A DNA stretch of 64,000 nucleotides from Maribacter sp. (lineage in GTDB: Bacteria; Bacteroidota; Bacteroidia; Flavobacteriales; Flavobacteriaceae), in contig NZ_JADGES010000003.1 of the NCBI RefSeq assembly GCF_016744255.1, positions 41,513 through 105,512 on the forward strand, in the 5' to 3' direction. Shown here one piece after another: positions 1 through 64,000 of this stretch. A program made the translations under genes and the position numbers. Position 1 is the first letter of the stretch. Each line of letters starts with the position of its first letter. The notes beneath the pieces are model-generated. The model was not told the origin of the DNA and made no database searches. It worked only from the letters and a program-made list of their open reading frames with translations.

Positions 1-1778
1 TGCAAGAAAAACCCATATATATCTAAGTTTGAATCTATCGGGTTTGTTTGCAAAGGAACAGTTGGACTTCCATTCGCATCTAAATCTCTCCCTTGCGCTC
101 CACTATATTCTAATTTACTAGATTGAAAACTGTAACCTGCGGTTGTTTTAGATTCTATCGTTTCACCTAAATTAACATCATAACTAGCATTAATATCATA
201 ATTCCAATTAAATATTTTTGCTTCTGCATCTCCTAAATACCCATTGTTAAAATAGGCAGGATTTACATTTGCATACGGATAAATTGGAATAGAAATATGT
301 CCTTTTTGCGTATAGGTATCTACACCAATAATCTGATCAATAGACACTCCTTTAAAAGGAGTTATTTTTAAATGTGCATTAGGGATAAAATGACTCACTT
401 TCTGGGTTATATCAAAAGTTTCTATTATAGATAATGGATTAACTCTTGTATTTTCAACAGCTAATAAATCTCCATTTGAATCTCGTTGGGTAATATCATA
501 AATATTATTTGTAATATTTATTGCATTAATTGGGCTCCAGAAAACATTACCATCTGGTTTCTCATCGGAATTACTATTAGAGTAATACAATCCTATATCA
601 TAGGACAACCAGTCATTTACCGAATGATTAAAATTTAATCGGGCAGAAAATCTATTATACTTCGTATTCTTAACAATTCCTTCATTGCTTAAATACCCAA
701 TAGAGGCATTATAGCCCATCGTATCATTTCCATCACGTATGGAAAAATAATTATCGGTACCAAAACCTGTCTGAAATATTTCATCTTGGTAATCATACCT
801 TTCTACATTGAATTTATTGGAAGATAAATTACTAAAAGTCGTTAAATTTCCAGATACTGTATCAAACCCAAAAATAGGCCATAGTCTTCCTGATAAGCTA
901 CTATTAGATACGGTCTCGAATTGCTCTCCTGTTAAATTTAGGTCTAGCTTTTTTCTTATTTTGCTTGCCTTAAATGTAGTTTTATAAAATAATTCTGGTC
1001 CATCTGTAGTATTACCACCTTTTTTAGTGGAAATTACAACAACTCCGTTGGATGCTCGCGAACCATATATTGCAGCAGCAGCAGCTCCATTTAATATATT
1101 AATACTAGCTATGTCATTTGGATTTATATCTATCATTCTATTCTGTCCGGGCTGCGCATCGCCTGCACTAACATTTAAATTGGTAACATTGGTTGTTAAA
1201 TTACTTGTAACCACTCCATCGATAACATAAAGGGGCTCTGAGGAACCTTTTATAGTACTAGGCCCTCTTAATCTAATTGAAAACCCTCCTGCTGGATCTC
1301 CTGAATTTTGAGTTATTTGAGCCCCAGGAACTTTTCCTTGTAAAGATGCCGTAATATTTACTGGTGCAGCTTTAACTATTGCTGCAGATTTTATACTTGT
1401 AATGGCATTACCCAACTTTTTTCGGGATTGCGTTATAGAAGACCCTACAATTATTACTTCGTCCAAGGCATTAGCATCTACATTCAATACTATAGTCATT
1501 GGAGTTAGTCCGTCTAACATTTGAACTTCCTTTGTTTTATATCCAATATAACTTACAACCAATACAACATCTGTTGATTGATTTACTTGTATACTAAAAT
1601 TACCGTCGAAATTAGAAACTCCTCCGTTTGTTGTTCCTTTTACCAATACACTAGCACCAGGTAATGGAAGCCCATCATCTGCTAGCACAGTTCCTGTAAT
1701 ATTAGTCATTTGTCCAAAAACAGTATGGGCAAATAGCAGGAAAAGTACTAATGGAAATACATAAAGATTTTTTTTCAT
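1..1778 (-). CDS. SusC/RagA-like TonB-dependent outer membrane receptor, N-terminal part (3' end beyond left edge of window)
   Basis: Not in the supplied ORF track. My reverse translation from ATG at 1778 gives MKKNLYVFPLVLFLLFAHTVFGQMTNITGTVLADDGLPLPGASVLVKGTTNGGVSNFDGNFSI... (signal peptide, carboxypeptidase-like domain) then plug-domain sequence; the frame is still open at position 1. Confidence 0.9.
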   Translation of the reverse strand, partial: MKKNLYVFPLVLFLLFAHTVFGQMTNITGTVLADDGLPLPGASVLVKGTTNGGVSNFDGNFSIQVNQSTDVVLVVSYIGYKTKEVQMLDGLTPMTIVLNVDANALDEVIIVGSSITQSRKKLGNAITSIKSAAIVKAAPVNITASLQGKVPGAQITQNSGDPAGGFSIRLRGPSTIKGSSEPLYVIDGVVTSNLTTNVTNLNVSAGDAQPGQNRMIDINPNDIASINILNGAAAAAIYGSRASNGVVVISTKKGGNTTDGPELFYKTTFKASKIRKKLDLNLTGEQFETVSNSSLSGRLWPIFGFDTVSGNLTTFSNLSSNKFNVERYDYQDEIFQTGFGTDNYFSIRDGNDTMGYNASIGYLSNEGIVKNTKYNRFSARLNFNHSVNDWLSYDIGLYYSNSNSDEKPDGNVFWSPINAINITNNIYDITQRDSNGDLLAVENTRVNPLSIIETFDITQKVSHFIPNAHLKITPFKGVSIDQIIGVDTYTQKGHISIPIYPYANVNPAYFNNGYLGDAEAKIFNWNYDINASYDVNLGETIESKTTAGYSFQSSKLEYSGAQGRDLDANGSPTVPLQTNPIDSNLDIYGFFL

Positions 1779-1826
1779 AATAGTGAGTTTTTGAATGTTT
1801 ACATCGCAAACATATCGTTATAATTT

Positions 1827-1855
1827 AATATTTGCAATATTAAATTGCAAATATT
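1827..1855. promoter_or_regulatory. 12-bp perfect inverted repeat AATATTTGCAAT-ATTAA-ATTGCAAATATT; candidate DeoR-family operator in the divergent susC/deoR intergenic region
   Basis: Read directly; further TTGC/GCAA half-sites (TTGCGTAAATAGCAA) lie just to the right. Confidence 0.5.
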
Positions 1856-1948
1856 GCTAAAATAAACATGTTTAATTGCGTAAATAGCAACAAAAACTAA
1901 TTTTTTGCCGCTTTAAGTAGCATTTATTTTGCGTAATTTTTCTTATCA

Positions 1949-2725
1949 TTGTATTTAAATATATTTTTTTTGAAAAAGGACAAAAGGCATCAAATTATTC
2001 TAAACGAAGTTCATATTCACAATAGAGTTCTTCTGAGTGATTTAGCAACTATTTTAAATGTTTCTATGGATACTGTTCGTAGAGATATTAAAGAGCTAGA
2101 CTCTAAAAAAAGCTTAAAAAAAGTCCATGGAGGAGCTGTTTCTAATGGTTTTAACATCAATACAGATAAAACTAGCGAAATATATGATTTACACAACAAA
2201 ACGATAATCGCAAAAAAAGGTATAACCCTATTAAAAGAAGGGGATGTTATTCTTATAAGTGGTGGATCTACCAATATAGAACTGATTAAATTATTACCAA
2301 GAAAAATGGGCCTTACCTTTTTTACACCAAGCTTACAAATGGCTGTTGAACTATTAAATAACACCTCTAACAAATACGATGTATATTTAATTGGAGGCAA
2401 ATTATCTAGAAGTTCTCAATTAGCAACCGGAGGTAGCACAATAAATATTTTATCTGAAATAAAAGCAGATATTTGTTTTTTAGGAACTGGGTATTTAGAT
2501 ATTGAGCACGGAATTACTGAAGTAGATTGGGAAATTGCTCAAATGAAAAAAGCGATGATTAAGGCATCTAAGCAAGTAGTTTCTCTGGCTATTTCTGAAA
2601 AAATAAATACCTTTAATAGATACAAAATTGGAGATTTAAGCGCTATTGATATTCTAGTAACGGAACTTAATACGGAAGACCCAATACTTAATAAATACCA
2701 AAAAGAAAACATAACTCTTTTATAA
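1949..2725 (+). CDS. DeoR/GlpR-family transcriptional regulator (a TTG start at 1970 giving MKKDKRHQIILNEV is plausible)
   Basis: N-terminal HTH (RHQIILNEVHIHNRVLLSDLATILNVSMDTVRRDIKELDSKKSLKKVHGGAV) and DeoR sensor domain. Confidence 0.9.
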   Translation: MYLNIFFLKKDKRHQIILNEVHIHNRVLLSDLATILNVSMDTVRRDIKELDSKKSLKKVHGGAVSNGFNINTDKTSEIYDLHNKTIIAKKGITLLKEGDVILISGGSTNIELIKLLPRKMGLTFFTPSLQMAVELLNNTSNKYDVYLIGGKLSRSSQLATGGSTINILSEIKADICFLGTGYLDIEHGITEVDWEIAQMKKAMIKASKQVVSLAISEKINTFNRYKIGDLSAIDILVTELNTEDPILNKYQKENITLL

Positions 2726-2871
2726 GTTTTTAAACTCTAAAAAGAAATTTAAGATATTATTGAATACTCTATTTTTAGTACAAGTAAAAAAATAATAAGT
2801 ATTCCAATACTAGGCAAACAATCTTTTCCTAATTCTTTTCGTTACTTTGTTAACATAACAAATAATAATTC

Positions 2872-3621
2872 ATGGAAGTTTTAGGTATCGATATAGGTGG
2901 TTCTGGAATGAAAGGAGCTCTAGTAAACACAATAACAGGTGAAATGACCACCAAAAGGTTTAGAGTCCCTACACCACCTAGTAGAAAACCTAAAGAAATG
3001 GCGAGAGTCATTCAAGAAATTGTAGAACACTTTAATTACAAAGGCCCTATTGGTTGTGGTTTTCCTACCATAGTAAAGCATGGTGTTTGCAAATCTCCTG
3101 GAAATTTAGATCCTTCTTGGCTCAATGTTAATATCCATGAACTTTTCAGTGAAACAACGGGACTACCAGTAACCGTAATTAATGATGCCGATGCTGCTGG
3201 TTATGCTACTATGAATTACGGTATTGGCAAAGGTAAAAAAGGTCTAGTGGTTATGATAACTATTGGCACTGGACTTGGTAGTGGTATGTTTTTAGATGGC
3301 GAATTAATTCCGAACTTTGAACTGGGACAAATACCTTACAAAGAATACGACAAAATTGAGTTATGGGCTGCAAATTCAGCAAAAGAACGCGAAGGACTTA
3401 GTTATAAAAAATGGGGAAAGCGCTTTAATAAATTTTTAAGCTTAGTAGAAATAATCACTTGTCCCGACCTTATTATTCTAGGAGGAGGTTCTTCTAAAGA
3501 TTTTGAAAAATATAGCGAGTGTATTACTATAGATACTCCTGTAATTCCATCAGAATTACAAAACCATGCAGGTATTATTGGGGCAGCAGCGGCGGCATTA
3601 CATCAAGCTCCGAAAGATTAA
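2872..3621 (+). CDS. ROK-family kinase, polyphosphate glucokinase-like
   Basis: GIDIGGSGMKGALV phosphate-binding motif, INDADAAGYA, TIGTGLGSGMF; resembles PpgK. Confidence 0.85.
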   Translation: MEVLGIDIGGSGMKGALVNTITGEMTTKRFRVPTPPSRKPKEMARVIQEIVEHFNYKGPIGCGFPTIVKHGVCKSPGNLDPSWLNVNIHELFSETTGLPVTVINDADAAGYATMNYGIGKGKKGLVVMITIGTGLGSGMFLDGELIPNFELGQIPYKEYDKIELWAANSAKEREGLSYKKWGKRFNKFLSLVEIITCPDLIILGGGSSKDFEKYSECITIDTPVIPSELQNHAGIIGAAAAALHQAPKD

Positions 3622-3640
3622 TAAAATATACTTAAAACTA

Positions 3641-3674
3641 AAAAAGCTCCAAATTAAAAATTTGGAGCTTTTTT
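3641..3674. terminator. Bidirectional rho-independent terminator between convergent ROK kinase and typA
   Basis: AAAAAGCTCCAAATT-AAA-AATTTGGAGCTTTTTT hairpin flanked by A/T tracts. Confidence 0.85.
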
Positions 3675-3694
3675 AGTATATATAAATAGAACAC

Positions 3695-5494
3695 TTACGC
3701 TATTTTATTACGTTTACGTTCATTTTCTGTTAAGTATATTTTTCTTATTCGTAAAAACTTAGGAGTAACCTCAACATACTCATCTTTCTGAATATATTCT
3801 AAAGCTTCTTCTAAAGAGAATTTAATTGCCGGAACAATTTTAGCTTTATCATCTGCTCCTGAAGAACGTACGTTAGACATTTTTTTAGTTTTGGTGATAT
3901 TTACTGTCATATCATCTCCTCTAGAATTCTCTCCTATAACTTGTCCTTCATAAATATCTTCTCCTGGCTCTACGAAAAATTTACCTCTATCTTGTAATTT
4001 ATCAATAGAATAAGGAATAGCTTTACCAAGTTCCATAGAGACTAAAGAACCATTTTGTCTTTGTGGAATATCTCCTTTCATTGGTTGATACTCTAAGAAA
4101 CGGTGTGCCATAATTGCCTCACCAGCTGTAGCTGTTAACAACTGATTACGTAGACCTATAATACCTCTAGATGGAATTAAGAATTCGCATACCATACGAT
4201 CTCCTTTAGCTTCCATACTTGTCATTTCTCCTTTACGCATAGAAACAAATTCTACTGCTTTTCCTGAAACATTTTCTGGTAAATCAATAGTTAAAGATTC
4301 TATAGGCTCACATTTTACTCCGTCTATTTCTCTTATAATTACTTGCGGTTGCCCAATTTGTAATTCATAACCTTCTCTACGCATAGTTTCTATTAAAACA
4401 GAAAGGTGTAATACCCCACGGCCAAATACTAAAAACTTATCTGCACTATCCGTTGCATTTACACGTAAAGCTAAATTCTTTTCTAGTTCTTTTTGTAATC
4501 TATCATTAATATGCCTAGAAGTTACATACTTACCGTCTCTACCAAAAAATGGACTATCATTAATAGTAAACAACATACTCATTGTTGGTTCATCTATAGC
4601 AATAGTTTGTAAACCTTCTGGATTTTCTAAATCTGCAATAGTATCTCCAATTTCAAAACCTTCTATACCTGTTATAGCACAAATATCTCCTGTTGCTACT
4701 TCTTGCACCTTAAGTTTTCCTAGACCTTCAAAAATGAAAAGCTCTTTTATCTTTGATTTTTCGATAGACCCATCTCTTTTTACCAAAGAAACTTGCTGTC
4801 CTTCTTTTAATGTTCCTCTTTGTAATCTTCCGATAGCAATACGCCCTGTAAAAGAAGAGAAATCTAAAGATGTAATTAACATTTGCGTATTACCTTCTTT
4901 TGGTTCAAAAGTTGGAATATGCTCAATAACCATATCTAACAATGGCTCTATATTCTCTGTTTCATTTCTCCAATCATCACTCATCCAGTTATTTTTAGCT
5001 GAACCGTATACTGTTGGAAAATCTAGCTGCCATTCTTCGGCACCTAATTCGAACATTAAATCGAAAACTTTTTCATGTACCTCCTCTGGAGTACAGTTTT
5101 CTTTATCTACTTTATTTACAACCACGCAAGGTTTTAAACCTAAATCAATTGCTTTTTGCAATACAAAACGTGTTTGCGGCATAGGCCCTTCAAAAGCATC
5201 TACCAACAACAATACTCCATCTGCCATGTTTAATACACGCTCTACTTCACCACCAAAATCGGCGTGACCAGGAGTATCTATAATATTAATCTTTGTTCCT
5301 TTATAAACAACAGAAACGTTTTTCGAGGTAATAGTAATACCACGTTCTCGTTCCAAATCATTACTATCTAAAATTAAATCCCCTGTATTCTGGTTCTCAC
5401 GAAACAATTGACAGTGGTACATAATTTTATCTACCAAGGTTGTTTTACCGTGATCTACGTGTGCAATGATTGCAATATTCTTTGTTATTGACAT
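3695..5494 (-). CDS. typA: Translational GTPase TypA/BipA
   Basis: 599 aa; IAIIAHVDHGKTTLVDKIM (G1), DTPGHADFGGEVERVL (G3), NKVDKE (G4); BipA C-terminal region. Confidence 0.97.
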   Translation of the reverse strand: MSITKNIAIIAHVDHGKTTLVDKIMYHCQLFRENQNTGDLILDSNDLERERGITITSKNVSVVYKGTKINIIDTPGHADFGGEVERVLNMADGVLLLVDAFEGPMPQTRFVLQKAIDLGLKPCVVVNKVDKENCTPEEVHEKVFDLMFELGAEEWQLDFPTVYGSAKNNWMSDDWRNETENIEPLLDMVIEHIPTFEPKEGNTQMLITSLDFSSFTGRIAIGRLQRGTLKEGQQVSLVKRDGSIEKSKIKELFIFEGLGKLKVQEVATGDICAITGIEGFEIGDTIADLENPEGLQTIAIDEPTMSMLFTINDSPFFGRDGKYVTSRHINDRLQKELEKNLALRVNATDSADKFLVFGRGVLHLSVLIETMRREGYELQIGQPQVIIREIDGVKCEPIESLTIDLPENVSGKAVEFVSMRKGEMTSMEAKGDRMVCEFLIPSRGIIGLRNQLLTATAGEAIMAHRFLEYQPMKGDIPQRQNGSLVSMELGKAIPYSIDKLQDRGKFFVEPGEDIYEGQVIGENSRGDDMTVNITKTKKMSNVRSSGADDKAKIVPAIKFSLEEALEYIQKDEYVEVTPKFLRIRKIYLTENERKRNKIA

Positions 5495-5608
5495 AAAGTA
5501 ATTTATTTAATAGCTTTCTTAATGCTATTTTCAGCGTGCAAAGATACCTTAATTTTTTTCATGCTAGCAAATAGTTCTGTTAATTTTATGTTGCTGACTA
5601 TCAGCAAA

Positions 5609-6154
5609 TTACTTCTTCCTCTTTCGAATCACCCACCCAAAGGTTGTATGCAAAATAACTCCGAGACCATTTTCATAGTCATTAAAGCTATATCCCACGC
5701 CTCCCTCTATCTTAAAATTAAAACCTTTCTTATAGGTTCGTTGAAAGCCATATATCGGAGCAATTACACCCGTAAGATTATAATTCTTATGCAAATTTCC
5801 CAATATTGGGTTTCCACTTTGCAACCAAAGAGTACCTGATATATAATTACCGGTATTGCCAGAAATATTTTTATTTTTCCCTAATCTTCTTTCCATGTTA
5901 TAATAATAACGGTATTGACCAACAAAAGCAGGGTAAATCCCATATGCCGTTTCGCAACCAGTACATCCTCTAGCTTCAAAACCTATAGTAAATTCAGTTG
6001 CTAAAGTTGTATTTGTGGTTACTCCTTTTTCATACACAAACCCTGGTGTAAAAACGTTAATAACAAACTGATTCTCCTCCACATTTTTAGCAGATTGCGC
6101 ATTTGCTATTATTGTTAATCCAAAAAAAAGAACTAAAAGACTGGTGTTTTTCAT
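5609..6154 (-). CDS. Hypothetical secreted protein, probably outer-membrane beta-barrel-like (start MKNTSLLVLFFGLTIIANAQ preferred over the ORF-track start at 6202)
   Basis: Signal peptide; barrel-like alternation and aromatic-rich C-terminus. Confidence 0.55.
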   Translation of the reverse strand: MKNTSLLVLFFGLTIIANAQSAKNVEENQFVINVFTPGFVYEKGVTTNTTLATEFTIGFEARGCTGCETAYGIYPAFVGQYRYYYNMERRLGKNKNISGNTGNYISGTLWLQSGNPILGNLHKNYNLTGVIAPIYGFQRTYKKGFNFKIEGGVGYSFNDYENGLGVILHTTFGWVIRKRKK

Positions 6155-6239
6155 AAGAATTTTCTGATATTTATTTACGTTTTCAAAACTATCAAACATC
6201 AAGCCAAAACTGTATCTTTACCAACTTAATTGTACCAAA

Positions 6240-7058
6240 ATGAACCTAGACCTAATACCGCAACTGAAATTTACTGATAGCAATAACTTTTTTTTACTTT
6301 CAGGTCCTTGCGCCATTGAAGGAGAAGATATAGCTCTTAGAATTGCCGAAAAAATTGTATCTATCACAGATACACTTAAAATTCCTTACGTTTTTAAAGG
6401 GAGTTTTAAAAAGGCCAACAGAAGCAGAGTAGATTCTTTTACGGGTATTGGTGATGAAAAAGCCTTAAAAATATTAAGAAAAGTATCGGAAACTTTTAAT
6501 GTTCCTACCGTAACAGATATACATACTAATGAAGATGCAGAAAGAGCTGCTCAATATGTAGATATTCTTCAGATTCCAGCTTTTCTGGTTCGCCAGACAG
6601 ATTTAGTTGTTGCAGCCGCAAATACTGGTAAGGTGGTAAACTTAAAAAAAGGACAGTTCATGAGTCCGGAAAGTATGCAACATGCCGTAACCAAAGTAAT
6701 CGATTCTAATAACCAGCAAGTTATGGTTACCGATCGCGGTACTATGTTTGGATACCAAGATATGGTGGTAGATTTTAGAGGTATCCCTACCATGAAACAA
6801 TTTGCACCTGTTGTATTGGATGTTACCCATTCTTTACAACAACCTAATCAATCCTCAGGAGTAACTGGTGGTAGACCAGATATGATAGAGACTATTGCAC
6901 GTGCAGGTATAGTTACTGGCGCAGATGGTATTTTTTTAGAAACTCATTTTGATCCAGCTAATGCAAAAAGCGATGGCGCCAATATGTTACATCTAGACCA
7001 TTTAGAAGGGCTTTTAACTAATTTAGTCACTATTAGGAAAACAGTTAACTTATTGTAG
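6240..7058 (+). CDS. kdsA: 3-deoxy-8-phosphooctulonate (KDO8P) synthase
   Basis: 272 aa; LLSGPCAIEGEDIALRIAEKI, FKGSFKKANRSRVDSFTGIGDEKALKIL, DVTHSLQQPNQSSGVTGG. Confidence 0.97.
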   Translation: MNLDLIPQLKFTDSNNFFLLSGPCAIEGEDIALRIAEKIVSITDTLKIPYVFKGSFKKANRSRVDSFTGIGDEKALKILRKVSETFNVPTVTDIHTNEDAERAAQYVDILQIPAFLVRQTDLVVAAANTGKVVNLKKGQFMSPESMQHAVTKVIDSNNQQVMVTDRGTMFGYQDMVVDFRGIPTMKQFAPVVLDVTHSLQQPNQSSGVTGGRPDMIETIARAGIVTGADGIFLETHFDPANAKSDGANMLHLDHLEGLLTNLVTIRKTVNLL

Positions 7059-7100
7059 GAATTTATTTAGATTTGCTATTAGATAATAATTTCTTTTAGT

Positions 7101-9077
7101 ATGCCAAAAAAAATTCTTTTAACACTCTTTTTAGTCTTTTCGTTATTTTCCTTTTCTCAAAACAAAAAAGGGCACCCCTTTGGTGAACTTCTACTTTCCG
7201 AAAGGAATCTAATAACTTATGATAAGGATAGTACTGCAAATGCGGTTGTATTATATGAACGAGGAGACAACTATTTTAAGGTAATAGATAACAGAATTAA
7301 GTTAGTTAAAGAGTACCATGTAAAAATTAAAATTCTAAACAAAAAAGGGTTTGATGCTGGTACAATTGCGATCAACCTCTACCATAATGATGACAGTCAT
7401 GAAACCCTAACAGATTTAAAAGCTATTACGCATAACGAGAATATAAAAACACATCTTCAATCCAGTAAAGTCTTTACAAAAGACCTATCCGAAAGGTGGA
7501 AAGAAAAAACCTTTACTTTCCCTAATATAAAAGAAGGCAGTATTTTAGAATATAAATACAAACAAATATCTCCATACATTTTTAATTTTAATGGTTGGGA
7601 ATTCCAATCTAACATTCCTAAAATTTATAGTGAATTTAATGCCAAAATACCCGGAAATTATATTTACAATAGGGTTTTAAAAGGTTTCTTAAAATTAGAT
7701 GTTAATGATGCTACTATAAAAAAAAGCTGTTTTCATATAGATGGGTACTCACAATCTGCAGATTGCGAGGTTTTAAAATATGCTATGAAAGATATTCCTG
7801 CTTTTAATGAGCAAGAAGAATATATGTTAGCTGCATCTAATTACAAATCGAAAATAGAATTTGAACTCTCAGAACATCGCCGTTTCGATGACATAATTCA
7901 CAAATACACTAAATCGTGGAAAAATGTGGATAAAGAATTTAGAACAGATAAAGATTTTGGAAAACAATTAACCAAAAAGAATTTCTTTGAAAAAAATGTT
8001 CCAGCAGATTTATTTACTAGTGAAAAAGACACACTAGAAAGGGCTAAAAAAATATATAGTTTTATTCAAAACTACTTTTCTTGGGATGGCAAAAATTCTT
8101 CCTATGGAAGAGCTAGGGTTAAAGAGGCGTTTAATAATAAAAAAGGCAATGCGTGGGAAATAAACATGTCCCTTATTAACCTATTAAATGCGGCAGGGAT
8201 ACCATCTAAAATGATGCTCGTTTCTACACGGCAGAATGGCTTACCCAAAACAACACATCCGGTCATGAATGATTTTAATTATATTCTTGCCAAAACAAAT
8301 ATTAATGGCGAAACCTATTTGTTAGATGCCACTAACAAGTATATGCCATTTGGCTCTTTACCTTTCAAAGCATTAAACCATTATGGGCGTGTTATGGATT
8401 TTAAAAATGAAAGCTCTTGGGAAAAAATAACTCCTAAACATGGAAGCAGAGAAGCTGTTATGGGAGAAATAAAGTTTGATACAAAAACTAAAAAGACTAG
8501 AGGTACTCTAAGAATTATCCATTCCGGTTATACAGGAATAGAAAAGCATAAAGAAAAAGAGGAACTAAGCGAGGAGGATTATATTGATAAAATAGAAGAA
8601 GATATTTCTGAAGATTTTGTTATTGTAGACTACCTATTTGATAAAGAAAAAAATACAAGCTTAAAAACGCAGGAAATAATTCAATTTGAAATAGAAAATA
8701 GTTTTAAAGAAAAAATGGTTTATCTAAATCCGTTTTTCGTGAAATTCTTTAAAAGCAATCCCTTTTTAAGCGAGGAACGAAATTTCCCAGTTGACTTTGG
8801 ATATAAAAGAAGGTATACTTATTTAATAAATATAGAAGTCCCCAAAGGCTATACAGTGCATGAATTACCAGAAAGTAAGAATGTGAAATTTGGAGATAAT
8901 TATGGCGATTTTCGTTTTGAGACACAGCAGAATAGCGATAGGATTGCCCTATCTTTTGATTTATCGCTAAAAGAAACTCATTTGGAACCTGAAAATTATA
9001 CTGGTCTTAAAGAGTTGTTTAAGTATGTTACTAACATTCAGAATAATTCTTTAATAATTTTCAAAAAGACAGATTAA
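7101..9077 (+). CDS. DUF3857/transglutaminase-like domain protein, secreted
   Basis: Signal peptide; DUF3857-like N-terminus (YHVKIKILNKKGFDAGTI...LKAITHN) and a degenerate transglutaminase-like core. Confidence 0.8.
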   Translation: MPKKILLTLFLVFSLFSFSQNKKGHPFGELLLSERNLITYDKDSTANAVVLYERGDNYFKVIDNRIKLVKEYHVKIKILNKKGFDAGTIAINLYHNDDSHETLTDLKAITHNENIKTHLQSSKVFTKDLSERWKEKTFTFPNIKEGSILEYKYKQISPYIFNFNGWEFQSNIPKIYSEFNAKIPGNYIYNRVLKGFLKLDVNDATIKKSCFHIDGYSQSADCEVLKYAMKDIPAFNEQEEYMLAASNYKSKIEFELSEHRRFDDIIHKYTKSWKNVDKEFRTDKDFGKQLTKKNFFEKNVPADLFTSEKDTLERAKKIYSFIQNYFSWDGKNSSYGRARVKEAFNNKKGNAWEINMSLINLLNAAGIPSKMMLVSTRQNGLPKTTHPVMNDFNYILAKTNINGETYLLDATNKYMPFGSLPFKALNHYGRVMDFKNESSWEKITPKHGSREAVMGEIKFDTKTKKTRGTLRIIHSGYTGIEKHKEKEELSEEDYIDKIEEDISEDFVIVDYLFDKEKNTSLKTQEIIQFEIENSFKEKMVYLNPFFVKFFKSNPFLSEERNFPVDFGYKRRYTYLINIEVPKGYTVHELPESKNVKFGDNYGDFRFETQQNSDRIALSFDLSLKETHLEPENYTGLKELFKYVTNIQNNSLIIFKKTD

Positions 9078-9106
9078 GAGTTTATGTTTCATTATATGGG
9101 CTGCTT

Positions 9107-9466
9107 TTATTTCCAGAACTTTTTATCCTTTACCTGGTAAGCATCTAAGAGAACTTCTTTTAGAATAGTATCTTGTATTTCTTCCAATGTAGTGTAGCGT
9201 AAGGATTTCATAACTTTTCTGCCTGCAGTTACCATTAACTCCGTATGGACTGTTAAGTGCCCTCCATTCCAAAACCCTATATCTACATAATTTTTACTTT
9301 TATTTAAATAACAAAAAGGCCTTCCGTTAACATAATAGAAAGGAACCTTGTATTTGTATTTTAATTCTACATCCGAGATAGTATGCTCAATTATCATCTG
9401 AACATGTAATAAGATACTTCTAAAAGGTTCTGTTTGCTGAAGAATGTAGTTTTCTGCTGGGTTCAT
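9107..9466 (-). CDS. DUF1801-family protein
   Basis: PAENYILQQTEPFRSILLHVQMIIEHTISDVELKYKYKVPFYYVNGRPFCYLNKSKNYVDIGFW. Confidence 0.8.
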   Translation of the reverse strand: MNPAENYILQQTEPFRSILLHVQMIIEHTISDVELKYKYKVPFYYVNGRPFCYLNKSKNYVDIGFWNGGHLTVHTELMVTAGRKVMKSLRYTTLEEIQDTILKEVLLDAYQVKDKKFWK

Positions 9467-9512
9467 AATTCAATTTAAATTATATAATTGAATTAAAAAA
9501 CTAAAAAAAGAA

Positions 9513-9542
9513 TTGCTTGGTTATAAAAATATATTAACTTTG
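9513..9542 (+). promoter_or_regulatory. Candidate Bacteroidetes-type sigma promoter (-33 TTG, 19-bp spacer, -7 TAACTTTG)
   Basis: TTG at 9513-9515 and TAACTTTG at 9535-9542 match the TTG/TAnnTTTG consensus. Confidence 0.6.
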
Positions 9543-9548
9543 TATTTC

Positions 9549-9558
9549 AAAGTACTTT
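9549..9558. promoter_or_regulatory. Palindrome AAAGTACTTT (within TTCAAAGTACTTTAAA), candidate operator copy 1
   Basis: Same core palindrome recurs at 10551-10560; both flank the winged-helix regulator gene. Confidence 0.5.
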
Positions 9559-9562
9559 AAAT

Positions 9563-10195
9563 ATGGAGCAAAATAAATATTTAGAAGATATATCTGAAAT
9601 TAAGAATATGATGAGTCGTTCTTCTAGATTCATTTCCTTAAGTGGAATATCTGGAATCTTAGCAGGAATATATGCTTTAATAGGTGCTTATTTAGCACAT
9701 AGCATATTAGTAAAGAATCCGCTATATATGTTTTCGTCTAAAACAGATGTTACTAGATATAGCATGCTCAATCTTAACAATTTGTATTTTATTGCAATCG
9801 GTGTTATTATTGCTGCTGCAATTACTGGTGTACTATTAACTCTTAAAAAATCTAGAGAGAGTGGCGAAAAAATGTGGGATGTTACCAGTAAACGATTGGT
9901 TTTTAATTTCTTAATTCCCCTATTTACTGGTGGTCTTTTTTGCTTAAGCCTTATACAGAATGAAATATATGGTTTGGTTGCCCCTGCTACCTTATTATTT
10001 TATGGACTTGCCTGTGTTAATGCAAGTAAATACACATTAAGAGATGTTCGCTATTTGGGCTTTGCTAATATAATAATTGGTCTAATTGCTACACAGTTTA
10101 TAGGTTATGGTTTGTATTTTTGGGCCTTAGGTTTTGGCGTATTTCATATTCTCTATGGATCTATTATGTATTTTAAATATGATAAAAAGAATTAA
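9563..10195 (+). CDS. Hypothetical multi-TM membrane protein, cotranscribed with the winged-helix regulator
   Basis: 210 aa with about six hydrophobic segments; only 31 nt to the next gene. Confidence 0.65.
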   Translation: MEQNKYLEDISEIKNMMSRSSRFISLSGISGILAGIYALIGAYLAHSILVKNPLYMFSSKTDVTRYSMLNLNNLYFIAIGVIIAAAITGVLLTLKKSRESGEKMWDVTSKRLVFNFLIPLFTGGLFCLSLIQNEIYGLVAPATLLFYGLACVNASKYTLRDVRYLGFANIIIGLIATQFIGYGLYFWALGFGVFHILYGSIMYFKYDKKN

Positions 10196-10226
10196 AAAAG
10201 ACCTTAACCGTATTTAAGCACCAACT

Positions 10227-10517
10227 ATGAGCTTAATTGACAATATAAACAAAGCTTTCGACCATAGAATAAGACTAGGCATAATGTCTATTCTAATGGT
10301 TAATGATTATGCCGATTTTAATATGCTGAAAGAAATGTTAGGAGCCACGGATGGTAATCTGGCTAGCCATACCAAAGCTTTAGAAAAGGAGACATATATT
10401 AAAGTTGAAAAACAGTTTATAGGAAGAAAACCAAATACCAGGTATTCTACAACTCCTTTAGGAAAGGCTGCTTTTAAAAAACACATCAACGCGTTAGAAA
10501 AATTAATAGGAAAGTGA
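10227..10517 (+). CDS. Small winged-helix DNA-binding transcriptional regulator (ArsR/MarR-like fold)
   Basis: FDHRIRLGIMSILMVNDYADFNMLKEMLGATDGNLASHTKALEKETYIKVEKQFIGRKPNTRYSTTPLGKAAFKKHINALE. Confidence 0.85.
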   Translation: MSLIDNINKAFDHRIRLGIMSILMVNDYADFNMLKEMLGATDGNLASHTKALEKETYIKVEKQFIGRKPNTRYSTTPLGKAAFKKHINALEKLIGK

Positions 10518-10550
10518 TATCTATTTTTTTAATATTTTACTTTGAAATTA

Positions 10551-10560
10551 AAAGTACTTT
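10551..10560. promoter_or_regulatory. Palindrome AAAGTACTTT (within TTAAAAGTACTTTGAA), candidate operator copy 2
   Basis: See 9549-9558. Confidence 0.5.
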
Positions 10561-10571
10561 GAAGTATACAA

Positions 10572-11027
10572 ATGAGAGTGAAATTATTAGAAATATTATA
10601 TGAATGGAGTAAAAAACCATACCAAAAAATTATGAAAACTAATCTGCCTTGGAACATTTCAGAAGCGGAACTAAAGCACTACCACAAAGAAAGTCTTGGG
10701 TATCATTTAAGACAGTTTCTAAAGGGTAACAACTTCCAAGTACAAGCCAAGCTAGAAAACCATGATATATTTCATATTCTTACAAACACAGGCACTACGG
10801 TACATGAAGAGATTAGCATGCAATATTACCTTTTAGGTAATGGCAAGCGCAGTATCTATTTATTTACTGTCATAGTATTAGGTACTACTTTATTCCCCGA
10901 TTATATCTCCTTATTTATCAAAGCATATAAACGAGGGAAAGCAGCCCATCCTTTCTATCCGCTAAATTTCCTAAAAATGCTACAACAGCCAACAGAAAGA
11001 ATAAAATCAACTTTTAAAATTCAATAA
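10572..11027 (+). CDS. Coq4-like protein (HDxxH-x11-E motif)
   Basis: NHDIFHILTNTGTTVHEEISMQYYLLGNG matches the Coq4 metal-binding motif HDxxHx11E exactly. Confidence 0.65.
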   Translation: MRVKLLEILYEWSKKPYQKIMKTNLPWNISEAELKHYHKESLGYHLRQFLKGNNFQVQAKLENHDIFHILTNTGTTVHEEISMQYYLLGNGKRSIYLFTVIVLGTTLFPDYISLFIKAYKRGKAAHPFYPLNFLKMLQQPTERIKSTFKIQ

Positions 11028-11039
11028 AACTATACTTTT

Positions 11040-12440
11040 ATGAATACTCCTATTAAATCTATTTTATCCGCGCTTGCCTTTAGTTTTTTGTTTTACAGTA
11101 AAAGCTTAGGTTTAAATTTATTTTTAATTTCTATACTTGTCGTTAGCCTATTAATGACCTTAAAAAAAGAGCATTATACTTCTTGGAAATTTCCAGTTAT
11201 ATATTTAATTAGTGCTTTACTGGTTTTTATAAACCCTACAAATTACACCATATTTGTTCATTTAATGGCATTCCTCCTATTCATTGGAAAATCTATAGCC
11301 CCTAATAGTCCTATTTACCTCTCTTGGTCTATAGGTGTTATGAATATGATAGTTGCTTCTGCTATAAATTATAACGAACGTACTAAGAGTCCTGAAATTT
11401 CTAAAAAATTAATTTCAAATACTTCCATAAACTATATAAAAGGGGTTATTGCTGCTATTTTTCTCCTTTTTACATTCTCTTTATTATACAAAAATGCCAA
11501 TCCCGTTTTTAATGAATTACTCAATCAGATAAGTTTTAACTTTATCCGTATTCCTTGGCTATTTTTTACACTTATTGGGTATGTTCTATTCCAACATATA
11601 TTACGTCCTTACAATCCTAAAGATTTAATAGAACAGGATAAAAAAATAGGAAACAGCCTTGAAAAACCAACACAATCATTTTTATTAAAAACTCTTAAAC
11701 AAATAAAGGAAGAACACACCTTAGGGAGCATCATTTTTATTGCTCTAAATATATTGCTGGTATTTTTCTTAGCTACTGATATTATTTATTTGTTGCAAGA
11801 AAACTCAAGTACAAACGCTTCCTATTCCTCCTCTGTTCATCAAGGAATTTACGCCTTAATGTTTTCTATTATCTGCGCTATCATCTTAATTTTATATTTC
11901 TTTAGAGGAAACCTAAATTTTTATAAAAAAAACAAACAATTAAAAGCTCTAACTTTCTTATGGATAGGCCTTAATATTACTTTAGCATTATTTACCTGTA
12001 TAAAGAACTATCAATACGTAGAGGCTCTTGGGCTAACTTATAAACGCATTGGAGTATTTGTTTATATAGGACTTACTCTCATTGGTCTAATTACAACTTA
12101 CATCAAAGTAAACCAATTAAAAAATTTCTACTTTCTTCTCCGTACGAATATTGCAATACTATTTTATTGTCTTTTTATAAGTGCACTAGTTCCATGGGAT
12201 AATGCCATTACAGAGTACAATTTAACACAATTACAACATCCGGATATTAACTATTTAATAAAGTTAGGGAAAACTAATAGCACACAATTACACAACTATT
12301 CTTTAAGCAACAAAGTTGAAATAAAAGAAAGAGAATTAGAACGTATAAACTCTAAATACGCCTCCTTTACAAAAACAGAATCGGAACGCACATGGCAAGA
12401 ATACACCCTCTATCAATTAACAGATAATGGTAATAAGTAA
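11040..12440 (+). CDS. DUF4153/DUF4173-like polytopic membrane protein
   Basis: 466 aa, many TM segments; DUF4173-like (HQGIYALMFSIICAIILILYFFRGNLNF). Confidence 0.6.
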   Translation: MNTPIKSILSALAFSFLFYSKSLGLNLFLISILVVSLLMTLKKEHYTSWKFPVIYLISALLVFINPTNYTIFVHLMAFLLFIGKSIAPNSPIYLSWSIGVMNMIVASAINYNERTKSPEISKKLISNTSINYIKGVIAAIFLLFTFSLLYKNANPVFNELLNQISFNFIRIPWLFFTLIGYVLFQHILRPYNPKDLIEQDKKIGNSLEKPTQSFLLKTLKQIKEEHTLGSIIFIALNILLVFFLATDIIYLLQENSSTNASYSSSVHQGIYALMFSIICAIILILYFFRGNLNFYKKNKQLKALTFLWIGLNITLALFTCIKNYQYVEALGLTYKRIGVFVYIGLTLIGLITTYIKVNQLKNFYFLLRTNIAILFYCLFISALVPWDNAITEYNLTQLQHPDINYLIKLGKTNSTQLHNYSLSNKVEIKERELERINSKYASFTKTESERTWQEYTLYQLTDNGNK

Positions 12441-12736
12441 TGAAGTATTTTACACTTACACATCACCAAAGGGCAGCAAAATTGGTCATTTTATGCTTTG
12501 CGCTAGGTAATTTCATATTCCTGTTATTATTAATATCTAAGCATAAATTTATTCTTATGTTAGGTGTGCTATTCCTATGTCTTTTTATCCTTAGCAACTC
12601 CATCGCGTTGTTTACCATATTTATAAATATGCTAACCAAATCAAAAAAAATGCAAGAGCATATTACAATACTGTTTCTATTATTACTCAACTGGCCAATT
12701 GCAGGACTATACGTGTATTTTATTATAAAAGTATAA
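12440..12736 (+). CDS. Hypothetical small membrane protein
   Basis: 98 aa, three TM segments; start overlaps the upstream stop (ATG within TAATGA). Confidence 0.6.
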   Translation: MKYFTLTHHQRAAKLVILCFALGNFIFLLLLISKHKFILMLGVLFLCLFILSNSIALFTIFINMLTKSKKMQEHITILFLLLLNWPIAGLYVYFIIKV

Positions 12737-12797
12737 ATGAGGCACAAACCCAAAAAGAAAGATATTTCTTACAACAAAAATATACAACAAACGTTTT

Positions 12798-13475
12798 ATG
12801 AATACCCCAAATTTTAATATTTACAAAATGAAGCCTACATATTTACGTATTAACCCGTATTACGGCAGATTGGCATTGCTTACATTGTTAGGCACTTTGG
12901 TATTAATTTACCGTGTAGCGACTACACAAACTATACTCTTTACTTTTCTTTTGTGGAATCTTTTTTTAGCACTTCTACCTTTAATAATTTCAAAGATTAT
13001 TAGGTATAATACTAAAGTAAACTCTTCTAATACGGCAATGGTTATTCTATTTGGTATTTGGATACTATTTTTACCTAATAGCCCTTATATAATTACTGAT
13101 TTCATCCATTTAGAAACGGGTATTTCTACGATGTGGATAGACCTATTTATGCTCTTTATTTTTGCTTTAAATGGTGTATTATTAGGAACACTTTCTATGG
13201 TAGATATGTTTCATTCTATTACCAAAAAATACAATCAAAAAATTGCTGCCATTACTTTATTTACAGCTTGCTATTTAAGTGGTTTTGGTGTTTTTATTGG
13301 CCGTTTTCTACGCTTTAACTCATGGGACATAGTAGCCCGCCCAAAAATTTTACTCTATTGTCTTTACAAATGCCTGTTCTTATATGAAGCTTGGTTATGG
13401 GCTATTGGTTTTGGTAGCTTTATGTGGATTTCCTTTTTGGTTCTTAAACCTCTTTTAAAAACTAAAAATTCTTAA
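12798..13475 (+). CDS. DUF1361-family membrane protein (internal ATG at 12828 possible)
   Basis: ILFGIWILFLPNSPYIITDFIHL is characteristic of DUF1361. Confidence 0.8.
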   Translation: MNTPNFNIYKMKPTYLRINPYYGRLALLTLLGTLVLIYRVATTQTILFTFLLWNLFLALLPLIISKIIRYNTKVNSSNTAMVILFGIWILFLPNSPYIITDFIHLETGISTMWIDLFMLFIFALNGVLLGTLSMVDMFHSITKKYNQKIAAITLFTACYLSGFGVFIGRFLRFNSWDIVARPKILLYCLYKCLFLYEAWLWAIGFGSFMWISFLVLKPLLKTKNS

Positions 13476-13479
13476 AAAA

Positions 13480-14685
13480 TTATTCTTTACCGTCTACAAA
13501 ATCTTGTAAATACGCATACCTTTCTGTAAGTTTTCCATTTTGTGTCATTCTTGCTCTTTGAAGAACTCCATCGGTATCGTTATTAAAAAAGGCCGGAATT
13601 ACATGCTTTGCAAATGCTTCTCCAAAACCAATACTCGCGTCTCTAGGAAGCTCGCATGGCAGGTTATCTACGGCCATTACGGCTATTGCATTAGCATCTT
13701 TAAAATCTGATTCTGTTTCTGATACTGGCTCATAACCATATACAGGGTCTGCAATAGTAGACGGTCGAATAGTTGTTGCCACAGGACCATCAATATCACA
13801 ACTTACATCTGCAACCACTTTTATTTTAAATTCAGGATGCTTTGCGTCTTCTCTTGTAAATAAATATGGGGCACCCTCTCCATAAAAGTGACCTGCTATA
13901 TAAAAATCTGTTACTTTAGCAAAACGGGTAAAATTAGTTTTGTACTCCTCTGGATTAGCAAAAAAATCACCTAGACTACCTTGTTCTCCATCTTTACGTG
14001 TATTATATTCCGATGCATCTATCTGGCAATAAACAGGCTCCTTAAATTCCCCTTGTAAATACTCTTTTACATTTACCTTAGTTATATGCATGGCATCTAG
14101 CATTTCCTTTGCACCATTCCCCACTCTACCATTTCCAGTAAGCAAAATCTTTATGTTCGGAAGCTTTATACTGCGCAGCTCTTTTATTAAATCATCTTGA
14201 TCTATTAAACTCTCCGCTTTTGGCAGATGAAACAAATCGTACTTTAAACCATAAGTTTTAATCCCATTATAAGCACCTACTATTCCGGCATATCGACCAA
14301 AAGCTACGACACGCTGCTCTTTTGTATTGGTTATTACTTCATGGTCATACATTTCTATATTTTTCTTCAATATAGTACGTAATAGCTCCCTATTATAGGG
14401 TTGCTTTTTTATAGTGTGGGAGAAAAAAAAATATTTTTTATTCGGAATTAGGGCTTCCATAGGAACTTCTTTTACACCAATCAGAACATCGCACTCTGCC
14501 ATATTGTCGGATAAAGACAGACCTGCTTCCACGTACTCTTCATCTTTAAAAACACGAATTGGCGAAGGTTCCACAAGAATCTCTGCGTCTAAAAACCTAC
14601 CCGTCAATTCTTTACATGCCTTTGGTGATAAAACCACACGACGGTCTGGTGGATTTTTACGCTCTTGAATAATTCCGAATTTCAT
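13480..14685 (-). CDS. Alanine dehydrogenase/PNT-type NAD(P)-dependent oxidoreductase (saccharopine dehydrogenase-like)
   Basis: MKFGIIQERKNPPDRRVVLSPKACKEL; ILLTGNGRVGNGAKEML Rossmann motif. Confidence 0.8.
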   Translation of the reverse strand: MKFGIIQERKNPPDRRVVLSPKACKELTGRFLDAEILVEPSPIRVFKDEEYVEAGLSLSDNMAECDVLIGVKEVPMEALIPNKKYFFFSHTIKKQPYNRELLRTILKKNIEMYDHEVITNTKEQRVVAFGRYAGIVGAYNGIKTYGLKYDLFHLPKAESLIDQDDLIKELRSIKLPNIKILLTGNGRVGNGAKEMLDAMHITKVNVKEYLQGEFKEPVYCQIDASEYNTRKDGEQGSLGDFFANPEEYKTNFTRFAKVTDFYIAGHFYGEGAPYLFTREDAKHPEFKIKVVADVSCDIDGPVATTIRPSTIADPVYGYEPVSETESDFKDANAIAVMAVDNLPCELPRDASIGFGEAFAKHVIPAFFNNDTDGVLQRARMTQNGKLTERYAYLQDFVDGKE

Positions 14686-14916
14686 AAATATATTTTTATA
14701 ACTTATTACGATGCAAAAGTTTTAAATATAACAAAATAGAACTGCTGTAACAAAACTTTTTTTTGGAATACTTTTTGAAGTACCTTTGTAAGCTACTTCT
14801 ACTATTGCTAATTTATAAATGCATTTATTGCAATAAATAAGATTGCAAATATAAAGTAAAGTTCCTTGAAAAAAATAATGGTTTTGGGTGTTTTTAAATA
14901 CCTAATTAAACATTAA

Positions 14917-15311
14917 GGGGCCGACTGGTTTTGACAGCGAGACTAATTGGAATATAAGCATGCCGAGCTTTGTTATGTGGCTCGTTAATCTCATGTTACA
15001 CACTTTTAATAGGCGAAAATAATTACGCTCTTGCCGCTTAATCTGAATTATAGTAAGATAAGCCTCGTCTCTACCAGGTAGAGAAGCGAGATGTCCCTGA
15101 ATAGCCTCTGTCGACGGCGATTCAACTCGGGGCACCATAAATGTCGATATAAGGATATTGTTGCTTTGGCAGTATCACTAAAACTTAAAGAAGCTAAGTA
15201 TGTATTGGGCTGTTTCTAGTCAGGTACGTATCGAAAACCAAATAGAAACTAAGCATGAAGAAAGTATTTTAATTACTTGTTTGGACGAGGGTTCGATTCC
15301 CTCCGGCTCCA
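14917..15311 (+). ncRNA. ssrA: tmRNA (ssrA), tag GENNYALAA
   Basis: 5' GGGGCCGACTGGTTTTGACAGCG and 3' GGTTCGATTCCCTCCGGCTCCA form the acceptor stem; tag reading frame GGC GAA AAT AAT TAC GCT CTT GCC GCT TAA at 15012-15041. Confidence 0.97.
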
Positions 15312-15334
15312 CTAAAATGGTATCTACCAAAAAC

Positions 15335-15369
15335 AAAAAACCTGTAATCTTATGATTTACAGGTTTTTT
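15335..15369 (+). terminator. Rho-independent terminator of ssrA
   Basis: AAAAAACCTGTAATC-TTAT-GATTTACAGGTTTTTT. Confidence 0.85.
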
Positions 15370-15643
15370 ATTTACTCCCATTTGGCATAAAAAAATATTG
15401 CTGAAAAATTTTCTTTTTTTATATCTTTTTTATCATTAGAGATGAATACTGCGCTAAGAAAGAAAAGCCAGATTACACCTAATAATTATGGGAGGCGAGC
15501 ATCCATAAGTTTTAATCGAAAAATAGATTCACCCAAATGAGATTCTCGAATGAACAAGTTGAAAGAAAAAGGTGTTAAAATACCACAATACTTTTAACCT
15601 TAAAACACCAGAAACTATTCTATTAGACTTAAATCATAAACTA

Positions 15644-16954
15644 TTATTTTCTAAATTCTCTTAAGCTTATAATTTTGTTTAAACGATACACAAAAATATA
15701 ATATCCTAACGCTATAAAAATAGACCAACCTATACTTATTATAAAAACCGACTTCAATGAAGCTCTATATTTCGTTATAATAATGGCATACATGAAAAAT
15801 AAAATGATTGCAAAGAAAACCCAATTCGCATATTTCCAAGCTCCCATAACTTTTGTTCCTTCATTTTTTTGCTTTATTCTTTTCCTCTTCAAAGTAATCC
15901 AAATACCAGATAATACTAATGACGATATTCCAAGCCCTGCAAAAAACCAAATTATTTTAGTTGCTAAGCCTCCCCAATAACCAAAATGTAAAGGGTCCGC
16001 AATATCATTAAACCACATTAGTGTGCTTATCTTGTTTGCGTTTTGAACTTTTAAAACTTTATACGTATTAGGATCTATATAAACTCGGTTAGCCCTTTGC
16101 CTAACAAGAGACACATCGGAATTCCCTCTTAAATAAATGACATCTTTTCTATTCTCGGATGGGGCAATACTGCCCACCTTAAAATTTAATATTTCTTGTT
16201 CTGCAATAGCCACTGCTTTATCATAATCTATGCTATAACTAATATTGGCAACACTATCTACATTTTTTGGAGTGTTTACATCTGGGTAACGCGGATTTAC
16301 AGCACTCCCTAAATTGCCAATATTAGCTCGTTCCATAAAATACCACATTCCTGTCACGGAAAATACTATTGTAAACGGAATTGACCATAAGCCTACCAAT
16401 CTGTGAAGACTTCTATAAAAAACAAGACTTCCCTTTCCCGTTTGAATCTTGAATAATTTTTTCCACCATTTTTTATAGAACACCAATGCTGTTACCATAG
16501 AAATGAACAGCAGAAATCCGAATATTAATACTGTAAAATTTCCTATTTGAAAAGGTATAAATAAAAAATAGTGCAAGTCTCTAAAAAAACGTTGAAAAGT
16601 AAGATTTGCACTCCCTTGTATTTTTCCGGTATATGGATTTGCAAGGACATACGTTTTGCCAGAAATACCATCATCCATATAAATAATATCGCATAAATAA
16701 GGCTCCTCTGACCGCATCCAATAGGTGACCTTTCCATTGGGATATTCTTCTTTTAAATTTTCTAAAATATGATTTCTAGAAGCTACTTCTTTTTGAGGTA
16801 TTGCCCTTATTTCGGGGATAAACAGCCAATCCATCTCATGGCTAAGCGTAGCCAATGTGCCAGAAAAGCATACTATAAAAAATAGTATGCTTAACTTGAT
16901 ACCTATCCAACTATGGATTTTAAAAAAAAGTTTTTTATTAACTTTTAGCGTCAT
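15644..16954 (-). CDS. PepSY-domain iron-regulated membrane protein
   Basis: KIHSWIGIKLSILFFIVCFSGTLATLSHEMDWL, LHRLVGLWSIPFTIVFSVTGMWYF; follows a siderophore receptor. Confidence 0.88.
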   Translation of the reverse strand: MTLKVNKKLFFKIHSWIGIKLSILFFIVCFSGTLATLSHEMDWLFIPEIRAIPQKEVASRNHILENLKEEYPNGKVTYWMRSEEPYLCDIIYMDDGISGKTYVLANPYTGKIQGSANLTFQRFFRDLHYFLFIPFQIGNFTVLIFGFLLFISMVTALVFYKKWWKKLFKIQTGKGSLVFYRSLHRLVGLWSIPFTIVFSVTGMWYFMERANIGNLGSAVNPRYPDVNTPKNVDSVANISYSIDYDKAVAIAEQEILNFKVGSIAPSENRKDVIYLRGNSDVSLVRQRANRVYIDPNTYKVLKVQNANKISTLMWFNDIADPLHFGYWGGLATKIIWFFAGLGISSLVLSGIWITLKRKRIKQKNEGTKVMGAWKYANWVFFAIILFFMYAIIITKYRASLKSVFIISIGWSIFIALGYYIFVYRLNKIISLREFRK

Positions 16955-16957
16955 TCC

Positions 16958-19450
16958 CTAGAAGGTATAACCAACACTTAATAAATAGTTTCTTGGTGCA
17001 CCAGGAAATAACCTGACATAATTGTAACCTCCAACCCAATGTGTTTTATCAAAAACATTGTTTATAGTTGCTCTTAAAGCAAATTTGTCTACTTGATAAC
17101 TTACTCCGAAATCGGCAACTGTATATGAAGGAAATTTAAGTTCTGGCCCGTCTGTAGAATTTCTTTCGGATACAAAGTTTGTCCCAAGATTAAAACTAAT
17201 TCCACTTAACCCACCATTTGTAATTGCATATTTCGCAAATACACCTCCTTGATGTTTTGGTGCATTTTGCCTAGTGTCACCTTCTTTAAAATCTGAATCT
17301 GCTGGAGTAGATTCAAAAATGGCTTCATTAAATGCATAATTGGCAGTAATACTAAAGTTTTTATTTACTCTACCCATAACATCCAGTTCCAATCCTTTGG
17401 AACTTGTTTCTCCTATTTGAATTAATTTATCCGAATTATTTGGGTCATCAACCAGTTCATTTTTTTGTGCGATACTATAAATAGCCAAATTTGCGGCAAG
17501 TCTATTGCTAAAGAACTCCCCTTTTAAACCAAATTCTACCATTCGACCTTCTAAAGGATCAAAAGGGCCTCCTACATCGATGGCAAGATTGCTAGCTCTC
17601 TGTGGCTCAAAACTCTCCGTATATGTGCCATATGCGTTAATATTGTCTGTTATACCATAAACCAATCCTACTCTTGGTATAAGTTTATTTTGCTTTATTT
17701 TTTCTTCTTCGCTGGTCTTATACCCTTCGTAATCATAATAGTTATTAAAACGCATTCCTAATAACACCTGTAATTTATTTATTGTAATTTGATTCTGTAA
17801 ATAATAACCTGTGGTAAAGTACTTGGTAGCATCATAACCACGGCTTCTTAAAATATAATCGTTAGGATAAGCTAAGGTATAGTTGGGGTTTACAAGGTCA
17901 AAATGTGGAATGTTGGGTATTGGGTTTCCATCTCCATCCAATTGAAAATCTGAAATATTAGCTGGGTTAAAACTTCCAACGGTACCATCAAGTTTAAGAT
18001 AATCATTACTTCCTGTCCAAATTGCACCACCACCTAGGGGTCTAACCTGTTGCGCATAATCAAAACCTAAGAGTATTTTATGTTTTACCTGTCCTGTTTC
18101 CGCATTGAAAACAAAGTAATTAGAAATATTGTCCGTAACACGTTTTTGCTGTCTTGCCGAAATTCGCATGCCCATTAGTGTAGGTATTTCATTACCATTA
18201 GCATCGAGTGCAAATCTGTTAGAAGTACGATGCTCAAATAAATCTTCCTCATTTATATATTTCATATAGGAAGAATTGAACGATATTTTATCACTAAACC
18301 TATGGTTAAGGGATAATGTAAAATAATTTACATTACTTATATGGTAATCATTGGTGGCACCAATAGCAAAATTAATAGGTGTGTTATTGGGGTCATCCAA
18401 TTTTGCTCCAGCCGATGCTCCAAAAATAGGTTGTCCTCTATCCAATTTTCCGTCAAATTTTTGAATTACCAAATCAAAGTTAATACTGGTTTTATCTGTT
18501 GGTAGAAAGGATATGGAAGGAGCGATTAACAGCGTTTTGTTTTCTTGTAAATCTCTAAAGGAATCAGAATTCTCGTAGGCAATATTAAGCCTATATAACA
18601 ATGATTTACTTTTGTTCATTGGCCCCGTAAAATCTAAAGATGAACGCAAAGTATTAAAGCTACCTGTTGTAAAGTTGATAGATTTTCTATCTTCGGTAAG
18701 AGGTTTCTTGGTTACCCTGTTCATAGTACCTCCTGGACTAGAATTACCAAACATAGCAGATGCAGGTCCTTTTAATACTTCAACACGCTCTATATTAGCA
18801 AGTAAAGGTTGTGGACCAAACAGTCCTATTACACGTAAACCATTGATATAAGTTTCCCCAGACCTAAAGCCTCGCATGGAAAAATCATCATACCAAGAAT
18901 ATTGGTTTACACCACTTACATTTTTTACAATATCGTTGACACGATATGCCTGTTGGTCTGCAAATATTTCTTTGGTTACATAGCTTATAGCTTGCGGGAT
19001 ATCCTTTATTTTTGTTGCTGTTTTTGTTGCTGCAAAGGTTTCATCATTCTTATATGTTTTGGCTTTTCTTCCAATTATTTCTACCTCCTGTAATTGCGTA
19101 CTATTTTCTAATAAAATAAAATTCTCGGTATTAGATCCTGTAGAGCCAACAGTAATCTCTTTTCTAATAGTTTTATAGCCTATATAGCTAACTACCATAA
19201 TGTGCTCTCCTTGTGGAGCGTACAAATTAAAAGTTCCGTTTTCATCTGAAGACGTACCATAACTTGTATTTTCTAACACTATGGTTGCAAATGGGACCAG
19301 ACTACCATTTTCAGTAGTTATTTTTCCTGCTACTTCAAATTTCTCTGTATTCGTCTGAGCTACACAAGATTGTATTTTAAAACAACACAAGAGAATCATA
19401 GCTATTTTTACTACATATGATGTGCGTATATTAAGTGTAAAATATTTCAT
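16958..19450 (-). CDS. TonB-dependent siderophore receptor
   Basis: Carboxypeptidase-like N-domain, plug (ATKTATKIKDIPQAISYVTKEIFADQQAYRVNDIVKNVSGVNQYSWYDDFSMRGF), C-terminal LSVGYTF. Confidence 0.93.
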   Translation of the reverse strand: MKYFTLNIRTSYVVKIAMILLCCFKIQSCVAQTNTEKFEVAGKITTENGSLVPFATIVLENTSYGTSSDENGTFNLYAPQGEHIMVVSYIGYKTIRKEITVGSTGSNTENFILLENSTQLQEVEIIGRKAKTYKNDETFAATKTATKIKDIPQAISYVTKEIFADQQAYRVNDIVKNVSGVNQYSWYDDFSMRGFRSGETYINGLRVIGLFGPQPLLANIERVEVLKGPASAMFGNSSPGGTMNRVTKKPLTEDRKSINFTTGSFNTLRSSLDFTGPMNKSKSLLYRLNIAYENSDSFRDLQENKTLLIAPSISFLPTDKTSINFDLVIQKFDGKLDRGQPIFGASAGAKLDDPNNTPINFAIGATNDYHISNVNYFTLSLNHRFSDKISFNSSYMKYINEEDLFEHRTSNRFALDANGNEIPTLMGMRISARQQKRVTDNISNYFVFNAETGQVKHKILLGFDYAQQVRPLGGGAIWTGSNDYLKLDGTVGSFNPANISDFQLDGDGNPIPNIPHFDLVNPNYTLAYPNDYILRSRGYDATKYFTTGYYLQNQITINKLQVLLGMRFNNYYDYEGYKTSEEEKIKQNKLIPRVGLVYGITDNINAYGTYTESFEPQRASNLAIDVGGPFDPLEGRMVEFGLKGEFFSNRLAANLAIYSIAQKNELVDDPNNSDKLIQIGETSSKGLELDVMGRVNKNFSITANYAFNEAIFESTPADSDFKEGDTRQNAPKHQGGVFAKYAITNGGLSGISFNLGTNFVSERNSTDGPELKFPSYTVADFGVSYQVDKFALRATINNVFDKTHWVGGYNYVRLFPGAPRNYLLSVGYTF

Positions 19451-19499
19451 ATTTTTATAAAAAATGTTAATTTAATTTTAAGGATTGATTCGCATTTAT

Positions 19500-19538
19500 C
19501 CAGTATGTAGTTTGTCGACGGCATACTGGTTTTTTTTT
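19500..19538 (+). terminator. Intrinsic terminator oriented on + strand with no annotated + gene upstream
   Basis: CCAGTATG(19500-19507)...CATACTGG(19522-19529) followed by nine T. Confidence 0.65.
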
Positions 19539-19578
19539 ATTTAAGGAGCTCTTACTTCTTTCATTACTTATATTCTTT

Positions 19579-20271
19579 TTATTTAGTTAAAACAACGATA
19601 GAATAGTCTCTATCCACCCAATCTCCAGTTTTACTCTTTACTTTCTCTTTTTTACTAGTTATTGTCATCAATACAAAATCGGTTTTATCCACTAAATCTA
19701 TTATTTTTGGAGAATCATACAATTCAAAAAAATTAGTTTGCGCCACAAAAGGCAATTTTTCCATACAGGAACTATTAACAAATGTTAGTACAAATTTTCC
19801 ATTAGGTTTTAGTACTCTATATATTTCCTTCAAAAGAGCAACTGGATTATTCCAAAAATAAATAGTATTAACAGAAAATACGTTGTCAAAAAAATTAAGG
19901 ACATAAGGTATTTTCTGACCATCATACAACGAAAATAAAGCTTGCCCTTTCTCTACATAAGAAGCATTTATACGTTGCGCTTCTTTTTGCATTACTTCTG
20001 ATATCTCCATTCCAAAATATCGAAGTTGAGCCCCTTCTTTTAATAGATCTGGTAAATGAGAACAATTTCCGTGACCTAGTTCTAGCACTCTCTTGTTATT
20101 TTTTAATTTAAGCGATAAAACGCTTTCCTTAATCATTCCTTCGTTACTAAAATGTAACAATTCACCTATTTCTTTTCCTTCACTACCAGATGGACAACTA
20201 AGTTGAGCAGCAATTTCTTTTAAATTTTCTACACTTACAGTAGGTACCTTCTTTTGTTTACCCATTACCAC
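19579..20271 (-). CDS. Class I SAM-dependent methyltransferase
   Basis: NNKRVLELGHGNCSHLPDLLKEGAQLRYFGMEIS, IYRVLKPNGKFVLTF. Confidence 0.88.
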   Translation of the reverse strand: MVMGKQKKVPTVSVENLKEIAAQLSCPSGSEGKEIGELLHFSNEGMIKESVLSLKLKNNKRVLELGHGNCSHLPDLLKEGAQLRYFGMEISEVMQKEAQRINASYVEKGQALFSLYDGQKIPYVLNFFDNVFSVNTIYFWNNPVALLKEIYRVLKPNGKFVLTFVNSSCMEKLPFVAQTNFFELYDSPKIIDLVDKTDFVLMTITSKKEKVKSKTGDWVDRDYSIVVLTK

Positions 20272-20272
20272 T

Positions 20273-20611
20273 TTATTTAATCCTATTTTTTTTAAAAGTG
20301 GCGTCCATATTTAAAATAAACTGAGTTCCTACAATTAAATCTTCTAGTTCTTCTAAAATGTCATTATCTACTTTTAAACAAATGTCAATTAAAGGAGTAG
20401 TTGTCCATATCTTATTGCATTGCTTTCCATTACACTGTTCACAATTACATGGTTGGTCAGCATTACGAACAATATCTAATAAATTAGCCAACTCTTTGGT
20501 AGACATAAAAACCCCCACAATTCCTAGAATCATTTGCAACGAGCTGTTAGCATTTATAGTGCTACTCACCTTATAGCATGCTCCAAAATTGTTCTCATAA
20601 ATTAATTTCAT
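20273..20611 (-). CDS. Hypothetical Cys-rich small protein (CNCEQCNGKQC)
   Basis: 112 aa; 1-nt gap to the downstream methyltransferase; Cys cluster CNCEQCNGKQC. Confidence 0.65.
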   Translation of the reverse strand: MKLIYENNFGACYKVSSTINANSSLQMILGIVGVFMSTKELANLLDIVRNADQPCNCEQCNGKQCNKIWTTTPLIDICLKVDNDILEELEDLIVGTQFILNMDATFKKNRIK

Positions 20612-20644
20612 ACTACCCCTTTATTTAAATGTTATGTGAATATT

Positions 20645-20765
20645 TTATTCCTATATCTAAATAAATAATTGATAAAAAAAATTAAAATATTTTTTTATTT
20701 AGAATCATTCTACATAGATTTGCTGCAAATATAATATTATTTTTATTTATTCTAAATAAGAATAA
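20645..20765. promoter_or_regulatory. Divergent promoter region with three TTATTTAGA-type imperfect palindromes (candidate iron-responsive operators)
   Basis: TTATTTAGAATCATTCTACATA (20695-20716), TTATTCTAAATAAGAATAA (20747-20765), TTATTCCTATATCTAAATAA (20645-20664). Confidence 0.5.
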
Positions 20766-20794
20766 GTGCTAATTAACACACAATTTATAATTAA

Positions 20795-23221
20795 ATGAAA
20801 AACCGATTATTTCCCCTTCTAGCTTTACTATTATCGTTTGCTTCTTCCCTTGCACAAAACGGAAGTATAAAAGGCTCCATAACCGATAATACCCAAACAC
20901 CAATCTTGGGAGTTAACATTTTGATTAAAAATTCAACCCAAGGTGTACAATCCAACGAGAATGGAATATTTGAAATAACGAACGTTGAAAATGGCGATTA
21001 CACCCTTATTATTTCCTATTTGGGTTTTAAAACTAAAGAGATTCCATTTTCGATACTTAATAACGAGACAAGTACTTTAGATACAATTATCCTATATGAA
21101 GGTAATGAACTATTGACCGAAGTTGTAGTGGTAGGTGAACGTAGAAATAAATTCTCCAGAAAAAAAACGGCCTATGTTTCTAAATTACCATTAAAAGATT
21201 TAGAAAACTCTCAAGTATACTCTACAATTACTAATGAAATATTAGTGTCTCAATCTGTAACCACTTTCTCTGAAGCTCTCCAAAACGCAGTTGGTGTAGA
21301 TCAATTATGGCCTTCAACGGGTAGAAGTGGCGATGGTGCTGGTTATTATTCCTTAAGAGGATTTTCTATACAGCCAAAATTAGTAAACGGCATTGCTGGT
21401 ATTACTAATGGTTTTATAAACCCTTCTAACGTAGAGCGCATAGAGGTTATAAAAGGACCTTCTGCGACATTGTTTGGTAACTCTGTGAGTTCTTATGGCG
21501 GACTAATTAATATTGTTACTAAAAAACCCTATAACGGAACAGGAGGAAATATTTCTGTTGCAGGTGGTTCATTCAATTTTAAAAAAGCGACTATCGATTT
21601 AAATGTAACGGATAAAGCAAGTGAAAAATTCTCATTACGTTTTAATGCTGGTTTTCAATCTCAAGACAGTTGGCAAGATGCGGGCTTTAATGAATCTGTA
21701 TTTATGGCTCCAGCAATTTCTTACAAAGTAAACAATAAGCTAACCTTAAACTTAAGCTTAGAAGCATCAAACACCGAACAAACCAATGCCGTTTTCTTAT
21801 TTTTAAACAGGTCTGCACCATTGGCATTTAATAATCTGGAGGAGTTAAATTATGATTACAACAAATCGTTAACAGATGATAGTGTTACTATTAAAAACCC
21901 AACACATAACTATCGTGGAGAAATTGCATACAAAATAACAGATAACTGGTCTTCTCAAACTATTTTTTCTGGTGGTAGTGCAAAATCAAAAGGGTATTAT
22001 TCGTATTTGTGGAATGCCGCTGATTGGAGTTCAGGTACTCCCCAACCAACTCCTAATTTTGCTTTATATGCGCAAAGAACGGATGCAAAAACGAACACAC
22101 TAAACCTACAACAAAATTTTATTGGTGATTTTAAACTAGCTTCTGTAAGAAATCGGATCGTAATTGGAGCGGATTATTTAGAGTCTCAAATCATTGATAA
22201 TGGTTCGGGATACGGATTAGTACAAGGGGTAAATGCTCAAGGACAAGTACTTCAAGGGTTACCAATAAATAATAACAGTATTGAAGCTGTTATAAGTGGA
22301 ACTCAAAATTCTAATACAGATACCAATCAGAATTTCTTAGGTATTTATGCATCCGATGTTATAAATATTCTTCCTAAACTATCCTTAGCATTAGGAGTTC
22401 GTTACGATAGATTTAATTACAAAGGGGATAAAAACAACCTAGCAGATGATGAAAAAGAATATATAAAATCAACTTTTTCTCCAAAATTCGGTGTTGTATA
22501 TCAACCCATATTAAACAAATTATCTGTTTTTGCTAATTATCAAAATGGATATACCTATGTTAACCCTGAAATTATCCCTGTTAACTCCGCAGATCCAACA
22601 GCAGGAACAACACTTCAATCCTACGACTTAGAAAAAGCAAATCAATTTGAAATTGGTATAAAATCTAATCTATTTAACAATAAAGTAGATGCTACCATAA
22701 ATTATTACAACGTTACTGTAGATGATAAAGTAATGGGCTACGGAGCTTCAAAACAACAAGATGGAACTGTAAAAAGTAAAGGGGTAGAATTAGAGTTACA
22801 CTCCAACCCCATTGGTGGATTAAATATTAAAGGGGGAGCTAGTTATAACGATGCTGAAGTAACAAAATCACTATCAAGACCAGACTTAATTGGCAAACGT
22901 TTTGAACAAGCTGGACCAGAAGTATCTTACAATTTTTGGGCAGATTATAAATTTCAAAATGGCTTTATTAAAAACTTTGGCTTAGGTGCAGGTTTTAATG
23001 GTGCCAGTAAGTACAACACAGTGTCTGGTTACCCTAACATTGGTGAGTTCTACTTACCTGCATACACCCTTTTTAATGCATCTGCTTATTATGATATTAA
23101 TAAAGTAAGAATTAGTGTTAAAGCAAATAACCTAACAGATAAGCAATACTACAAAGGCTGGAGTACTATTACACCACAAAGAACCCGTTCTATTATAGCC
23201 ACGGTTACCTATAAGTTTTAA
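20795..23221 (+). CDS. TonB-dependent siderophore receptor
   Basis: 808 aa; signal peptide, CarboxypepD_reg-like domain, plug (FSEALQNAVGVDQLWPSTGRSGDGAGYYSLRGFSIQP), C-terminal IIATVTYKF. Confidence 0.93.
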   Translation: MKNRLFPLLALLLSFASSLAQNGSIKGSITDNTQTPILGVNILIKNSTQGVQSNENGIFEITNVENGDYTLIISYLGFKTKEIPFSILNNETSTLDTIILYEGNELLTEVVVVGERRNKFSRKKTAYVSKLPLKDLENSQVYSTITNEILVSQSVTTFSEALQNAVGVDQLWPSTGRSGDGAGYYSLRGFSIQPKLVNGIAGITNGFINPSNVERIEVIKGPSATLFGNSVSSYGGLINIVTKKPYNGTGGNISVAGGSFNFKKATIDLNVTDKASEKFSLRFNAGFQSQDSWQDAGFNESVFMAPAISYKVNNKLTLNLSLEASNTEQTNAVFLFLNRSAPLAFNNLEELNYDYNKSLTDDSVTIKNPTHNYRGEIAYKITDNWSSQTIFSGGSAKSKGYYSYLWNAADWSSGTPQPTPNFALYAQRTDAKTNTLNLQQNFIGDFKLASVRNRIVIGADYLESQIIDNGSGYGLVQGVNAQGQVLQGLPINNNSIEAVISGTQNSNTDTNQNFLGIYASDVINILPKLSLALGVRYDRFNYKGDKNNLADDEKEYIKSTFSPKFGVVYQPILNKLSVFANYQNGYTYVNPEIIPVNSADPTAGTTLQSYDLEKANQFEIGIKSNLFNNKVDATINYYNVTVDDKVMGYGASKQQDGTVKSKGVELELHSNPIGGLNIKGGASYNDAEVTKSLSRPDLIGKRFEQAGPEVSYNFWADYKFQNGFIKNFGLGAGFNGASKYNTVSGYPNIGEFYLPAYTLFNASAYYDINKVRISVKANNLTDKQYYKGWSTITPQRTRSIIATVTYKF

Positions 23222-23326
23222 TATATATAATGAATGGATAATTTGAGTTAGTTGATTTTTTGAGTTTGTTAGTTTGGGCAACTCTAAGCACTTTGTTTAG
23301 GGTTGCTTAGTTTATAAAAAGGAAAT

Positions 23327-23656
23327 ATGATAACAAGTAGTTTATTAGTAATTCTTATAGGAATTTTTTTTCTCTACAACACATCAGAGAAAGTAATGTT
23401 GCATCGTAGTTTGATCATTGAAAAGTGGGTACAAGCAAACCTGAAAGTTTCAAAATTCATAGGCCTTTCATGTCTTATCATTGCCTTGATAACTGCTATT
23501 ACAATATTCGGAAAAACTTCTGGATTCTTATTTTGGTTGCTTTCCTTAATGACAATTTTAGGATTGGTTATCCTCATCACCCCATTACAAAAACTATCAT
23601 ACAAACATATTTCAATCTTATTTACAATCCTTTTCATCCTAGAACTAACATTTTAA
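23327..23656 (+). CDS. Hypothetical small membrane protein in siderophore cluster
   Basis: 109 aa, about 4 TM; between receptor and PepSY gene. Confidence 0.6.
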   Translation: MITSSLLVILIGIFFLYNTSEKVMLHRSLIIEKWVQANLKVSKFIGLSCLIIALITAITIFGKTSGFLFWLLSLMTILGLVILITPLQKLSYKHISILFTILFILELTF

Positions 23657-23659
23657 ACA

Positions 23660-23962
23660 ATGCCTGCAAATCTCAAATATTTAAACAAATCGCCCTGGCA
23701 ACAATTTGCTAAAATTTCATCAGGAATACTTGGTGGTTACATTATTACAGCTTTGTTACATATGTCTTTAGCATTGTGGCTACCCAATCATAGAGCGGTT
23801 TTAATAACTTCTATTTTCACAACCTTTATAGTTTGGTGCACCCTTTTAATTATACCGTTTTTATTTAAAAATGGATGGAAAGCTTGGGCATTATATATTC
23901 TAATTGCGCTGCTTTTATATGGAATATACTTTCTAGGAAATAAAAATAACCCCTTTATATAA
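23660..23962 (+). CDS. Hypothetical small membrane protein (DUF3649-like)
   Basis: 100 aa, 3 TM; overlaps next start by 1 nt. Confidence 0.55.
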   Translation: MPANLKYLNKSPWQQFAKISSGILGGYIITALLHMSLALWLPNHRAVLITSIFTTFIVWCTLLIIPFLFKNGWKAWALYILIALLLYGIYFLGNKNNPFI

Positions 23963-26037
23963 TGAGCAAAAGAAATTACAATGTATTCTTTAACACCCAT
24001 ACGGTTAGTGGCATAATTATAAGTTTTGCCTTATATGTTATTTTCTTTGCGGGAGCTTTTGCCTTATTTAAAGATGAAATTGCAATTTGGGAAGAAGGAA
24101 AACATACTTCTAATATAGAAAGGCTGGATATTGATTACGATAAGATACTTAAAAAATTAGACAATCAATATGATTTTACTGGTCGAGATTTACAAATTAA
24201 TTTTGAAGAAAAAAGCGACCATATATATATTTTTGCCGGAGCCAGTAAAGATTCTTTAGCCTCCGAAAAAGGAAAAGAAACTAATTACTTCTATGTAGAC
24301 ATAAAAGACGCAACAACAAAAACATATTCCCAACAATATAGTTTGGGTGAATTTTTATATAGATTACATTTCTTTGCACAAATACCAAATATTGGAATCT
24401 ACCTTGCCGGATTCGTTGCTTTCTTTTTTTTATTTGCTATTGTTACGGGAGTTATAATTCATTGGAAAAAAATAATTCCAAATTTCTATGCTTTTAATCC
24501 CAAAGTAGCCCTGAAACGAGTTTGGACAGATGCGCATACCGCACTAGGAATTATAGGTCTACCCTTTCAATTTATTTTCGCTGTAACAGGAGCCTATTTT
24601 TGTTTAAGCATATTAGTCTTAATTCCGGCAAACGCTCTATATAATAATAATCAAGAAAAATTATTAGAAGACCTAAGACCCGCCAGAAAAAATTATGAGT
24701 GGAGTGAAACCACAAATAAAGACATTCCTAGTTTTAACGCATTTGCAAAAAAAACTACCACCTATTGGAACAACCCTCACCTAACCAGAGGGTTCATTAA
24801 AAACTATAAAGGTTCTAATATGAAATACATTTTAGTTGGTGAACTTACGGACAAAGAAAAGTTTATAGGCATAGGTAGATTGGTATACAATTTAAAAACA
24901 GATACCATAACAGAAGAAAAAAAACCTAACAAATTATCCTATACCGAAGATTCACAACGTCTTTTAGGCCGCTTACACTTTGCTGATTTTGGAGGTGTTC
25001 CTGTAAAATTAATCTACTTCATATTATCCTTTATTACCTGCTTTGTAATCCTAACTGGTGTTCTTATTTGGATTGAAGCCCGCAATAAAAAGAGTATGAC
25101 ACTTAAACAGCGGTTATATACCGCTAAGGTTGGCCATATATATCTATCCATTTGTTTATCCATGCTCCCTGTAACCGCTCTAGCCTTTTTATTTGTAAAA
25201 ATATCTAATGGTTATTTTGAAGATAAACAAACGGCTATCTACTATTTCTTTTTTATTACTTGGCTAATTGCAATTCTTTTTTTCCGGTTCAAAAGAAATA
25301 ATTACTTCACGAATAAATATAGCTTATTACTTGGCTCTATTTTTGGGTTTTTGGTACCTATCTCTTCTGGAATAGTAACTGGCAATTGGCTTTGGATTAC
25401 CTATTCCCAGAATCAATTTTCTATTCTATTTATTGATGTTCTTTGGATAGTAATAGCCACAATCGCTCTTGTTTTTTACTTAAAAACAAAACCACAAATT
25501 AAAGAACAAAGTTCTTTTCAAAAAAACCCTATCGACTATAAGAACATCTCCAAACTAAAAGAAATAGAACCCAAAAAATCACTAAATACAAATACTACTA
25601 TGAATCCAATTTCAAAAACAAAAAGTAATAACAAAAACTATTTACCCATGAAAACAAAAATTATCAGCTTATGGCTCTTTATAATATTAGGGTTCATTTT
25701 TCATCATATTTACGGACTAGCAAGCGTGTTCTTCAACGAATCTGTATTTATAGAAGGTTCTACAGGAGAAACTCCTTTTTGGGCGCATCAATGGCGTATT
25801 TTAATGGAAGGATTAGCCTTTTTATTTGCCTTATTAACCGTACAATTATCTCAAAAATGGTTTCAATGGACGTCCTTTATTTGGGCTATTATAGTTGCCT
25901 TATTTAATGTATACCATGTTTCTGAAGCCATAATGCACGAGGCTACAAATTATTCTGAAATATTTATCTTATTACTAATGGCAGCAGCAAGTATCCTTTT
26001 AGTTATCCATTTAAACCAATGGAGAAAAGCTATATAA
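23962..26037 (+). CDS. PepSY-domain membrane protein with extra C-terminal 4-TM module
   Basis: N-terminal PepSY-type sequence (FFNTHTVSGIIISFALYVIFFAGAFALFKDEIAIW), then a linker and a separate hydrophobic module from about MKTKIISLWLFIILGF. Confidence 0.85.
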   Translation: MSKRNYNVFFNTHTVSGIIISFALYVIFFAGAFALFKDEIAIWEEGKHTSNIERLDIDYDKILKKLDNQYDFTGRDLQINFEEKSDHIYIFAGASKDSLASEKGKETNYFYVDIKDATTKTYSQQYSLGEFLYRLHFFAQIPNIGIYLAGFVAFFFLFAIVTGVIIHWKKIIPNFYAFNPKVALKRVWTDAHTALGIIGLPFQFIFAVTGAYFCLSILVLIPANALYNNNQEKLLEDLRPARKNYEWSETTNKDIPSFNAFAKKTTTYWNNPHLTRGFIKNYKGSNMKYILVGELTDKEKFIGIGRLVYNLKTDTITEEKKPNKLSYTEDSQRLLGRLHFADFGGVPVKLIYFILSFITCFVILTGVLIWIEARNKKSMTLKQRLYTAKVGHIYLSICLSMLPVTALAFLFVKISNGYFEDKQTAIYYFFFITWLIAILFFRFKRNNYFTNKYSLLLGSIFGFLVPISSGIVTGNWLWITYSQNQFSILFIDVLWIVIATIALVFYLKTKPQIKEQSSFQKNPIDYKNISKLKEIEPKKSLNTNTTMNPISKTKSNNKNYLPMKTKIISLWLFIILGFIFHHIYGLASVFFNESVFIEGSTGETPFWAHQWRILMEGLAFLFALLTVQLSQKWFQWTSFIWAIIVALFNVYHVSEAIMHEATNYSEIFILLLMAAASILLVIHLNQWRKAI

Positions 26038-26047
26038 ATAATCTAAA

Positions 26048-26173
26048 ATGAAGCCTATTTTAATATTATTAGGAATTGGCCCTGCTGTTTTAAGTTGTTC
26101 TGCAAGAAAAGAACTCCCCATAGTAAAGACATTACTTATTGAATATTTTAAAAACAAAAAAACCTGTAAATAA
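26048..26173 (+). pseudogene. Truncated lipoprotein, possible lipocalin (Blc-like) 5' remnant
   Basis: MKPILILLGIGPAVLSCSARKELPIVKTLLIEYFKNKKTCK*; lipobox LSC and a KELPIVKT segment resembling the start of bacterial lipocalins; ORF runs into the terminator. Confidence 0.35.
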
Positions 26174-26190
26174 ATAATTTACAGGTTTTT
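26157..26190 (+). terminator. Rho-independent terminator
   Basis: AAAAAACCTGTAAAT-AAAT-AATTTACAGGTTTTT. Confidence 0.8.
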
Positions 26191-26241
26191 GGTTTATTTG
26201 CTCTTCTTTAGCATCAAAAAAGAAATACAATTAGATACTAA

Positions 26242-28170
26242 TTAATATATCCACCTCACAAAAGCTTCCATTGCAGCGTAGTGAGACAGCCCCAATTGAT
26301 CATACAATTCGGCTGTTTCCCTATTTCTATCTTCCGCACGTTGCCAAAACTCCCTGCTATCTGTTCCTTGAAACACTACACCATCTTTTTGTGATTGGTG
26401 TTTAAAAATTCCTTTTCGTTTTTCTAATACTTGACCAGGTCCCATTGGCACTGCCATTTCTATCTCATCCACACCCCATTCTTGCCAAGCACCTCTATAC
26501 AACCAAACCCAGCAGTCTTTCATATATTTTTCGGGTTTTAATCTCTTTACGGCTTCAAAAACGGCATCTAAACATACCTTATGTGTACCATGCGGATCTG
26601 CTAAATCACCAGCTGCATAAATCTGATGAGGCTTAATCTTTTCTATTAAATCAGAAGTCATTTTTACATCTGCTATTCCAATTGGATTCTTTTTTATCGC
26701 GCCAGTTTCATAAAAAGGGAGCTCCATAAAATGGATTTGCTCGTCTGGAATACCTATAAAATGACAGGTAGCTCTTGCTTCCCCTTTTCTAATTAATCCT
26801 TTTATATACCTTACTTCTTCTGTATCTATTTCACTAGATTTTTTGTTTTTCAGAAAAGTTACCGCTCTTTTATAAATATCTTCAGCCTCTGTATTTTTAA
26901 TTCCAAATTTATTGTTATAATCACAAACAAAGCTTGCAAAACGAAGTGCTTCATCATCTGCTACGGCTATATTCCCTGATGTTTGATAACCGATATGTAC
27001 TTCATGCCCTTGGTCATGCAATCTTTTAAACGTGCCACCCATACTAATAATATCATCATCTGGATGTGGACTAAAAATAATCACTCGTTTTTTTGCTGGC
27101 TCTGCACGCTCTGGACGTTTACTATCATCTGCATTAGGTTTTCCTCCAGGCCAACCTGTGATGGTATTTTGTAGTTTGTTAAAAATATTGATATTAACAT
27201 CATAAGCTGGTCCAGAATTAGCGAGTAAATCACTCATTCCATTTTCTATATAGTCGGCATCTGTAAGCATTAATATTGGCTTATTTAAATGTAGTGCTAA
27301 ACCTAAAACAGCTTTTCTAATAAGTTTATCTGTCCATTCAATCTTCTCTACTAGCCAGGGGGTATTAATACGGGTTAATTTTGACCCTGCTTCCTTATCT
27401 AAAACAAAAGTGGCATTGTTATGTTCTTGTAAGTAAGATGCTGGCACTTGATTTGTTATAGCTCCTTCAACTGAGGCTTTTATGATATTGGATTTTCTTT
27501 CTCCCCAGGCCATAAGTATCACCCGTTTAGCTTCCATTATCTTTTTAATTCCTAAGGTAATGGCTGTTCTTGGTGTATTATTTAAACCTGAAAAATCATT
27601 ACTCGCAGCGACTCTTGTAACATGATCTAAAGCTACTAAACGTGTCTTTGAATTCTGTAAAGACCCAGATTCATTAAATCCTATATGACCATTACCACCT
27701 ATACCTAAAATTTGCAAATCAATACCTCCTAAAGCTTCTATTTTTGCTTCATATTGGTCACAATAATCCGCAATCCCTTCTTTGGATAACATTCCATTTG
27801 GGATATGATAATTCTCTGGAAGGATATCTACCTGATCAAATAGCAGTTCCTTCATGAATCGTACATAACTATTAATAGAATCTGGCTCCATTGGATAATA
27901 CTCATCCAAGTTAAATGATACTACATTTTTAAAACTTAAGCCTTCTTCTTTATGCATACGCACCAACTCGGCATACAATCCTTTTGGAGAAGACCCTGTT
28001 GCTAATCCTAAAATGCAAGGCTGTTTTTGAGCCTGCCTAACCCTAATTAGATCTGCTATTTCTTTTGCAACAGATTTTGAAGCTTCTGCTGAATTTTCAT
28101 AGACTATAGTACCTGCGTTTTCAAAACGTTTTTCAAAACCTGTAGATTTATCAATATGACTCTTAAACAT
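26242..28170 (-). CDS. nagB: Glucosamine-6-phosphate deaminase fused to PIG-L/LmbE-type deacetylase domain
   Basis: NagB motifs (LGLATGSSPKGLYAEL, VVSFNLDEYYPM, GIGGNGHIGFNESGS) followed by RVIIFSPHPDDDIISMGGTFKRL. Confidence 0.93.
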   Translation of the reverse strand: MFKSHIDKSTGFEKRFENAGTIVYENSAEASKSVAKEIADLIRVRQAQKQPCILGLATGSSPKGLYAELVRMHKEEGLSFKNVVSFNLDEYYPMEPDSINSYVRFMKELLFDQVDILPENYHIPNGMLSKEGIADYCDQYEAKIEALGGIDLQILGIGGNGHIGFNESGSLQNSKTRLVALDHVTRVAASNDFSGLNNTPRTAITLGIKKIMEAKRVILMAWGERKSNIIKASVEGAITNQVPASYLQEHNNATFVLDKEAGSKLTRINTPWLVEKIEWTDKLIRKAVLGLALHLNKPILMLTDADYIENGMSDLLANSGPAYDVNINIFNKLQNTITGWPGGKPNADDSKRPERAEPAKKRVIIFSPHPDDDIISMGGTFKRLHDQGHEVHIGYQTSGNIAVADDEALRFASFVCDYNNKFGIKNTEAEDIYKRAVTFLKNKKSSEIDTEEVRYIKGLIRKGEARATCHFIGIPDEQIHFMELPFYETGAIKKNPIGIADVKMTSDLIEKIKPHQIYAAGDLADPHGTHKVCLDAVFEAVKRLKPEKYMKDCWVWLYRGAWQEWGVDEIEMAVPMGPGQVLEKRKGIFKHQSQKDGVVFQGTDSREFWQRAEDRNRETAELYDQLGLSHYAAMEAFVRWIY

Positions 28171-28610
28171 TTTATTATTTTTATTGTGTTATATATTATA
28201 AAATACTTTTACCTATCTTCTCTATTCTTGATTTTATCAATAGCATGAGCGCATAACAAGGAAAAAAATGATAATTACTAATTGATCTCTTATTAAAAAT
28301 TTACCCCATTTATTACTTGTTCTTGTTTGTTATATTCCCCATTAAACCATAAAGTTAAGATACAATAACACCTCCAAAAGGAGACTCTATTAAATAAACT
28401 AAAACCTCCTTTTTTATAGCTCATTTTACAAAAAATATTTATCTACCGCTTAATCTTTTATAGTTTTCAGAAAGGGAAGGAACACCCCATTTATCTAAGT
28501 TATAAAACTTAGAAACAAAAACCCCTTGCTAGCGTAACTATAACAATAACTTATCTATTTTTTGTTATTAACTCTGAGGAACTATACCTCTTCTTGTTTC
28601 AATATATTAT

Positions 28611-29702
28611 TTATTGGTACTTCTTCATTATTTCTTGAATCTCATCCCACTTATCAGAAAAACTTTCTACTAACTTGAATTGATTTTTTGCTCGATCTAA
28701 ATTATGGTCTGTATATTCTATTTTATAATATGTGTCTCCATTTAAAAAATCGGTTAAAAACCTTAAACCCATAATAAATATGATAGATTTTGCTCCTAAG
28801 GGCAGGTATTCTAATTCTATAGGCGTTAATGAATCTCCTAATCTCTCTAGAAACCCCTTAACATAAGCTTCATAATACTCTATATTAAATTTTACAAGAG
28901 CTAAATCTTTCTCGTCTTCTGAAGCCGTATTACATATAGTTCTTATGGCATCCCCGAAATCATAATGTATAATCCCAGGCATAACTGTATCCGTATCAAT
29001 AACACACAGTCCTTTATTATTTAAATCGAATAAAGCATTCGAAATTTTTGTGTCGTTATGTGTAACCCGTAATTTTATAGCACCAGTATCTTTTAAATTT
29101 TGAAGAATATGCATTTCTTCTTTCAAATTTTCAACAAATTCAATAGACTCTTTTGCTTGTATTAATCGCTTTTCAGGAGCTACCTTCATAGCCGCTTTAA
29201 ACTGAGAGAACCTAAATGACATGTCGTGAAATTTTGGAATAATCTCTGTTAAATTATTAGGGTTAAAATCGCTCGTTAGATTTAAAAATTCGCCAAACAA
29301 CTTTCCTCCTTCATAAGCTACTTCTTTATTTGTAACCATATCATAGGTGATACTGTCATGAATATAGTGCATCATATTCCAATAATCCCCATCATTATCT
29401 TTATAATAGGGTTCTCCTTTGTTTGTCTCCACAAATGTTAGCACACGTTTTTTTAGTTCTTCCTCTGATAAGTTTGCTAGTTTTTCCTGAAGGTGACGAC
29501 TTACATTAACTTTATTTTCGATAAGACCAGACACATCTTTAAACACATCGTGATTAATACGTTGTAGAACAAAATATGGTTTCTTTTTTGTTTCTATTAA
29601 ATAGGTGTCATTAATATACCCAGAAGCTAATTCTTTATAAGAATCAAAGGTGCCTTGATGGTTAAATTTATTAAAAATATATTTTAGCTTTTCTAATAAC
29701 AT
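28611..29702 (-). CDS. Phosphotransferase-family sugar kinase (NahK/N-acetylhexosamine 1-kinase-like)
   Basis: VTHNDTKISNALFDLNNKGLCVIDTDTVMPGIIHYDFGDAIR (APH-type catalytic and metal motifs). Confidence 0.8.
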   Translation of the reverse strand: MLLEKLKYIFNKFNHQGTFDSYKELASGYINDTYLIETKKKPYFVLQRINHDVFKDVSGLIENKVNVSRHLQEKLANLSEEELKKRVLTFVETNKGEPYYKDNDGDYWNMMHYIHDSITYDMVTNKEVAYEGGKLFGEFLNLTSDFNPNNLTEIIPKFHDMSFRFSQFKAAMKVAPEKRLIQAKESIEFVENLKEEMHILQNLKDTGAIKLRVTHNDTKISNALFDLNNKGLCVIDTDTVMPGIIHYDFGDAIRTICNTASEDEKDLALVKFNIEYYEAYVKGFLERLGDSLTPIELEYLPLGAKSIIFIMGLRFLTDFLNGDTYYKIEYTDHNLDRAKNQFKLVESFSDKWDEIQEIMKKYQ

Positions 29703-29703
29703 A

Positions 29704-30615
29704 CTACCAAAGATTTAGTGGATAAATATTCTGTTTTTTTAATTCCCCAATTGCCTTTTCTACGGTTTCTTTATCTTCTTTATAAGTAACACCAAACCAC
29801 TTTGCATTAGATTTTAAAACTTCTACGGTAGCTGTACCAGATTTTAATATCTCATTTACTACTGAAGGTATATAAAATTCAGCCTTTAAATTTTCTTTAT
29901 TAGCTTCTAAAAACTCTAGAAACAACTCCTCTCCAAACTCAAAACATTTTGGAGTAAAGCCCCAAAAATTCATTGAAACCACTGTGTCTTCATCAATTGG
30001 TATAAATTCACCCTCCTCATCTTTACACATTAGTTTACCGTCTATTTTTTCTATATGAGTACGTTCTGTAACATCTGTTAAGTATCCTTTTTCATTTACT
30101 TTACATTCCCCTCTTGAAACAAACCCATAATCTGATACTGTATTTTTTAACAAATAGGCCATTGTATTAAAATCATATGACTCTTTATTTTTGGCTGCTA
30201 AAGATTTTGCCATAACAACAAAAGCTTCTTTCCCATAAAAATCATCTGCATTGATAATTGCAAAATTTTCCGTAACAGAATCTTTTACCATTAACAGGGC
30301 GTGCCCTGTTCCCCATGGTTTTGTTCTTTCAGGGTTAATATATTTTTTAGGTACATTTTCTAGTTCCTGATATACATAAACAACTTCCGCTTTTCCTTCT
30401 AATTTTTTATTAAACTTTTCTTTAAACTCTTTTTCAAAACTTCTTCTAATGATAAATACAAATTTTCCGAACCCTGCTTGCAGAGCATCGTATATCGAGA
30501 AATCAATAATACTATCCCCCTCCGGAGTAAATGTGTCAATTTGTTTTAACCCTCCATAACGACTTCCCATTCCGGCGGCTAAAACTACAAGTGTTGGTGT
30601 ATTTCTATTACTCAT
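29704..30615 (-). CDS. Sugar-phosphate nucleotidyltransferase
   Basis: TLVVLAAGMGSRYGGLKQID, FAIINADDFYG, GTGHALL; adjacent to the kinase. Confidence 0.88.
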   Translation of the reverse strand: MSNRNTPTLVVLAAGMGSRYGGLKQIDTFTPEGDSIIDFSIYDALQAGFGKFVFIIRRSFEKEFKEKFNKKLEGKAEVVYVYQELENVPKKYINPERTKPWGTGHALLMVKDSVTENFAIINADDFYGKEAFVVMAKSLAAKNKESYDFNTMAYLLKNTVSDYGFVSRGECKVNEKGYLTDVTERTHIEKIDGKLMCKDEEGEFIPIDEDTVVSMNFWGFTPKCFEFGEELFLEFLEANKENLKAEFYIPSVVNEILKSGTATVEVLKSNAKWFGVTYKEDKETVEKAIGELKKQNIYPLNLW

Positions 30616-30725
30616 GATTATTATAAATTATAGGCCATTAATAGTTTTAAAAAAGCAACTAAAATCACCTCTTTACAGCACAAAAATAGGATGTTATTAT
30701 GGGATATAAAAGGATTTAAGCTTAA

Positions 30726-30743
30726 AATGTGTTCGAGCACATT
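30726..30743. promoter_or_regulatory. Candidate LacI-family operator AATGTGTTCGAGCACATT
   Basis: 16/18 palindromic positions, central CG; 39 bp upstream of the LacI start. Confidence 0.55.
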
Positions 30744-30781
30744 ATATTTAATCTAGAGTGAATTTACTATATTCGTTCTCT

Positions 30782-31822
30782 ATGAAAAAATATACCATAA
30801 AAGATATTGCTAAGTTAGCTGGTGTTTCTAAAGGTACCGTTGATAGAGTTCTTCATAAAAGAGGGAAAGTATCGGAAACTGCTTTAAAAAAAGTAAATAG
30901 TATACTTGATGATATAGATTTTAAACCAAACTTTATTGCGAAACAATTAAAGAATAATAAAATTTATACCATTTGCGTTTTACTACCCGACCCTAAAAAG
31001 GATGCATACTGGGAGTCTTGTATTGTTGGTATTAACAAAGCTGTTTTAGAATTTAACGCTTTTGGAATCCATGTGGAAATCTACTTTTTTAACCCAACAA
31101 GTACTGCATCGTTCTTAAAAGCTAATTTAACTATACAAGCAGTAGCTCCAGATGCCGTACTATTAGTTCCTTTATTTTTTAAAGAAGCTAGTACTATTAT
31201 AGAAGAATATAGTAATTCAGGAATCACTGTTTCTATATTTAACAATCATATTAATTCTTCCCCTGCAAAAAATTTTATTGGACAAGATTTATTTCAAAGT
31301 GGTAGAATTGGCGCTAAACTACTAAGTAGCATTATAAGTAAAGGAGGTCTTGCAATTATTCATATTGATGAAAAATACAATAACGCCATACATATGCAAG
31401 AAAAAGAAAAAGGTTTTAAAAGCTATTTTCAGGAATTAAACGCCCCCAAATACAACATTATAACTTACAAATTAAAACATTCTAATATAGAAAAAACATT
31501 AACTAGTATTATGGCAGAACACCCTGAATTGAAGGGGATTTTTGTAACAACATCTAAGAGTTATCAAGTGGCCGAAATTCTTCAAAATGAGCATGAAAAA
31601 AAAATAGCATTAGTTGGTTATGACTTATTACGTGAAAATATCTCCTTTTTAAAAAAGGGAAATATCGATTTTTTAATACATCAAAATCCAAAGCAACAAG
31701 CTTATCTTGGACTAAAACATTTAATTGAACATTTTCTTTTCGATAAAGAAATTCCTAGTCAAATATTATTACCCATAAATATTATTAATTCTGAGAGCAT
31801 TAAAACCTATACAGGAGATTAA
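30782..31822 (+). CDS. LacI-family transcriptional regulator (start at MKKYTIKDIAKLAGVSKGTVDRVLH)
   Basis: Canonical LacI HTH plus type-1 periplasmic-binding-like effector domain. ORF-track start is 30758. Confidence 0.93.
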   Translation: MKKYTIKDIAKLAGVSKGTVDRVLHKRGKVSETALKKVNSILDDIDFKPNFIAKQLKNNKIYTICVLLPDPKKDAYWESCIVGINKAVLEFNAFGIHVEIYFFNPTSTASFLKANLTIQAVAPDAVLLVPLFFKEASTIIEEYSNSGITVSIFNNHINSSPAKNFIGQDLFQSGRIGAKLLSSIISKGGLAIIHIDEKYNNAIHMQEKEKGFKSYFQELNAPKYNIITYKLKHSNIEKTLTSIMAEHPELKGIFVTTSKSYQVAEILQNEHEKKIALVGYDLLRENISFLKKGNIDFLIHQNPKQQAYLGLKHLIEHFLFDKEIPSQILLPINIINSESIKTYTGD

Positions 31823-32490
31823 AAGTTATGTAATTTTAGCATCCCAAAAGAGCTAGGGGTATGAAAATTGGGGTTTTCAGTTTTAGGGTCGACCCAAGTT
31901 ATCCAAGTAGGCTGGTACTTATTACCCTCTTTTTTATTGTACTTTGCCCTAAATATTCCGGTTTCAATCTCTCCATTTCTTAATAAACCAAACTTTTTCA
32001 GCGAAGAGATACTTATTCCTATTTCTACTGTAAAAAATGTGGCCTCAATAGATGATTTAACGGTTATATCATTTGCTGGCCAATTCCAATCAAAATCAAA
32101 TTGCTTGTTTGGGCGTGCCATAAAATCCATAATTCTTGAATCTGGATCAATTTCTAAACAATAATATGGATCCATAGATTTGCTCGACCTAAAAAAAAGC
32201 TCTACTCTATCTGAATTATTAATATTCGAAATTTTATTATCCGAAGTGTCTATATATACTTTAGAGTCCTCCACTTTAAAATAAAAAAAAATCGTTTTTG
32301 TATCGTATAGCGATCTAAATTCAATTTTACGTATTTCTTTTTTATCCCAAGGAGAAACAAATTCTGATAATACTTCGGCGTATTTCCAATTTTGATCTAT
32401 TCCCTTTCCTGTTATTTTAAGACAATCTGCCTTAATTGGCAATACATTATATTTTTTTGTTTTATTATCTTGTATAGTAACTGTGTTCAT
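31819..32490 (-). CDS. CBM9-like/sugar-binding protein, no signal peptide (start MNTVTIQDNK)
   Basis: FRSLYDTKTIFFYFKVEDSKVY...DRVELFFRSSKSMDPYYCLEIDPDSRIMDFMARPNKQFDFDWNWP resembles CBM9-like (DUF1083-type) domains. Confidence 0.75.
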   Translation of the reverse strand: MNTVTIQDNKTKKYNVLPIKADCLKITGKGIDQNWKYAEVLSEFVSPWDKKEIRKIEFRSLYDTKTIFFYFKVEDSKVYIDTSDNKISNINNSDRVELFFRSSKSMDPYYCLEIDPDSRIMDFMARPNKQFDFDWNWPANDITVKSSIEATFFTVEIGISISSLKKFGLLRNGEIETGIFRAKYNKKEGNKYQPTWITWVDPKTENPNFHTPSSFGMLKLHNF

Positions 32491-32606
32491 TAGGCTTTGT
32501 TTCTTAATTGGGTTATCATACAATAGAAGCCTTATAATATACCTAAATCTTCCATTTTTATACTAATCTAATCCTAGGAGTAATCTATTTTTTACCTAAC
32601 ACCTAT

Positions 32607-33902
32607 TTACAAATCTAATAAACTAGGTAACCATAGACTTAACTGAGGGAAATAAGTTACTAGAAACAATGCTATTATCATTGCTATAAAGAGAGGTAAA
32701 AGAGGTTTAATAACTTTCTCTATGGTTGTATTTGCTACACCAACCCCAACAAAAAGAACAGAGCCTACTGGTGGTGTGCATAAGCCTATGCTTAAGTTCA
32801 TTACCATGATAATTCCAAATTGAATAGGATCCATTCCTAATTTTTCAATAATTGGTAAAAATATTGGTGTAAAGATTAAAACTGCTGGTGTCATATCCAT
32901 AAAAATACCTACAAACAATAATATTAAGTTTATTATTAAAAGAATTATAATAGGATTATCACTTACAGTCAACAATACAGAACTAATACTTTGAGGAATA
33001 TTTTCATAAGACATTACCCAAGACATGCTCATAGAAGCACCTATTAACAGCATTACAATTGCTGTTGTGCCACAAGAATCTAATAAAATTTGTGATAGGT
33101 CTTTATATTTTATCTCTTTATATATAATTCCTAAAACGAGTGTATATAGTACGGCTATTGCAGATGCTTCAGTGGCTGTAAAAATACCAGCAACTATACC
33201 CCCAATAACTACTACTAATAACATTAAACTAGGAAATGCTCTTACAAAAGAACTTCCTACTTCCTTTAAAGTACTTTTTTTACCTACTTTATAGCCTTTC
33301 TTTTTAGCCCAAAACGAAGCTACTATCATAAGAAACAACCCTGTTATAATACCAGGTATATATCCTGCCAAAAACAATGCAGCAATGGACACTCCTCCAC
33401 TTGCTAATGAATATACAATAAGAACATTACTAGGTGGAATTATTAATCCTGTGGTTGATGATGTAATATTTACTGCGGCTCCAAATTCTTTTGAATAGCC
33501 TTCTTTTTCCATTTCTGGACCTAAAATACTACCCATAGCAGATGCTGATGCCATAGCAGAACCCGCAATAGCCCCCATTAACATAGCTGCAATGACGTTA
33601 ATTAAAGCTAATCCTCCTGGAAGCGAACCTACTATTGTTTTTGCAAAGTCTATTAAACGATGCGCAATCCCTCCTTTATTCATAAGCTGACCAGAAAGGA
33701 CAAAAAACGGAATCGCTAATAAAGCAAAACTATCTAAACCTGTAGCCATACGTTGAGACACCGTTGTAAGTGCAGGTAGCATTGATATGCTTGTCATCAT
33801 CGTTAATAACGACGAAATAGCTATGCTCCATGCTACAGGGACACCTATTAATAATAACCCAATAAAACTAAGTACTAAGATGAGTATAGGTAAATATTCC
33901 AT
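32607..33902 (-). CDS. dctM: TRAP transporter large permease (DctM)
   Basis: 431 aa; GSAMASASAMGSILGPEMEKEGYSKEFGAAVNITSSTTGLIIPPSNVLIVYSL. Confidence 0.95.
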   Translation of the reverse strand: MEYLPILILVLSFIGLLLIGVPVAWSIAISSLLTMMTSISMLPALTTVSQRMATGLDSFALLAIPFFVLSGQLMNKGGIAHRLIDFAKTIVGSLPGGLALINVIAAMLMGAIAGSAMASASAMGSILGPEMEKEGYSKEFGAAVNITSSTTGLIIPPSNVLIVYSLASGGVSIAALFLAGYIPGIITGLFLMIVASFWAKKKGYKVGKKSTLKEVGSSFVRAFPSLMLLVVVIGGIVAGIFTATEASAIAVLYTLVLGIIYKEIKYKDLSQILLDSCGTTAIVMLLIGASMSMSWVMSYENIPQSISSVLLTVSDNPIIILLIINLILLFVGIFMDMTPAVLIFTPIFLPIIEKLGMDPIQFGIIMVMNLSIGLCTPPVGSVLFVGVGVANTTIEKVIKPLLPLFIAMIIALFLVTYFPQLSLWLPSLLDL

Positions 33903-34366
33903 TATAATTGTTTGTTTATAATATCAGAAAGTTTGTAATAAATTATTAAAATTCCGCTTATCGGAATAACAAAATAAACTACTGCTAAGGGTATTTGTAA
34001 GGCTGGAGAATACTGCCCTAAAGTAAATGTTATATACACTAAACGCAGTCCCCCAACTACTAATGCGAAAAAGCAAAAAACAATGATAATCCAATTGATA
34101 AATATTTTTAGTTTTGTTTGCCCCTCTTTATTTAACTTTGTTGGTAATAAATCTATGGCAACATGCATGCGCCGCCCCGAAATATAAGCAGCTCCTAATA
34201 CTCCCACCCAAATCATAAGATACCGTGCCAATTCATCGGTAAAGGAACTTGGTGTACCAACTATAAATCTGGTAAAAACCTGCCATAATACATTAACAAC
34301 CATAACCCCCATAATTATAGCAAGTACCTTCCCTAAAATGCGATCAACTTTTTTTCTTAATTCCAT
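33902..34366 (-). CDS. dctQ: TRAP transporter small permease (DctQ)
   Basis: 154 aa; VLWQVFTRFIVGTPSSFTDELARYLMIWVGVLGAAYISGRRMHVAIDLL. Confidence 0.93.
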   Translation of the reverse strand: MELRKKVDRILGKVLAIIMGVMVVNVLWQVFTRFIVGTPSSFTDELARYLMIWVGVLGAAYISGRRMHVAIDLLPTKLNKEGQTKLKIFINWIIIVFCFFALVVGGLRLVYITFTLGQYSPALQIPLAVVYFVIPISGILIIYYKLSDIINKQL

Positions 34367-34368
34367 AG

Positions 34369-35349
34369 TTATTCACTTTCTTGAATTCTTTTAATAAGGC
34401 TATATATAGATTCATTATCCCTATAACTTTCATAAATAGGCTCCACTTTTTTCTTAAATAATGATTTGTCTGGTCTTACAACTTTTACACCTGCTTTCTT
34501 TACGGCCTCTAAAGCCTCTGATTCTGATTCTGCCCATAACTTCCTTTGATATATTACAGAAGCATCAACAGCCGTTTGCAACCAATTCTGTTCTTCTTTG
34601 GATAAACGCTCCCATAAATGTGTACTTATAATTAGCACATCTGGAATAGTAGTATGCTCATTTAGAGAAAAGAACTTACAAACCTCATAATGTCTTGATA
34701 AATAAAACGTTGGTGGGTTATTCTCTGCTCCATCAACAACTCCTTGTTGCAATGCTGTGTATAATTCCCCTGAAGAAATAGGTGTAGGAGAACCACCTAG
34801 ACTACTTACCATGTTCATGGCAGTAACGCTTTCCATAACCCTTATTTTTAGTCCTTCTAGATCTTTTGGAGACACTACTGACTTTTCTTTTGTATAAAAA
34901 CTTCTACTCCCAGCATCATAATATCCCAGACCTTTTAACCAATATTTTTTTCCGCCATCTAATAATTCTCTACCAATATCACCATCTAAAACATTAAAAG
35001 TATGCTTGCGATCTCTAAACAAAAAAGGCAATCCAAATACTTTCATATCTGGTGAAAAATTTTCCATAACAGCTGCAGATACTTTGGTCATATCTAAGCT
35101 TCCTATTTGCAGTAACTCCAGACATTGACGTTCTGACCCTAGTTGCTGATTTGGATATATCTCTAACTTTAATTTCCCTTTAGAGTTTTTTTCGAGTTCC
35201 TCACCCATAAGCTGCATGGCTTTATGTACAGGGTGACTCATATCTAACCCATGCGCTAATTTGATTGTTTTTTGTTTTTGTGAAGTTTGACAAGAATTAA
35301 ATACTAGCATGACAAGTGAAAGTATAAACAGGATAAGATTTTTTTTCAT
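34369..35349 (-). CDS. dctP: TRAP transporter substrate-binding protein (DctP), lipoprotein
   Basis: Lipobox VFNSC; GRELLDGGKKYWLKGLGYYDAGSRSFYTKEKSVVSPKDLEGLKIRVMES; QQGVVDGAENNPPTFYLSRHYEV. Confidence 0.95.
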   Translation of the reverse strand: MKKNLILFILSLVMLVFNSCQTSQKQKTIKLAHGLDMSHPVHKAMQLMGEELEKNSKGKLKLEIYPNQQLGSERQCLELLQIGSLDMTKVSAAVMENFSPDMKVFGLPFLFRDRKHTFNVLDGDIGRELLDGGKKYWLKGLGYYDAGSRSFYTKEKSVVSPKDLEGLKIRVMESVTAMNMVSSLGGSPTPISSGELYTALQQGVVDGAENNPPTFYLSRHYEVCKFFSLNEHTTIPDVLIISTHLWERLSKEEQNWLQTAVDASVIYQRKLWAESESEALEAVKKAGVKVVRPDKSLFKKKVEPIYESYRDNESIYSLIKRIQESE

Positions 35350-35469
35350 GTAGAGCCGTTTTTATTCTATATACAAATCACTTTAAAAAACATTATTACA
35401 TTTTGTATTTTAAAGATTTTTAACATTGTATTACAAGTAGCAAGTTCCTCCTTAAATATGAAAACACAA

Positions 35470-35495
35470 GGGGGGAAAATGCTCAATCAAGAGGG
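35470..35495 (-). promoter_or_regulatory. Shared PUL motif copy A (GGGGGGaAAATgcTCAAtcaAGAGGG) upstream of dctP
   Basis: 20/26 identical to copy B at 58287-58312. Confidence 0.5.
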
Positions 35496-35523
35496 GGCAA
35501 ATTAACACTAAACACCTACTTAT

Positions 35524-37701
35524 TTAATCCTTAATGATGTGAATATCGTTTTCTAATTTGCTTTTTTCAATTAAAACTACCTCTCCACTTACAAATTGGT
35601 TATTTACTTTTAAAAAATGCGCTGCTGGTACGGATGAGTTATGAACTACTAGTAGTGTATATTCTTTTTCATCGATAGTAATTGTTATCGCCTCTGCATC
35701 TTCATCTTTTAACACCACATTATTTCTGGTATAAACTAGTGTTTTTTTAAAACTGAGTTTTGTTTCTTCGGGGAAATACAAAAGAGAAATAAATGAAGTA
35801 GAGCCTTCTACCTTTTTAAATAGTTCGGCTTTTTTATTCTCTTTTTTTAAATTATACTCTGGTGACCACCAAGAGTCGGTTAATTTAATATCAACATCAT
35901 TAATTGGCTGTATTCTTAAATTTTTTTTATCATACGTGGTTACTAATCCATCATTTTCTATTTTAACCTTCTTATTAGGGTAATTAAAATATTGCGAATA
36001 TTTATGGCTACCATTTGATGAAAAACTATCGAAAACCAACCATATATTGGGCTTTAAAAACAATAATCTTCGTTTCATAGAAACAGGATGTTCTAATCTT
36101 TTATAGGCCGTATTTTCTGCCTCTGCATAATCATACGTTTTTGTAGATTCTGTAAATATGGCATTAGACCGTGCTTCAAAAGTGTTAGTCCAAGAATCTT
36201 TATATACCGTATTGGGCATATCATCTACCCCTAATGTATTATGACTTATGTTACTTTTAAAAAATTCTCGCCATTTATCATCCACATAAGAGTAACGGCC
36301 TCCATCAATTAAATAATCTCTATTATTAGCAAAAATGGTAAAATGCAACAAGTTATCGTGCCCATGTCCACAGCCTAACTTTTTTAAATGAAAACTTGTA
36401 TATGTTGCATCTTGCTCCCATGAAGTTCGCATATAAAAATCGCCAGAACTTTGCTGGTATGTACTTAAAAAACTAGGCGATTCTGAAGTCATATTATTAT
36501 AGATATCCTTATTTTTTATACCTGTTATGAATAAAGTTTCATAATCTAGTTGTTCAAAAGCTCTAGATTTTAAAACCGAATCATTGTATAATGAAGAAGC
36601 AAGTGTTAACAATCCTCTTAAATCTGTATCATCACTATCTCCCAATAACGGCTGATGATAATTAGGTTTCTGCCATTTTACATTGGCATATGCCATATCT
36701 TTAGTTTTCTGAATAATAATTTCTGGAAGCTTAATATTCTTCCGTTGCGCTAATAAATTAACATTCATATAGCAATGAAACACCTCATTATGGTACATAG
36801 GAGATTGCTCCCACTGTGTTCCGTCTGGTAAAATTTGCAACTTAACACAGGTAGTTAATTTATCTAAAGCTTCTTTTTGCCACTGTTTGGCTACTTTAAA
36901 TTCTGTTAAAAAATGAGCCACATTAAATAATCCATGAAACTCTAGAACTCCCCAATTACTGGTTTGCGAGAAATTATTAAACGAACTGTTTATATATTCT
37001 CCATGCTCATATAATGAGGTTAAGAATTTTTCTAGAAATTCAGGAGTTACGTGTTTAGAATTTTTAATATACTCAAAAGCTTTTATCCAGTTTTCGCACC
37101 GAATGCCCGCTTCGATTCTCCGCCATGTAAAGTGCTTTAAATCGTCTTTTAATGGATTGCTATCTATCCAATGCGTTACTTGTTTTACGAATTTTTTAGC
37201 ATATTTTTCGTTTCTAGTGAGCAAATAGGCTCTTCCTAAATCAATCCAAAACTTATGCCTATTTAACATATAACACCATTCTTCATCCCCGTTTGGTATT
37301 ACAGTCCAATCTATTTCTCCTTTAAATTGATATGGAATATTTGTTTTTTCCATATCCCAATCATCTCGAAATAGAAAATACTGATTTAGAACATCATTTG
37401 CCACTTTCATGGTTTTCCTAACATTTTCTGGATATTCTTTTTTAATAAAAACAACATCATTTTCATTAACCTGTAAATACAAATTATCTTTTTCTCTATA
37501 AATAGTAAGCAAGTCTTTTAATGCTTGATCCTTTTGATTACTTTTTATAGATTTCTCTACTGATTTTAATAAATCTTCATTAAAATTGAGCTTATTAAAA
37601 ATACCCTGGTCTTTATTTTGAGCAAAACTTCCGCAAATAAACATTACTAAAAGTAGAAAAGTACTTGCCTTGCTATATGCTAACTTCATTTTTAAATTCA
37701 T
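35524..37701 (-). CDS. Heparinase II/III-like polysaccharide lyase, secreted
   Basis: Signal peptide; helical N-domain (WRRIEAGIRCENWIKAFEYI, LPDGTQWEQSPMYHNEVFHCYMNVN) and heparinase II/III C-domain (GCGHGHDNLLHFTIFANNRDYLIDGGRYSYVDDKWREFFKSNISHNTLGVD). Confidence 0.9.
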   Translation of the reverse strand: MNLKMKLAYSKASTFLLLVMFICGSFAQNKDQGIFNKLNFNEDLLKSVEKSIKSNQKDQALKDLLTIYREKDNLYLQVNENDVVFIKKEYPENVRKTMKVANDVLNQYFLFRDDWDMEKTNIPYQFKGEIDWTVIPNGDEEWCYMLNRHKFWIDLGRAYLLTRNEKYAKKFVKQVTHWIDSNPLKDDLKHFTWRRIEAGIRCENWIKAFEYIKNSKHVTPEFLEKFLTSLYEHGEYINSSFNNFSQTSNWGVLEFHGLFNVAHFLTEFKVAKQWQKEALDKLTTCVKLQILPDGTQWEQSPMYHNEVFHCYMNVNLLAQRKNIKLPEIIIQKTKDMAYANVKWQKPNYHQPLLGDSDDTDLRGLLTLASSLYNDSVLKSRAFEQLDYETLFITGIKNKDIYNNMTSESPSFLSTYQQSSGDFYMRTSWEQDATYTSFHLKKLGCGHGHDNLLHFTIFANNRDYLIDGGRYSYVDDKWREFFKSNISHNTLGVDDMPNTVYKDSWTNTFEARSNAIFTESTKTYDYAEAENTAYKRLEHPVSMKRRLLFLKPNIWLVFDSFSSNGSHKYSQYFNYPNKKVKIENDGLVTTYDKKNLRIQPINDVDIKLTDSWWSPEYNLKKENKKAELFKKVEGSTSFISLLYFPEETKLSFKKTLVYTRNNVVLKDEDAEAITITIDEKEYTLLVVHNSSVPAAHFLKVNNQFVSGEVVLIEKSKLENDIHIIKD

Positions 37702-37706
37702 ACGTG

Positions 37707-38075
37707 TTATAATTTATTCATTTTAAGGGTATAATACAGCGCTAATGGCATCATAAAATTAGCTCCACGTTCAATAAAAGACCAAATAGAATCTCCAGAT
37801 ATTGGGCGAATTAAAGCTGTTAAAAAAGCCCAAATAGCAGCCCAAATAATTATTTTATTGTAAGGTTTTAATAGTATAAATAAAGCTACAACAACATCTA
37901 AACAACCAATATATACAATCAAAGTATGAGCAGATTCTGTTGGGATATAAACAGTTTCTAAATACTTAATCCAACTGGGGTTTCCTTGAATTGCAAAAAC
38001 ACCATGGCCTAAAAAAGTCATAAAAATACCTATTCTTAAAATCCACTCTATTGTTTTTAGGTTCGGTTTTTTCAT
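37707..38075 (-). CDS. Hypothetical small membrane protein (DoxX-like)
   Basis: 122 aa, 4 TM; EWILRIGIFMTFLGHGVFAIQGNPSWIKYLE. Confidence 0.65.
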   Translation of the reverse strand: MKKPNLKTIEWILRIGIFMTFLGHGVFAIQGNPSWIKYLETVYIPTESAHTLIVYIGCLDVVVALFILLKPYNKIIIWAAIWAFLTALIRPISGDSIWSFIERGANFMMPLALYYTLKMNKL

Positions 38076-38382
38076 TTAAAATTTACTAAATTTATTCTAC
38101 TGTATAACTTCAAAATTTTGAAACATCCTGTTATTATTAACTCCAACTAATTAAAAATAACCATTTACCTAAGGTTTATCATTGTTAACTTTAGGCACCC
38201 TTTAACTTCTAAAAACCTATTACATATTATTTCTAAATAGTCTTTTCTATTTGGTTATTGTTCTAAAGTTTAGTTTTTATAATCCTTTAAAATTTTCTTA
38301 TAAATAACAGTTACTAAGGAGTAACTCTTCATCCATTTAAATAGTAAAAATTTGTAATTTAAAACAGATACATTAACGCTTT

Positions 38383-39882
38383 TTAATAAGGTTTATCAAA
38401 CAACTCGCTTGAGTTTATAGCGGTATGACTTGGCAACATGACCTTTTTTAAGAACTTGGTGTCCTTTGTTTGCTTACACCAATCGATTAATTTTCTGCGA
38501 AATTCATCTACCTTTTGTAAATGTTTCTTAGAGTTAATAAGGTTATTCATTTCATACGGGTCGTATTCCAAATCAAAAAATTGCTCTCTATTTTTACCCC
38601 AATTGTAAATAACATATTTGTAGCGTTTACCAATTACAGCTCTTCCTGTAGTACCATAAGCTTGCTTACCTTCAAATTTGGTTTCAACAACTATATTATC
38701 GTGTTTTTCATAATCGCTTTTACCTTCAATAAGCGGTTTAATACTTTTTCCTAAAAGACCATCGAAAACAGGAATACCTGCATAGTCTAAAATTGTTGGG
38801 TATAAATCTAGTCCGTTAGAAATTAAAGTGGAATTTATTTTTTCTTTGGAAGTATTTTTATAATTAATGATAAAAGGCACCTTTATACTTTCCTGAAATA
38901 AGGCTGTTTTTTGATTCCAACCATGAGATGCATTACCATCTCCATGATCACTAGTAAATATAATTACCGTTTTTTCTCGTAAACCTAAACTATCAATAGC
39001 ATTAATAATTTTACCAATTTCTTTATCTACTTTTTCAACTAATCTGTAATAAGCATATCGGTATTGACGCCAATCTTCTTTGGTATAATTTTTTGTTGGA
39101 TATGTTTTTACAGAAGCATTTTGCTCTATTTGTAAAGCTTCAGGAAAAGTTTCTGATTTCATAAAATTAACTGGTAATTCTGGAGTATCGTTTAAAGGCA
39201 CTGGAGGAATATTACCATAAGGTAAAGGCTGGTTTCTTGCCCATTCACAAATGTTATGAGGGTTATCAAAAGATGTTACCAAGAAGAAAGGTTGTCTTTT
39301 GCCTTGTCTAGATTTTAAATAGTTAATCGATTTTTCTGCTAGTGGAATATCTCCAAAATCAGCTATTTTCTCAAAACCATTACCTTCTACAATAGCGGCT
39401 TCATGAGCATGCCATTTTCCGCCATAAGCACAATCATAGCCAGCATTCTTTAAAACATTTCCTAGGCCTAGCTTTTTATCTTGAGGCTGCATAACATTAT
39501 CCCCTTTTTCATTAGAATTTACATCTAAAGTATGCGACATTTTACCTGTAAACATGCTAGATCGGGAAGGTGTACACAACGGAAATGTTACATAGGCGTT
39601 TTTAAAACGTATTCCTGTTTTTGCTAGCTTGTCTAAATTTGGTGTATTTACATTTAAGTTCCCTGCAATACTTAAAGCTTCGGCTTGGTGTTGGTCCGTA
39701 ACAATCAAAACTATATTTGGTTGGTTTTGATTTAAAACTACATCTTGTTCAATTGGTATTTTTTTTTCACTCTGTTTACAAGATGAAATTAGAATACCAA
39801 TTAAAAATAAAAACAATATTATTTTGCTTTGTCTAACCTTTATAGTTTTTCTCGTAGCCATTTTTTTTCTATTTTTTTCCAT
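38383..39882 (-). CDS. Sulfatase (S1 family, Cys-type), lipoprotein; real start may be ATG at 39861
   Basis: PNIVLIVTDQHQAEALS, CTPSR (C-x-P-x-R maturation motif) in FPLCTPSRSSMFTGK, IIFTSDHGD. Confidence 0.95.
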   Translation of the reverse strand: MEKNRKKMATRKTIKVRQSKIILFLFLIGILISSCKQSEKKIPIEQDVVLNQNQPNIVLIVTDQHQAEALSIAGNLNVNTPNLDKLAKTGIRFKNAYVTFPLCTPSRSSMFTGKMSHTLDVNSNEKGDNVMQPQDKKLGLGNVLKNAGYDCAYGGKWHAHEAAIVEGNGFEKIADFGDIPLAEKSINYLKSRQGKRQPFFLVTSFDNPHNICEWARNQPLPYGNIPPVPLNDTPELPVNFMKSETFPEALQIEQNASVKTYPTKNYTKEDWRQYRYAYYRLVEKVDKEIGKIINAIDSLGLREKTVIIFTSDHGDGNASHGWNQKTALFQESIKVPFIINYKNTSKEKINSTLISNGLDLYPTILDYAGIPVFDGLLGKSIKPLIEGKSDYEKHDNIVVETKFEGKQAYGTTGRAVIGKRYKYVIYNWGKNREQFFDLEYDPYEMNNLINSKKHLQKVDEFRRKLIDWCKQTKDTKFLKKVMLPSHTAINSSELFDKPY

Positions 39883-41438
39883 TCTTTTTGGCTTTTACGA
39901 ATCCAATTTGGCATTCTCCCTATCCTATATTTTAATTGTGCTTCGTACAAAGATTCTGGAAAAACTTTAGTTCCCAAACTTTCTAAATAACCAATATTAT
40001 CTTTATTAAATGTAGTTTTAGAGCCGTGTAAACCAACAATTATAGGATTTACTGCAGAAAATCCCCAATACATACCTTTGCCAGAAAGGCTCCAAAAATC
40101 ATAATCTAAAACCGTATTGCCTACCCTTTTATAATTCCAAAGTGTTAAACCTTTTAAATGGTGTGGTTCGTTTTTGTAAAACCCGCCATGAGCAGTCATT
40201 TTAGATGCTTCATACAAATCGACTAAATTGTTTTTTGGAATATCTGCATGCGAATCCCACCCTTGCTTTGGGGTTTTTACACGCCAAACTACAGAGCCCG
40301 AGGTTTTATGAGACATAGATGCTCCATGCCATTGCCCATTATTTGTAGCATCAAAAACTAAACCTGTTAACACCCTTGTTGATTGGGTTACATTGGTTAA
40401 TTTATGTCCACTATTGCCTTCTACTAATAGCATTAAAAGAGAAGAAGCGTAACTAGCATTTATTGAAACAGCGCCTGTAATGTTACTGAATCTACATCTT
40501 CTTACCCAAGAATTTGAAACGTTTTGCATAGAAATCATAGACCAGGCATTATCATGGATAAAATTTTTATGATGTATAAATTTATCCTTAAAATTTGCTT
40601 TAAAAAAAATGTCTTCTACACCCACATTTTCTATAGGATAAAAAGGCATCACTTGCCAATCATACTCTGTTTTGAGAGTATTTACCAAAGGATCTTTTAA
40701 GGTTATTTTATTACCCGAAATACTTTTTATTTCATGGTTCTCTACAAAAGTTACTCCTTTTTCTTTTATCTTTTCCCAATGCGGACGCGTATTTTTACCA
40801 CCTAAAGATTCTGAAATTGCATCTATACTAAAAGGCATTTCTAACCGAATGTATTTAGCTTTTTTAAAAATATTAGGGTTTTCTACTTCAATTACAAAAG
40901 CGCCTTCTTCTGCATTTATTGTAATATTAGTTGCAACATTTTTACTCTTATTAGAATAAAATTTAAACATATAACTTACTTTCCACTCTGGTTCATTAGG
41001 ATAGCTTTGTAACATGTGATTTTGCATATGTATCACTGTTCCGTTTCTACCTAAACCACTGCCTTTTAAAATTATATTAGAGGATTTTATTGTGATTGGG
41101 TTCGTTTTTTGGGGACTTACATTTACTAAAAATTCGCCTTTAGGAAAAAAAACAATGCCTCCATTATTTTTTTCGGCAGCATTAATTGCGGATTGTATAG
41201 CTTTTTGGTCAGAAAAAGAATCGTTTGGTATGGCTCCAAAATCTATTACATTAAAAATAGTTGCCTTTTTAAAACGTTTAGGAATTCCTTCTTCACCTAA
41301 TTTATAACCTGCATACGAATAATCGAAAAGTTTAGGAATTTTAGGATCTGAAATTTCCCCTGTAAACTTTTTCCAAATTATAGATTCTTGTGCAAAAGCA
41401 CTTGAAGCTATAAAATATAAAAGAAAAAAAATTCGCAT
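39840..41438 (-). CDS. Secreted parallel beta-helix protein (DUF4955/pectate-lyase-superfamily-like), candidate polysaccharide lyase
   Basis: Signal peptide; FNVIDFGAIPNDSFSDQKAIQSAINAAEKNNGGIVFFPKGEFLVN (pectate-lyase-superfamily N-terminus). Confidence 0.8.
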   Translation of the reverse strand: MRIFFLLYFIASSAFAQESIIWKKFTGEISDPKIPKLFDYSYAGYKLGEEGIPKRFKKATIFNVIDFGAIPNDSFSDQKAIQSAINAAEKNNGGIVFFPKGEFLVNVSPQKTNPITIKSSNIILKGSGLGRNGTVIHMQNHMLQSYPNEPEWKVSYMFKFYSNKSKNVATNITINAEEGAFVIEVENPNIFKKAKYIRLEMPFSIDAISESLGGKNTRPHWEKIKEKGVTFVENHEIKSISGNKITLKDPLVNTLKTEYDWQVMPFYPIENVGVEDIFFKANFKDKFIHHKNFIHDNAWSMISMQNVSNSWVRRCRFSNITGAVSINASYASSLLMLLVEGNSGHKLTNVTQSTRVLTGLVFDATNNGQWHGASMSHKTSGSVVWRVKTPKQGWDSHADIPKNNLVDLYEASKMTAHGGFYKNEPHHLKGLTLWNYKRVGNTVLDYDFWSLSGKGMYWGFSAVNPIIVGLHGSKTTFNKDNIGYLESLGTKVFPESLYEAQLKYRIGRMPNWIRKSQKEWKKIEKKWLREKL

Positions 41439-41474
41439 AATTATAGTAAAAAAGGTTAAAATATTTGCTAAAAA

Positions 41475-44400
41475 TTACATTTTAAACAAAGTTATTTTTT
41501 GAGAAAAGCCATCTTTAAGCTCTAAAAAAATAGTGGTTACCTCTTCTGAATTATCTACAGAAATAACTTTATCTGTTATTAAAGTTGACCATCTTCCATT
41601 CACAGTAATAGCAAATTTTAGTGGTTCACTAAAGTTTTTTAATTTTCCATTCTTGTCTTCTGGAAAGTTTAAATCTGGCTGCACAACACTTAATGTTGTT
41701 TTTTGGGTACTTTCTTCCTTAGCCATTATCAAAACTGGTTTAGAAACTGTTTTTAAAATACCTTGTTCTATATTGGTATTTGCCTCAAAAACCACATAAC
41801 CTGTGGTGTTTGTTTTTAAGTCTTTTACAATGTGAGCAATACTATCTGCTCTTAAAATAGCATAAGACGTATCCTTTTTTATTTTTTTATTAAAACTATT
41901 TATTTGCAATTCATTATTAAAAGGATAAATAACATACTGGTAACCTTCATTTTTAGGGGCTAGTCCGTGATTAATCCACGCAGAAGCATAATTACCTTCG
42001 GTTTCCTTTACTCCTTTCCCTTTACGGTTCATTTTACCCGTATTTATAGAGTATTTATTATGATACGAACTTTGTTTTTCTTTCTTAAAGTTAACGGCAT
42101 GGTTAGATAAAATATGGTATCCATTTCCATAGGGGTCTATTAACCAATTCTCTGCTTTTGTATTTTTAGGCAACTGCCCTTCAAAAGGAAATTTTGTAAT
42201 TTTTTTATCTGAAGTATAAATAGGATTTTTTTTATCTGTTAAAAACGTTTGAAACAAATTAGTCTGTGTAAGGTTTTTATCATCTACGCTAGATATATCT
42301 GTACCAATACATATAATCTTATCCCCAAATGAAAACACCGTTTTTTTTGCTTTTAACCTTCCAGGAAAACCCAATTGCTTGTTAGGTGGCTCTGCATTAA
42401 TACCTTTTTCCTCATTCAATATCATTCCAAAAACACCATTCCCATCTAATTTAACTGCCCCGGCAAATGTTTCATTAGACCTAAACATGAGTAAAGGCGA
42501 ATTAGGCTCTAACTCTTTAAAAGGTAAATAGATAATGGTTGCCCCTGGGTAACGATTCCAGTCCCATCCTTCTTGGTGAAACCCGCTACTCTTTTCTCCT
42601 TTACTATTTAATAATTGAACCGTTCCGTTAGCTGGGTATCTACCATACCTGTTTGAAGCTACATAAATTTCTGATGCCCAAACATATCTACTATACCCTT
42701 TAATTATAGCTGCCCAATCATTCTGTCTATATATAGCGGTAGCTGCATAAGGCATTGTATGGTAACCTCTTAAAATTTCTTTCTGAACACCATCTTCTGT
42801 AAAAACAAACGTATTGACAATATCATCTTTACCCCAAAGACGTAAATAGGCTGCCGCAACTTCTTTATCTATTTTTGAGGTTCCTTCTGGGTTTCCAGAA
42901 TATGCCATTAATAAGTATTGATTTTTTAAAGATGCTATTGAACTTGTACCATCTAATGGGTGTCTGCCTGCATTACCAAAACCCCAATCGTATAATTGAC
43001 TATAAGTACGTGTAGCTAAAAATGCTTTTTTAAAATTTCTATGTCCATCTGTACTTATACGAAATTTTGTGTCTGATAAGGCCCTTATAACTTTTGGAAC
43101 TTTTTTAAATGCGCCCATACCATATGCCGGATAATGACCATTATGGTGCCATGAAGTACCGTCTGCTTTAAACCCCCATTCTTCTTTCTGTTGTGCTAAA
43201 ATAATAGACGTATATTTAGAATATGCTCTTAATAAAGCTGCTTGCTTTTCTTGACTATCTAATAAAAAAATAAGCATTAAATGGTAGTACGATTGTGTAT
43301 TTAAATAATCAATATTTACATGGAACTCTTTTTCGTTATCTAAAACCATTCCTAGATTAAATAACCAATGTAAACTCGATCCTACATCATTCAACAAACC
43401 TTCTTTATGTAATAATTGGCGCATTATAAAAAAGGCTTCGGTAATTTCTCCAACACCATAACCAATATGATGTCTTGTGCCTCCAGATGCACCAGCTTGC
43501 CACCCTTGATCTAAAAAATACCCTGCGCCTGTAATAAACATCTTTTCAATTTCTTGCCTTTCTAAATCATTGGCTTTGCCATGAAAACTGGCAATTTTTT
43601 TCATCACTTTCCCTAAGTCGTGTATATCATTAAACTTATTGGGACCTTGTTGTTTTACATTAAAATATTCCTGTTCAGCTTTAAAAGTTAATGGTGGCCC
43701 TAATACCGTTTTTCCTACATTATTAATATTTAGACTTTGGAATAATTCTTTTAGAGTATTCATATAAACCCCGCCCTTTTTGGCTACCGATAAATCTTGA
43801 TCTATATATTCTTCGATTTTTTTTAAATCCCCCCTTATTGGACTAGAAATAGGCTTAGCATCTATATTCTCTATACGTTCGTAATTACTAATTAAAGGCA
43901 TCCAATGATCCTCTCCCGATTGCATTTTTGATTTAATAAATGGCACCATAGTATCTGGATACTGGTGCCTATCATCTTGGTATTGAGAAAAAATAATATC
44001 ATCAAAAAATAGGGTTCCACTATTAGTATTAGTACTTACTCTAAAATAATCGTAACTAATGGCTGCTCCTTTTTTTGGCTTGTTACCTTGCATTTCATAA
44101 AAAGGCACCCAGATACGCCTCCATCCTTTAAAAGACAGCTCTAGATTAAACCAAACTTCTTTAACACCTTCTTTTTCAAAAGAAATAGTTATTGTTCCTT
44201 CTTGAGGGGTTTCATTATATAATGATATTGCTAAAGTGGGAGATGCAGGAAAATAATCTCCATATGCCAATGGGCTTTCATCATGGTTTAAAATTCTAAA
44301 ATTTGATGTTCCAAAATTACTTTGTCCACTCCAACTCCACTGCAAGGATTTTTTTCCAAATTTAAAATGAGCTGAACTTGTAGACAAACTACTATTAGAA

Positions 44401-44534
44401 GCTTTATACTCGCTTAAAACAGTCTCTTTTTCAAAGGATTCTACAGAAGGTTTTTTGCTTTCTTGCGAATAACCAAAGTATACTACTAAGAATGCTAAAA
44501 ATGTAGATACTATTGTTTTATTGAATAGATTCAT
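41475..44534 (-). CDS. Polysaccharide lyase family 8, chondroitin sulfate ABC lyase-like
   Basis: 1019 aa; N-terminal jelly-roll (SWSGQSNFGTSNFRILNHDE), catalytic region GASGGTRHHIGYGVGEITEAFFIM and DGTSWHHNGHYPAYGMGAF. Confidence 0.92.
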   Translation of the reverse strand: MNLFNKTIVSTFLAFLVVYFGYSQESKKPSVESFEKETVLSEYKASNSSLSTSSAHFKFGKKSLQWSWSGQSNFGTSNFRILNHDESPLAYGDYFPASPTLAISLYNETPQEGTITISFEKEGVKEVWFNLELSFKGWRRIWVPFYEMQGNKPKKGAAISYDYFRVSTNTNSGTLFFDDIIFSQYQDDRHQYPDTMVPFIKSKMQSGEDHWMPLISNYERIENIDAKPISSPIRGDLKKIEEYIDQDLSVAKKGGVYMNTLKELFQSLNINNVGKTVLGPPLTFKAEQEYFNVKQQGPNKFNDIHDLGKVMKKIASFHGKANDLERQEIEKMFITGAGYFLDQGWQAGASGGTRHHIGYGVGEITEAFFIMRQLLHKEGLLNDVGSSLHWLFNLGMVLDNEKEFHVNIDYLNTQSYYHLMLIFLLDSQEKQAALLRAYSKYTSIILAQQKEEWGFKADGTSWHHNGHYPAYGMGAFKKVPKVIRALSDTKFRISTDGHRNFKKAFLATRTYSQLYDWGFGNAGRHPLDGTSSIASLKNQYLLMAYSGNPEGTSKIDKEVAAAYLRLWGKDDIVNTFVFTEDGVQKEILRGYHTMPYAATAIYRQNDWAAIIKGYSRYVWASEIYVASNRYGRYPANGTVQLLNSKGEKSSGFHQEGWDWNRYPGATIIYLPFKELEPNSPLLMFRSNETFAGAVKLDGNGVFGMILNEEKGINAEPPNKQLGFPGRLKAKKTVFSFGDKIICIGTDISSVDDKNLTQTNLFQTFLTDKKNPIYTSDKKITKFPFEGQLPKNTKAENWLIDPYGNGYHILSNHAVNFKKEKQSSYHNKYSINTGKMNRKGKGVKETEGNYASAWINHGLAPKNEGYQYVIYPFNNELQINSFNKKIKKDTSYAILRADSIAHIVKDLKTNTTGYVVFEANTNIEQGILKTVSKPVLIMAKEESTQKTTLSVVQPDLNFPEDKNGKLKNFSEPLKFAITVNGRWSTLITDKVISVDNSEEVTTIFLELKDGFSQKITLFKM

Positions 44535-44599
44535 AAGTACCTCTTTATAATTAAAATATTTATTTTAAATAATGAGTAAGACAAATTTAATGCCCTTAT

Positions 44600-47242
44600 C
44601 TAGTTAAAATCGAAAAATAATTTTTCGGTATTATTTTTTGATGCTTTAATATTGTACATTTTTTTACTAATTTTCTTATCTGGCTCAGAAATACCTATTG
44701 TATAACTGCCTTTTTTTGGAACTTTAGGTGTAAACGAGTCTCCCTTAATTCTTAAAGTGTAAAGTATGTTTTTACTAGCTTCATCAATTACTTGAACCAC
44801 AGGATTTACTAAACCAATCACTTTAATTTTTGGCAATGTAGTTCCCCACTCTTTACCAAAATTATCTGTTTGGCTTATGGTTATTGGCCAATCGCTATAT
44901 TGCTCCGAATCGCCTTTTTGAGGGTTTGCTCCACGAGGCCAGCACTCCATCTTTATTGTTCTATACTCTTTATTAAAACGCACAATGCCGTACCCAGCAG
45001 CTCTATCATGTAATTCTGATGGAAGCTTATTTGTATACAAAGGGTTCGAAATAGCTTCTACAGTAATTTTATTTGTAAAACCGTCTTCAAATTGTCCTGT
45101 ATATTTTGGAGAGCCCTCTTTTCTATTTTCCCCTTCAAACATTGGGTACCATCTACGAGGCCAATAATTAGAAATAGAAGGCACACAGAATGCATAACCA
45201 CTATCGTTAAAATTATCTACTCCATATTGTATAGTACTACCTAAATGTTGGTCCCCTGCTAAATGAAAAGCGAATCCTTTGCGAATGGCTTTAACACCAT
45301 TGTCTCTTCCTGTCTGAGGCCAACCATTAGAATCCATATCTGTTACAGGCATATCATTTTTAGGATATTCACCTGCTTTTAATATTCTTAGTGTTGGTAC
45401 AATAGCATCTGTCATAGCTTCTTCCGGAAGTGTTGCTACATTTGCAAAAATAGTTTGTGATAATAGGACTTTCATTTCTGCGCCATAACTCCAATCTGAC
45501 GACCACTTACTTAAAAAATTTAATTGCCTATCTCCTAATAATTTTGCGGATAGCACATCTGCCTTTTTAATATTATACGCCTTATTTTGCGGCCAACCGT
45601 TTACAATTTTTGCTTCTGGAAGTAATGCTTTTGGTGCCGATTTAAATTTTCTATCTTCAATAATCGCAAAACTAACATTACCATAGTTCATCTGTGTATA
45701 ATAAACACCTATACCTCTTTCTACACTAGTTGCATCATAGGGGTCTGGCAAATGACTTGTTTGCGTGCGCTCTACCATATTTACCCATTCTGGGGACATT
45801 CTATAACCACCACTATCTTGGATTTCTGTACGTGTTCCGTTTTTCAGTGAGGCTTTCCCATTTTCTCCCCAAATATTGCCCATATACATATCATGGTCAT
45901 CGGTTATTACAACTGTAGGTGTACTTTTTAATATCTCTCTATACGCCCAGCCATACATATACCATTTTCGCAAATAATCTAAGGTGGCTATATCTAAAGG
46001 TTCTCGCTGAATACCGTAACCTCCAACAGGCTCATAAATTTGATCCCCAGAAAAAAATAACACATCTGGATTTTGATATTTTACTTGTTCTACAATATCG
46101 TTATTAGGGAAGCCTAAATCGTTATTTCCTGTAAAACCAGCAACTACAATATTTTTTTTATCCCTAGGATTTTTTCTAATAATACCCTCCCAATAATATG
46201 TTTTTACTTTATTATTTGCTTCGTTTAAAACATATGCTAATCTGTAATTACACGCTTTAGTATCCTCCCAATTTTCTATTTTAAATCTTGCTGTACGGGC
46301 TTTTTTATCTATAGATGCTTTTGATATTGTTTTCCAAATGTTGTTTTCTTTTATTTGAAATTCAACATCTTTACCCTCATTATCATCTGGCGCCATTTGC
46401 GCTGTTATTTTTAAAGTATTGCGACTTAAAGTGTATTGTGAGAACATAATTGGCCCAAAAGAACGGTCATCATGTTTTTCAATTTTACTGCCTGCTATTT
46501 CCCAATCTTGAAACCATACACTTTTTGTATTGTTGATTTTTGCTCCGTTTTTATTTTCAAAATTACTTACTAAAACAACGTCCCCAATAAGACGCTCTGG
46601 CGAAATATCTGATTTAGAAATATGACTTATCGTTTTTCCTGTTTTTACATCAATTACAGAAAAATCTATGGTATATTTATTTTGTTTGGGGCTTACTAAA
46701 ACTTTTAACTCAACACCCGTATTTAAAGCCTTAATTACATTTTTATTATTATCATTATTAGGTCTTGGTTTACCAATAAATAAAGTGCCATTTGTGCTAA
46801 CTCCTATATTAATTCCTTTACCAAAAACAGCATTGTCTCTATAATCATTAAATTGCCCTTTAGAACCAATACTAAAACCAGCCCAATTTTTATTCAGGTT
46901 TGATACTTCATTGTTAAAAAACCCTAAACGAACTCGCATTTCTAAGCTGCCTTCTTGTTCTGAAAGTTGCCTTGTTAATAAATGGATATTTCTATTTTCG
47001 TTACTTACCAAACACTCTATTCTATCATTGGCTACTTGCCAATCTTGCATAGGATTTGCCCAATATTGAGGACTAATAAATGTTCTAGTTGCTACACTTT
47101 TAAAATCACTTTTAAAAGTAGTCGTATTATTTTCATTTTTACAACTAACAATTAGCAATAAAAACCCAATTACAAGAGACCATTTAGCAGTCCTAAAAGG
47201 TACTTTTAATATATAAAAAAAACGAAATATACATGTTTTCAT
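44600..47242 (-). CDS. PhoD-like metallophosphoesterase, lipoprotein
   Basis: VVAGFTGNNDLG, FFSGDQIYEPVGG, VITDDHDMYMGN, LAGDQHLGS metal-site motifs. Confidence 0.88.
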   Translation of the reverse strand: MKTCIFRFFYILKVPFRTAKWSLVIGFLLLIVSCKNENNTTTFKSDFKSVATRTFISPQYWANPMQDWQVANDRIECLVSNENRNIHLLTRQLSEQEGSLEMRVRLGFFNNEVSNLNKNWAGFSIGSKGQFNDYRDNAVFGKGINIGVSTNGTLFIGKPRPNNDNNKNVIKALNTGVELKVLVSPKQNKYTIDFSVIDVKTGKTISHISKSDISPERLIGDVVLVSNFENKNGAKINNTKSVWFQDWEIAGSKIEKHDDRSFGPIMFSQYTLSRNTLKITAQMAPDDNEGKDVEFQIKENNIWKTISKASIDKKARTARFKIENWEDTKACNYRLAYVLNEANNKVKTYYWEGIIRKNPRDKKNIVVAGFTGNNDLGFPNNDIVEQVKYQNPDVLFFSGDQIYEPVGGYGIQREPLDIATLDYLRKWYMYGWAYREILKSTPTVVITDDHDMYMGNIWGENGKASLKNGTRTEIQDSGGYRMSPEWVNMVERTQTSHLPDPYDATSVERGIGVYYTQMNYGNVSFAIIEDRKFKSAPKALLPEAKIVNGWPQNKAYNIKKADVLSAKLLGDRQLNFLSKWSSDWSYGAEMKVLLSQTIFANVATLPEEAMTDAIVPTLRILKAGEYPKNDMPVTDMDSNGWPQTGRDNGVKAIRKGFAFHLAGDQHLGSTIQYGVDNFNDSGYAFCVPSISNYWPRRWYPMFEGENRKEGSPKYTGQFEDGFTNKITVEAISNPLYTNKLPSELHDRAAGYGIVRFNKEYRTIKMECWPRGANPQKGDSEQYSDWPITISQTDNFGKEWGTTLPKIKVIGLVNPVVQVIDEASKNILYTLRIKGDSFTPKVPKKGSYTIGISEPDKKISKKMYNIKASKNNTEKLFFDFN

Positions 47243-47252
47243 TATGAGAGCA

Positions 47253-48782
47253 TTATTTTAAGTTTTGATATTTTCCTAACCAAGGATCTTTCTTTTCTTT
47301 TAAGTTTTTAAGCAACTCTTTATGTAGTTTTTTTTCTATTGTAACCTCCTTACCAATAAGGTTTATTTCTTGGTATGGGTCATTTTCATTATCATACAAA
47401 AACTTACGTTCAATATTTTTTTTATCGATAGTAATCACATAGGTGTGTTTGTGGGTTCTTATACCTCTATGTCCAGATTCGGGCTGTCCTTCTTTAATAA
47501 AATAATATAAAGCAGATGTTGGTTTATCCCCTTCTCCGTTTAATATGATCGATGATAAATCTTTACCATCTAAATTAGTTGGGAAACCATCCGTGGCTTC
47601 TATCATATTTAAAAGGGTTGGCATAATATCTGTGGCGCTTATTATTAAATCGTTTTTTTGATTTTTTTTAATTCTATTTGGCCACCTAATAATAAAAGGT
47701 ACATTGAGTGCTTCCTCGTACCAAATATTTTTAGACATTAAGCCATGGCTACCCATCATTTCGCCATGATCAGAAGTAAGAACTACAATGGTGTTATCAT
47801 CTAAACCTTGTTCCTCTAAGGCTTTTAAAACACGCCCTATTTGATCATCTACACCCGTAACCATCGCAAAATAATCTCGAACGTGTTCTTTGGCTAAATG
47901 CGTTCTATTTCTTGATGCGCCCGAGTGAAAAGCCAAATCTTTAGCATCTGAATCTAAAACTACATTCTCTCTTACCAACAATTCATCTAATGATTTATCT
48001 TTATAATACTTTAAATATTTTTCTGGAACGTATTGATAAGGTGGGTGTGGAGGGTTTATAGACCAAAATAATGCGAACGGCTTATCTTTATTCCTTGTTT
48101 TTGCCGATGGGTTTTTAATATAATCTATAATAATATCGGCTTCATGTTTTGGAGACCATTCATTAACATAAGTTAATTCCTCTTCTTTAGCATCATTTAT
48201 CCAATAGTGCGGATTGTTATGTATATCGAAAGTACCATATGAATACCAAAAATTAAATCCGTGACGAAGTTCTTTTGGTGTATAAGCATCCCAGATTAAG
48301 GAATCTTTACCATCGATAGGTGGTGGTGATGTAAGATGTAATTTACCCACATAACCTGCATCATAACCATTTTTAACCAATACGTCTGAAAAACTAACAT
48401 CCTTTTTTTGCCAAGAATTATTATACTTATATCTACCAGAATTACTGTTTGTTAAAACCGAATTATTATATGGTAATTTACCGGTCATTAACATAGCCCT
48501 ATACGGACTACATAATGGATAATTACTAATAGCATTAGACATAGTAATACCTTCTTCTGCCAATTTATTTATATGAGGGGTAACTACCGGGTCTTCTTTA
48601 TTTATTCCTATTGAAGAATTCCTTAATTGATCAGGGAAAATGAATAGTAAATTTGGTTTTACTTGTTCATTTTCAATAATATTTTCTTTGGTTTCTTTTT
48701 TTGTAATACTTGAGCAACCAAATATAAATACCACGGAATGTAATATTACTAAATTTCTAAAAAAGGATTTTATTATGAACAT
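47253..48782 (-). CDS. Sulfatase (S1 family, Cys-type), lipoprotein
   Basis: PNLLFIFPDQLRNSSIG, YPLCSPYRAMLMTGKLPY (C-S-P-Y-R), VLTSDHGEMMGSHG. Confidence 0.95.
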   Translation of the reverse strand: MFIIKSFFRNLVILHSVVFIFGCSSITKKETKENIIENEQVKPNLLFIFPDQLRNSSIGINKEDPVVTPHINKLAEEGITMSNAISNYPLCSPYRAMLMTGKLPYNNSVLTNSNSGRYKYNNSWQKKDVSFSDVLVKNGYDAGYVGKLHLTSPPPIDGKDSLIWDAYTPKELRHGFNFWYSYGTFDIHNNPHYWINDAKEEELTYVNEWSPKHEADIIIDYIKNPSAKTRNKDKPFALFWSINPPHPPYQYVPEKYLKYYKDKSLDELLVRENVVLDSDAKDLAFHSGASRNRTHLAKEHVRDYFAMVTGVDDQIGRVLKALEEQGLDDNTIVVLTSDHGEMMGSHGLMSKNIWYEEALNVPFIIRWPNRIKKNQKNDLIISATDIMPTLLNMIEATDGFPTNLDGKDLSSIILNGEGDKPTSALYYFIKEGQPESGHRGIRTHKHTYVITIDKKNIERKFLYDNENDPYQEINLIGKEVTIEKKLHKELLKNLKEKKDPWLGKYQNLK

Positions 48783-48789
48783 TTAAGGC

Positions 48790-50052
48790 TTATTTTTTCG
48801 TCTGTAATTTTTTTAATCTAGATAAGGCTTCAATATAATAGTAATCTGCGTAAATTAAAGCAACATCTATTTCGTGTCCTAAAGATTTAGCTCCTGTTGA
48901 GTGTAATAAAAATGAATCTGCTTTACCAACTGCAGAATACTTATCTGACCCTAAAGATTTTAGCATATTTACTGCTGCATTATAATACCGCTTTTGATCT
49001 TCTTTATCTTCTACTAACGTGCTTAAATCTAACAATGCAGAAGCCACAATTGCTGCGGCAGAGGCATCTTTTTCTTCTTTTGGGTCATTTTGAACATCAA
49101 AATCCCAACAAGGCACCATATCTTCTGGAAGCAAGGACAGATATTTATTTGCTATTTTTTCAGCAAAATCTAAGAACTTTTTATCTTTGGTTTGCTTATA
49201 CACCATAGTATAACCATAAACGCCCCAAGCCTGTCCTCTAGACCATCTACTATTATCTGCATAACCTTGTTTTGTGTGTTTATTTAATACTTTACCAGAA
49301 ATAGAATCGTATTCTAAAACATGCCAAGAGGTTAAATCCTCTCTAAAATGATTTTTCATTGTAGTTTCAGCATGTTTTACTGCTATATCATAATGCGTAG
49401 AATCACCACCGTTTTTAGCGGACCAAAACAGTAATTCTAAATTTAACATATTATCTATAATGGTAAGATGTTGTTTCCAACGTGGATGCATTTTTACTGA
49501 CCATGATTTTATAGTACCTACTTTTGGATTAAATCTTGTTGCTAAAGAGGCTGCTGATGTTAACAAAATATCCTTATACTCTTTTTTACCCCCAATTTTA
49601 TATCCATTGCCATAAGCAGGAAACATCATAAAACCAATATCGTGGTGCTCGGTAATGTTTTTAAAGTCCTCGAATACTTCGGTACGTTTAATAGCTTCAT
49701 TTTTCCATTTTTCATTATTTGTAACATCGTACATGTACCATAAAATTCCTGGATAAAAACCAGAAGTCCACACCAGTTTATTATTAGAAACCTCTTTCCA
49801 TTCTGTCTGGTTTTTCTCAATTAAACGAGGATGCTTTGTTAAATCTGTGAGTTTAGATGACGAGGTAGTTAATTGCATTTCACAATTCTCAATTTCTTTA
49901 TTTAAATTGAAACTACTTTTTACATTAACCTCCCTATCGGTTTTTACTAATTGATCTTGGTTTTTATTGTCCTTACAACTTACGATACAAGTAAGAATAC
50001 ATAATAATATCAAAGTCAAAAAGACTTTATATCTTGGGTTAATTAATTTCAT
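48790..50052 (-). CDS. GH88 unsaturated glucuronyl hydrolase, lipoprotein
   Basis: WTSGFYPGILWYMYDVT, HDIGFMMFPAYGNGYK, TKQGYADNSRWSRGQAWGVYGYTMVYKQT. Confidence 0.95.
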   Translation of the reverse strand: MKLINPRYKVFLTLILLCILTCIVSCKDNKNQDQLVKTDREVNVKSSFNLNKEIENCEMQLTTSSSKLTDLTKHPRLIEKNQTEWKEVSNNKLVWTSGFYPGILWYMYDVTNNEKWKNEAIKRTEVFEDFKNITEHHDIGFMMFPAYGNGYKIGGKKEYKDILLTSAASLATRFNPKVGTIKSWSVKMHPRWKQHLTIIDNMLNLELLFWSAKNGGDSTHYDIAVKHAETTMKNHFREDLTSWHVLEYDSISGKVLNKHTKQGYADNSRWSRGQAWGVYGYTMVYKQTKDKKFLDFAEKIANKYLSLLPEDMVPCWDFDVQNDPKEEKDASAAAIVASALLDLSTLVEDKEDQKRYYNAAVNMLKSLGSDKYSAVGKADSFLLHSTGAKSLGHEIDVALIYADYYYIEALSRLKKLQTKK

Positions 50053-50311
50053 AAAAAAAATTTATTTATAGTTGCCGTAATTTAGATAGCTAAATTAGAT
50101 ATGCTTCTTTAAAAAGAAGGAGGTGTAAGCGTTCATAGCACAGGTGTATATTGATCAATTAAACTATTATTCTTTAATTTTCGGAGAAAGCATTTTAATT
50201 TTGCACAAGTAACTTATAGAACAAAAAGACTTAAAGGCATAAACGTTTATTAGTTTTTTATTTACTACTCTATAAAAGCATAATTGATTTTATCTTATAA
50301 AGTCTACATTA

Positions 50312-53300
50312 TTACTCCTTAAAAAGATAGTAATAATGCGTATCATTATTATTAACCACTAATACAACTTTACCTTGGTTTGTATTTACTATTGCCATAT
50401 TCCTAACATCATTGCTTGCAAAAAAACCATGTTCTCTATTAGGAATAAATTGAAAATTCCCTGTGTTATCTCCTTTTAAAAATGAACCAATCCCGGCATC
50501 TGACCTAGTGGTTTCAATTTCTGATTGATAATTATTCCCCGCCAATAAAATATCTTTATTATTATCCTCATCAAAATCTTCAAACAATATACTATTGATT
50601 GGTGATTGTTGCACCTCATTTGAAAAAGGAGAGAAAGTAAATTCATTATATTGATCTTGAAAAAAAATTCCCGACCTAAATTCTACTGCCATAAAATGTA
50701 ATGCCTTATCTAAATTACTACCAACAATTCCTTTAATATCTCTGTTAGCAAAATCTGTATATGTAGGTACAATTTCGTTTAGAACTGGTATTTGTTCTGC
50801 TGTACATTGTTTACCTCTTACAAGCACTTGTTTATCTTTATAATATTTAGCCAGCATAATATCAGCGACTCCGTTATGATCAAAATCGGAAGTATACACA
50901 TGAAAAGGTTTCTCTTTAGAAGCGTGGAATTTATAATTCAACCCTAAATTACCAGCAATAATATCCTTATCGCCATCGCCATCGACATCAGCAACCAGTA
51001 ATTTATTCCACCAACCTGTGGCTTTAGATAGGTTATTATATTTTTTTGATCTTAATAATTTACCAGATATATTTTCAAAGACCTCTATACCTAACCATTC
51101 GCCTGTAATTATTAAATCTAGATCCTCATCTTTATCGATATCATTCCAAATAGCATCCGTTATCATTCCTATTTTCTCTAATTGAGGAGCTTTATTTTTT
51201 GTCTCTATAGAAAACTTACCGTCATTATTAACTAATAAATAACTTATTGGAGCATATGGGTATAAGCCTGGAATTACTCTACTTCCTACAAAAAGGTCTA
51301 AATCTCCGTCCTTATCGAAATCTGCGGAGACAACCACAGATCCTGCTGAATTTATTATAGGCAATGCATCATACGATTTTGTAAATTCCCCTTTTCCGTT
51401 ATTAAAATAAAGACGGTCTTGCAATGGTTGTGTATTAACACCAAACTCATAACTTCCACTTACTACATAAAGGTCTAAATCTCCATCATTATCAGCGTCA
51501 AAAAAAGAAGCACTTACATCTTCATGGTTTTTATCTGTAATAAACGCTTTGGTTGTTATTTTTTGGAATTTTCCAGAGGTTTCCCCCAATAACAACTTAC
51601 CCGCCATAGTATATGCTCCTCCCAAATACACATCATCGATACCGTCATTATTAACATCAGCCACAGCAAGTGCTGGACCTGTTTGAGACAATTTATGTGG
51701 TAATAGTAGTTGCTTTTTAAAATCGTCATATACTGGGTCTTCATGCGAAACATTCCATTTTTCTTTAATAAAAATTGCTTGTTTATTTTCTGATTTTTCT
51801 TGTGTAATTTTTGCATTTCTATACGCCACTTCAAGCAATTGATTTGACTTTACATGAAACAATTGTTGTGTTTTACCATCGGGCCAAGTAATCTTTATTT
51901 CGGGAATTACATTTTCTTTACCTAAACCAAAATGTAGTTTATTTGACACGGAAGATAAATACCCTCTAGACTTTACTAGTTCTCGTGTAAGAATTTTTTT
52001 TTGATTAAAAATTAGTTCCGCTTTAGCACCAACTCCTGACACATTTTCTTTTAATCCAGAAAATTGAATTTGAATATAATTTCCGCTACCTATTTCTCTA
52101 GCTTTATTTTTAAGTATTGTTGCCTCTTCATTCAAGTTATTTACAACCATATCCAAATCACCATCATTATCTAAATCTGCATAAACTGCTCCATTAGAAA
52201 ATGTTGGTTTTTGTTTTATCCAATGGTTAGATTCATTACTAAATGTTCTGTCTCCTTTATTTTTAAAAAAATAGTTTGGCAATTTTTGCTGTGGAAGCAT
52301 TTGCGTAAACTTTAAGAGGTCCTTGTCTGTAGGCTTACTTTTGCTACTTCTTATTATACTCTTTATTTCATTGGTTTTATCTTGATCAATAACATCTCTA
52401 TACACACCATTGGTAATATATATATCATTATACCCATCTAAATCAAAATCTGCCATCAAAACAGACCAACTCCAATCTGTATTAGCAACGCCAGCTGCTT
52501 GAGCAATTTCACTATAGGTTCCGTTTCCATTATTTACCTGCAACATATTATGCATATACTGGTAATGGTACTCTTTTTCTACCATCGTTTTAAACTTACT
52601 TATAGAGGTCATTGCCATGGTTGTTTTTGACCTTACATAGTCTTCAGGACTCATGTCTAATGTCATTAAATCCATTAAACCATCATTATCAATATCGGCA
52701 ATATCTCCTCCCATGCTATAAAAAGACATGTGTTTAAATAATTGATTTCTACTCTCAGAAAAGGTACCATCTCTATTATTAACATAAGTAAAATCTGGCA
52801 TTTCAAAATCATTACTCACATAAATATCTGGCCATCCATCGTTATTTAAATCCCCTATTTGGGCATTTAAGCCGAAAGCTCTATCTGGCAATATCCCAGA
52901 CTCAATAGACACATCAATAAACTTTCCATTTCCGTTGTTTTTATACAATTTATCGCTTCCTTTTAAAGCAATCGTTTTTGGATCCTCTTGAATTGTTTTT
53001 AAGTTTTTAATCTCACGATAATCTCTTGTTATTACAGGACTGTTTGCTATATACAAATCTAAATAACCATCTTTATTAAAATCAAAAAATGTTGCTGCTG
53101 TTGATCTATTGGCATCTGCTAATCCAAATTCTTCTGCTTTCTCTGTAAAAGTTAAATTTCTATTATTAATATAAAGTTGATTTACTAGCCGTTGGTCATC
53201 AAACTTCCCGGCTCGGCATATATAAATATCTGGAAAACCATCGTTATTTATATCCACAATCGAAACACTAGAATTAAAACCATCATTTTTTTTGAAACCT

Positions 53301-53623
53301 GCTTTTTTAGTAATATTTGTAAACTTTAAATTACCTTCATTTATATAAAGTTCATTCGATTTTAGGTTTGAAGTAAAAAACAAATCGATAAGTCCATCCC
53401 TATTAAAATCAGCAGCGGCTACTCCACCTCCGTTATAGGAATAGATATATTTATAATAATGAAAATCTTCTGACTCTACCAGTTCATTTGAAAAATGTAC
53501 ACCGGAATATTCAGATGATATTGATTCAAATAAGTTAGTTCCTGTAGCTACTAGAGGGGCATTTTTTTTACATGATGTAATAAATGCGCCAAGAAATACG
53601 AAAATAAAGGTTATTTTTCTCAT
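50312..53623 (-). CDS. FG-GAP/VCBS repeat protein with ASPIC/UnbV domain, lipoprotein
   Basis: Repeated DxDxDGxxDxxxxx motifs (DADNDGDLDLYVVSG, DFDKDGDLDLFVGS, DVDGDGDKDIIAGN), ASPIC/UnbV segment (VSGVGAKAELIFNQKKILTRELVKSRGYLSSVSNKLHFGLGKE). Confidence 0.93.
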   Translation of the reverse strand: MRKITFIFVFLGAFITSCKKNAPLVATGTNLFESISSEYSGVHFSNELVESEDFHYYKYIYSYNGGGVAAADFNRDGLIDLFFTSNLKSNELYINEGNLKFTNITKKAGFKKNDGFNSSVSIVDINNDGFPDIYICRAGKFDDQRLVNQLYINNRNLTFTEKAEEFGLADANRSTAATFFDFNKDGYLDLYIANSPVITRDYREIKNLKTIQEDPKTIALKGSDKLYKNNGNGKFIDVSIESGILPDRAFGLNAQIGDLNNDGWPDIYVSNDFEMPDFTYVNNRDGTFSESRNQLFKHMSFYSMGGDIADIDNDGLMDLMTLDMSPEDYVRSKTTMAMTSISKFKTMVEKEYHYQYMHNMLQVNNGNGTYSEIAQAAGVANTDWSWSVLMADFDLDGYNDIYITNGVYRDVIDQDKTNEIKSIIRSSKSKPTDKDLLKFTQMLPQQKLPNYFFKNKGDRTFSNESNHWIKQKPTFSNGAVYADLDNDGDLDMVVNNLNEEATILKNKAREIGSGNYIQIQFSGLKENVSGVGAKAELIFNQKKILTRELVKSRGYLSSVSNKLHFGLGKENVIPEIKITWPDGKTQQLFHVKSNQLLEVAYRNAKITQEKSENKQAIFIKEKWNVSHEDPVYDDFKKQLLLPHKLSQTGPALAVADVNNDGIDDVYLGGAYTMAGKLLLGETSGKFQKITTKAFITDKNHEDVSASFFDADNDGDLDLYVVSGSYEFGVNTQPLQDRLYFNNGKGEFTKSYDALPIINSAGSVVVSADFDKDGDLDLFVGSRVIPGLYPYAPISYLLVNNDGKFSIETKNKAPQLEKIGMITDAIWNDIDKDEDLDLIITGEWLGIEVFENISGKLLRSKKYNNLSKATGWWNKLLVADVDGDGDKDIIAGNLGLNYKFHASKEKPFHVYTSDFDHNGVADIMLAKYYKDKQVLVRGKQCTAEQIPVLNEIVPTYTDFANRDIKGIVGSNLDKALHFMAVEFRSGIFFQDQYNEFTFSPFSNEVQQSPINSILFEDFDEDNNKDILLAGNNYQSEIETTRSDAGIGSFLKGDNTGNFQFIPNREHGFFASNDVRNMAIVNTNQGKVVLVVNNNDTHYYYLFKE

Positions 53624-53666
53624 TTTATAAAAATGATATTAATAGGAAAATATTAATTATTAAAAG

Positions 53667-53697
53667 AAAAACCCTATGGTATGTCCATAAGGTTTTT
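53667..53697 (-). terminator. Terminator/attenuator between susD and the FG-GAP gene
   Basis: AAAAACCcTATGG-TATGT-CCATAaGGTTTTT hairpin with T-tract on the minus strand. Confidence 0.7.
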
Positions 53698-53726
53698 CAA
53701 CTAACTAACTCAAATATAAAACACAA

Positions 53727-55253
53727 TTAATTACTCAATTGTGGTGCTCTATCAATTTCTGACTGTGGTATTGGTGAAAAATAGTTTGCAGGAGATGTGT
53801 CTCCTTCAACAGGACCTACCAATTCATTTGTAGACCTGTTTGCTAAAGCATTTGCTACTCTTTCCATTCTAACAAGATCACCCCATCGAATAAATTCACC
53901 TGCAAGCTCCCATTTTCTTTCTGTAAATGCTAGCTCAGCCAAATCGCCTGTACTTAAATCAACATTACTATTTCCGTAAGCTCTTCTTCTAACTTTATTT
54001 AAAGCTTCCCAAGCCTCCACAGAACTGCCGCCAGATCGTCCTTCAGCCTCAGCATATATTAATAGTAAATCTGCGTACCTCATAAAATAAGTAGTCATAC
54101 TCGTTGAAGAATTACCCGTAGGAATCTCCTCTAAAAGACCTGTTACTTTTTTAAAACTTGGGTGTGCCTCATCATCAAAAATTGTCCAATTAACAATATC
54201 TCCTTTCTTATGAATACCATCACTATCATCTTTTTTTAATTTACCTTCTAAAACATAGGTAGCATCTTTTCTTGGTCCTTCTGGAAAATCTTCTAAAAAG
54301 GCTATTTCAGCAAATACCTCGTTCCAACCACCTACAGAAGATGCGTATCCTAATTTACCAGTATGCCTATTTGCGTAAGAATTACCACAATCAACACAAT
54401 GTGCTACCGCAAACACGATTTCTGAATTCAATCTGTTTTCATCTGCTATAGACCATAGTGTGTTCATATCTGGTACTAAAGCAAAACCATGTGCTCCTGC
54501 GTTATCTATAACAGTTTTAGCGCTAGAAGCTGCTAATGCATATTTACCACTATCTTTTAAAGGCCAACCCGCCCAATGAAGATACAATTTGGCCAGAAAC
54601 GCTCTAGCAGAACCACTATTAGGTCTAATTGCAGCGTTTACGCCAGGGTATTTTACAGGAAGTAAACTTTCGGCATTAAGAAAATCGGACTCAATTTGCG
54701 TGTAGATTTCACTAATTTCAGATTTACCTAAATCAGGATCTATTTCTATGGTAAGGTTTAAAGGTACTTCTCCAAAAGTTTGGGTTAAATTAAAGTAATA
54801 CAAACCTCTTAAAAAATATGCTTCTCCAATAAGAGAATTAATAGCGACTCTGTCACTCTCCTTACCTTCAAAATTATCTTTGTTTTCAATAATATTATTT
54901 ACTGATTTAATAACTTTATAAGACTCTTCCCAGGCTGTATTAATTCTGCCAGATGCTGAAGTTAAGGTTCTTCTGTCCGCTTCTCTAAAAGATATTTTAT
55001 TTTTACCACTGTGTGTCGTAAGATCATCGGCTCCGAATGAATTAATCCAAAATTGCGCCCATTTTACAGATAAACCTACTTGTTTATACGCACCAACAAC
55101 TGAAGCCTCTAGACCTTCTAAAGAAGTTAAGTTAGCAGGATCTAACCTAGCAGCAGAAACATCTTCCTCTAAATTAACACATGCAGTAAGAAACACTACA
55201 CATAGAGCGACTATAGTAATCACTCGCCTTGTTATTTTTAATTTATTTTTCAT
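53727..55253 (-). CDS. SusD/RagB-family glycan-binding lipoprotein (start MKNKLKITRR)
   Basis: Lipobox LTAC; SusD motifs (AYFLRGLYYFNLTQTFGEVPL, YFMRYADLLLIYAEA, ALNKVRRRAYG). ORF-track start is 55295. Confidence 0.95.
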   Translation of the reverse strand: MKNKLKITRRVITIVALCVVFLTACVNLEEDVSAARLDPANLTSLEGLEASVVGAYKQVGLSVKWAQFWINSFGADDLTTHSGKNKISFREADRRTLTSASGRINTAWEESYKVIKSVNNIIENKDNFEGKESDRVAINSLIGEAYFLRGLYYFNLTQTFGEVPLNLTIEIDPDLGKSEISEIYTQIESDFLNAESLLPVKYPGVNAAIRPNSGSARAFLAKLYLHWAGWPLKDSGKYALAASSAKTVIDNAGAHGFALVPDMNTLWSIADENRLNSEIVFAVAHCVDCGNSYANRHTGKLGYASSVGGWNEVFAEIAFLEDFPEGPRKDATYVLEGKLKKDDSDGIHKKGDIVNWTIFDDEAHPSFKKVTGLLEEIPTGNSSTSMTTYFMRYADLLLIYAEAEGRSGGSSVEAWEALNKVRRRAYGNSNVDLSTGDLAELAFTERKWELAGEFIRWGDLVRMERVANALANRSTNELVGPVEGDTSPANYFSPIPQSEIDRAPQLSN

Positions 55254-55272
55254 CTTTATTTTATTTTTTATA

Positions 55273-58224
55273 TTAAAACCCAATATTAATTCCAAAAGTA
55301 AATGTTCTAGGATTTGGAGATGCTCCCCAATCTATTGAAGACCCCGAATCGCTAGAAGCACTTGTTGAACTTGCTTCAGGATCATACCCTGTGTAATCTG
55401 TAATAGTGAATAGATTTTGAGCACTAGCATAAACTCTAAGGGAGTTAAAGCCTTTTACCTCTTTAATATTGTACCCTAAAGAAATGTTACTTAATCTTAA
55501 GAAACTACCGTCTTCAATAAATCTTGATGAGTTTATAAAGTTATTCCCCGTGGCAGGAATATTAGTTTCATTAGTAGGTGTCCATCTATTTCTATACTCC
55601 CCAATAGTTGCATTATTTATTGCACCTCCTGGTAAGGATACAAAAGCTCTAGAAAGATTTAACACATCGAAGCCTTGTACCATATTTATTAAGAAGTTTA
55701 AATCAAGGTTCCCGTAGGTAAGTGTGTTATTAAAACCAATAGTATAATCTGGTGTACCATTACCTGTAACACCTAAAACCAAACCATCAGTATCTTCTAG
55801 GTAACGCGCATCACCAGGGGTGCCATCTGTAGCGCCTGATTGATGTGTACCTAAAAATGTTGGCCCATAAAATTGTCCTAAAGGATCACCTACTCTAATA
55901 ATACCCATACTACCTGCTGAGTTTGAATTTTCTCCAGCTGGGTTTACAAAAATTTGAGTTTGCCCTTCCGTTAAGCTAACAACTTTGTTTTTATTTGTTG
56001 AAAAGTTAAGAGCGGAGATCCAATTAAATTTATCCGTTGAAACAACTTTAGCGTCTAAATTAAACTCGAAACCATTATTAGATACCTCTCCTATATTTCT
56101 CAAAATAGTTCCTCCTCCTTCATACGCAGGTATTGGCACTGCCAATAAAAGGTCTGTAGTATTTTTTCTATACGCATCAGCACTTAAATTTATTCTACTG
56201 TTAAAAAAAGAAAAATCTACACCAATATTGGTTTGTGTTGTTGTTTCCCAAGTTAAGTCTGGATTACCTGTAGCTCCTAGGGCTATTCCTATGCTTTCTG
56301 ACAAACCGTTAATTGGAAAATTAGCCTCGCCAGGCGAGATGGTATTCGAAGTAGAAAAAGGCGCTATAGACTGGTTTCCTGTTTCACCATAACCTCCTCT
56401 TAATTTTAACCTATTTATAAAAGAATTATCTGAAAATATATCATCTAATTGATATGCGGCAGATATTGAAGGAAATATACCTGTTTGGTTACCTGATGCA
56501 AATACAGATGATTTATCCGAACGAATTGTTGCAGTTAAGAATAATTTTCTATTGTAATTATATTCTCCTCTACCAATCCAAGACTCCATAGTACGTGGCT
56601 TAAGAATTGAGCTTATATTTGGAGTAGTACCTAATTGTATAGAGAAAAAATTAGCCGGAATGTTCATTGGTCCGCCATTTGCAGAAAACCCTCTATTTAC
56701 ATTCTTGTAAATTTCATAAATACCCGTAAGTTTTAAATTACTTTTAGTAAAGTCTTTATTCCAAGTAAGAATATTACTGTTTTGTAATGTAATATCACTT
56801 GCAAATGAACCATTAGCAGAAGGTGGCTCTACACTACTACCTGCTGGCACACCTCTATAACCCTCTGTTATTTTATTCTTATGCAACAAACCACCAACAA
56901 CGTTAAGTGTTAAATTATCAACAATTTTATATGAAAGATTAAGATTTGCATTAAAACTATTGGTTGTTACATTGACATCCGATTCGCGCCTTACAGCAAT
57001 AGGGTTTACTAACCCAACACCATTTGGAGACATTAAATTATAATTACCATTTACATTTTTAACAGGTAAAGTTGGATCCCATCCTAAAACAGCAGTTATT
57101 CCTCCTCTTACATCTGTAGATGTTCTTTCTCCATTAGCTACTAAATTATGAGAGTCTTCTATGCCCCCAAACAAGTTTAAACCAATAGATAATTTATCAT
57201 TAACCTTTGCATTTAAATTAGACCTTAATGAATATCTTTTATAATTTGTATTTATACTAACACCACTTTGATCTACACTATTTCCTGAAATAAAGTAACT
57301 AAATGTATCATCGCTACCACTTAAGGATACTTGTAAGTTATTTGTTATGCCTGTTTGAAAAAATTCTTTCTGATAGTCTGCTCCACCTTCAGTAACGGTG
57401 AGGCCATTAATAGTGGCAAATTCTTGAGAGCTTAATAAATCAATAAATTCTGGCACTTCTGAAACACTTGTAAAATAGCCCACATTAATTTTGGCTTTAC
57501 CACTACCTTTTTTAGTAGTAACTAGAATAACACCATTTGCACCTCTAGAACCATATATTGCTGTTGCCGATGCATCTTTTAAAATTTCCATTGACTGAAT
57601 ATCGTTGGTATTTATAGATTTTAATTCCCCGCCAATAATACCATCAATTACTATTAAAGGTTGATTATTACTACTGATAGAGTTAGCTCCACGAATACGT
57701 ATTTTTATATCTGCTCCAGGAGCACCAGAGTTTTTACTCACTTGCACACCAGATGCACGACCAGACAAAGCATCTTCGACCCTAAAAATGGGTTGTTTTT
57801 CAAAATCTTTAGCTCCTATACTAGAAATAGACCCTGTTAAATCACTTTTACGCTGTGTACCATAGCCTACCAAAACCACTTCGTCTAAAACATTATTTGC
57901 GTTTAGACTTACATTAATAATGGTTTGTGAGCCAACTACGATTACCTTCGTATCAAAACCTACATAAGAAATAGCAAGAGAAGCTTCTTCTGATACATCA
58001 ATAATGTAGTTACCATCAAAATCGGATACCGCCCCATTAGATGTTCCTTGTTCAATAACATTAGCCCCTGGGAGTGGCTCCCCTGATTCATCGGTAATTG
58101 TACCTTGGACTGTTTTAGCTTGAGCACTAGCAGAGTTTGTTCCCAAACCAATAAAAAAAACAATTAAGATTAGACCCAGTCTATTCTTAACTTTACATAA
58201 GAAAAAGTTAGAAAAAAATTTCAT
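55273..58224 (-). CDS. SusC/RagA TonB-dependent receptor
   Basis: 983 aa; VQGTITDESGEPLPGANVIEQGTSNGAVSDFDGNYII; plug DALSGRASGVQVSKNSGAPGADIKIRIRGANSI. Confidence 0.97.
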   Translation of the reverse strand: MKFFSNFFLCKVKNRLGLILIVFFIGLGTNSASAQAKTVQGTITDESGEPLPGANVIEQGTSNGAVSDFDGNYIIDVSEEASLAISYVGFDTKVIVVGSQTIINVSLNANNVLDEVVLVGYGTQRKSDLTGSISSIGAKDFEKQPIFRVEDALSGRASGVQVSKNSGAPGADIKIRIRGANSISSNNQPLIVIDGIIGGELKSINTNDIQSMEILKDASATAIYGSRGANGVILVTTKKGSGKAKINVGYFTSVSEVPEFIDLLSSQEFATINGLTVTEGGADYQKEFFQTGITNNLQVSLSGSDDTFSYFISGNSVDQSGVSINTNYKRYSLRSNLNAKVNDKLSIGLNLFGGIEDSHNLVANGERTSTDVRGGITAVLGWDPTLPVKNVNGNYNLMSPNGVGLVNPIAVRRESDVNVTTNSFNANLNLSYKIVDNLTLNVVGGLLHKNKITEGYRGVPAGSSVEPPSANGSFASDITLQNSNILTWNKDFTKSNLKLTGIYEIYKNVNRGFSANGGPMNIPANFFSIQLGTTPNISSILKPRTMESWIGRGEYNYNRKLFLTATIRSDKSSVFASGNQTGIFPSISAAYQLDDIFSDNSFINRLKLRGGYGETGNQSIAPFSTSNTISPGEANFPINGLSESIGIALGATGNPDLTWETTTQTNIGVDFSFFNSRINLSADAYRKNTTDLLLAVPIPAYEGGGTILRNIGEVSNNGFEFNLDAKVVSTDKFNWISALNFSTNKNKVVSLTEGQTQIFVNPAGENSNSAGSMGIIRVGDPLGQFYGPTFLGTHQSGATDGTPGDARYLEDTDGLVLGVTGNGTPDYTIGFNNTLTYGNLDLNFLINMVQGFDVLNLSRAFVSLPGGAINNATIGEYRNRWTPTNETNIPATGNNFINSSRFIEDGSFLRLSNISLGYNIKEVKGFNSLRVYASAQNLFTITDYTGYDPEASSTSASSDSGSSIDWGASPNPRTFTFGINIGF

Positions 58225-58286
58225 ATTCGTTAAAGTTTAGTTAATTATTTAGTAACAAAGATTATTATTAGTCTCTGAAAATATAG

Positions 58287-58312
58287 GGGGGTAAATATTC
58301 AAAATAGAGGGA
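58287..58312 (-). promoter_or_regulatory. Shared PUL motif copy B (GGGGGGtAAATatTCAAaatAGAGGG) upstream of susC
   Basis: 20/26 identical to copy A at 35470-35495. Confidence 0.5.
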
Positions 58313-58536
58313 TTATTTGTTCATTTCTACTGCTCTAGTCTCTATTAAGTATGAAAGCAGCCTGCAAGAACTCAGGATAGTAATCATTTTTCTATAGCTA
58401 TTAAAGAGGCTCTGGATGTGGTTTTTTTAAAAGTATAAAAATCTCCTCTTTTTTAAACACCCACTAACTTTATGCATTAAACCTTTAACTTTTAGAAACT
58501 TATATTTTTAATATAAGGAAAGCTATATAAATAATG

Positions 58537-58576
58537 AAACCTAAATACTTTGAGCTCGCTCGCAGTATTTAGGTTT
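58537..58576. other. Strong 13-bp inverted repeat AAACCTAAATACT...AGTATTTAGGTTT with inner GAG-CTCG-CTC hairpin
   Basis: Direct reading; lies between the PKD protein gene and susC. Confidence 0.8.
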
Positions 58577-58662
58577 AAATATATTTGTTTCATTAAAAAG
58601 AGAACTTTCTAAAAAGATTAAAAAATTAGAGCCCCTTAGAAATTCTTAAACTAGAGGATTCA

Positions 58663-59589
58663 TTAATCCGTCACAGTAATTGTAAATTCTTGATTTTTTT
58701 CTTGTTTATCGTGTATAGTCTCATTCTTACCAAGAAAGGTTACAGTATATGTTCCTGCTTCTGTATAGGTATAGGTAAAAGACTCTAACTTTTCGGAATA
58801 TGTCTTTAACGCAATACCTTTGTCTGGACTTACTTTTGTTAAATTAATGGCATTGGTAATTAACCAATCTTCATTAACTATTTTATTGCTATTCCCTCGC
58901 ATTCTCCAATGCTTTTTTCCTGTATCAAAATACCATTTAGCTCGGTTCCATCCTGTATGTATCCCTTGCACATCAACTGTTTGAAATCCTGGATCATTAT
59001 CGTTTGCGACTGTAAGTGGCGCAGGAGCACCTTCTACATCTGCCTTAATAGTAAAATCATCAAAATACCACTCAGCACCCCTATCTGTTACATTATCAGA
59101 AAAATACTTAAAACCAAAATAAATAAGGTCTTCATCGGCTAAATCTGTAATCTCAACAACACCAGAACTCTGGAATGTAAAATCGTAAAGTGTAGATATG
59201 TTGAACCTATCGGTAATCTCCGTCCAACTTGCACTACCTACTGCTTCAGCTGTACCACTTCCATCATAATCTTTAGAATACCAAACTGACAGTGTTTCTG
59301 TTGCATTAGAACCTTTTCCCCATTTTTGTGAGTTTAAAAAAGACATAGTTACTTTTCCTTTTGCTTTAGTTCTATCCTTAAATTTATATTGATGCTGAAA
59401 ATCTCCTGAATAAAAATATAAGAAATCTGGTGCGTTATTTATTTTAAAATTAACTGGCTCCCCAACTTTTACTGTAGTATTAAAAGCTACTTCAAAGTCA
59501 GGCTCTTCTACAACTTCTAAATCTTCGCAACTGTGAAAAATAAAAGCTACGATAAGCAATGTTGAATATATATATAATTGTTTTTTCAT
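58663..59589 (-). CDS. PKD/DUF5017-like surface lipoprotein of PUL (candidate surface glycan-binding protein; start MKKQLYIYS)
   Basis: Lipobox FHSC; C-terminal PKD-like ESFTYTYTEAGTYTVTFLGKN; third gene after SusC/D. ORF-track start is 59625. Confidence 0.8.
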   Translation of the reverse strand: MKKQLYIYSTLLIVAFIFHSCEDLEVVEEPDFEVAFNTTVKVGEPVNFKINNAPDFLYFYSGDFQHQYKFKDRTKAKGKVTMSFLNSQKWGKGSNATETLSVWYSKDYDGSGTAEAVGSASWTEITDRFNISTLYDFTFQSSGVVEITDLADEDLIYFGFKYFSDNVTDRGAEWYFDDFTIKADVEGAPAPLTVANDNDPGFQTVDVQGIHTGWNRAKWYFDTGKKHWRMRGNSNKIVNEDWLITNAINLTKVSPDKGIALKTYSEKLESFTYTYTEAGTYTVTFLGKNETIHDKQEKNQEFTITVTD

Positions 59590-59618
59590 TTTTGTATGTT
59601 TTTTAATTAATATACCTT

Positions 59619-61253
59619 TTACCAACCTATGGTCTGCTTTAAATTTGTGTTTACCCCTAATTCTTGTTCTGGAATTGGAAGTATATAATGCTTACTTGCA
59701 TCAAAATCATTATAACCATCAAAATAATTAAAAGATGCATGAAGCGCATTCTTTCTAATATTACGGCTAGAAGGTTCATCTCCACTTTCTGGAATACCAT
59801 CTGGGCCCAAATTAGGCTCCCCATAAGATGTCCAATCATCATTAATAAAATTAGTATTGGCTGCTAAGGTTTCCATTATATTCTTTGTCTCATTTACTTT
59901 TTCCTCTAATATTCCCCATCTTACAAGATCGTATTTTCGGTGTCCTTCAAAACAAAGTTCTAATAAACGTTCTTCTTGAATTGATGTATCATCAATAGCC
60001 GTTAGAGGTGTTGCTTTAGCTCTGTTTCTAACACGGTTTACTGCGTTTAATGCAAGACCCGATCCAGGGTTTAACTTATTTTCTGCTTCTGCATACATTA
60101 ACAACATATCTGAAAATCGTAGTACTGGCCAATGGTGTGGGCCATAACTAGAATTCGTATTATTGGGTTCTAAATTTCTACGATATTTTGATGCTGGGTA
60201 TATAAATTGGTTATTTATAACACTTAATTGACAATCATTATTCCTTTTATTAAAATAAGGATAAGTATTCCAAAAGCCTCTTTCATCTGTAGGATCAGAT
60301 CTATATTTTTGAATTAATGGAATCGTTGCATAGGTTAAAGCATAGCCTTTTCCACAACCTTCATCGTCAATTTTCATTCCAAAAGCAGAACCTAATTTTG
60401 AAGATTGGTTGGAATCTAAATTAGCAAAAGAAAAACCTATTTGGAATAACATTTCCTTTGTTTCATAATTTCCCATTCCCAATTGGTTGAATATATCTTC
60501 ATAACTAGAGTTTAATTGATGATATGAATCGTCGATAACTTTCTTACTCCAATCTCTAGATTTCTCATAAGCTCCTTCTTCGTTAAAAGGCTGGCTTGCC
60601 ATATATAAATATGCTCTTGCTAACAACCCTCTTGCTGCACTTTTATTTGCTCTACCTGCTATAGATTCCCCTGCACTAGGTAAATATTGTTCTGCAAATT
60701 CTAAATCTGAAACAATTTGTTTGTATACATCAATACCTGGTGTTCTTGGTAATAATTGCTTATTAGTTTCTTCTGTAGGCATTGGTATACCTTCTATACC
60801 TCCAAATGCTCTTTGTATATCAAAAAAGAGAAACGCTCTTAAAAAATGTGCTTCTGCTAAAAATTCTTGTTTAACACCTTCTTCCAAAGAAGAATTTTCA
60901 AGACCTACTAATAAGGTATTTGCTGCTGAAACACCCTCGTAATAAGTACCCCATATATTTCTTAACAATGGTTCTGATGCTGTGAAATTATTTTTAAGAA
61001 TATTTTTAATTCCCTTTCTATTATAATGTCCTTCATCTGTTGAGTTGGTAGGATACTGTGCATTTATTACAGCATCTCTATAAACCAAAACAACACGGCT
61101 ATACACACCTGCCAAACCAGCTAGTGCACCAGAGGGAGTATTGTATAAGTTCTCTGAAGTAATATTATCGTTTTGAGAAATTTCTAATTGATCATCACAA
61201 CCTTGGAATATAAAGGTGGTAAGAATTATAATTAATATAAATTTTATTTTCAT
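59619..61253 (-). CDS. SusD/RagB-family glycan-binding lipoprotein (start MKIKFILIIIL)
   Basis: Lipobox FQGC; AHFLRAFLFFDIQRAFGGIEGIPMP, RFSDMLLMYAEAENKLNPGS. ORF-track start is 61280. Confidence 0.95.
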   Translation of the reverse strand: MKIKFILIIILTTFIFQGCDDQLEISQNDNITSENLYNTPSGALAGLAGVYSRVVLVYRDAVINAQYPTNSTDEGHYNRKGIKNILKNNFTASEPLLRNIWGTYYEGVSAANTLLVGLENSSLEEGVKQEFLAEAHFLRAFLFFDIQRAFGGIEGIPMPTEETNKQLLPRTPGIDVYKQIVSDLEFAEQYLPSAGESIAGRANKSAARGLLARAYLYMASQPFNEEGAYEKSRDWSKKVIDDSYHQLNSSYEDIFNQLGMGNYETKEMLFQIGFSFANLDSNQSSKLGSAFGMKIDDEGCGKGYALTYATIPLIQKYRSDPTDERGFWNTYPYFNKRNNDCQLSVINNQFIYPASKYRRNLEPNNTNSSYGPHHWPVLRFSDMLLMYAEAENKLNPGSGLALNAVNRVRNRAKATPLTAIDDTSIQEERLLELCFEGHRKYDLVRWGILEEKVNETKNIMETLAANTNFINDDWTSYGEPNLGPDGIPESGDEPSSRNIRKNALHASFNYFDGYNDFDASKHYILPIPEQELGVNTNLKQTIGW

Positions 61254-61266
61254 GGTTTTATTTTTT

Positions 61267-64000
61267 TTAAAATGAAACATTTAAACCTAAACTAATAGTT
61301 CTATGTTTTGGGTATGCAGAATAATCTATACCCGGTGTTATTAGCGAACTTGCAACTGACACATCTGGATCAAAACCTGTATATTCTGTCCATGTAATTA
61401 AGTTTTGTCCAGATAAGAATAACTCTAAACTATTTAACTTTAATTTTTCTAGCGTGTTTTTAGAAAAATTATACGAAAAATTAACCGTTTTTAATTTAAT
61501 GTAAGAACCGTCTTCAATAACTCTAGACGATACATCTTCAAAGCCTTGTCCTCCTGCTCTATGTAAATCTGTATCTTGATTTTCTGGAGTCCATCTGTTT
61601 AATGTACTAGCTAATTGGTTTTGATTAGGTACTGACATACTTTCAAAGACTAATCTATTTGCATTTAAAATATCATTTCCATAAGACCATTGAAAAAAGG
61701 TGCTCAACTGAAAATTCTTATAACTAAATGTATTTCCTAAACCACCAAAGTGTTTTGGTAAAGCATTTCCAATTATAGTTTTATCTCCACTAGTTATTTG
61801 TCCGTCTCCATTTAAATCTTTAAATTTTTCATCTCCTGGTTGGTGGCTTTTATAACTAGGCTCTCCGAAATTTAAAGTGTGCATAGAAGCGGTAGAATCA
61901 TAATTTTCAAAATCGCTTATTTGATAAACCCCATCAGACACATAACCATACATATTTCCTAAAGACTGTCCTTCTTCTACAAGAAATTGATTAGTACTTA
62001 GTCTACTGTAATAATTTGGTCTTCCAAAAATTGGTTTTCCATCTGGTAACGATACGATGGTATTTTGATTGAATGAGATATTAAAACTTGTTGTCCATTT
62101 AAAGTCCTTAGAAGAGATATTGGTTGTGTTTAAACTAATCTCTAATCCTCTATTTCTTACTTGTCCCGTATTTGTCCAAACACTTTCAAAACCTTGAGAC
62201 AAGGCTGTATCAGCATTTATAAGCAAATCATTGGTGTCTTTTTGGTACGTTTCAACTCCAAAAGATATGCGGTCGTTAAAAAACCCCATATCTACACCAA
62301 CATTATATTGTTCTGTAGTTTCCCAGAATAAATTAGGGTTTGCTCCAAAACTTGTTGGTCGTTGCCCCTGTATGGTTTCTCCGTTAAAAAAGTACGAAGC
62401 ATCTATATCTGTTAAAAATTCAAACCTAGCAGAGCTTGGGATTCTATCGTTACCCGTTTTACCATAACCAGCTTTAAACTTTAATTGAGAGAATACACCT
62501 AACTTATTTATAAAAGATTCTCTATCTGCATTCCAAGAAACTGCTGCAGATGGGAAGTAACCTACTCTATTTTTTTCTGGGAAATTTGAAGATGCATCTC
62601 GTCTTAAAGAAGCCGTAAATAAATACTTTCCTTTGTAATCATAATTAACTCTACTTAATAACGAAAAAATTCTTGATTCATCATCTCCATTAATATCGTT
62701 GGAGTCATCTAATGTACCCCCATCTAAGGAATTAATTCCTAGGCCTTCTAAGTACTGTGGTATATCGATATACCTAACTAGCGTACGATTGCTTTTTCTA
62801 ATATTTAATGTTGCTCCTATTAAAGCATTTATAGAGTGGTCATTAAATGTTTTTTTATAATTTAATGTATTAACCGTTGAGAAATTTCTATTCCTTTGGT
62901 TATCTATTGATCCACTTATTCCATCAATTTTATTTACTAACCTACCGTATACCGTTTTACTATTATTAAAAAGACCTGTATTTCTAAATTGTCTATTGAA
63001 ACTTGCTTTAGTTTCTAATCTAAAGTTTGGAGACAATCTATATTTTAAGCTAAAGTTAGCTATAAATTGGTCTGTTTCTCGTTTTCTATATTCGTTGTTT
63101 AATGATACTATTGGGTGCCAGCTTACAATGTTTATTAAGTCATAATCTTCGCTCACATCGTCTAATGGATCAAAACCGTTTGGATAATTTATAAATTTAT
63201 TACTAACATTATTATAAGTAATAAGATTTCTCATAAATGAGTAAGATGATGTACCCTGGGTATCTAAACCTTCTTGTGTATAGTTCGTGTATAACACATC
63301 AAAAGTGGCATCTAGCTTATCATTTACTTTATGATTTACAGTCATTCTACCATTTAGTCTGTTATATTCTGAATTTAACAACGAGCCTTGATCTTCAATA
63401 GCATTAATAGAAGCGTTGAAACTAGTTCTATCACCACCGCTAGATATATTTAGCTTATGGGTTTTAGAATATGCTGTTCTAAAAGCTTCGTCTTGCCAGT
63501 TTCTGCCTTTGACTCCTATATAATCTTCAAGCTCACCAGCTCTTACACTCTGTCCTAAATTTTCATCATAAACAGAAAGAAACCTACTAGTTGTACTCGA
63601 TTCATTAATTTCTGATGAAAGTTTTAAAAACTCATAAGGTTCTAAAACATCTAATTTTTCGGAAACATTTTTCACATCTAATCTAGTTTGATATGTGATT
63701 TTAGTTTTCCCTGACTTTGCCCTTTTAGTAGTAATGATAATAACCCCATTGGCTCCTCTTACTCCATAAATAGCGGTTGCAGATGCATCTTTTAAGATAC
63801 TCATGGATTCAATATCTGAAGGATCAATAAGGCCTGGGTTAAAATTATCTATAATAAACCCATCCATAACATATAAAGGAGAATTATCCCCGTTAACTGT
63901 ATTACCTCCTCTAATTACAATATCTAAGCCACTTCCTGGCTCTCCATTACCCGCACTTACTTGTACGCCTGCTACTCGCCCTGCTAAAGCTTCATCAAAA
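61267..64000 (-). CDS. SusC/RagA TonB-dependent receptor, C-terminal part (5' end beyond right edge)
   Basis: Frame continues upstream of the track's internal M: FDEALAGRVAGVQVSAGNGEPGSGLDIVIRGGNTVNGDNSPLYVMDGFIID..., a SusC plug domain. Confidence 0.96.
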   Translation of the reverse strand, partial: FDEALAGRVAGVQVSAGNGEPGSGLDIVIRGGNTVNGDNSPLYVMDGFIIDNFNPGLIDPSDIESMSILKDASATAIYGVRGANGVIIITTKRAKSGKTKITYQTRLDVKNVSEKLDVLEPYEFLKLSSEINESSTTSRFLSVYDENLGQSVRAGELEDYIGVKGRNWQDEAFRTAYSKTHKLNISSGGDRTSFNASINAIEDQGSLLNSEYNRLNGRMTVNHKVNDKLDATFDVLYTNYTQEGLDTQGTSSYSFMRNLITYNNVSNKFINYPNGFDPLDDVSEDYDLINIVSWHPIVSLNNEYRKRETDQFIANFSLKYRLSPNFRLETKASFNRQFRNTGLFNNSKTVYGRLVNKIDGISGSIDNQRNRNFSTVNTLNYKKTFNDHSINALIGATLNIRKSNRTLVRYIDIPQYLEGLGINSLDGGTLDDSNDINGDDESRIFSLLSRVNYDYKGKYLFTASLRRDASSNFPEKNRVGYFPSAAVSWNADRESFINKLGVFSQLKFKAGYGKTGNDRIPSSARFEFLTDIDASYFFNGETIQGQRPTSFGANPNLFWETTEQYNVGVDMGFFNDRISFGVETYQKDTNDLLINADTALSQGFESVWTNTGQVRNRGLEISLNTTNISSKDFKWTTSFNISFNQNTIVSLPDGKPIFGRPNYYSRLSTNQFLVEEGQSLGNMYGYVSDGVYQISDFENYDSTASMHTLNFGEPSYKSHQPGDEKFKDLNGDGQITSGDKTIIGNALPKHFGGLGNTFSYKNFQLSTFFQWSYGNDILNANRLVFESMSVPNQNQLASTLNRWTPENQDTDLHRAGGQGFEDVSSRVIEDGSYIKLKTVNFSYNFSKNTLEKLKLNSLELFLSGQNLITWTEYTGFDPDVSVASSLITPGIDYSAYPKHRTISLGLNVSF

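Follow-up and report, generated by a model that had tools for sequence, protein, structure and literature searches.

A tandem repeat with a 22-bp period as the predicted HTCS operator of a putative chondroitin-sulfate PUL in Maribacter sp.

Four promoters of a predicted PUL in Maribacter sp. share a tandem repeat of ~40 bp, and a 26-bp motif noticed earlier at two of them is very probably part of the operator of a hybrid two-component system (HTCS) that co-activates the chondroitin-PUL promoters. The motif came from a sequence-only reading of one 64,000-nucleotide stretch of the genome (referred to here as the window), which proposed a PUL-wide operator common to the transport and degradation modules. 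At the sequence level, the four sites at the promoters of these modules agree with that proposal.

Results

Gene content and contig join

The locus looks like a chondroitin-sulfate PUL, given that it carries the genes expected of a chondroitin/dermatan sulfate PUL (i.e., a PL8 lyase, a GH88, sulfatases, SusC/D, and 5-keto-4-deoxyuronate metabolism). Its main genes are as follows (window positions unless L040 is given).

34369-35349, minus strand: dctP, TRAP solute-binding protein (Pfam DctP; NCBIfam TRAP DctP)
33902-34366: dctQ, downstream of dctP (Pfam DctQ)
32607-33902: dctM, downstream of dctQ (Pfam DctM)
41475-44534, minus strand: PL8 lyase, chondroitinase ABC I type (Pfam Lyase_N/Lyase_catalyt/Lyase_8)
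48790-50052, minus strand: GH88 unsaturated glucuronyl hydrolase, at the head of the degradation operon (solved structures)
53727-55295: SusD of the first pair, partner of the first SusC
55273-58224, minus strand: SusC/RagA transporter of the first pair (NCBIfam TIGR04056; Pfam)
61267-64000, minus strand: second SusC, truncated where contig and window end; its start and operator are on contig C153
L040 4409-8536 (contig C153): HTCS regulator of 1375 aa, directly upstream of the second susC (domain content)

The GH88 protein matched solved structures of GH88/unsaturated chondroitin disaccharide hydrolases at E values down to 1.9e-94, and the PL8 lyase matched chondroitin ABC lyase structures (E = 1.6e-105). 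The Maribacter genome is fragmented (181 contigs, 3.59 Mb). The right end of the window (63902-64000, contig C41) is identical over 99 bases, inside the second susC, to the end of contig C153 (L040 9148-9246), and this 99-mer is present genome-wide only at these two contig ends. We infer that C153 and C41 are joined here, which is backed by the same gene order in relatives. Beyond the join, genes for KduI, a KduD-like dehydrogenase, a DUF4861 (BT3233-family) protein, and a second LacI (LacI2) precede the HTCS gene. The suspicion that the regulator might be encoded outside the window agrees with the position of this HTCS on C153, across the 99-bp exact overlap with the window end.

The gene for a 1103-aa FG-GAP/ASPIC-UnbV repeat protein (50312-53623, minus strand) separates the first susCD pair from GH88; a search of 15 related loci gave no ortholog of this protein at E ≤ 1e-20 over 40% of its length.

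From two 26-mers to a tandem operator

Both 26-bp sites, 20/26 identical as first described, are present in the window: GGGGGGAAAATGCTCAATCAAGAGGG at 35470-35495, 5' of dctP, and GGGGGGTAAATATTCAAAATAGAGGG at 58286-58311, 5' of the first susC. The position originally given for the first site was exact, and that of the second (58287-58312) was off by one base; the distances to the genes were right (~120 bp for dctP and, as measured here, ~61 bp for susC). Both 26-mers match the pattern GGGGGGNAAATNNTCAANNNAGAGGG exactly, which in the gene sense reads CCCTCTnnnTTGAnnATTTnCCCCCC because dctP and susC are on the minus strand. At ≤3 mismatches, this pattern is expected by chance 0.01 times per window; the whole 3.59-Mb genome contains only the two 26-mers, and the backwards control gave 0 matches. 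Across 301 family genomes, the literal pattern found only scattered three-mismatch matches at about the background level. Thus, the literal 26-mer is not the conserved unit; as judged from the alignments below, the conserved element is a longer, more degenerate repeat that contains it.

By expectation-maximization on the HTCS-to-susC intergenic regions of nine other genera (i.e., with none of the Maribacter sites), we recovered the 40-bp motif TGAACAG.TACCCCC.GTT.AATGAACATT..ACCCCCTT. In an alignment of 51 sites of unequal strength, including the 4 Maribacter sites, the operator consists of two tandem copies of GAACA-n5-6-CCCC, spanning ~40 bp with a 22-bp period. The self-identity of the aligned sites peaks at lag 22 (0.478 versus 0.21 to 0.31 at lags more than 2 to 3 away), and the column correlation is 0.69 at lag 22 and 0.35 at lag 21; the best palindromic overlay gives 0.36. 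The 26-mer stretches from the first C block to the second and is the inner part of the operator; the sequence-only reading recognized a shared element and took a part of the ~40-bp repeat for the whole.

When the matrix from the other genera was run on the 73-kb Maribacter locus, its top four 40-mers were at the promoters of the second susC, the first susC, dctP, and GH88, all in the sense orientation; the fifth-best 40-mer scored -0.9 bits. The two or three sites counted earlier are among these four. The predicted operators and the putative -7 elements are listed below, with genome-wide E values from the profile described further on.

L040 8590-8629 (contig C153), just outside the window: operator of the second susC; best 40-mer (28.3 bits; E = 1.9e-6)
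58284-58323, minus strand: operator of the first susC-susD operon, TGAACAAATAATCCCTCTATTTT followed by GAATATTTACCCCCCTA; encloses the second 26-mer; second-best 40-mer (23.7 bits; E = 2e-3)
58256-58263, minus strand: putative -7 element of the first susC promoter, AATCTTTG; differs from TAnnTTTG at one position; offset 60 relative to the start of the operator
35468-35507, minus strand: operator of the TRAP (dctP-dctQ-dctM) operon, TGTTAATTTGCCCCCTCTTGATT followed by GAGCATTTTCCCCCCTT; two half-sites 22 bp apart; encloses the first 26-mer; third-best 40-mer (20.3 bits; E = 2.3e-4)
35440-35447, minus strand: putative -7 element of the dctP promoter, GAACTTGC; assigned by position at the conserved offset from the operator
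50118-50157, minus strand: operator of the GH88-sulfatase-phosphatase-PL8-lyase-sulfatase gene run, TGATCAATATACACCTGTGCTAT followed by GAACGCTTACACCTCCT; fourth-best 40-mer (15.4 bits; E = 1.9e-4)
50090-50097, minus strand: putative -7 element of the GH88 promoter, TAATTTAG; differs from TAnnTTTG at one position

The degenerate third site suspected near GH88 (50119-50145) lies inside the fourth of these 40-mers, which exceeds the next-best 40-mer of the locus by 16 bits, and the orthologous GH88 promoter bears an operator-like site in most relatives. The first half of the dctP operator has no good GAAC. No operator was detectable at the kduI operon or the heparinase-like gene of the Maribacter genome. 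The latter, a heparinase-like PL gene, forms a unit with the gene for an upstream 122-aa protein (35524-38075, minus strand); given that the 307-bp gap preceding this unit has no detectable operator, the unit may be controlled differently.

Spacing between the operator and the -7 box

The sequence TAnnTTTG (≤1 mismatch) occurs at exactly offset 60 in 30 of the 51 sites and in at most 4 at every other offset. These sites had been selected with the 40-bp operator alone, and the -7 box lay outside the selection. Promoters of the primary sigma factor have TAnnTTTG as their -7 consensus, with TTTG at -33 in Bacteroides fragilis (PMC7366714). The PUL promoters thus resemble primary-sigma promoters of Bacteroidota in having a -7-like box at a fixed place; instead of TTTG, however, they present the C-rich second half-site of the operator at about the -33 place. 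The dctP box, GAACTTGC, is atypical and only weakly matches TAnnTTTG; the same variant at the same offset is present in several GH88 and other promoters of relatives.

Conservation and specificity across genomes

With the PL8 lyase (chondroitinase ABC type) as the query, 18 of 400 family genomes were positive, and 15 orthologous PL8 loci (two of them from one genome) were taken for the mapping of PUL proteins. In leave-one-genome-out scans of the other loci, similar sites lay mostly 55 to 160 bp upstream of PUL genes and preceded the second susC, the first susC, GH88, and PL8. At ≥15 bits, 34 matches were found in 800 kb, versus 3 with the reversed matrix. In G211, a site precedes an operon of KDG kinase, KDPG aldolase, and dctPQM (the two enzyme names were read by eye). 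Within the genus of the Maribacter genome, dctP orthologs (49 to 70% identity) carry no operator site, and no matching PL8 lyase was found in the two genomes checked (G154 and G306); a related-locus search with the first susC returned only distant matches (24 to 28% identity).

We also searched complete genomes with a sequence-only profile of 30 sites from other genomes, a test slightly less clean than that with the nine-genera matrix because some of these sites had been found by matrices that included the Maribacter sites. The four PUL promoters were the best four matches in the Maribacter genome (E = 1.9e-6 to 2e-3; the E values of this profile are approximate, as the calibration was shortened). 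The next two matches, with E values of 0.01 and 0.067, were inside coding sequences. Over the 400 family genomes, the profile matched 16 of the 18 PL8-bearing genomes and 0 of the 382 others at E ≤ 1e-4 (Fisher p about 1e-26), where most positive genomes had contributed training sites and two, G182 and G218, had contributed none. At E ≤ 1e-3, it matched 17/18 and 7/382, respectively, and the PL8-bearing genome G014 had no match at this threshold. In G218, the profile matched a consensus site that precedes a susC oriented divergently from the PL8 region of this genome. Outside the PUL, sites in G396 and G239 precede sulfatase-like genes.

The motif is therefore not at background frequency genome-wide and is conserved in orthologous intergenic regions, the two points on which the sequence-only reading had suggested that it be checked. 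It is well supported by these comparisons that the operator is real and conserved in about fifteen other genera.

The G182 match, a strong operator-like site (L220, G182:C52, 8736-8793; E = 5e-5), lies on a contig other than that of its PL8, 53 bp upstream of a gene for a 1317-aa membrane protein; next come a gene of 450 aa and one that is permease-like.

The HTCS as the candidate regulator

The gene just 5' of the second susC encodes a protein in which Reg_prop, Y_Y_Y, HisKA, HATPase, receiver, and AraC-type HTH domains were identified. An ortholog of this HTCS is present in 15/15 orthologous loci examined (in G396, just past the stretch taken at first), and it is the only regulator found in all 15. 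A 48%-identical HTCS occurs in G001, in a locus with KduI-like, KduD-like, and sulfatase-like genes and without PL8, where C-rich tandem sites like the operator precede kduI and the gene that follows the HTCS gene. Since the loci of HTCSs at 36 to 39% identity show no convincing operator site, the motif appears to belong to this HTCS group and not to HTCSs at large.

Discussion

We propose, on the basis of co-occurrence, adjacency, and domain architecture, that the HTCS binds the operator. In the proposed scheme, a breakdown product of the chondroitin/hyaluronan type would be sensed by the membrane HTCS (i.e., a sensor kinase with a receiver and an AraC-type DNA-binding domain), leading to its phosphorylation and to DNA binding at the motif. 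With a 22-bp period, equivalent to two helical turns, an HTCS dimer would dock its two DNA-binding domains next to each other along the same face of the helix. Given the location of the second C block near -33, the bound HTCS would most likely recruit RNA polymerase as a class-II-type activator. Its predicted targets are the second susC-susD, first susC-susD, GH88/lyase/sulfatase, and TRAP promoters, and the outcome would be the joint induction of outer-membrane uptake, depolymerization, and inner-membrane uptake.

A regulator of this kind has precedents in gut Bacteroides, where 16 predicted HTCS motifs are direct repeats with an average spacing of 21 bp, which was interpreted as the binding of dimers to the same DNA face at a distance of two turns (Ravcheev et al. 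2013, PMC3878776). The Maribacter operator is likewise a tandem direct repeat of about two helical turns (lag 22 versus an average of 21 bp) that lies upstream of susC/susD and degradation operons and beside a gene for an AraC-type HTCS, in this case one with the full set of domains next to susC/susD across the 99-bp contig overlap; the motif is conserved upstream of, and specific to, orthologous PUL operons. HTCS_Hya (BT3334), which serves chondroitin sulfate and hyaluronan, shares the substrate class of the Maribacter PUL, and HTCS_Hep (BT4663) is another of the regulators with predicted operators in that study (PMC3878776); the likeness to HTCS_Hya described here is one of repeat geometry and context. 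The Bacteroides operators belong to a different family of the phylum, while the Maribacter half-site is GAACA...CCCC and the predicted Maribacter regulon includes a TRAP transporter operon. Receiver-HTH fragments of Bacteroides thetaiotaomicron HTCSs bind PUL susCD promoters in vitro (BT4124 at bt4114 and BT4663 at bt4662; PMC11253607). That study also describes an inhibitory S/CHIP-DK motif, of which the sequence SHIP and both the D and the K can be recognized by eye in the Maribacter protein. The kind of switch proposed here was therefore already predicted in gut Bacteroides, and we consider the Maribacter case a new example, well supported by sequence comparison. In a literature search, we did not find the fixed operator to -7 spacing or the inclusion of a TRAP operon described.

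The most serious competitor of the adjacent HTCS is another PUL-linked regulator that is encoded elsewhere in the genome and binds the site, with the HTCS as a mere neighbor. Co-occurrence is compatible with such a protein, and the genome encodes at least two further HTCS-like proteins; we nevertheless judge it unlikely, as no regulator but the HTCS was found in all 15 orthologous loci, and the 48%-identical HTCS is flanked by similar sites even without PL8 while loci of HTCSs at 36 to 39% identity show no convincing site. Two LacI proteins are encoded beside the PUL (LacI1, 30758-31822; LacI2, adjoining the HTCS on C153 and in many relatives), and either might own the operator. LacI operators are palindromes, however, and the element is a direct repeat (0.69 at lag 22) with weak palindromic character (0.36 at best). 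Moreover, it persists where LacI genes are missing: LacI2 was undetected in five operator-keeping loci (G116, G135, G164, G122, and G095), and LacI1, found only in G135, G396, G002, and the Maribacter genome, was undetected in most loci. We rejected LacI on these two grounds and regard its ownership of the site as quite improbable, in agreement with the initial impression that the motif did not look like a LacI operator.

Equally improbable, in our estimation, is an alternative (ECF-type) sigma factor that uses the element as its promoter without an activator; the C-rich block would then be -35-like and the AT-rich block the -10. Bacteroidota have many ECF sigma factors, and the fixed distance from the C run to the -7 box is indeed promoter-like. 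Yet a sigma factor has no need of a tandem 22-bp repeat that extends to ~60 bp upstream of the -7 box, and the downstream box resembles the primary-sigma -7 consensus of the phylum, TAnnTTTG (PMC7366714); this explanation was rejected for both reasons. A chance pair or a dispersed repeat without regulatory role had to be considered in view of the mere two copies in the window, but is hardly credible: the expected number in the window is only 0.01, the best four sites genome-wide are all PUL promoters, and the element is kept in orthologous promoters of about 15 genera, a conservation that refutes chance or a dispersed repeat in its own right. Binding by the HTCS encoded next to the second susC is thus our preferred reading.

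HTCSs are the main glycan sensors of Bacteroidota, and their known DNA sites are mostly predictions from gut Bacteroides. Our analysis adds an operator that is sharply defined by 51 aligned sites, drawn from about 15 genera other than gut Bacteroides, together with a named, predicted cognate regulator. The fixed geometry between the operator and the -7 box suggests how HTCSs may activate transcription. Tentatively, and with slightly less than even confidence, we suggest a rigid HTCS-promoter geometry in which half-sites 22 bp apart are held at a constant distance from the -7 and the proximal one replaces the -33. PUL promoters of this type would have no -33 box and would be wholly HTCS dependent for RNA polymerase recruitment (class II), possibly across Bacteroidota in general, with a switch that in Maribacter also covers the TRAP uronate transporter. 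The operator ties this transporter (along with KDG kinase and KDPG aldolase in relatives) to the regulon of the outer-membrane SusCD pairs; therefore, the profile may be used to find distal members of chondroitin regulons.

Several genes adjoin the PUL in the window, i.e., those for a nucleotidyltransferase and an APH-type kinase (28611-30615, minus strand), a fused glucosamine-6-P isomerase/PIG-L protein (26242-28170, minus strand), and LacI1 (plus strand), the last being divergent from the nucleotidyltransferase gene. In G122, a site outside the PUL precedes a nucleotidyltransferase-kinase pair that is 81% and 68% identical to the window genes at 29704-30615 and 28611-29702, respectively. 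The two genes appear to function in amino-sugar salvage, as would fit GalNAc derived from chondroitin. In G122, the pair stands by itself under an HTCS-type operator, which suggests that a GalNAc-salvage module swaps its regulator between genera.
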